Translations under genes and position numbers: made by a program
Shown: positions 1-22,247 of the stretch, piece by piece
How positions within the stretch are numbered: the stretch's first letter is position 1
Layout of the letters: each line of letters begins with the position of its first letter
The notes under the pieces: model-generated
The model's database searches: none
Seen by the model: only the letters and a program-made list of their open reading frames with translations
What the model was told of the DNA's origin: nothing
Source: a virus
Virus record (IMG/VR): IMGVR_UViG_3300033153_003914
Span: 1-22,247 of that record
Direction: 5' to 3' (one strand)
Length of the DNA: 22,247 bases

Positions 1-114
1 AGCGTACACCATCCACAATAGCCCATGTGAGCCACATTATCATGTCAGTCCAGTTACTAGTCAGGTCTAGTATCTCCGCTATGGCTTCGGCTCTTGGGCC
101 TTCGCCTACGACAG
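1..114. repeat. Terminal direct repeat, left copy (circle closure)
   Basis: The first 114 bases are identical, in the same orientation, to bases 22134-22247. The repeat lies inside the portal gene, whose frame continues across the join. It is therefore best read as the overlap of a circular (or circularly permuted) molecule sequenced once around, not as two genomic copies. The implied unit length is 22,133 bp. Confidence 0.95.
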
Positions 115-409
115 ACCAGTTGAGCTTGGCTATACGAGTACCTAGCTTATTGATACTCTCTACTACAGGAGCGCAGTTGTGCATGAGGTTATATCCGTCT
201 GTATCTACGGAGTATATAGGATCATCCCATTGGGCTATACCCCCAGCTTCAAAGAGGCGCTGGATAGGAAGCTCATTAGCTAAGTCCTCTGTGTCACCCT
301 TACCTGTCTTGGCAGTAGTAGTAGGTGGAGAGTAGTCTTCTAGCTGCTTACGTCGCGTCTGCCAGCCTTTGTGGGCTGCGACAGAACGCTCTTGTTTATT
401 GTATGCCAT
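1..409 (-). CDS. Portal protein, DUF935/Mu gp29-like, N-terminal part (gene crosses the circle join)
   Basis: This is the first 136 codons of the portal gene, starting at ATG 409 (protein begins MAYNKQERSVAAHKGWQTRR) and running off the left edge. Through the 114-bp terminal overlap it joins in frame to the segment ending at 21229, giving a 437-aa protein. The portal forms the dodecameric ring at one head vertex, is the DNA channel, and docks the terminase. The start lies 21 bases after the terL stop. An AAGAGA stretch about 5 bases upstream is a weak ribosome binding site, and tight coupling to terL probably helps. The family call rests on the C-terminal part. This N-terminal part has a charged, flexible first 45 residues and then a portal-like region (DPIYSVDTDGYNLMHNCAPV). 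Confidence 0.88.
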   Translation of the reverse strand, partial: MAYNKQERSVAAHKGWQTRRKQLEDYSPPTTTAKTGKGDTEDLANELPIQRLFEAGGIAQWDDPIYSVDTDGYNLMHNCAPVVESINKLGTRIAKLNWSVVGEGPRAEAIAEILDLTSNWTDMIMWLTWAIVDGVR

Positions 410-430
410 TGTATTCTCTTATAGTGGGAC

Positions 431-1600
431 TTAGGTGAACAGTGAGTCGCGGTCTAGTCCAGATATTAGGTATCGGAGGGCATCAGGAGCATGAGACCAT
501 TTGTGGTCAGGCTTCTCTGTTTCTCCCCCTTCTCTCCATGTATAGTTGTACATTGCTTCTATTAGTCTTGGACACTCTGATGATACGAACAGGTGTTTGT
601 TATTGATGCGGTGGGATACCATGTCTATGCCTTCTTGTACATTCTTATAAGCATTGATGGGTCTCCAGCCTAGGTTCTTCATGTCTGCGTGGTCTCTTGC
701 ACTGTGATCTGCGAATACAGGCCATCCTTCACGGTACATCTTCTTCATTGTAGGAGAGTGGTCTGTAATGGTGAGGCCGGGTTTATAGTATTCTCTTGTG
801 ATGTATAGTATTCCACGGTTATCTACTCCACCTTCTAGGAACACTAACGGGTCTCTGATACCTAGGTCGAGTCCGTAACCCCATGCTCTTATATCACTCG
901 GTATATTTGCAGGAGCAACTATTAGTTCTGGCCCCCACGCCTTGTACACTGCGCCGGACAGGGAGATCATCTCTCCTAGCATCCATCGTGAGTGTTCATC
1001 TGTGCCTACTGGGTACTTACTCTCCATCCTAGTTACATAGTCATCAGGTAGGTTGTCTTCATTCATGTATGTAGATACTTTGTATCCTACATGCTGTGCT
1101 ATTGGCGCGACGAAGAAACGCTTGGCTAGGAAATGGCCGGGAGGTACTGGGTTACATGATGCAAAGATGCGACGGGAGCCTACCTTGCCACGCACACCAT
1201 CAATAAGATAGTCCCACTTCTCCTCAGTCGTGTTCCTACCGTCCGCTTCATCTATGAATGCTGCATCCCACTCAGCACCCTTGAGGCTTGTCTTGTCCTT
1301 CTCGAACGTCAGCATTGTTATGCTGCTGCCGTTCGGAAACAGTATCTTCTTGTCTTGCTTCTTATAGTAGTAAGCACAGTTGATGTCCTTGAGGAAGGAG
1401 AACAGTGCCTCTAGTGTTGAGTCTCTTAGCTGTACGTGATCGTTACATACCATACATAGTTTAGCACCCGGATAGTCACAGGCTTCTATGTAGGCGGCGG
1501 TACACAGAGTACGTGTCTTACCTGAACCACGACCCCCGTGAAGGAGTATGTTCTTGGTAGCGTCCTGTAGTACTTCGTATTGGTAGTCTACTAGTAGCAC
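431..1600 (-). CDS. terL: Terminase large subunit (ATPase and nuclease)
   Basis: This is the DNA-packaging motor that pumps DNA through the portal and cuts the concatemer. At 389 aa it is slightly short for TerL but has every element. Walker A is GGRGSGKT (22-29) and Walker B is AFIDEAD (114-120, with D117 and E118). An ASCNP coupling motif lies at 147-151. The RNase H-like nuclease has acidic residues in GLDLGIRD (D245), FADHSARDH (D298) and SHAPDALRY (D373). It starts with GTG directly after the terS stop (TAAGTG), so the two subunits are translationally coupled. The portal gene follows 21 bases downstream. The sequence resembles the PBSX/SPP1-type terminases in general; I cannot place it in a finer clade by eye. 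Confidence 0.95.
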   Translation of the reverse strand: MLLVDYQYEVLQDATKNILLHGGRGSGKTRTLCTAAYIEACDYPGAKLCMVCNDHVQLRDSTLEALFSFLKDINCAYYYKKQDKKILFPNGSSITMLTFEKDKTSLKGAEWDAAFIDEADGRNTTEEKWDYLIDGVRGKVGSRRIFASCNPVPPGHFLAKRFFVAPIAQHVGYKVSTYMNEDNLPDDYVTRMESKYPVGTDEHSRWMLGEMISLSGAVYKAWGPELIVAPANIPSDIRAWGYGLDLGIRDPLVFLEGGVDNRGILYITREYYKPGLTITDHSPTMKKMYREGWPVFADHSARDHADMKNLGWRPINAYKNVQEGIDMVSHRINNKHLFVSSECPRLIEAMYNYTWREGGETEKPDHKWSHAPDALRYLISGLDRDSLFT

Positions 1601-1999
1601 TTACGCTTCCTTAGGTTCCTTGGTAGTAAAGGTTATACTAGGCATTGTTTGTGCGCCGCCAGCCATAGTTTCTGTCCAGCCATCTCTACACTTGAGCCAG
1701 AATATAAGACTTGTTTGATAGCGCGGGTCATCTAATGCGCGTAGGGCGCATAGGCCCGCTACCTCTTTAATCTTATCAGCTATGACTAACTTAGCGTCCT
1801 CGTACTGTGACAGAACATCAGGAGAGTTGTTCAGCCAGCGTTTGAATGTACGGTAGGAGACACCACCCTCTTCTGCGGCTTTACACACAGGAACACCCAT
1901 TTCTACTAGCGACAGTATATAGTCAACTCGTACTTGGCGTTGCTCAGGGCTATCAGTTCTTACTGCTTTGGGAAGTGGAGGTAGCGGGGGAATCTGCAT
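1601..1999 (-). CDS. terS: Terminase small subunit
   Basis: This is a 132-aa DNA-recognition subunit that selects viral DNA for packaging. The frame is open further upstream to 2062, but I choose ATG 1999. It has an AGGA ribosome binding site 7-8 bases upstream, and the extra 21 residues (MHKKCMVHCC...) look like translated spacer. After a proline-rich start (PPLPPLPKA) comes a helix-turn-helix at about residues 38-57 (VCKAAEEGGVSYRTFKRWLN), as in phage TerS proteins. A helical region with a W follows (LIFWLKCRDGW), then a short basic/acidic tail. It sits immediately upstream of terL. The about 87-bp spacer before it contains a cluster of ATGCAT palindromes that could be its binding site. Confidence 0.85.
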   Translation of the reverse strand: MQIPPLPPLPKAVRTDSPEQRQVRVDYILSLVEMGVPVCKAAEEGGVSYRTFKRWLNNSPDVLSQYEDAKLVIADKIKEVAGLCALRALDDPRYQTSLIFWLKCRDGWTETMAGGAQTMPSITFTTKEPKEA

Positions 2000-2045
2000 A
2001 GTGTGTCCTGTTGGGTTACAAGACGTGTATCGACAACAATGCACC

Positions 2046-2069
2046 ATGCATTTCTTATGCATGATGCAT
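2046..2069. promoter_or_regulatory. Cluster of three ATGCAT palindromes upstream of terS
   Basis: ATGCAT occurs at 2046-2051, 2057-2062 and 2064-2069, three copies in 24 bases, in the spacer between the HNH gene and terS. Spacings are 11 and 7 bases. A pac or cos site is often in or next to terS, so a TerS-binding or packaging-start role is a reasonable inference. A regulator-binding role is equally possible. No function is shown by the sequence itself. Confidence 0.4.
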
Positions 2070-2075
2070 CAGCAT

Positions 2076-2094
2076 TAGAGTAGGCATTACTCTA
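2076..2094. repeat. Perfect 7-bp inverted repeat at the end of the HNH gene
   Basis: TAGAGTA, five bases, then TACTCTA form a perfect hairpin that spans the stop codon of the endonuclease gene (2087-2089). No T-run follows on the minus strand, so it is not a standard intrinsic terminator. It may stabilise the mRNA end or separate the endonuclease message from terS. Confidence 0.45.
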
Positions 2095-2887
2095 GGTTGT
2101 TTGTATCATTCTGTTCTGCGTCGTGCTTAGTACTGCGTCTGTGGTAGTTCAGGGGCAGACTTATAGCTTCCTCAAAGGACAGACCCCTACGATGGATACG
2201 CGACCACAGCGTATCCTTATTGAAGCCTAGTTCCCTCTCCCAAGCACTGATGGATAGAGTCTTACCATCGTGAGTGAAGTAGCGGGCAGTTAGGGAGTCA
2301 GGGTTTACTAATGCTTCACCCCTTATACCTGTCTGGTAGCGCCTATGTACAACACCAGACTTGAGACCGTGGTTCTCTGCGTGTTCTGATAGGCAGGCAG
2401 TAACACCGTTGATAGTTGTTATTACATTTACACGGGTGTTACGCATGTTCTGTGTAGCTGTAGCCCATCGTACATTGTCAGGGTAGTAGCTGTCTGAGTT
2501 GTCTATGCGGTCTAGTTGTGCTTTGGGGAAGGGGCGCTGACCCATATCGTCTACGAATCTATCGAAGTCATGCCACTCATCACACACTACAATGCCACGA
2601 CCCTTATAGTAACTGCTTGAGGAGTGATCGTCGCGGTAGCAACGGTTCATCATGTTCATCCACGTCACGTATGTAGGGTTGCTGGTTACGCGAACACGGT
2701 AGGCAGGCTGTGGTTTGTCAGTAACTTTAGACCACGACGTATAGTTCTTGATGTTGTATATAACGTTCAGAGAAACATCGTAGTAGCTTGCTATGGTCTT
2801 TACGTCGATACCATTCTCAATATAACCACGGATAGTTATTACATCCATCTCTCGTAGATGCTTCCTAGGCTTGTTCTTCCGACTCAT
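2087..2887 (-). CDS. Free-standing HNH homing-type endonuclease with N-terminal helix-turn-helix
   Basis: This is a 266-aa DNA-cutting selfish element. Residues 11-48 form a helix-turn-helix (DVITIRGYIENGIDVKTIAS). Residues 71-145 carry the phage HNH signature: TWMNMMNRC (75-83), YYKGRGIVVCDEWHDF (93-108) and LDRIDNSDSYYPDNVRWAT (125-143). Two related DNA-binding modules follow: about 154-196 (INGVTACLSEHAENHGLKS...) and about 205-246 (HDGKTLSISAWERELGF...), both ending in a pattern like GxxxEEAxxxP. The frame stays open to a GTG at 3115, but I start at ATG 2887. The extra 76 residues are Ser/Thr-rich, lack family similarity and are the shadow of the 74-aa gene on another frame. The resulting 23-base overlap with that gene is typical of phage operons. 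It sits next to terS, a common place for such elements. Confidence 0.85.
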   Translation of the reverse strand: MSRKNKPRKHLREMDVITIRGYIENGIDVKTIASYYDVSLNVIYNIKNYTSWSKVTDKPQPAYRVRVTSNPTYVTWMNMMNRCYRDDHSSSSYYKGRGIVVCDEWHDFDRFVDDMGQRPFPKAQLDRIDNSDSYYPDNVRWATATQNMRNTRVNVITTINGVTACLSEHAENHGLKSGVVHRRYQTGIRGEALVNPDSLTARYFTHDGKTLSISAWERELGFNKDTLWSRIHRRGLSFEEAISLPLNYHRRSTKHDAEQNDTNNLE

Positions 2888-3089
2888 CTTCGGCTTCGGT
2901 GTCGGGTTCGTCACCAGTTGCGATGCCTCCGATGTAGTCATAGATGAGTTCTTCTGTGTTGAGTTCCCAGACGTGTTCTGTTCCGTGTCCAGCCCATGTG
3001 ATAATGGTTGGGGGTTCACTACCGACCTCGATGACTTGGTATGATCCATCGCAGGGTCCGCCTCTGATGTCAATTCTGTATCCTGACAT
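2865..3089 (-). CDS. Small protein of unknown function, 74 aa
   Basis: The protein begins MSGYRIDIRGGPCDGSYQVI, is compact and beta-rich by eye, and ends in an acidic tail (DEPDTEAEDESEEQA). Start ATG 3089 follows the stop of the 90-aa gene by 22 bases and has an AAAGAAG stretch as a weak ribosome binding site. The composition is far more protein-like than the overlapping frame of the endonuclease extension, which is why I treat this frame as the real gene between 2888 and 3089. The RGGPCDG segment resembles openings of small uncharacterised phage proteins. I know of no function. It belongs to the cluster of small genes between the promoter and the terminase genes. Confidence 0.65.
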   Translation of the reverse strand: MSGYRIDIRGGPCDGSYQVIEVGSEPPTIITWAGHGTEHVWELNTEELIYDYIGGIATGDEPDTEAEDESEEQA

Positions 3090-3111
3090 ACTTCTTTATC
3101 GGGTTTATCTA

Positions 3112-3384
3112 TCACTGTGCTACTCCTATAGTTAGTATGATCTGTCGTTCTGATGGTGGTAGGTTTAGTTGGTCTTTGACGAGGGCGATGATCTCATCCA
3201 GTTCGCCTGCTGTCAGACCTTTATGTTTGTATATCACGGGGTTGTACTCAACACCTTGATTATCAGCACACTCTAGGATCATAATGTAAGCCCCTAGAGG
3301 TATGTAGTGATAACGAAAGTCAGATAGATGTTTAGCTAGTAGGGTGTCTATTGTCTTAGTTCCTACTCTTCGGTCTGGTCTCAA
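3112..3384 (-). CDS. Hypothetical protein, 90 aa
   Basis: It starts with TTG at 3384, sharing four bases (TTGA) with the stop of the 110-aa gene upstream. A GAGG motif lies five bases before it. The overlap and binding site make the TTG start credible; the first in-frame ATG would remove a third of the protein. It is mixed alpha/beta in appearance, with a hydrophobic middle (YHYIPLGAYIMILECADNQG) and a helical end (GELDEIIALVKDQLNLPPSE). I see no membrane segment, signal or catalytic motif and do not recognise the family. Confidence 0.6.
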   Translation of the reverse strand: MRPDRRVGTKTIDTLLAKHLSDFRYHYIPLGAYIMILECADNQGVEYNPVIYKHKGLTAGELDEIIALVKDQLNLPPSERQIILTIGVAQ

Positions 3385-3713
3385 CTCTGCCTCGCATCTT
3401 CAGCGTCTAGTCGCTCCCACTCCTTCTGGAACTCAGATTTATCTACGCCTGCCACTTGTATAAAATCAGTACGGAAGTCATTGATTGCAGCCTTTATGTC
3501 TGCTGGTGTCGTGCTGTCTATTGCCAACTGTAGTACGCCTAACTCTCGTGGTGTTAGTTGTTTACATGCACGGCGATACTTAGATTGCCGTTCAACACCG
3601 GAGCTACCCCATGTGCTATTATCAAGCATTATCGCGCAGGCAGCCTTATACGCAGCGTCTAGTAGATGGTCGCGTGATTCTGCTTGCACTGCTCTGTGTG
3701 TGTCCCAGTCCAT
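3381..3713 (-). CDS. Hypothetical helical protein, 110 aa
   Basis: The start ATG 3713 overlaps the stop of the 49-aa gene as TAATG, so the two are coupled. The protein is mostly helical and charged (MDWDTHRAVQAESRDHLLDA; KSEFQKEWERLDAEDARQS), with no transmembrane segment or recognisable DNA-binding motif. It is the second gene behind the promoter at 3.9 kb. Position alone suggests an early or regulatory role, but small head-gene-adjacent proteins of unknown function are equally common. I do not recognise it. Confidence 0.65.
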   Translation of the reverse strand: MDWDTHRAVQAESRDHLLDAAYKAACAIMLDNSTWGSSGVERQSKYRRACKQLTPRELGVLQLAIDSTTPADIKAAINDFRTDFIQVAGVDKSEFQKEWERLDAEDARQS

Positions 3714-3862
3714 TACGCTATCTCCGTCTGGGCTAGGTAGTCTATGAAGGAGGTGACTGTCTCGCTACCTTCTGACCCGTCTGGGTACTGGAGGCTGGTG
3801 TTGCAGCGTGCGTCGAGCCAGCAGACTGTTTGGTCTTCGTGGGTCGGGTACAGTTCTTTCAT
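3713..3862 (-). CDS. Small ORF, 49 aa, first gene behind the promoter
   Basis: The protein begins MKELYPTHEDQTVCWLDARC and ends FIDYLAQTEIA. Its stop overlaps the next start as TAATG, the same junction style as confirmed genes here, which is the main evidence that it is real. The start ATG 3862 has only a weak purine stretch (AAAGAAC) upstream. Three consecutive in-frame ATG codons at 3884-3892 offer an alternative start about ten residues longer, beginning with the basic stretch MNVKRKNEMKEL. There are two cysteines and no membrane segment. The function is unknown. Confidence 0.55.
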   Translation of the reverse strand: MKELYPTHEDQTVCWLDARCNTSLQYPDGSEGSETVTSFIDYLAQTEIA

Positions 3863-3898
3863 TTCGTTCTTTCGTTTTACGTTCATCATCATACTATC

Positions 3899-3926
3899 AT
3901 TATAACAGTAATCGGCATCAAAGCAA
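3899..3926 (-). promoter_or_regulatory. Sigma70-like promoter driving the leftward operon
   Basis: On the minus strand the -35 box TTGCTT (3921-3926) is followed by a 16-base spacer and a perfect TATAAT -10 box (3899-3904) with an extended TGn element just upstream. It points into the 49-aa gene, whose start is 37 bases downstream of the -10 box. It is the best promoter match I found and lies at the head of the only gene-free gap, so it could serve the whole head operon. Confidence 0.65.
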
Positions 3927-4041
3927 CGATTATACTGAATAAAAATGCAATTATTTACTTAGGGAATCCCCTTGCATTCTACACGAGTCTGTGTTATCCT
4001 TGGACACTTTATAAGACATATATAGTAAGTAAGAGTTACTG

Positions 4042-4098
4042 ACTCTGCTCTGGGTCAGAGGCTGCCCCAAGGCAAAGCCGAGAAGACCCAGCAAGAGT
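4042..4098. repeat. Complex stem-loop with nested hairpin
   Basis: The core arms CTGGGTC (4050-4056) and GACCCAG (4085-4091) pair perfectly. Outer arms ACTCT (4042-4046) and AGAGT (4094-4098) extend the stem with small bulges. Inside, GGC-TGCC (4060-4066), loop CCAA, and GGCA-AA-GCC (4071-4079) form a second stem. The structure could be a structured RNA 3' end, a DNA cruciform at an origin, or part of a terminator. It lacks a T-run. Confidence 0.55.
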
Positions 4099-4137
4099 AG
4101 ATGACTATAGAGTTAGTAATAGTGTTGTTGTCACTAT

Positions 4138-4161
4138 GATCGCTTGCCTAGAGGCGCGATC
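4138..4161 (-). terminator. Hairpin just after the last tail gene, possible terminator
   Basis: GATCGC (4138-4143) and GCGATC (4156-4161) form the outer stem, with GCC-TAGA-GGC inside it. It begins eight bases beyond the stop of the 64-aa gene in the direction of transcription. The position fits the end of the late operon. The stretch after it (ATAGTGACAAC) has no T-run, so rho-independent termination is doubtful and an RNA-protecting 3' hairpin is an alternative. Confidence 0.4.
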
Positions 4162-4168
4162 AAGACAA

Positions 4169-4363
4169 CTAGACTTCATACACTTTGGACAGTGTTTCTT
4201 GATAAGCACAGGTCTTAATCATGTAATCGAGTCCTGTGAGTGCTTGGCGCTTCTTGATATAAGACTCGGCGGCATCTAAAGAAGACAGGGAGTCCGCCTT
4301 TACCCAGCGTGCTCCCTGCATCCTGTACCATACTTCAAACCAGTTGTCCTTCTTTGGTTGCAT
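4169..4363 (-). CDS. Hypothetical protein, 64 aa, last gene of the tail operon
   Basis: It starts at ATG 4363, one base after the stop of the repeat fibre gene (TAACATG), so it is translationally coupled to it. The sequence is MQPKKDNWFEVWYRMQGARW and onward, aromatic and basic at the start, then helical (SSLDAAESYIKKRQALTG). The pattern resembles small single-domain proteins that modify host or fibre assembly, but I do not recognise a family. There is no signal peptide or membrane segment, so it is not an obvious holin. Confidence 0.6.
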   Translation of the reverse strand: MQPKKDNWFEVWYRMQGARWVKADSLSSLDAAESYIKKRQALTGLDYMIKTCAYQETLSKVYEV

Positions 4364-4364
4364 G

Positions 4365-5768
4365 TTAGGTAGACTGCTTGATTAGTCTGATTGTGTAGCC
4401 GTTCAGGGTAAGGGTTTGTGTGGCTGTAGCCCCATCACTCTTGACATCTAGGCTGATTGTCTTAGTGCCTGTAACATCTGTAGCTGTTGTGACCCAAGAC
4501 GTAGCAACACCAGAGCCTAAGGTGGCTCCTGCTGCTCCGCGTCCTTGCTCGATGTTACCTGATACATTAGCGGAACCAGAAGAAAGTACAGTACATGTGA
4601 TTTTGGTGTGGTATAAGGCCCTGTCGGTAGCACTTGTAGATACTGAGAATAAGCCACCAATCACGAAGGCTATACCGCCTATGTTGTATGTCTGTGTGTA
4701 CTTTCTGGTGGCACCGGAGTTATTCAGTACAGTGAAGAATGTCTCAATCTGTATGATATCACCTGCGGCAATACCAGTAAGGCTCTTACTTAGTATCTCA
4801 ACATCCGTGAGTGTGTTGACAGCAGTATCGGCATTCTCAGAGTCAGCAAAGGCTACAGAACCACCGACAGGTGTGCTATATGCTCCCGTACCATCAAGGA
4901 ACTCAGTAACGACGTTCGATAGTTTAGGTAGTAGTCCGTGTGCAGTGATACTTGCGTTCAGGGTTGTTACGTCTGTGGGTGTGCCGAATTCATCAAGTAG
5001 AATCTCATCACTACCACCAGACTTGTGTGAAGCCTCGTGCGCGAGAGGAGTCTGACCATCAGCCAGAAGGCCTGATAGATTCAGTACTGATATTTCATCC
5101 CCACCACCATTCTCGTGAGCAGATGCGTGCAACTCAAGCGGCTTAGTAGCCAGTTTGAGAGGGGTAATCATTGTAGTGTCGTTCGTACCTGCGTCAGTCT
5201 CAACCTGTGTTGCAAGCTCTGCACCTCCCTTGAGTATCTCTGTAGCCTGTACTGGGAGCTGGTCGTCTGCTAGTTGTCCCGAGAGACCTGCAACGCTAAT
5301 CTCATCACCCCCACCATTCTGGTGTGAGGCTGCGTGAGCTGATGGCGCACCGGAAGGTGGTACTGAGTAAGCACCTGTACCATCAAGGTATTCAGTAACC
5401 ACGTTTGATAGCTTAGGTGTTAGTCCGTGTGCGGTTGTAGATACGTTGAGTGTGGTTACATCTGTAGGTGCGCCCAACTCGTCTAGGAGTATCTCATCAG
5501 AGCCACCGGACTTGTGTGAAGTCTCATGTGCAAGTGGAGTCTGTGCGTCAGCAAGTAAACCACTGAGATTCAATACAGATATCTCGTCGCCGCCCCCATT
5601 CTCATGGGATGCTGCGTGGGTACTAACAGCGCCGAGTACAGAAACACTGCCGGTTGAGTCTTTCACAGACCAGAAGCCATTTGCAGAATCGACAAACAGA
5701 GTCGTTGTTCCTGCTGGTGGTGTTGGTATGGTACTAGATGCTACTGCATCGTATTCTGAATATGCCAT
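4365..5768 (-). CDS. Tail fibre protein with duplicated HxxSHxxGGxDEI repeats
   Basis: This is a 467-aa fibre. After a 50-residue head domain comes a block (51-136) that recurs at 214-299 with very few changes. The motif H-x-x-S/A-H-x-x-G-G-x-D-E-I occurs five times (residues 51, 81, 145, 214, 244), each followed by a segment like LSGLLADAQTP. The phrase LSNVVTEYLDGTGAY occurs at 120-134 and nearly so at 283-297. Such H/GG/DxI and DGTGAY phrases are common in phage fibre shafts. The C-terminal about 165 residues (from about 303) are non-repetitive, beta-rich and probably the host-binding tip. It starts at ATG 5768, with GGGAG upstream, two bases after the collagen-like gene. The fibre likely binds the cell surface at the tail end. 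Confidence 0.8.
   Translation of the reverse strand: MAYSEYDAVASSTIPTPPAGTTTLFVDSANGFWSVKDSTGSVSVLGAVSTHAASHENGGGDEISVLNLSGLLADAQTPLAHETSHKSGGSDEILLDELGAPTDVTTLNVSTTAHGLTPKLSNVVTEYLDGTGAYSVPPSGAPSAHAASHQNGGGDEISVAGLSGQLADDQLPVQATEILKGGAELATQVETDAGTNDTTMITPLKLATKPLELHASAHENGGGDEISVLNLSGLLADGQTPLAHEASHKSGGSDEILLDEFGTPTDVTTLNASITAHGLLPKLSNVVTEFLDGTGAYSTPVGGSVAFADSENADTAVNTLTDVEILSKSLTGIAAGDIIQIETFFTVLNNSGATRKYTQTYNIGGIAFVIGGLFSVSTSATDRALYHTKITCTVLSSGSANVSGNIEQGRGAAGATLGSGVATSWVTTATDVTGTKTISLDVKSDGATATQTLTLNGYTIRLIKQST
4872..5129 (-). repeat. Tail-fibre repeat unit, second copy (residues 214-299)
   Basis: This 258-bp segment encodes 86 residues nearly identical to those encoded at 5361-5618. The two copies lie 231 bases apart in the same frame. 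The nucleotide sequences differ at many third positions, so the duplication is not recent or has been smoothed by selection on the protein. Confidence 0.8.
5361..5618 (-). repeat. Tail-fibre repeat unit, first copy (residues 51-136)
   Basis: This is the partner of the unit at 4872-5129. It carries two of the five HxxSHxxGGxDEI motifs and one DGTGAY motif. Between the two copies is a partial unit with a single motif (residue 145), suggesting growth by unequal exchange. Confidence 0.8.
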
Positions 5769-5770
5769 GT

Positions 5771-6772
5771 TTATGGTCTCCCAAGCAGAACTGCGCCTGC
5801 TATAAGTCTAATAGAACCGCCAGCTTTTATCATAAACCTTCTAGGCATTGGATAAAACTCCAGTTCTTCAAGTCGTAAGATGTCGCCGGACTCTAAAGTG
5901 TGTACAAGTGTTGTTCCAGATGCTACTGGTGCTACGGCCTCACCACCACCGCCGCCACCAGTTCTACCACGAGGGCCACGTTCACCCTTCTCGCCTTCTT
6001 CACCCTGCTCACCCATAAGAGCCATCAAGTCCCAGAAGGTGTCTTCGGTAGGTAGCTTACCAGTAGAGGGGACGGTAGCTATGTATGAGCTGCCCTCAAA
6101 GGCAACTACATCGTTTACCACGTAAGCAGTAGCCAGTGACCACTCACTACGCCATGTAAAGGAAGTACCTGACTCACCGTCTGTACCATTTACAGCAGCC
6201 TTACCAGTAAGGCCCTTGGGACCACGCGGCCCTACAAGGCCCGTGGGTCCAACCTCACCCTGATCGCCCTTCAGTCCTATCTCACCTACGTTACCAGTGA
6301 GACCCTGCATTCCCATCTCGCCTATATCACCTTTGATACCTTGCTGTCCTACTAGACCTTGCTTACCAGTATCACCTATAATTCCGGCCTTACCAGTAAT
6401 ACCCTGTAGGCCAGTGTCTCCGGTGTCACCCTTGGTGTGAGTGATAGGTTTGATGAGTGAGCGTCTGGAGTCTACTACATGGAACCCTACACTCTCGTTG
6501 TACTTCAGTGAGGTGCCGGGATCAAGTTTGTAAATCGCCTCGAAAGAGACCTTACCCTTCCTACTGTATATGCGAACACGTACCTTGTGGGGTACGTTGT
6601 CGTAGTTTCTGCCTTCCATCAATGTAATAGTCTTGGCTTTGGCGGGCTTGATAACAAGCGCCTTAGCCTTCTTTACTACTGAGGTAGCATTATTGATCTT
6701 GAATTTGATGCCTGCTTTTACAGCATCTTCTAGGACGGAGACCTCTAGTCTCTCGTGTGGGAGTATCTTCAT
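5771..6772 (-). CDS. Collagen-like tail fibre with embedded chitin-binding-like domain
   Basis: This is a 333-aa protein. Residues 1-112 form a basic, beta-rich domain. Residues 115-192 are 26 unbroken Gly-X-Y triplets (GDTGDTGLQGITGKAG...), with three more after a five-residue break. Residues 206-249 look like a CBM5/12 carbohydrate-binding fold (W207, W211, AYVVNDVVAFEGSSYIA, and W247 in FWDLM). A second collagen stretch spans 254-272, followed by a glycine run. A C-terminal beta domain ends in LIAGAVLLGRP. Collagen-like triple helices are a known phage fibre shaft; the embedded domain would bind surface glycans. It starts at ATG 6772, with AAAGAGA just upstream. It lies between the 57-aa gene and the repeat fibre, so it is one of several fibres of the same virion. 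Confidence 0.85.
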   Translation of the reverse strand: MKILPHERLEVSVLEDAVKAGIKFKINNATSVVKKAKALVIKPAKAKTITLMEGRNYDNVPHKVRVRIYSRKGKVSFEAIYKLDPGTSLKYNESVGFHVVDSRRSLIKPITHTKGDTGDTGLQGITGKAGIIGDTGKQGLVGQQGIKGDIGEMGMQGLTGNVGEIGLKGDQGEVGPTGLVGPRGPKGLTGKAAVNGTDGESGTSFTWRSEWSLATAYVVNDVVAFEGSSYIATVPSTGKLPTEDTFWDLMALMGEQGEEGEKGERGPRGRTGGGGGGEAVAPVASGTTLVHTLESGDILRLEELEFYPMPRRFMIKAGGSIRLIAGAVLLGRP

Positions 6773-6825
6773 GTTCTCTTTCTGAGGTTCTTAACTTCAC
6801 ATTAACCTCTGTACACTTCTATCGG

Positions 6826-6999
6826 TTAGGCATCTGGGTCTATAAAGTCTTCCATAGCTTCATAGATAGAGTCATCAGCCTTTACGCCCTCTTTCCATAT
6901 CACCTCTATGTCCTCATATACATAAGGACGCGAGGCTTGAAGGGAGCATATCTCATAGCCTAGTGTTGTAAGGTAATCGTGTAAGTTATATAGTCTCAT
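6826..6999 (-). CDS. Small acidic protein, 57 aa
   Basis: The protein begins MRLYNLHDYLTTLGYEICSL and ends in an acidic tail (DSIYEAMEDFIDPDA). The ATG lies one base after the stop of the 660-aa fibre gene (TAATATG), a coupling typical of this genome. There is no clear ribosome binding site of its own. There is one cysteine and no membrane segment. The location among fibre genes suggests a fibre-assembly chaperone, but this is position-only inference. A hydrophobic frame on the opposite strand covers the same bases and is a shadow. Confidence 0.6.
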   Translation of the reverse strand: MRLYNLHDYLTTLGYEICSLQASRPYVYEDIEVIWKEGVKADDSIYEAMEDFIDPDA

Positions 7000-7000
7000 A

Positions 7001-8983
7001 TTAACACCAAAAAGTACCGTATATAGTAGCGTGTTGTACGGTTATAGGAGAGGTCGTAACACTCTGGTATGTCACGTTACCGTTTAGGGTGGCCTCATTC
7101 ATATAGAACGTGTGTGATCCTACCTCAGTACTAGAGTTCTCACCTGTACCATAGTGCATGTGAGTGTGTATCTGACCATCACCCATAGTGTGTCCATCTG
7201 ACTCACCATAATAGGTAGTCGTGCTATCCAAGCCAAAACCTATGCTACTTGAAGCATTAGTTGAACCTTCTACAGTACATGTACCTGTTATATCAATAAT
7301 GTTTATACCCGCCCTACCTATCGTCGCTTCACATTGAAAGCCTGAACCAGCCCAAGCCCGTATGACAGAGCTGTTGTATGTGTGGTCTGCTAGGTTACTA
7401 GTAACGTGTATACGGCGAGGTACACAGTTGTAGAAGTTACACACATGCCTACTGGCACGTCCATCTCCTATCACTGCATTACCACCGCTATCCTGTGTTC
7501 TAACTGTACCTATGTAACGGCGTGTCCTATCACCATTTTTAATCAAACCAAGAAGTACATCACTCACGAGAGCATACCCACGAGAGGTGAGACTAGACCA
7601 TGCTTGTGTATCTAGTTCAACGGAATCTAATTCTGAGTCCCAGTAGGCATATACATCATATACGGTATCCACTAATAGAGTACTGGTTTGTAGTTGGGTT
7701 CTAACTTGCCCTGTGACATTATCAGCGTACAAGTGACAGACACGTAGGGTATCAATTCCGGTTGTGTCTGTGCAGAGTAATATATTGTTAGATGAATAAG
7801 GGGTGTAGTACAAAGTAGTAGCAAGAGCCGGTGCTTCAAACAGTACATTCGTTTGAGTACCATTCATAGTCAGACGGCCACCAACAACACCCGTAGAGGC
7901 CATAGATTGTAGAGTAGCCTTGGTCTTGCCGGTCCCACCGTCACAATCCTCAAGGATTATGTAAGCATCCTCTGTAGCAAGCGGTACTGGGTCTGGGTAG
8001 CCATCAACTGATGTCTCAGAGCAGATGTCAAACTTAGCAGACACCCATTCAGTACCATCATACCACTTGAGTTCGTTAGAGTCGCCGGAGTCAATCATCA
8101 TCATACCAGCTTGCGGGTTGGTATTCAGAGGGTTGGGCGAGATCATAAAGTGGCCGTCGATCTTCAGGCCAAGCTCAGTATCAGGTAGTCCACCTTCGTA
8201 GCCTGTGTAGCAGAGCCAGTGTTCGGTCGCGTTACCAGACACTAAGTCCATACTGAACATACCGCCCTGATTAGGAACAGTATCACCCTCAGAGGGAGAA
8301 CCGAAGGCTAGGTTAGCTACCGCGTCATCACCAGTACTACCGTCATCACGCTGGGAGTTATATAACAACACCGACACGTCTGAGATAGAAGTAGGCCACT
8401 TGGCATCACCGTTCTTGTCGTTACCTCTGAGCATGTAGTCCTGTAGCTCAGGTGAGTGGAACGATAGGAAGCCACGGCCTGTACCCTCATGGATAGCATC
8501 CATGATGGAGTCCTTCTCCCCTGTGCGTACTTGGAAGTAAGGCTGCTGTGTATATAGAGGCTTGTCCGCGTTGAATAGGTACAGTGGAGTCAACCCACCA
8601 ACGATAGGCTGAGTATCCTCTTTAATCTGGTCATCCATCTGGGTCGTGATCATGGAGTAACCAGTACCACACTCCTCTGGGGGTCCTGTAGTTGGCTTCA
8701 CAGGTTCCTTTATCGCAGGTGTCTTTGAGATACCTGGAGCCGGAGCTATAGAGGGGCCACCTGCACCTGGACCCGGTGTGCCTTTAGGTACAGGGACAGC
8801 AGTCTTACAGTGTGCAGGTACTGTTATGTAACCCGGATATTGTTTAACAAAGTTCTCTACGCCGTGCTGTGTTGTGATACCAGATGCAGGTAAGCCCGGA
8901 TACCATTGTGAGGACCCATTGATTGAACCAGATGATAGGAATACAAGGCAGTTCGTAGGATTGAAAGTTAAATATGCGCCCAT
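7001..8983 (-). CDS. Large tail-tip/fibre protein, 660 aa, probable host-binding
   Basis: The protein has a 60-residue N-terminal domain with two cysteines (C12, C59). A Pro/Gly-rich linker follows at about 64-103 (VPKGTPGPGAGGPSIAPAPG). A long beta-rich body comes next (VSGNATEHWLCYTGYEG, ELKWYDGTEWVSAKF). A C-terminal region near residues 604-610 contains QIHTHMH, similar to the HxH metal-binding motifs in T4-type fibre tips, and the chain ends in YGTFWC. The linker-plus-beta layout fits a fibre or tip protein. A strong GGAGGA site precedes the ATG, which overlaps the upstream stop (TAATG). I do not recognise a named family. Confidence 0.7.
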   Translation of the reverse strand: MGAYLTFNPTNCLVFLSSGSINGSSQWYPGLPASGITTQHGVENFVKQYPGYITVPAHCKTAVPVPKGTPGPGAGGPSIAPAPGISKTPAIKEPVKPTTGPPEECGTGYSMITTQMDDQIKEDTQPIVGGLTPLYLFNADKPLYTQQPYFQVRTGEKDSIMDAIHEGTGRGFLSFHSPELQDYMLRGNDKNGDAKWPTSISDVSVLLYNSQRDDGSTGDDAVANLAFGSPSEGDTVPNQGGMFSMDLVSGNATEHWLCYTGYEGGLPDTELGLKIDGHFMISPNPLNTNPQAGMMMIDSGDSNELKWYDGTEWVSAKFDICSETSVDGYPDPVPLATEDAYIILEDCDGGTGKTKATLQSMASTGVVGGRLTMNGTQTNVLFEAPALATTLYYTPYSSNNILLCTDTTGIDTLRVCHLYADNVTGQVRTQLQTSTLLVDTVYDVYAYWDSELDSVELDTQAWSSLTSRGYALVSDVLLGLIKNGDRTRRYIGTVRTQDSGGNAVIGDGRASRHVCNFYNCVPRRIHVTSNLADHTYNSSVIRAWAGSGFQCEATIGRAGINIIDITGTCTVEGSTNASSSIGFGLDSTTTYYGESDGHTMGDGQIHTHMHYGTGENSSTEVGSHTFYMNEATLNGNVTYQSVTTSPITVQHATIYGTFWC

Positions 8984-10164
8984 TATTCTTGTCCTCCCAC
9001 GAAACTAAGTGAGTTATCCATACGTCCTAAGTGAGAATCTGCTCTAGGCTTGAAGTACAATCCAGTCGTCTGCATCTGCTTCTCTACTATGACCTTACTC
9101 TCTGCATAGCTTCTATCGGGGTTACCGTTTACATCCGATGTAGTGCGATCCTTAGTAGTCTCACAAGGCGGTGTTTCTTTGACAGGGAGCTTGACGAACC
9201 AACGCCACAACCCCCTCTTATCTCCACACTGAAATGGATGCTTCTTATTGGCATCATAGTGTAGGTGTACTTCGTAGTCGTTCTTACCGTTCTGTACAGG
9301 CGGGTAGAAGTCCTCGTGGAAGTCAAGAGGAGCCGTGAAGGGCATCTGAGAACCTCGATAGTATGCTCTGGTATCTATTGCGCCAGCAACGAAGTCACCA
9401 TCAGCACTCTGACTGAGTAGGTGCTTGGCAGCGAATGAGGGGATGAACGGTCCACTAGCCTGAAACGAAAAGGCCGCATCCACTCCACCAGCGAAGTGTA
9501 CAGGTAGGAACCCCTGACCTTCTGGGCTGGCTGCACCGTTCAACATGATTGTGTATTGGTCTTCGACCCCTGCATACTTACTACAGTGTGGTTGCCACGT
9601 CTGCACTCTGAAGATGGTATCAAGGCCGGCTCTACGGTCAGGATCAGCAGAGCTACCCTTTATGTCAGATACGATACTAGATAGGGTAGGAGCTTTGTCT
9701 GGGTTCCAGTGAGCCGTCAAGTCTGAACCTTCACCGCCTCTACCACCAACTATGAATGCTATTTTGTCGTGTGTACCGTGACCACCAGTGGATACTACTA
9801 TGGCCTGATCTCCAACCTTCGGAGTGCGGCCGACAGTGTGAACCATCTCTCTTCTGAAGTCATGGTCAGGTGCGCTGTGCGTTAGAAGTGGGAGCCATTC
9901 ATCGTTACCCATGTACTCAGCGGGCATAGCGAATGACCATGAACCCCAAGCACCACGCTTAGTAGTATCGACGTGCTTCCAAAACAGGGTATTACCCGGC
10001 TCTGTGAGGCGCTTGGACTGGAAGTCACCAAGCGACTCTACTGTCTCGTCGTACTTAGTTACACCACTGAGCAGTACACCACCACGCGCACTCTTAGGTA
10101 TACCAGTGTCCGCGTCAAGGGCCATAAGGCCTGTGGTCTGCATGGAGCTGACTTCAAAACTCAT
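8983..10164 (-). CDS. Tail/baseplate protein of unknown fold, 393 aa
   Basis: It is linked to the 637-aa gene by an ATGA overlap, with an AAGGA site before it. The phrase MQTTGL occurs near both ends (residues 8-13 and about 364-369), bracketing the domain. It is aromatic-rich (WRWFVKLP, FHEDFYPP) and has no signal peptide or membrane segment. Its place after the probable tail hub and before the 660-aa fibre suggests a tail-tip adaptor linking hub and fibre. I do not recognise a family. Confidence 0.65.
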   Translation of the reverse strand: MSFEVSSMQTTGLMALDADTGIPKSARGGVLLSGVTKYDETVESLGDFQSKRLTEPGNTLFWKHVDTTKRGAWGSWSFAMPAEYMGNDEWLPLLTHSAPDHDFRREMVHTVGRTPKVGDQAIVVSTGGHGTHDKIAFIVGGRGGEGSDLTAHWNPDKAPTLSSIVSDIKGSSADPDRRAGLDTIFRVQTWQPHCSKYAGVEDQYTIMLNGAASPEGQGFLPVHFAGGVDAAFSFQASGPFIPSFAAKHLLSQSADGDFVAGAIDTRAYYRGSQMPFTAPLDFHEDFYPPVQNGKNDYEVHLHYDANKKHPFQCGDKRGLWRWFVKLPVKETPPCETTKDRTTSDVNGNPDRSYAESKVIVEKQMQTTGLYFKPRADSHLGRMDNSLSFVGGQE

Positions 10165-12074
10165 CTTATTATCCTTACAGGTAGTCCGTCCAGCTTCAGC
10201 CTATTAGTGTATACAGGACGTACTTCTGGCATTACTACCCACTTCACTTCAACACTGTGGGGTCTCTTGCCACCTATGATTATCGACATGGAATGGATGT
10301 TGCCTCTGACCCACTTCTCGCCATTGACTATTGCATCAACACCAGCAGTAGTGAACACACCTGCCTTACCGTCCTTGAAGTTGCGCTTGATCTGCTTAGT
10401 GACATCCTCTGCCCGCAGCTCTAACTCATCCTTGTTCGATAAGGTGACATCATCTGCTGTCATTGCGCTTGCGTTCTCATAGTTGTAGTTAGCTGTCATG
10501 TCGGAGACACGGTATACCAACTCAGGTACTTCGCCCTCACTAAAACCAGTGTTAGTCTCAGAGTGCAGGCGCGTTACATCTAAGTCAGACCTATCTTCTA
10601 GTAGAAGGCCATGATAGATGATCTTGAAGAACCAACCCGACTTGACCTTCGTCTGTCCTTGTGTTGGTAGGACGTGGTTGTCATCTGCAATATCTACAGC
10701 ATCACCAACTCTCATAGGAGTAGTGGTGTGTCCTGCTAGTAGCTCACGAGCACGCGCAAAGCCACCTATCTCAGGTAGCAAGAATATCATAATCTCACCA
10801 GCATCGTTCATGGCTAGTGTAGCGTTCCAAGGCACGGCACGAGTGAAGGTGAAGTTTACGTTACTAGAGATGACTGTTTCCCAGTACTGCTTCAACTTCA
10901 TACCCTTACCAACACGGGTAAACTTATGTACGAAGGCATAAGGCATATATACACAGCGAGTAGTTCTAGTAGAGCCGTCGTACTTGAGGTGTCCTATTGT
11001 TATATCCGACATGCCCTGTAGGCCCTTGTCATCAGAGATACGGAATAGCTGTCTGAATGAGGAGCGTATGAATCCCTCTAGTTGATCCTTCGCTGCCAGT
11101 ACCACTGCGTCATCGTTGTCTGTATCAACATCTACTACACGGGGCTTGTACCACCTATCCAATACGTTCCTATCAGAGATACCACCTTGACGTTGTATCT
11201 CAGTGTAGAACTCTGTAAATCCGAATATCTCACCATTACCGCCTGCTTCTGGTATCACCATCTCGATAGGTATATCATCGCTTGCTGATGCGGTAGCGCT
11301 ATCCTCGTAGTCGAACTGGCGTTCGATACGTGTCTCAAACTCACACGTTATCTTCTTAGGCTTCATCCAGTGCTTGTCTACATCCATCACTGAACCCTCA
11401 ACGCCTACTAGGTTCTGTAGGTTGACGCTGGCCTCTGACTGTCTATCTATGATAGAGACAGAGCCGTCTGCATTGATGACTGGATCACAGTGAATAGGGT
11501 CTAGTAGTAGTGGGAGCATCTGATCCCACTGCGCTGATACGAAACCACCCGCTGACGAGTTACCTAGGTTAGCTGGTAGACGTACGAACTTAGTAGAGCG
11601 TTGTAGTTGCTTGGCCTTAGTGTACTTCAATCCAAACTTCTCGATAGCATCTATGGCCGCCTTGATACAAGTCCACTCCCTACCACCATCAAGACTCTGC
11701 TCTCTAAAGGCTGGGTCTGTACTCTGCTCAGTAGTAGCTATCTCTATGTTGTATTCAGCGGTTACACGAGTCTCTCTCGCTACCTTACGGTTATCTTCTA
11801 GTACCAGCTTGTATATGCCCGGTCCTGCTGCGGCTGAGTAGGTTATGTGCCACTTCTCAAGCTCTAGTGTCGCCGGATTACCAAACTTATCAGGTGAGGT
11901 AATAGATATAGTGACTGGGTTCTTCAACTCATCAAACCTAGTACGTCCTTCTTCTTCATCACGAACCATCAGTTCAAGGGATGAAGGCTCCGTTCCTCTG
12001 TTTATAACGAGTACGGTAGGCTTGGCGAGGTCTAGTGCTATACCCTCTAACTTGAAGCTGGTTTCAAATGACAT
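10161..12074 (-). CDS. Probable tail hub / tail-associated protein, 637 aa
   Basis: By order (tape measure, distal tail, then this gene) it is the likely hub at the tail tip. The N-terminal 130 residues are beta-rich (TISITSPDKFGNPATLELEKW). The centre has a long mixed region with an acidic DIPIEMVIPEAGGNGEIFGF loop. The C-terminal end is again beta (HSVEVKWVVMPEVRPVYTNR). There is no clear peptidase or lysozyme motif, so I cannot claim cell-wall cutting. An AGGATAATAG stretch precedes ATG 12074, three bases after the upstream stop. Tail-hub assignment is by position and size, not by motif. Confidence 0.6.
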   Translation of the reverse strand: MSFETSFKLEGIALDLAKPTVLVINRGTEPSSLELMVRDEEEGRTRFDELKNPVTISITSPDKFGNPATLELEKWHITYSAAAGPGIYKLVLEDNRKVARETRVTAEYNIEIATTEQSTDPAFREQSLDGGREWTCIKAAIDAIEKFGLKYTKAKQLQRSTKFVRLPANLGNSSAGGFVSAQWDQMLPLLLDPIHCDPVINADGSVSIIDRQSEASVNLQNLVGVEGSVMDVDKHWMKPKKITCEFETRIERQFDYEDSATASASDDIPIEMVIPEAGGNGEIFGFTEFYTEIQRQGGISDRNVLDRWYKPRVVDVDTDNDDAVVLAAKDQLEGFIRSSFRQLFRISDDKGLQGMSDITIGHLKYDGSTRTTRCVYMPYAFVHKFTRVGKGMKLKQYWETVISSNVNFTFTRAVPWNATLAMNDAGEIMIFLLPEIGGFARARELLAGHTTTPMRVGDAVDIADDNHVLPTQGQTKVKSGWFFKIIYHGLLLEDRSDLDVTRLHSETNTGFSEGEVPELVYRVSDMTANYNYENASAMTADDVTLSNKDELELRAEDVTKQIKRNFKDGKAGVFTTAGVDAIVNGEKWVRGNIHSMSIIIGGKRPHSVEVKWVVMPEVRPVYTNRLKLDGLPVRIIR

Positions 12075-12077
12075 CTA

Positions 12078-13670
12078 TTATCCTGTTGTTGGACCACGCT
12101 TACGCGGTGTTCCACCTGTACGCAGCTTGAAGCTCCTAAATACCTTAGATAGAGTCTGTGTGTAGACAGGACCAATCTCTTTGCGGTCTATAGGGTTAGA
12201 TATGCTCTCGTCACTGGTTACCTCTATGTACCTGAACCCACCGCCTGCTGAAGGGGGTGTTACTGTCAAGGTAGCTACGTTGACCCCAGTACGTGTTACA
12301 GTAATAGATACCGTCTTGACCATAGGCTCTGCGCCTGTCTGTACTATGTCGTATCCATCCGAGTCCTTCCAGCTATTGTAGTCTAGTTCCTCGTGGGTGC
12401 TGGTTATACGTGAGTAGGCGAAGACTGTAGCGTTCTGTGCTATGAAGCTCATGGCTACACTTACTGTTCCGGCCTTCTTATCCCATGATATACCCTCATC
12501 AAGAGGGCCAACAACACCTGTAGCGTTAGCATTAGCCTTGATATCCCCTATTACTGAGGCTCTTATTGTAGTCCACATAGCTCTAACGTCGTCTGTAGTA
12601 GCTATAACCTTGTCTACACTGAAGGAAACCACTGCGCTTACAGCCATAGGGTGATCGCCTGCCTCTGTATCCTCAGGCCAATCAGGTAGTTCACTGGTGT
12701 TCATTGCTATTTGGAAGTTACGGATGTCGTCGTCGTAGGACTTCTCCACCCACTCTGCGTTCAACACGGTAGTAAGTACGTCACCACTATCTTCTACAGA
12801 CTCATTCGTAAGAACAAGTCCAGTAGTACCATCCCTAGTACCATCAGCCCCAACACCAAGAAGGGAGAGTAGTCCGGCTCTAGCTGCATCGTACACTTCC
12901 TGTGGTGTGTCTGACTCACCTATGCTGGCAGTACCAGTATCGGTTGAGGTGAAAGTAGTCTCTGTGCTTATTATGTCGGTGCCTGTATCTATTGCAGTGA
13001 TTGTGTGTGTAGAGTCGTAGTTCACTGAGGCGGATACTATTAGCTTCTGTCCCGCCTTGAACGTGAGTCCGGTTAGGTCGCCTGCACCGAACTGGAAGTC
13101 AGCCTTACCTGCTAGATCAGCTACGGATACGAAGTTGAAAGGACCGTAGGCCCCTGCATCGTACAGTAGACCGAAGGTAACTGTTAGTATACGTGCCTCT
13201 GTGCGTGCGTCGGAGTACACTTTCATCAAGCGCCACTCACCAACCTGACCCTCAAACTCTACTACTGGGTCCGCCGCACCTGAACCACCACCAGAAGGTA
13301 TGGTTATTACGGTAGTAACTGTGATGAACAAGGTGAATGGCATACTAGTAGCAGTACCAATGCGAGTAGTATCGCCTGTTATGTATGTTATGATCCCTGT
13401 AGTCTCGCCGTCGCCAGTAAAGAACTCTTCAAGGAAGCCAGAAGCAGAGCCATCTATTGAGATGACACAGTGCTTGTCTCTAGTGTTACATGCATCCTTG
13501 GCCGTCTGCCACTTAGTCTGTAGGTCTTCTACACTAGTACCAGTCAAGAGACCACTGAGAGACACCTCACGGGTAGTACCACCAATGTTGGTGTCACCTA
13601 TTTGTCCATGTAGTCTACGGCCATCTGCACCGTTGATCTCCACACTATCTATTGTTACTGATACGGTCAT
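12078..13670 (-). CDS. Tail protein at the distal-tail position, 530 aa
   Basis: It follows the tape measure gene by three bases, with GGAGA inside that gene's end as ribosome binding site. The protein is beta-rich throughout (MTVSVTIDSVEINGADGRRL; KAGTVSVAMSFIAQNATVF). A Thr/Gly-rich insert lies at about 230-265 (TITAIDTGTDIISTE), looking like a small extra beta domain. A basic tail (GGTPRKRGPTTG) closes it. The position matches distal tail (Dit-like) proteins, but it is larger than most of them and I see no diagnostic motif. It could be a Dit with carbohydrate-binding insertions or a tube-tip protein. Confidence 0.55.
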   Translation of the reverse strand: MTVSVTIDSVEINGADGRRLHGQIGDTNIGGTTREVSLSGLLTGTSVEDLQTKWQTAKDACNTRDKHCVISIDGSASGFLEEFFTGDGETTGIITYITGDTTRIGTATSMPFTLFITVTTVITIPSGGGSGAADPVVEFEGQVGEWRLMKVYSDARTEARILTVTFGLLYDAGAYGPFNFVSVADLAGKADFQFGAGDLTGLTFKAGQKLIVSASVNYDSTHTITAIDTGTDIISTETTFTSTDTGTASIGESDTPQEVYDAARAGLLSLLGVGADGTRDGTTGLVLTNESVEDSGDVLTTVLNAEWVEKSYDDDIRNFQIAMNTSELPDWPEDTEAGDHPMAVSAVVSFSVDKVIATTDDVRAMWTTIRASVIGDIKANANATGVVGPLDEGISWDKKAGTVSVAMSFIAQNATVFAYSRITSTHEELDYNSWKDSDGYDIVQTGAEPMVKTVSITVTRTGVNVATLTVTPPSAGGGFRYIEVTSDESISNPIDRKEIGPVYTQTLSKVFRSFKLRTGGTPRKRGPTTG

Positions 13671-13673
13671 TAC

Positions 13674-15131
13674 TTAATCTCCGAATATGTACGAGCCTAT
13701 GAATCCTGCTGGTCCTGATAGCTTGAGTGCTAGGTCTAACGCACCACCACCATCGTCAGGTCCGTATGGGTTCACATCCCTGTTGGTAGGGAAGGGGTTA
13801 CTCTTCTCAAAGTTCTCCCCTGCCTTGTCTATAGCGGGTCCTATGAGGTTCTTGAACACTGAGTCCTTCAGGTCACTTCTTGATGCGCCGGACAGACCCA
13901 AGCCCTGCATACGAGTGGCGACATCCTTTGATTGCTTGCTTGTAGCTTCTCTAACCTGACCCATTAGCTTAGCGTGTGATTCACCCCATGCGAATTGGTC
14001 TACTCTCAACTGCTTGTATGAGTCTGCGTTCAACCCAAGCTCGTCTCTCAACGACTGACTGACCATATCGAGAGCCATACCATATGCTTCAGCATTCTGA
14101 TCTTCCATGAACAAGCCCACACCACCTTCTAGTATAGCTGCGGGTAGGGCGTACAGTACAGTGTAGGATAAAGATCCCGCCTTGACTGCTATCCTATCCA
14201 TCATAGCAGTGAGACCACCCTTCAGGTAGTTCCCATCTGGTATCTCATCGGTAAGCATTAGCTTCTTATAGTAGTCATTGCGCGAGGTAGCCATCTGGTT
14301 AGTAGCTTCCATCAGCTCTAGTACACCTGTGACCACACCGATAGTAGCGCCTAGCTCTTTGATAGGACCAGACGTTGCGAAGTTGAGTGCCTTGGCTCCA
14401 CCTCTAGCTACTCCCTTAGCGCCTGCGATAGCAGCCTGAGCCGTCAGCTTAGCTGCCGCACCTACCCTACGGGCTGATCTGGGTAGTATGTGATCGTTGG
14501 ACGGTCTCATTTGGGAGCTGAAGCTACGTGAGCCTAGTGGTGCATCTAGTACAGGGTCTCTTACAAAGCCACCAAGACCAGAGCCTTGTTGTATGCTGCC
14601 CGGAAAGGTAACCATAGCGTTAGAGTAGGCCTTCGGTGATCTCTTCTTGAATTGGATCTTCTCTGCTCTATTGATTAAGTCTCTAGGGTGAGCATTGACA
14701 TCAGCATCAGCCATGTTGATGAGCGTCTCACGCATATGGGCAATATAGGTTCTTTGACTGCGCGACAAGCCTACACCATCAGCGATACGTAGACCGGGGT
14801 TAGACTGCATGAAGTTATGACCAATACGAGCAGATGTTAGTTCACCTTCCGGTACACTGAAGCCCCTAGCCATAGTGTTGAACTCGTGGAGCGTCAGGTT
14901 CACACTCTTAGAGCTAATGGTAGACCCAGCAGATACAACTGAACGAGGTGATACCTTAGAGGCAAAGCCAGCCCCTAATGCTCCTGCGGCTACCACACCA
15001 CTAGCATCCAAGCCGCCTATGCCCCCAACACCACCACGGCCAACAGCAGCAGCTCTAGCCTCTAGTTGTGCTAGTCTAGCTCTTGCAGCCTTGTCATCTA
15101 TTACTAGTTTTATGGTTACGCGCTCAGCCAC
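13674..15131 (-). CDS. Tape measure protein (short), 485 aa
   Basis: This protein would set tail length. The N-terminus (VTIKLVIDDKAARARLAQLE) is the usual tape-measure opening: a short strand, then an alanine-rich coiled coil. Gly/Ala-rich and helical stretches follow. Hydrophobic segments lie at about 240-275 and 315-345 (LSYTVLYALPAAILEGGVGL), which may insert into the host membrane. At about 0.15 nm per residue it predicts a tail of roughly 70 nm. The start is GTG, adjacent to the upstream stop (TAAGTG), with AGAGG before it. No tail-assembly chaperone gene lies between this and the terminator gene, which is unusual. Confidence 0.7.
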   Translation of the reverse strand: MAERVTIKLVIDDKAARARLAQLEARAAAVGRGGVGGIGGLDASGVVAAGALGAGFASKVSPRSVVSAGSTISSKSVNLTLHEFNTMARGFSVPEGELTSARIGHNFMQSNPGLRIADGVGLSRSQRTYIAHMRETLINMADADVNAHPRDLINRAEKIQFKKRSPKAYSNAMVTFPGSIQQGSGLGGFVRDPVLDAPLGSRSFSSQMRPSNDHILPRSARRVGAAAKLTAQAAIAGAKGVARGGAKALNFATSGPIKELGATIGVVTGVLELMEATNQMATSRNDYYKKLMLTDEIPDGNYLKGGLTAMMDRIAVKAGSLSYTVLYALPAAILEGGVGLFMEDQNAEAYGMALDMVSQSLRDELGLNADSYKQLRVDQFAWGESHAKLMGQVREATSKQSKDVATRMQGLGLSGASRSDLKDSVFKNLIGPAIDKAGENFEKSNPFPTNRDVNPYGPDDGGGALDLALKLSGPAGFIGSYIFGD

Positions 15132-15563
15132 TTAGGACCTCTCGAACTGTGCTGTGAAGCGGTACGTCTTGACGAGTACCATGATGCTCTCATCTACACC
15201 TATCGCCTCAAGGTCATCATCGCCTGCATTGAATATCTCTATAGTAGTATCGTACTCAAGGGCAGTCATTAGTAGTTCGCCGAGATCAAGTATGTTGTGT
15301 GTAGTCTCTTCACCAATATGGTCTCTAGGGTGACTGGTTAGTATGGCTACTGAGAACTGTCGAGTCCATATCTTACCGTTGTGAGGGTCTAACGAACCAC
15401 CATTGTCAAAGATAACAGCAGCAGGCCAACGAGGTATACTCAGTAGGCGCTCTACATCTAGGAAGGGGGCGACCCATACACGAAGGAACGCAACACTGCC
15501 GCCATTCATCACGGCTTCTGTGCGTGTCTTTACGTCTGATAGGAATGTGCTTACTTGTCCCAT
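15132..15563 (-). CDS. Tail terminator-like protein, 143 aa
   Basis: This 143-aa alpha/beta protein contains RWPAAVIFDNGG (about 44-55) and a long strand plus helix (QFSVAILTSHPRDHIGEETT, then ILDLGELLMTALE). The tail VKTYRFTAQFE matches the general layout of gpU/gp37-type tail terminators, which cap the tube and join it to the head. AAGGA lies before ATG 15563. The spacing to the tube gene is ten bases. In many phages the terminator gene precedes the tube gene; here it follows, so a chaperone role is a weaker alternative. Confidence 0.55.
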   Translation of the reverse strand: MGQVSTFLSDVKTRTEAVMNGGSVAFLRVWVAPFLDVERLLSIPRWPAAVIFDNGGSLDPHNGKIWTRQFSVAILTSHPRDHIGEETTHNILDLGELLMTALEYDTTIEIFNAGDDDLEAIGVDESIMVLVKTYRFTAQFERS

Positions 15564-15573
15564 GTGTCTATCC

Positions 15574-16125
15574 TTATGCTATAACTGGTAAGCTCGCTGC
15601 CTCACCATAGAGGAAGGGAGCGTTGTAACTAGTATCCCATAAGCCTGTTATGGACATAGCTGCACCAGCTAAGTGTGGCATACGTCTGTCCCATGTGAGG
15701 TTGGTCAGGGGTGTTACAACACCACGGGGTATGTAGAGTGTAGGCTTACTAGTATCTACTGTTCCGTCATCATTGATGGGCCGGATCAGTAGTTTGTGTG
15801 TTTGGCTAGAGCCGAGTAAGTCACCTACGTTGTATCCCGTAAACCCATGTACCGTATCACTATCATTAACCTTATTGAACAGTAAGTCTGTCAAGTCAGC
15901 GGACATCTCTGTCATGTGTATCAAGTAGCTTACATTCATCCCTAAGAAGCGTGTGTCTACCAGTGCGGTGCCTGTAGCGTGCTCTGTAATACTCTCTGTA
16001 TCCATCGAGGTTGAGACTATGTGTGAACTAGATACCAAGCCTAGGTCAGTACCACCCGTACTATAGTTAGTAGGGGTTAGTATTAGTCTTCCCTGTGCGG
16101 GATACTGTCCTGTGTCTAATGCCAT
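15574..16125 (-). CDS. Major tail tube protein, 183 aa
   Basis: This is a beta-rich 183-aa protein (QYPAQGRLILTPTNYSTGGT; THKLLIRPINDDGTV; WDRRMPHLAGAAMSITGLWD) of the size and character of siphovirus tube subunits, which stack in rings around the tape measure. It overlaps the gpG-like gene as TAATG, with GAGGA upstream. No sheath gene accompanies it, so the tail is non-contractile. The assignment is by order, size and composition; I see no family-specific motif. Confidence 0.6.
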   Translation of the reverse strand: MALDTGQYPAQGRLILTPTNYSTGGTDLGLVSSSHIVSTSMDTESITEHATGTALVDTRFLGMNVSYLIHMTEMSADLTDLLFNKVNDSDTVHGFTGYNVGDLLGSSQTHKLLIRPINDDGTVDTSKPTLYIPRGVVTPLTNLTWDRRMPHLAGAAMSITGLWDTSYNAPFLYGEAASLPVIA

Positions 16126-16493
16126 TATCTAATCCTCATCTGTTGTTCTACGGCCTTCTTCAGCTCAACACTCAGTTCAGCTATGTCTCGCTTAGTTATC
16201 ACTACTACTTCTCTCTTAGGTATACTCTTAGTACCGTTCTGATGGTAGATAGCGTAAGTGCTATTACTACCTAATACTACTGATACACCACTGGCCTTGA
16301 AGAACATACTATTCATTAGAGCGCCGGTCTTAACTAATGGTAGTCTAGTACCTGTGCTAGGACTCAACGGAACCCACCTCTTACCCCCATGCGCTTGATG
16401 ACCACCCACAGCGAAGGCACGCTTCAGCCTAGACTTCTGCTTAGCGCCCCACCGTGATAGTATCTGAGGAATGATGTCAAAGGGATTAGCCAT
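16125..16493 (-). CDS. Virion morphogenesis / tail completion protein, Mu gpG-like
   Basis: This is a 122-aa basic protein. The middle reads GGKRWVPLSPSTGTRLPLVKTG (about 37-58), followed by TGALMNSMFF and STYAIYHQNGTKSIPKREVV (about 78-97). That is the layout of the Mu gpG/phage virion morphogenesis family: a W-x-P-L start, an L-x-x-TG-x-L-x-x-S turn, then Y-A-x-x-H-Q-x-G-T and a P-x-R-x-x-x motif. These proteins finish the head-tail joint. A strong AAGGGAG site precedes ATG 16493. Confidence 0.8.
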   Translation of the reverse strand: MANPFDIIPQILSRWGAKQKSRLKRAFAVGGHQAHGGKRWVPLSPSTGTRLPLVKTGALMNSMFFKASGVSVVLGSNSTYAIYHQNGTKSIPKREVVVITKRDIAELSVELKKAVEQQMRIR

Positions 16494-16504
16494 TGCTTAC
16501 TCCC

Positions 16505-16951
16505 TTATGTGTCAGTCGAGCTATCCCATGTTGAGTCAGGGTAGCGTAAGTTAAGTTTATCGTTGTCAGGACCGTCTATTACAGGGGTGCTGGCTTCCTG
16601 CCTCAGACCCTTAGCATACGATTCCATCTCCGCCATTAAGAACTCCATACTAGCAACACCCTTATCCGTCAGAGTGAAGGTGTATATCTGCGAGTAGTAG
16701 AGCAGAGCCATACGGATACCGAAGTCCAAGAAGGTTTGATCCCCTATGGTTCCATCAGCATCGTCATAACTACCAGCATCCCCAAGTACAGACTCAACCT
16801 TAGAGGCGGCCATCTGGCATACACGTAAGGTCTTGTCTGTATCCTGAGTGACGGTAGCGTCACGTTGACGGCTAAGGTCTATTAGTGTTGAGTCTGCTAT
16901 CAGCAATGCTAAGTCATCTTGGATGCGTTCAGCGAATGTTGCAGTTGCCAT
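16505..16951 (-). CDS. Head-tail connector, DUF1320 / Mu gp36-like
   Basis: This 148-aa mostly helical protein has the typical adaptor layout. A short N-terminal helix is followed by TDKTLRVCQMAASKVESVLG, then a helix with DFGIRMALLYYSQIYTF, and a C-terminal helix (MAEMESYAKGLRQEA). The Mu gp36/DUF1320 and gp6-type adaptors share this pattern, bind beneath the portal and recruit completion proteins. An AAGGG site precedes ATG 16951. It stands between the 71-aa Cys-rich gene and the gpG-like gene, as in Mu-type head modules. Confidence 0.65.
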   Translation of the reverse strand: MATATFAERIQDDLALLIADSTLIDLSRQRDATVTQDTDKTLRVCQMAASKVESVLGDAGSYDDADGTIGDQTFLDFGIRMALLYYSQIYTFTLTDKGVASMEFLMAEMESYAKGLRQEASTPVIDGPDNDKLNLRYPDSTWDSSTDT

Positions 16952-16954
16952 CTA

Positions 16955-17170
16955 TTACCCTTCTGCTGTTACTACTTCCTGTTCGGAGCAGCCACAGTCT
17001 TCACACTCTTCAAAGTGCTCTTTCATTACTTCGGACAGTGTTGTTAGCGCCGCTTTGACCTGAACATGTAGTTCAATGTGGTCTAGTCCGACGGGGAACT
17101 TACCTGATAGTGACAGGTTGATAGCCTCTACTGTTATCTGAAAGGCTTTGTTTGCTTCTTCTTTATTCAT
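16955..17170 (-). CDS. Small protein with cysteine cluster, 71 aa
   Basis: The first 50 residues form one or two helices (NKEEANKAFQITVEAINLSL). Near the end is HFEECEDCGCSEQE, with H52, C56, C59 and C61, enough ligands for a metal site. GGAG before ATG 17170 is a good ribosome binding site, and the upstream stop is two bases away. I do not recognise the family. A metal-bound small connector or regulator is possible but not shown. Confidence 0.65.
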   Translation of the reverse strand: MNKEEANKAFQITVEAINLSLSGKFPVGLDHIELHVQVKAALTTLSEVMKEHFEECEDCGCSEQEVVTAEG

Positions 17171-17172
17171 TC

Positions 17173-18531
17173 TTAGCTCCAGTCTTCCCAGTTCGCCGTA
17201 GCTGCTACGTCACTGCGGAAGTATCGTCCTAAGCCCATGTTAGCAAAGTACTTCTGTGTAGTACCACCTTCGGCACTTGTAGTCTGAACAGTGAACGTGT
17301 CACCCTTCTTGAAGTCACCGTTAGCGTTACCACTAGCGTCTTGAGTCGTACCGTCGAACAAGGCTGCGGTGTATCCGTTGATGAGTGTAGCGTTAGCCAA
17401 CATCACATCATCGAAGGTTATGGTTCCTACTGCCAGCGATGCCAACTCTACTTGTACCTTCAGCTCTTTAGCAGAGACAGGTATATCGAAGGGGGCGGCG
17501 ATAGCCAAGACCACTGGTACATCGTTAGTCAGAGAGCCTATGGTTATTGAGAGGGTGCCATGTGTAACGCCCTCGTCCCTATCCATCAGCTTAACTGTTA
17601 AAGTACCTGTAGCACTAGACTTACGTTCAACCTTGATAGCCAAGGCTGCCATTGTGCCAGCCTGAATACGACCAGCAGTGAGTAGACTATCCATTACGAA
17701 GTCAGCACTAGCATCGAGAGAGTATGCTCCGTTGATGGGGTCTGTTGACTCCTCAGTTATGGTTGCGTCGCCTGTGGAGATAGTCCATTGACTCAGCTTA
17801 TCTGTTCCTGTGCCGGAGATAGGTGTCTCAAAGTCTCCGTTACGTATCAAGTTACCCGCACCACTGGAAGCTCCAATAGAGCGTATAGTATCGCCTGAGC
17901 CAGCCTTAGGCTGCTGCGAGGCGAAGTCTGTTATTACTGTACCGAAGTCATAGTTGTATGAGGATGAGAGGCCGGAACCGTTCTCTTCCCACGGGTACTT
18001 ACCAGTGCTTGAGCCTTTGATCGTGAACTCTGGTGAGCTTACGCCGTCTACTCTATCGCACTCGAACACGAAGTCTTCTACATGTCCGTAGTCTATGATG
18101 TCGCCACTCAAGTCAACACTACCAACTGATAGTAGTCCTGCGCCAGAACCAACAACTGTTGCTGCTGTATCCTTGGTGTAGCCGCGCTTCTCTATCTCGT
18201 TGCTGTTGTCCACCATGTACTGAGCGAACGTATCTATGTTCTGTGTGAAGTCTGTTAGGTCTGGTGAGCCAGCGAGCCTACCTAGGGCAGGAGCTGACGC
18301 TTGTGCGATACTCTTCCACGTCTCAAAGGCATTACCTAGTTGACTAATAAACTGGTTCATAGCCGTAGTCATCTGTGAGTTCTCTGCTACTTGGTCGCCT
18401 ACTGCTATCTGGGTCTCCAGTGCGTTGAGGTCAGTAGCACCAGTACCAGTTAGGTATGTATGGAATTGGTTACCCAGCTTGGTGATAGCTCTCACAAGGT
18501 CTAGGGTTTCAGTTTCTGTTCGTACAGCCAT
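17173..18531 (-). CDS. Capsid-adjacent structural protein with carbohydrate-binding-like domain, 452 aa
   Basis: It is the gene immediately after the major capsid. Residues 1-120 are helical (LDLVRAITKLGNQFHTYL). About 140-215 are beta. Residues 227-380 look like a CBM4/9-type jelly roll: NLIRNGDFE at 227-235, a tryptophan at 249 (SQWTISTG), and the closing strand GTITFDDVMLANA at 369-381. The end (KYFANMGLGRYFRSD) is another small domain. This suggests a head fibre or capsid decoration that binds glycans. It is preceded by a hairpin that overlaps its upstream region, and AAGGA precedes ATG 18531. A tail-side location is less likely given the gene order. Confidence 0.65.
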   Translation of the reverse strand: MAVRTETETLDLVRAITKLGNQFHTYLTGTGATDLNALETQIAVGDQVAENSQMTTAMNQFISQLGNAFETWKSIAQASAPALGRLAGSPDLTDFTQNIDTFAQYMVDNSNEIEKRGYTKDTAATVVGSGAGLLSVGSVDLSGDIIDYGHVEDFVFECDRVDGVSSPEFTIKGSSTGKYPWEENGSGLSSSYNYDFGTVITDFASQQPKAGSGDTIRSIGASSGAGNLIRNGDFETPISGTGTDKLSQWTISTGDATITEESTDPINGAYSLDASADFVMDSLLTAGRIQAGTMAALAIKVERKSSATGTLTVKLMDRDEGVTHGTLSITIGSLTNDVPVVLAIAAPFDIPVSAKELKVQVELASLAVGTITFDDVMLANATLINGYTAALFDGTTQDASGNANGDFKKGDTFTVQTTSAEGGTTQKYFANMGLGRYFRSDVAATANWEDWS

Positions 18532-18549
18532 TGTGTATTCCTTATGAGA

Positions 18550-18580
18550 AAGAGCCGGCTGTTTTTACCAGCCAGCTCTT
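18550..18580 (-). terminator. Strong 12-bp hairpin after the major capsid gene
   Basis: Arms 18550-18561 and 18569-18580 pair over 12 positions with a single G-T wobble, around a seven-base loop. It lies in the 84-base gap after the capsid stop. Only a short T-rich tail follows (TTTCTC), so partial termination or 3'-end protection that lowers downstream expression relative to capsid is likely. Confidence 0.65.
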
Positions 18581-18615
18581 GCTGTTGTAACTATTGTTTC
18601 TATAAGTACTTACGA

Positions 18616-19545
18616 TTACGCGTCGTTACCGATGATGCTAGCTGCGTTGTTACCGAAGGCAACCTCGTAGGCCCAGCTTGATACGAAGGTCTGAGCGCGG
18701 GAGATAACATAGCTATCTGAACCGGAATCAGTCATATCGAGCACAGGGCGCTGTTGCCAGCCAACCATCAGAGACTTCTCAGGTGAATCCAGATCGAAGA
18801 ACCAGATGTCATCAATGCTTCCGCTAAAGTAGCCGTTTGGCATTGCGACAACAGTACCTTCAGGAATCTTCTGAGCGCCTTCCAGCGTATCAGGATCAAG
18901 AGCGTCCATCACCGACTGGTGGATCAACACGCCGTTGGTAGCACGGGGATCATACATGATACCCATACGAGGCCAACCACCGTTAATCAACTGGTTACCT
19001 GCACCACGCATGGCGAGGAAGCCAGCACGGGCTGCATGTACAGCCGCACGTACTTCTGTTGCGCTGCCTGAGACAGCAGTACCCACGAGGTTATCGAGAG
19101 ACTGTCCACCCGGCATTGCGCTAGTAGCACTGTAGAACGCACCACTAGTCAGGTTACCTGCGGATTCACCAGTGAGGAGCAAGGCCGTCAGTCTCTTATC
19201 GAGGTGAGACACACTCTTCATTGCGATTCCACGGAGCATACGGGAGACAGCACCACGGCTGATCTCGTCCGTCTTCTCCAACAGGTTGCGGTTCATCTGT
19301 GCGCCGTATGTGAATACGAGCGTTTCATACAGTTGAGCTGCACTGTCTGGGGTGTTCATTGTGACTGTACCGCTAAACTCTTCTGCTTCGCCCGGAAGGG
19401 TGATAGCAGTGGGCTTGAAGAAGCCCTCAGCAGCAGGTACATCCATGAATGTACCATCAAAGACGCTTGAGCTAAGTTCTGCGTTGTAGATTTCGTAGAA
19501 CTCGACAAGCGATTCGCGCAGTCTGGTTTCTAATACTGAAGCCAT
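18616..19545 (-). CDS. Major capsid protein, Mu gpT-like
   Basis: This 309-aa HK97-fold shell subunit is close in length to Mu gpT (about 305). The N-terminus (ETRLRESLVEFYEIYNAELS) is the helix that contacts neighbouring subunits. The P-domain and core include GAQMNRNLLEKTDEISRGAV and AVHAARAGFLAMRGAGNQL. A turn near IDDIWFFDLDSPEKSLMVGW leads to a C-terminal strand. There is no large delta domain, consistent with the separate scaffold made from the protease gene. AAGGA precedes ATG 19545. The codons favour CTG/CTT and avoid CTA, unlike the tail genes. Confidence 0.87.
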   Translation of the reverse strand: MASVLETRLRESLVEFYEIYNAELSSSVFDGTFMDVPAAEGFFKPTAITLPGEAEEFSGTVTMNTPDSAAQLYETLVFTYGAQMNRNLLEKTDEISRGAVSRMLRGIAMKSVSHLDKRLTALLLTGESAGNLTSGAFYSATSAMPGGQSLDNLVGTAVSGSATEVRAAVHAARAGFLAMRGAGNQLINGGWPRMGIMYDPRATNGVLIHQSVMDALDPDTLEGAQKIPEGTVVAMPNGYFSGSIDDIWFFDLDSPEKSLMVGWQQRPVLDMTDSGSDSYVISRAQTFVSSWAYEVAFGNNAASIIGNDA

Positions 19546-19611
19546 AATAGTATTCCTTTAGTTTAGTTGGAGCACCTATGACTCCTTTGTTAGTTATTCC
19601 TTAGTTACTGC

Positions 19612-20034
19612 TTAGTACGCAGCGCACTTGACCCAAATCTCAGTCGCACTGATGACTTCACTGATCTTACCAACCGCGATGTCATTAGTACCCGTACCAG
19701 CACTGGTTACTTCGTTATTCAGTTCTTGTACGACTGCATCACCTACATTAGCGATGGCGAGGCTACCGTCTTCGTGCACGCACTTGACGAATGCTCCACC
19801 AACATCAACGAGGATGCTGAGGTCACCAGCACTACCACCTGAGTTGTCAGATGCTTCCAGAGCTATGCCCAAGAAGAATGTACCAGTTGTGTCTGTTGAG
19901 TTAGCTACATATCCTGCCGCGTTAATCATTACCATTGCACCGTAAGGGATAGACTCAACCGCTTGTGCGAGACGAACGCTTGGTCCGCCAGATGGGCGGT
20001 AGCTATCAACGATGTTTACTGTACTTGCTGCCAT
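19612..20034 (-). CDS. Head decoration / cement protein, 140 aa
   Basis: This is a small beta-rich, Gly/Ala/Ser/Val-rich protein (SVRLAQAVESIPYGAMVMIN; TGTFFLGIALEASDNSGGSAG; VDVGGAFVKCVHEDGS), resembling DUF2190-type capsid decoration proteins. It sits between protease/scaffold and capsid, the usual place for such a protein. AGGA precedes ATG 20034. An imperfect hairpin precedes it in the 67-base gap. It likely stabilises the expanded shell. Confidence 0.65.
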   Translation of the reverse strand: MAASTVNIVDSYRPSGGPSVRLAQAVESIPYGAMVMINAAGYVANSTDTTGTFFLGIALEASDNSGGSAGDLSILVDVGGAFVKCVHEDGSLAIANVGDAVVQELNNEVTSAGTGTNDIAVGKISEVISATEIWVKCAAY

Positions 20035-20056
20035 GTTATTATTCCTGTTTTTGTGT

Positions 20057-20084
20057 AGGACACGGTTTCAAAACCGCTGTTCCT
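20057..20084. repeat. Imperfect hairpin between protease and decoration genes
   Basis: CGGTTT (20063-20068) and AAACCG (20071-20076), with outer AGGA (20057-20060) and TCCT (20081-20084), form a stem with small bulges. It is not followed by a T-run on either strand. It may mark an RNA-processing point before the decoration and capsid genes. Confidence 0.45.
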
Positions 20085-20101
20085 ATTTCATCCTACTCGA
20101 A

Positions 20102-20587
20102 TTAGATGCGGTTAATGACCTTACCAGTCAGGTCCGCTTTGTTCTTACCTTGACAAATCGTTGAGAAGGTGTCGAAGTCGATCTTGCTATCGTGCTTATC
20201 ACAATATGCTTTGTGTTCGATCTTCAGTTGATCTTCCAGCTTAGGAGCTTCATAAGTCTTTTCCATCTCAAGACTAATATCATCGTTAGCCTTTTCCATG
20301 AGACGGGTGTACTCAACGCCCATAGCCATAGTGTTATCGCCAAACTTAGCGAATGAGGCTTTGAGGTGCTTCTCGTTGGTGTAGCCCTTAGAGACGAGGT
20401 TACGTACATAGCCATCAACGGTGATGTCGATCTTCTGCTTTGCAACTTCAGCAAGAGCAGCCTTCAACTTCTCTTCGTTGATTGGATCGTCTTCTTCGTC
20501 GATCTCTTCTGGGTCTTCAATCTTAGCAGACATCGCTTCAGCAATCATGCCAGCGATCTGTTCGAGGTCTTCAGGTGATAGTGCCAT
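20102..20587 (-). CDS. Nested scaffold protein from an internal in-frame start, 161 aa
   Basis: Inside the protease gene, M181 (ATG 20587) is preceded by AAGGA at 20595-20599 with a seven-base gap, the same site used before other genes here. The nested product MALSPEDLEQIAGMIAEAMS and onward is an acidic helical protein, and the start falls exactly at the domain border. Mu (I/Z) and lambda (C/Nu3) use the same arrangement: the protease carries the scaffold as its C-terminus, and an internal start makes excess scaffold. Expression of this form is inferred, not shown. Confidence 0.72.
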   Translation of the reverse strand: MALSPEDLEQIAGMIAEAMSAKIEDPEEIDEEDDPINEEKLKAALAEVAKQKIDITVDGYVRNLVSKGYTNEKHLKASFAKFGDNTMAMGVEYTRLMEKANDDISLEMEKTYEAPKLEDQLKIEHKAYCDKHDSKIDFDTFSTICQGKNKADLTGKVINRI

Positions 20588-21127
20588 TTTGGATTCCTTG
20601 TGTGTGGTCCCCTTAATGGGACTATACTTATATTTCATCGAGAGCGTCTTGAATGAGAATTCCTCTTCAAGCTGCTCCTTAGTAACGTCTACAGTTAGAT
20701 CGGCCCAACCTTCTGAGTCCTGACCGAAATCACCAGACAAGAGTGAGATACCTTTGAGTTGTGCGTCTTCTTCGCTCCAACCCCATTCAATACTACGCTC
20801 TGTCAACTCACCCGCTTCAACCATACGGATGACATCTGGGTTTGTAATAAGTATATCGGCAACTAACTCCTTGCCTGATATATGCAGGTTTAGTATCCTA
20901 CCTACGCCCGGACCACCGTGGTTTAGCAGCACGAAGGCTCCTACCTTACCGGCTTCCACACGTCTGTTGTAGTGTACTAAGAACTGCTCGAACGTATCTA
21001 CTGTGAGGTCGCGGAGAAAGTCAGGACGTTGCTCCTGTGTAGTCTCTTTAGACAACTCCACATTCTTAATGAGCAGACCTTCTGCTGTCTTCTCTGCTTT
21101 ATAGTTGGCTGTAATCAATTCAGGCAT
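20102..21127 (-). CDS. Head maturation protease fused to scaffold, Mu gpI-like
   Basis: This is a 341-aa protein. The N-terminal half (about 1-170) looks like a phage prohead protease: GAFVLLNHGGPGVGRIL (64-79, candidate catalytic H70), ILITNPDVIRMVEAGELTER (92-111), then RSIEWGW (candidate S112). The C-terminal half (from about 181) is acidic and helical (IEDPEEIDEEDDPINEEKLK), as in scaffolds. The start ATG 21127 overlaps the preceding gene by eight bases. A second start at M181 likely makes free scaffold. The protease would digest the scaffold and itself during head maturation. Family and catalytic residues are by eye. Confidence 0.8.
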   Translation of the reverse strand: MPELITANYKAEKTAEGLLIKNVELSKETTQEQRPDFLRDLTVDTFEQFLVHYNRRVEAGKVGAFVLLNHGGPGVGRILNLHISGKELVADILITNPDVIRMVEAGELTERSIEWGWSEEDAQLKGISLLSGDFGQDSEGWADLTVDVTKEQLEEEFSFKTLSMKYKYSPIKGTTHKESKMALSPEDLEQIAGMIAEAMSAKIEDPEEIDEEDDPINEEKLKAALAEVAKQKIDITVDGYVRNLVSKGYTNEKHLKASFAKFGDNTMAMGVEYTRLMEKANDDISLEMEKTYEAPKLEDQLKIEHKAYCDKHDSKIDFDTFSTICQGKNKADLTGKVINRI

Positions 21128-21329
21128 TGTCTTCCTCTGTAGGCTCTTTATCGGCAGCCACTTCCACTGCCTGTTCAGCCTCTACAAATATAGCATTGGT
21201 TAGATCGTGTAGTGCGTCAGAGTGTTCCTTATACAGATGTATCAGTCCCTGAAGGCGCTGCACTTCCTCCTGTAGTATCTTGATCTGGTTCTCTAGGTAG
21301 CTCTGCACTTCGGGTGTCATCGTCATCAT
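21120..21329 (-). CDS. Coiled-coil protein overlapping the portal end, 69 aa
   Basis: The protein begins MMTMTPEVQSYLENQIKI and continues with heptad-like LQEEVQRLQGLIHLYKEH, ending in an acidic tail. GGAGA seven bases before ATG 21329 is a strong ribosome binding site. Its first 101 bases overlap the acidic C-terminal tail of the portal in a different frame. The stop overlaps the protease start by eight bases. No function is recognised. A scaffold accessory or a portal-linked chaperone is plausible from its position. In Mu the corresponding slot holds the minor head protein gpF, which is absent here. Confidence 0.6.
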   Translation of the reverse strand: MMTMTPEVQSYLENQIKILQEEVQRLQGLIHLYKEHSDALHDLTNAIFVEAEQAVEVAADKEPTEEDNA

Positions 21330-22247
21330 TTAGTTCTCCGTCTTCCACTTCAATACTTTGATCGTCTTCTTCTTCTTCGATTTCGCTAGGCTCAGGCCAA
21401 ATGTAGATTTCGTGCTCTCCCACTTCAAGAGCAGGGATGTCAGGGTTCTTAGCTAGTATCCAAGGTAACAGGTGACGGTTGAGACTCTCAGCTATAACCA
21501 TAGCACTAGAGAATACCACTTCTGACTCTTCCATCAAGTGTACGGCAGTATTACCTGTACGTTCTGCATCATTAACTGTCGAGGTAAGCTGGTTACCCAA
21601 GAACATCTGATCTATCAGACCCTCTAGGTACTTACTATACTCTATCATATCCTCGAAGCCTTTGCCCTTTGGCTCAATGAGTTCTAATACTTGCTCGTCT
21701 GTGAGCATTGCCATCTGGTTATTCTTCAACGACTGTAGCTTGGTGGCGGCGGAAGATAAAGCTGATTGTACTCTATCAGGGCGTACATCAGATATCTTGT
21801 TCTTGAAGACCCGGATAGGCAAAGAGAACAACTCCATATAGGAATCTGTGTGTTTCCGCGCATCTTCCCAGCTCTTAGCTATCTTGTATGTAGATAGGCC
21901 TACTTGTAGATCACCCTCTGGTGAACTACCAGCTCCGGGTCTATGTATGATGAACTGATCCATTGGTAGTTGTGCGGCCTGTACTACGGTAACGCCTGTG
22001 TTCTCTTCGACGCGCATAAGACGAGTACCGTCCCACTGCATGTCTCCACCAGCATTGAACTTACGTCGTCCACCCATGAAGAAGTCAGGGAGTGTCCACT
22101 TGGGATCAGACACGTCAGTCTTGATCTGCATGAAGCGTACACCATCCACAATAGCCCATGTGAGCCACATTATCATGTCAGTCCAGTTACTAGTCAGGTC
22201 TAGTATCTCCGCTATGGCTTCGGCTCTTGGGCCTTCGCCTACGACAG
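21229..22247 (-). CDS. Portal protein, DUF935/Mu gp29-like, C-terminal part
   Basis: This segment continues the gene that starts at 409; bases 22134-22247 repeat 1-114. Of the full 437-aa protein it supplies the conserved core. MDQFIIHRPGAGSSPEGD and WEDARKHTDSYMELFSLPIR match the DUF935 pattern of a conserved phrase, a glycine-rich stretch and a wing helix. YLEGLIDQMFLGNQLTSTVN is the family's characteristic helix followed by a Q-x-L-T-S turn. ESLNRHLLPWILAKNPD is the final conserved helix. The extreme C-terminus (EIEEEEDDQSIEVEDGELND) is acidic and overlaps the 69-aa gene. At 437 aa the protein is shorter than Mu gp29 (about 512). Confidence 0.9.
   Translation of the reverse strand, partial: VVGEGPRAEAIAEILDLTSNWTDMIMWLTWAIVDGVRFMQIKTDVSDPKWTLPDFFMGGRRKFNAGGDMQWDGTRLMRVEENTGVTVVQAAQLPMDQFIIHRPGAGSSPEGDLQVGLSTYKIAKSWEDARKHTDSYMELFSLPIRVFKNKISDVRPDRVQSALSSAATKLQSLKNNQMAMLTDEQVLELIEPKGKGFEDMIEYSKYLEGLIDQMFLGNQLTSTVNDAERTGNTAVHLMEESEVVFSSAMVIAESLNRHLLPWILAKNPDIPALEVGEHEIYIWPEPSEIEEEEDDQSIEVEDGELNDDDDTRSAELPREPDQDTTGGSAAPSGTDTSV
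22134..22247. repeat. Terminal direct repeat, right copy (circle closure)
   Basis: Identical to bases 1-114. See the left copy. Annotation of the genome as a circle should remove one of the two. Confidence 0.95.

Follow-up and report, generated by a model that had tools for sequence, protein, structure and literature searches.

Genome organization

The stretch of DNA analyzed here, referred to as the window, is the whole of IMGVR_UViG_3300033153_003914, a single metagenomic virus record of 22,247 bases. Its first 114 bases (1-114) are exactly identical to its last 114 (22134-22247), and the record, because of this direct overlap at its ends, closes into a circle of 22,133 bases. Closure falls inside the portal gene, the N-terminal part of which (1-409) continues on the circle at 22133-21229: the 437 codons of the joined gene run in frame across the junction, with no stop. 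The Portal_Mu profile (PF06074, E=4e-23) aligns to residues 82-370 of the joined protein, on both sides of the junction; the C-terminal part (21229-22247) is recognized by the same profile on its own with E=6e-17. Since both an intact portal gene and its profile match span the junction, we regard the closure as real, and the circularity proposed in a previous sequence-only reading of this DNA is confirmed by the overlap and by the uninterrupted portal frame.

The 114-base overlap itself is probably an assembler overlap or setting, because the same length is found in an unrelated circle, G020 (IMGVR_UViG_3300033153_007465, 42,185 bases), the terminal overlap of which is also exactly 114 bases. 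A biological terminal repeat was considered and rejected, on account of this coincidence and of the ends cutting through the portal gene.

The circle is densely packed: coding sequence takes up 97.8% of it, and every accepted gene is encoded by the minus strand. GC content and codon usage are even all around it, with no break. No tRNA or Rfam RNA was found in the window. The fact that the assembly closed without branching suggests that the circle may be the dominant form in its sample.

Virion and packaging genes

The window contains a Mu-type head module of a tailed phage, in which a Mu-family portal is accompanied by decoration, capsid and neck genes in a Mu-like order. Support from profiles extends to both terminase subunits, the HNH endonuclease, the portal, the decoration and neck proteins, and a collagen-like fibre. 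Next to the portal lie the terminase large subunit (389 aa, 431-1600; PF04466 E=4e-14, phrog_2 E=7e-25) and the small subunit, up to 153 aa long (1601-2062; phrog_1482 E=4e-5, with an HTH). On the other side of the portal are found a 69 aa, small coiled-coil-like protein (21120-21329), weakly characterized, and a 341 aa protein (20102-21127; phrog_976 E=0.05), probably the head protease or scaffold, as its position is the same as in phages RC1 and vB_ThpS-P1. The capsid decoration protein follows (140 aa, 19612-20034; phrog_1731 E=6e-17), and is 30-47% identical to proteins of many phages. The 309 aa protein encoded at 18616-19545 has no profile match in Pfam, PHROGs or NCBIfam, and is assigned as a major capsid protein of the Mu gpT type by similarity to ORFs of relatives: it shares about 21-26% identity with the ORF that comes directly behind the decoration gene in L106, L108, L134 and L172, in matches scored against small databases. 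A 452 aa virion protein (17173-18531), with a weak choice-of-anchor C match (E=0.002), is a possible head fibre. The module ends with a small protein of 71 aa (16955-17170), listed as such from family searches, a probable head-tail connector of 148 aa, named by position (16505-16951), and a neck or tail completion protein of 122 aa (16125-16493; Phage_tail_S E=2e-5, phrog_26 E=7e-13).

Tail genes, other than those supported by profiles, could be named by position only. A probable tail tube protein (183 aa, 15574-16125; tail family phrog_6614, E=0.003) and a probable tail terminator (143 aa, 15132-15563), the latter placed by position, precede a probable tape measure protein of 485 aa (13674-15131), which has no profile match and is proposed from its position and the character of its N-terminus. 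Position is also the basis for a probable distal tail protein of 530 aa (12078-13670) and, together with sequence character, for a probable tail hub or tip protein of 637 aa (10161-12074), with no significant match. Two more tail-region proteins follow, of 393 aa (8983-10164; weak phrog_6142, E=0.2) and 660 aa (7001-8983; no match in Pfam, PHROGs or NCBIfam). Neither the hub nor the 393 aa protein matched phage records, and the structure predicted for the latter was uninterpretable. The operon continues with a small protein of 57 aa (6826-6999), listed from family searches, the collagen-like tail fibre of 333 aa (5771-6772; Collagen E=2e-15, phrog_5073 E=3e-35) and a second tail fibre of 467 aa (4365-5768; phrog_972, phrog_910). 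The latter gene carries an internal duplication, 251 bases long and 76% identical (4879-5129 and 5368-5618).

The region between tail fibres and terminase

The only long non-coding region, 276 bases at 3893-4168, separates a 64 aa small protein (4169-4363; weak match to phrog_5790 only, E=0.009) from a group of short genes. It features two hairpins, followed by a putative promoter-like sequence, TTGCTT-16-TATAAT, read by eye and absent from the computed list, and folds better than shuffled sequence (z=-2.8). No match to it was found in Rfam, phage records or plasmid records, for which reason the idea of a known RNA or of a plasmid origin was rejected; no IMG/VR contig other than this one contains the 24-base core of the hairpin. 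No gene remnant, nor any truncated gene, is present at the gap. The boundary is thus coherent: the tail operon ends, the hairpins and the promoter-like sequence follow, and then come the small genes and the terminase.

The first gene past the gap, identified by ORF calling, encodes a protein of 59 aa, or 49 aa if started at 3862 (3713-3892). Next come proteins of 110 aa (3381-3713), 90 aa (3112-3384; no significant family match) and 74 aa (2865-3089; no family match). The 110 aa protein resembles, weakly, a family of unknown function (phrog_36369, E=0.003), has no match in Pfam, phage records or plasmids, and is predicted, with low confidence (AlphaFold pLDDT 55), to be all-helical. The last gene before the terminase encodes an HNH endonuclease of the homing type, of about 266 aa (2087-2887; phrog_3377 E=2e-56, phrog_374 E=5e-38). 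Its ORF may be extended up to 3115, but the 74 aa gene overlaps this extension in another frame (2865-3115), and the protein probably starts at 2887. It is the one nuclease gene of the window.

Missing functions

Searches of the window against Pfam, PHROGs and NCBIfam revealed no polymerase, primase, helicase or Rep protein, and no transposase, integrase, repressor or lysin. The earlier description of a circle provided with virion and packaging genes, but with no recognizable gene for replication, lysogeny or lysis, is therefore upheld by all three collections. Profile searches of the small proteins, in particular, returned no match to an initiator or a lysis protein.

Failure of the method is unlikely as the whole explanation, because the same Pfam search finds replication genes in a positive control, G007, a closed circle of 38.3-38.4 kb that shares the capsid and decoration pair of the window: PolA is detected there with E=1e-67, along with a SNF2 helicase and a VapE primase-helicase. 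The lack of lysin families, taken alone, is weak evidence, because three common ones were found in only 5 of the 22 long relatives. More telling is that membrane proteins are missing altogether. At a Kyte-Doolittle-19 threshold of 1.8, no membrane segment is found in any of the 26 ORFs of the window (maximum 1.57); four related phages, analyzed with the same ORF caller, feature 3-6 membrane-segment ORFs each. A 41 aa ORF with a membrane segment, lying in an alternate frame within the 530 aa gene (12794-12919, minus strand), was evaluated as a hidden lysis gene and rejected, as it does not rise above a synonymous-shuffle null, where 0.46 such ORFs are expected and 37.5% of shuffles reach one. 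Several proteins of the window have no detectable relative, and, being too divergent for detection, might include an unrecognized lysis or initiator protein.

Relatives and known systems

No close relatives were found in IMG/VR by capsid and terminase peptides, and searches with lineage-specific terminase motifs gave no hits or unrelated ones. Distant relatives, sharing the head module at 20-47% identity, are found among Mu-like siphophages of Rhodobacterales and in bacterial genomes, including those of Armatimonadetes and Phycisphaeraceae; the longer related contigs span 30-48 kb. The best relatives of the decoration gene in cellular genomes (L174, L175, L176, L177, L191 and L199) fall in Armatimonadetes and Phycisphaeraceae bins, which suggests that these groups may harbour little-studied Mu-type phages. 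A separate observation concerns a Salipiger thiooxidans contig (L209, NZ_FNAV01000047, 10,021 bases), which carries Mu-like head genes and a 245-base terminal repeat, and looks like a phage fragment or a rearranged remnant.

Among described phages, Rhodobacter phage RC1, Thiobacimonas phage vB_ThpS-P1 and Pelagibaca phage vB_PeaS-P1 share with the window a Mu-type portal and one gene order, running from small terminase through large terminase, portal, protease/scaffold and decoration to capsid. Their decoration proteins are 30-36% identical to that of the window, while for the other virion genes similarity is barely detectable or not detectable at all. These phages are 39 kb long and encode transposition functions, repressor-type proteins and lysis enzymes, all of which the window lacks. 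A transposable, Mu-like phage would be expected to show a DDE transposase with a Mu-transpos_C domain; this is not found in the window, and scores above the cut-off in 8 of the 22 long relatives.

Small siphoviruses dominated by virion genes, 14-17 kb in size, are known in Arthrobacter cluster AN, Microbacterium cluster EE and Rhodococcus RRH1; the window, at 22.1 kb, exceeds the roughly 14-18 kb expected of such minimal genomes. Cluster AN phages are plaque-forming tailed phages of 15.5 kb devoid of any DNA-metabolism gene (PMC5513430). No replication gene was recognized in the window either, and cluster EE shares with it an HNH nuclease. Both clusters, however, retain genes for lysis and for DNA binding or regulation, whereas no lysis gene is recognizable here. 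Moreover, AN, EE and RRH1 feature a fused protease-capsid gene, in contrast to the separate 341 aa and 309 aa genes of the window, with the decoration gene lying between them, and searches of phage records with the capsid, portal and decoration proteins gave no similarity to any of the three. Phage satellites such as P4, PICI and PLE lack a full virion set and hijack that of a helper, while the window has its own portal, terminase, capsid and tail genes.

No host link was found. The CGT-rich usage for arginine, together with AAGGA-like ribosome sites, makes us lean towards a bacterial, rather than archaeal, host.

Discussion

Two closed circles, G007 and G020, have the same Mu-type capsid and decoration pair as the window. 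G007 differs in possessing profile-confirmed replication genes; G020 (about 42.1-42.2 kb) is similar to G007, as judged by eye only. In G007 the stretch between tail fibres and small terminase contains candidate membrane and lipoprotein genes, followed by replication genes, while the equivalent stretch of the window consists of the 276-base gap, the genes of four small proteins and that of the HNH endonuclease. By this analogy, the window looks like a genome of the G007/G020 type minus one contiguous early and lysis arc.

The explanation we favour, although we rate it at somewhat less than an even chance, is that of a small, complete, circular siphovirus-like genome with a Mu-type head, copied by host enzymes and provided with an unrecognized lysis function. 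Transcription would start at the promoter-like sequence of the 3893-4168 gap, and the host replisome would copy the circle, with initiation falling to a small protein (that of 59, 110, 90 or 74 aa), to the HNH enzyme acting as a nickase, or to the structured gap. Concatemers would then be packaged by the terminase, and particles released through an unrecognized small or virion protein, or from a type of host needing no classical holin and endolysin. In favour of a host-copied phage are the intact in-frame portal, the even GC and codon usage, the lack of remnants at the gap and the coherent boundary, as well as a complete packaging and head set; the AN phages offer, by analogy, a precedent. Against it stand the lack of a lysis gene and of any membrane-spanning protein, unlike in AN and EE, and the fact that both closed circles with the same head are larger (about 38.3 and 42.1 kb), G007 with replication genes. 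Missing DNA-metabolism genes have a precedent; the odd part is the missing of any lysis or membrane gene. Dependence on a host or a helper, suggested by the sequence-only reading, is a natural way to view such a gene content, and the host side of it has cultured precedents.

The main competitor, to which we assign a rather low but appreciable probability, not far below that of the favoured explanation, is a deletion or helper-dependent circle, derived from a phage of the 38-42 kb type by loss of the arc of early and lysis genes, and replicated and released by the parent or by a co-infecting phage. The missing functions do correspond to a single arc, from tail fibres to small terminase, just where G007 keeps its polymerase, helicase, primase and candidate membrane/lipoprotein genes; the window has no membrane or lysis gene, and longer related contigs of 30-48 kb exist. 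The gap, however, contains no truncated gene and the promoter-like boundary is tidy, searches turned up no relative of the window in which the arc is kept, and a co-resident parent sharing 22 kb would be expected to branch the assembly at the edges of the deletion. Less probable still is an assembly product, a larger phage genome wrongly closed, with the missing genes on the same molecule. The record is indeed a single metagenomic contig, and its 114-base overlap is an assembler-type value, found also in G020, but closure occurs within one intact portal gene, so that any false join must be sought at another site, and neither GC nor codon usage shows a break.

We consider very unlikely the further proposal of the sequence-only reading, that a tailed-phage genome is divided here, with the circle as one segment and the replication and lysis genes on another. 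Virion and packaging genes are cleanly split from all other functions, and the intact non-coding region might represent a shared packaging or origin signal; nevertheless, the searches revealed no partner, no second IMG/VR contig contains the hairpin core and the gap is absent from phage and plasmid records, so that positive evidence for a divided genome is lacking. Moreover, according to a 2025 preprint (PMC12324425), dsDNA elements with a segmented or multipartite organization are not known.

In a wider sense, the circle could be a stable, naturally transmitted virion-and-packaging segment which never carries replication or lysis genes, either as half of a divided genome or as a reverse satellite, supplying its own particle and borrowing replication and release from another phage; we hold this to be improbable. 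Tailed phages without DNA-metabolism genes are already known. One that also lacked any recognizable lysis or membrane protein would extend the notion of how little a dsDNA phage must encode. Should the circle prove stable and dependent on a helper, it would be the reverse of the satellites known so far, and would speak directly to the question of whether a tailed phage can divide its genome, of which no case is known.

Follow-up and report, generated by a model that had tools for sequence, protein, structure and literature searches.

The single large gap of a 22-kb tailed-phage circle is probably its main transcription control region

What is the role of the one sizeable gap in a small tailed-phage circle of which only about 3% is non-coding? 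The question is raised by the virus record IMGVR_UViG_3300033153_003914, positions 1 to 22,247, which we analysed as a single window of 22,247 bases. The two ends of the window are identical over 114 bp, and the portal gene runs unbroken across the join, encoding a 437-aa protein with a portal family match; the sequence is thus a circle of 22,133 bp. The original prediction regarded the gap both as the most likely replication origin and as the most likely junction of a deletion. In our view, this one-directional circle probably has its main transcription control region in the gap, with the tail transcript ending and the following one beginning there.

All recognised genes of the circle lie on the minus strand. 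They comprise small genes, an HNH endonuclease gene, the genes for the small and large terminase subunits, portal and head genes, followed by neck, probable tape measure and other tail genes, a collagen-like tail fibre and a second fibre. Most tail proteins had no match in Pfam, PHROGs or NCBIfam, and single-sequence structure predictions were of low confidence (mean pLDDT 29.6 for 8983-10164 and 55.4 for 3381-3713). A 74-aa minus-strand ORF at 2865-3089 has the appearance of a genuine small protein. It overlaps the HNH ORF (2087-3115) in the N-terminal portion of the latter, whose true start probably lies further in.

According to the ORF map, the gap separates the tail operon from the packaging/head operon and measures 276 bp (3893-4168, minus strand) or 306 bp (3863-4168), depending on whether the next ORF starts at 3892 or at 3862. 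Upstream, the operon ends with a 64-aa gene of no assigned function (4169-4363, minus strand; stop at 4169). Downstream, the first gene after the promoter (3713-3892, minus strand) encodes 59 aa, or 49 aa from the ATG at 3862, again with no assigned function. The claim that this is the only large gap holds after the addition of small genes: 3893-4168 is then the only non-coding stretch longer than 100 bp, as a 57-aa ORF at 6826-6999 fills most of another apparent gap (6773-7000). ORFs with coding signs were found on neither strand of the gap, and no Rfam model matched it. The predicted AT-rich stretch is also there, since the 80-bp window with the lowest GC content of the whole circle (3882-3961, 26% GC) lies in the gap region at the promoter. 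Read on the coding strand from 4169 to 3892, the order of elements is the stop codon of the 64-aa gene, three hairpins, two TATAAT boxes and the first ATG at 3892.

The best promoter-like site of the coding strand in our motif scan is located at 3899-3926 (minus strand) and consists of TTGCTT, a 16-bp spacer and TGTTATAAT, a TATAAT with TGn extension. This perfect extended -10 element (3904-3899) immediately precedes the first gene of the operon that follows. A further TATAAT box, without a good -35, is found upstream of it (3929-3934, minus strand). The coding strand of the circle has no other TATAAT box, and both of these fall into the gap, which makes up 1.4% of the circle; 5.2 would be expected over the circle and 0.07 in the gap. 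TGnTATAAT occurs nowhere else in the circle on either strand. The site ranks first among 443 coding-strand candidates, a ranking based on our own approximate, E. coli-like weights, from which the sigma-factor preferences of the host may differ. A stricter scan, demanding at least 4 of 6 matching bases in each box, reported no promoter (2.2 expected by chance), because the -35 of the main site matches at only 3 of 6 positions. The promoter that had been proposed in the gap is therefore confirmed as the top-scoring site under approximate weights, though not by the stricter scan, and it is this element that leads to the explanation that we favor.

Five inverted repeats had been described in the gap, and all are present, three of them with stems of only 4 to 5 bp: AGGGaatcCCCT (3961-3972, 4-bp stem), ACACgagtctGTGT (3981-3994, 4-bp stem) and AGAGTtactgACTCT (4032-4046, 5-bp stem). 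The other two are CTGGGTC...GACCCAG (4050-4091), with a 7-bp stem plus inner stems, and GATCGC...GCGATC (4138-4161), with a 6-bp stem plus an inner GCC/GGC. In comparison with dinucleotide shuffles of the 306 nt, the gap contains more stems of at least 4 bp (41 versus 27, P about 0.005), at least 5 bp (15 versus 7, P about 0.005) and at least 7 bp (3 versus 0.46 expected, P 0.01), and its stem count exceeds that of nearly all other windows of the circle. Enrichment in stems is therefore genuine, if modest, and none of the three short repeats stands out on its own. Folding of the gap as a whole gave z-scores against shuffles of -2.8 (minus strand) and -3.3 (plus strand), while 150-nt sliding windows overlapping the gap ranged from +0.9 to -2.0 on the coding strand. 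Other regions ranked higher (z -5.7 for 18459-18608, behind the major-capsid candidate, and z -4.6 for 2034-2183, upstream of terS), and at the 150-nt scale the folding of the gap is not exceptional in this circle.

Three minus-strand hairpins follow the stop codon. The one nearest to it, TGATCGCGCC-TCTA-GGCAAGCGATCA (4137-4162, -12.6 kcal/mol), has no U tract after it. The strongest (4050-4091, -20.1 kcal/mol), which can be extended to 4034-4120 (-28.1 kcal/mol), also lacks a U tract. The third, at 3944-3978, is weak (-7.7 kcal/mol) and AT-rich and includes the repeat at 3961-3972; it alone among the three is followed by a T run, and from its sequence it is a possible candidate terminator. 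A terminator scan found one hit versus 0.8 expected. Hairpins are also present in other spacers of the circle (18532-18615 and 20035-20101), so that intergenic hairpins appear to be normal in this circle. The former, with 12 pairs, lies in the spacer that follows the major-capsid candidate and is the strongest structure of the circle by z-score; it is likely to act as a partial terminator or as an mRNA-protecting hairpin.

Several observations count in favor of a control region, namely the placement of all recognised genes on one strand, the single non-coding stretch longer than 100 bp, the lowest GC content at the promoter, and the order of stop, hairpins, promoter and start. On the other side, two of the three hairpins are without a U tract, the third is AT-rich and weak, and the -35 box matches at only half of its positions. 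In the mechanism that we propose, the tail operon ends at 4169 and the tail message would run on through the hairpins, whose probable role is to mark the 3' end of this message or to protect it. Transcription by host RNA polymerase would resume at the extended -10 promoter (3926-3899), perhaps helped by the upstream TATAAT, and the new transcript would cover the genes from the small ones through those for HNH endonuclease, terminase and portal to the head genes and beyond. We infer that transcription does start from the promoter, that the hairpins function at the RNA level, and that the gap does not serve as an operator or packaging site in addition.

A packaging site (cos or pac) would explain the same elements differently: the hairpins would bind terminase, and the AT-rich part would be a bend site, a short distance upstream of the terminase genes. 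The site is near terminase and HNH genes in many cos phages. In the circle, the gap is found about 1.9 kb upstream of the probable terS start (1999, with a good ribosome site), with just small genes and the HNH gene between, and it does have paired hairpins and an AT-rich stretch. However, a stronger hairpin of 14 pairs (2038-2070, minus strand, about -19.9 kcal/mol) is located directly before terS, and the 114-bp end overlap falls in the portal gene, away from the gap. We therefore regard a packaging site in the gap as unlikely. The 87-bp spacer around the stronger hairpin (2000-2086) is a rival candidate packaging site, or a candidate control element of terS. The 2038-2070 hairpin is among the strongest structured spots of the circle.

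A replication origin in the gap, as originally predicted, is very unlikely. The gap is AT-rich, has several inverted repeats and is the single non-coding region, and the AT-skew minimum lies at 3901 (P about 0.02), a weak signal. This minimum coincides with the promoter, however, and is equally well explained by transcription, and stronger hairpins exist elsewhere in the circle. There is no DnaA box in the whole circle and there are no iterons in the gap. No replication initiator gene was recognised in the circle either, most of whose proteins are too diverged for family searches. A switch of GC skew at the gap had been suggested as a check; cumulative GC skew turns at about 5777 instead, where the 467-aa tail-fibre gene starts, and its range is not significant (P 0.09).

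The alternative reading of the original prediction was a deletion scar in the gap. Loss of early and lysis modules there would make the circle defective or helper-dependent. The positional argument of the prediction, that early and lysis genes of related phages normally lie between tail fibres and head genes, is a fair one. Remote relatives carry such genes upstream of the terminase: a DnaB helicase in L008, whose TerL is 33% identical, and an M15-peptidase lysin in L125, a Bacteroidetes-assigned phage contig with a near copy, L228. On the coding strand of the circle, no replication gene, lysis gene or small membrane protein was recognised. Among the proteins scanned, Pfam, PHROGs and NCBIfam gave no replication or lysis family, and six-frame searches of the circle detected no DnaB, DNA polymerase A, M15 peptidase or amidase. 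A search for a hidden holin found no convincing membrane ORF on the coding strand. Nevertheless, nearly all proteins are too diverged for family searches, and since most tail proteins have no family match, a diverged lysis gene could have escaped notice.

The gap itself does not look like such a scar. A random junction would not be expected to sit so tidily between a stop codon and a promoter, and the gap holds no remnant ORF or other recognisable gene remnant. None of its 13-mers recurs elsewhere in the circle, which rules against a repeat-mediated deletion. Siphoviruses of Microbacterium cluster EE, with genomes of 17.0-17.5 kb, are known to lack many non-structural genes while keeping a lysis cassette and regulators (PMC7302621). 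Together, these observations make a deletion junction highly improbable. What is odd about the circle is less the gap than that no replication or lysis gene can be recognised in it.

Comparison with relatives was limited to remote ones. Exact-peptide scans with the TerL, capsid, portal and baseplate proteins revealed no close relatives. When 50,697 phage records were searched at the DNA and protein level, just remote TerL matches and weak matches of one head protein came up, and in a degenerate TerL scan the best identity among the matches listed was 33%. None of these searches found a relative close enough for alignment of the gap. L125 shares TerL (25% identical), a head protein (37%) and a neck protein (31%) with the circle, in the same order, but differs by its lysin upstream of TerL, and the genes in the protease and capsid positions could not be aligned. 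The head protein at 19612-20034 matches PHROG 1731 and a protein of L125, and has weak matches to structural proteins of Rhodobacter phage RC1, Rhodovulum phage RS1 and two marine siphoviruses.

It is also conceivable, but decidedly unlikely, that the circle is a natural tailed-phage genome or segment with virion and packaging genes only, for which a partner element or the host supplies replication and lysis; the gap would then be its single control, origin and recognition region. Sharing of the gap sequence with another circle, which had been proposed as support for a segmented genome, was not observed: exact 19-base and 25-base gap probes had no match among 2.9 million viral contigs of IMG/VR, a search in which diverged copies would be missed. 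A literature search at title and abstract level yielded nothing pertinent on segmented tailed phages. Of the earlier interpretation, the promoter and the positional remark are thus supported, and the origin, the deletion scar and the shared segment are unsupported. While the gap itself would be ordinary control DNA, it is a place to test the larger puzzle of a closed 22-kb tailed-phage circle without a recognisable replication or lysis gene. Discovery of a partner circle carrying the same promoter would be relevant to the question of whether the genome of a tailed phage can be divided.

Among known phages, those of Microbacterium cluster EE and Rhodococcus phage RRH1 are, compared by description only, similar to the circle in being compact, in consisting almost entirely of virion genes together with an HNH gene, and in having no recognised integrase or repressor (PMC7302621). 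By the same kind of comparison, cluster EE differs in its protease-scaffold-capsid fusion, where the capsid-like and protease-like genes of the circle appear separate, and in its retained lysis cassette and regulators, where no lysis gene was recognised in the circle. With respect to the gap, the closest parallel to a control region is provided by the intergenic promoter/terminator regions of one-directional tailed phages. The stronger hairpins of the gap differ from these in having no classical U tract. In other respects, the gap resembles them: it is AT-rich, lies between the end of a structural operon and the start of the next operon, and presents hairpins followed by a sigma-70-like promoter.
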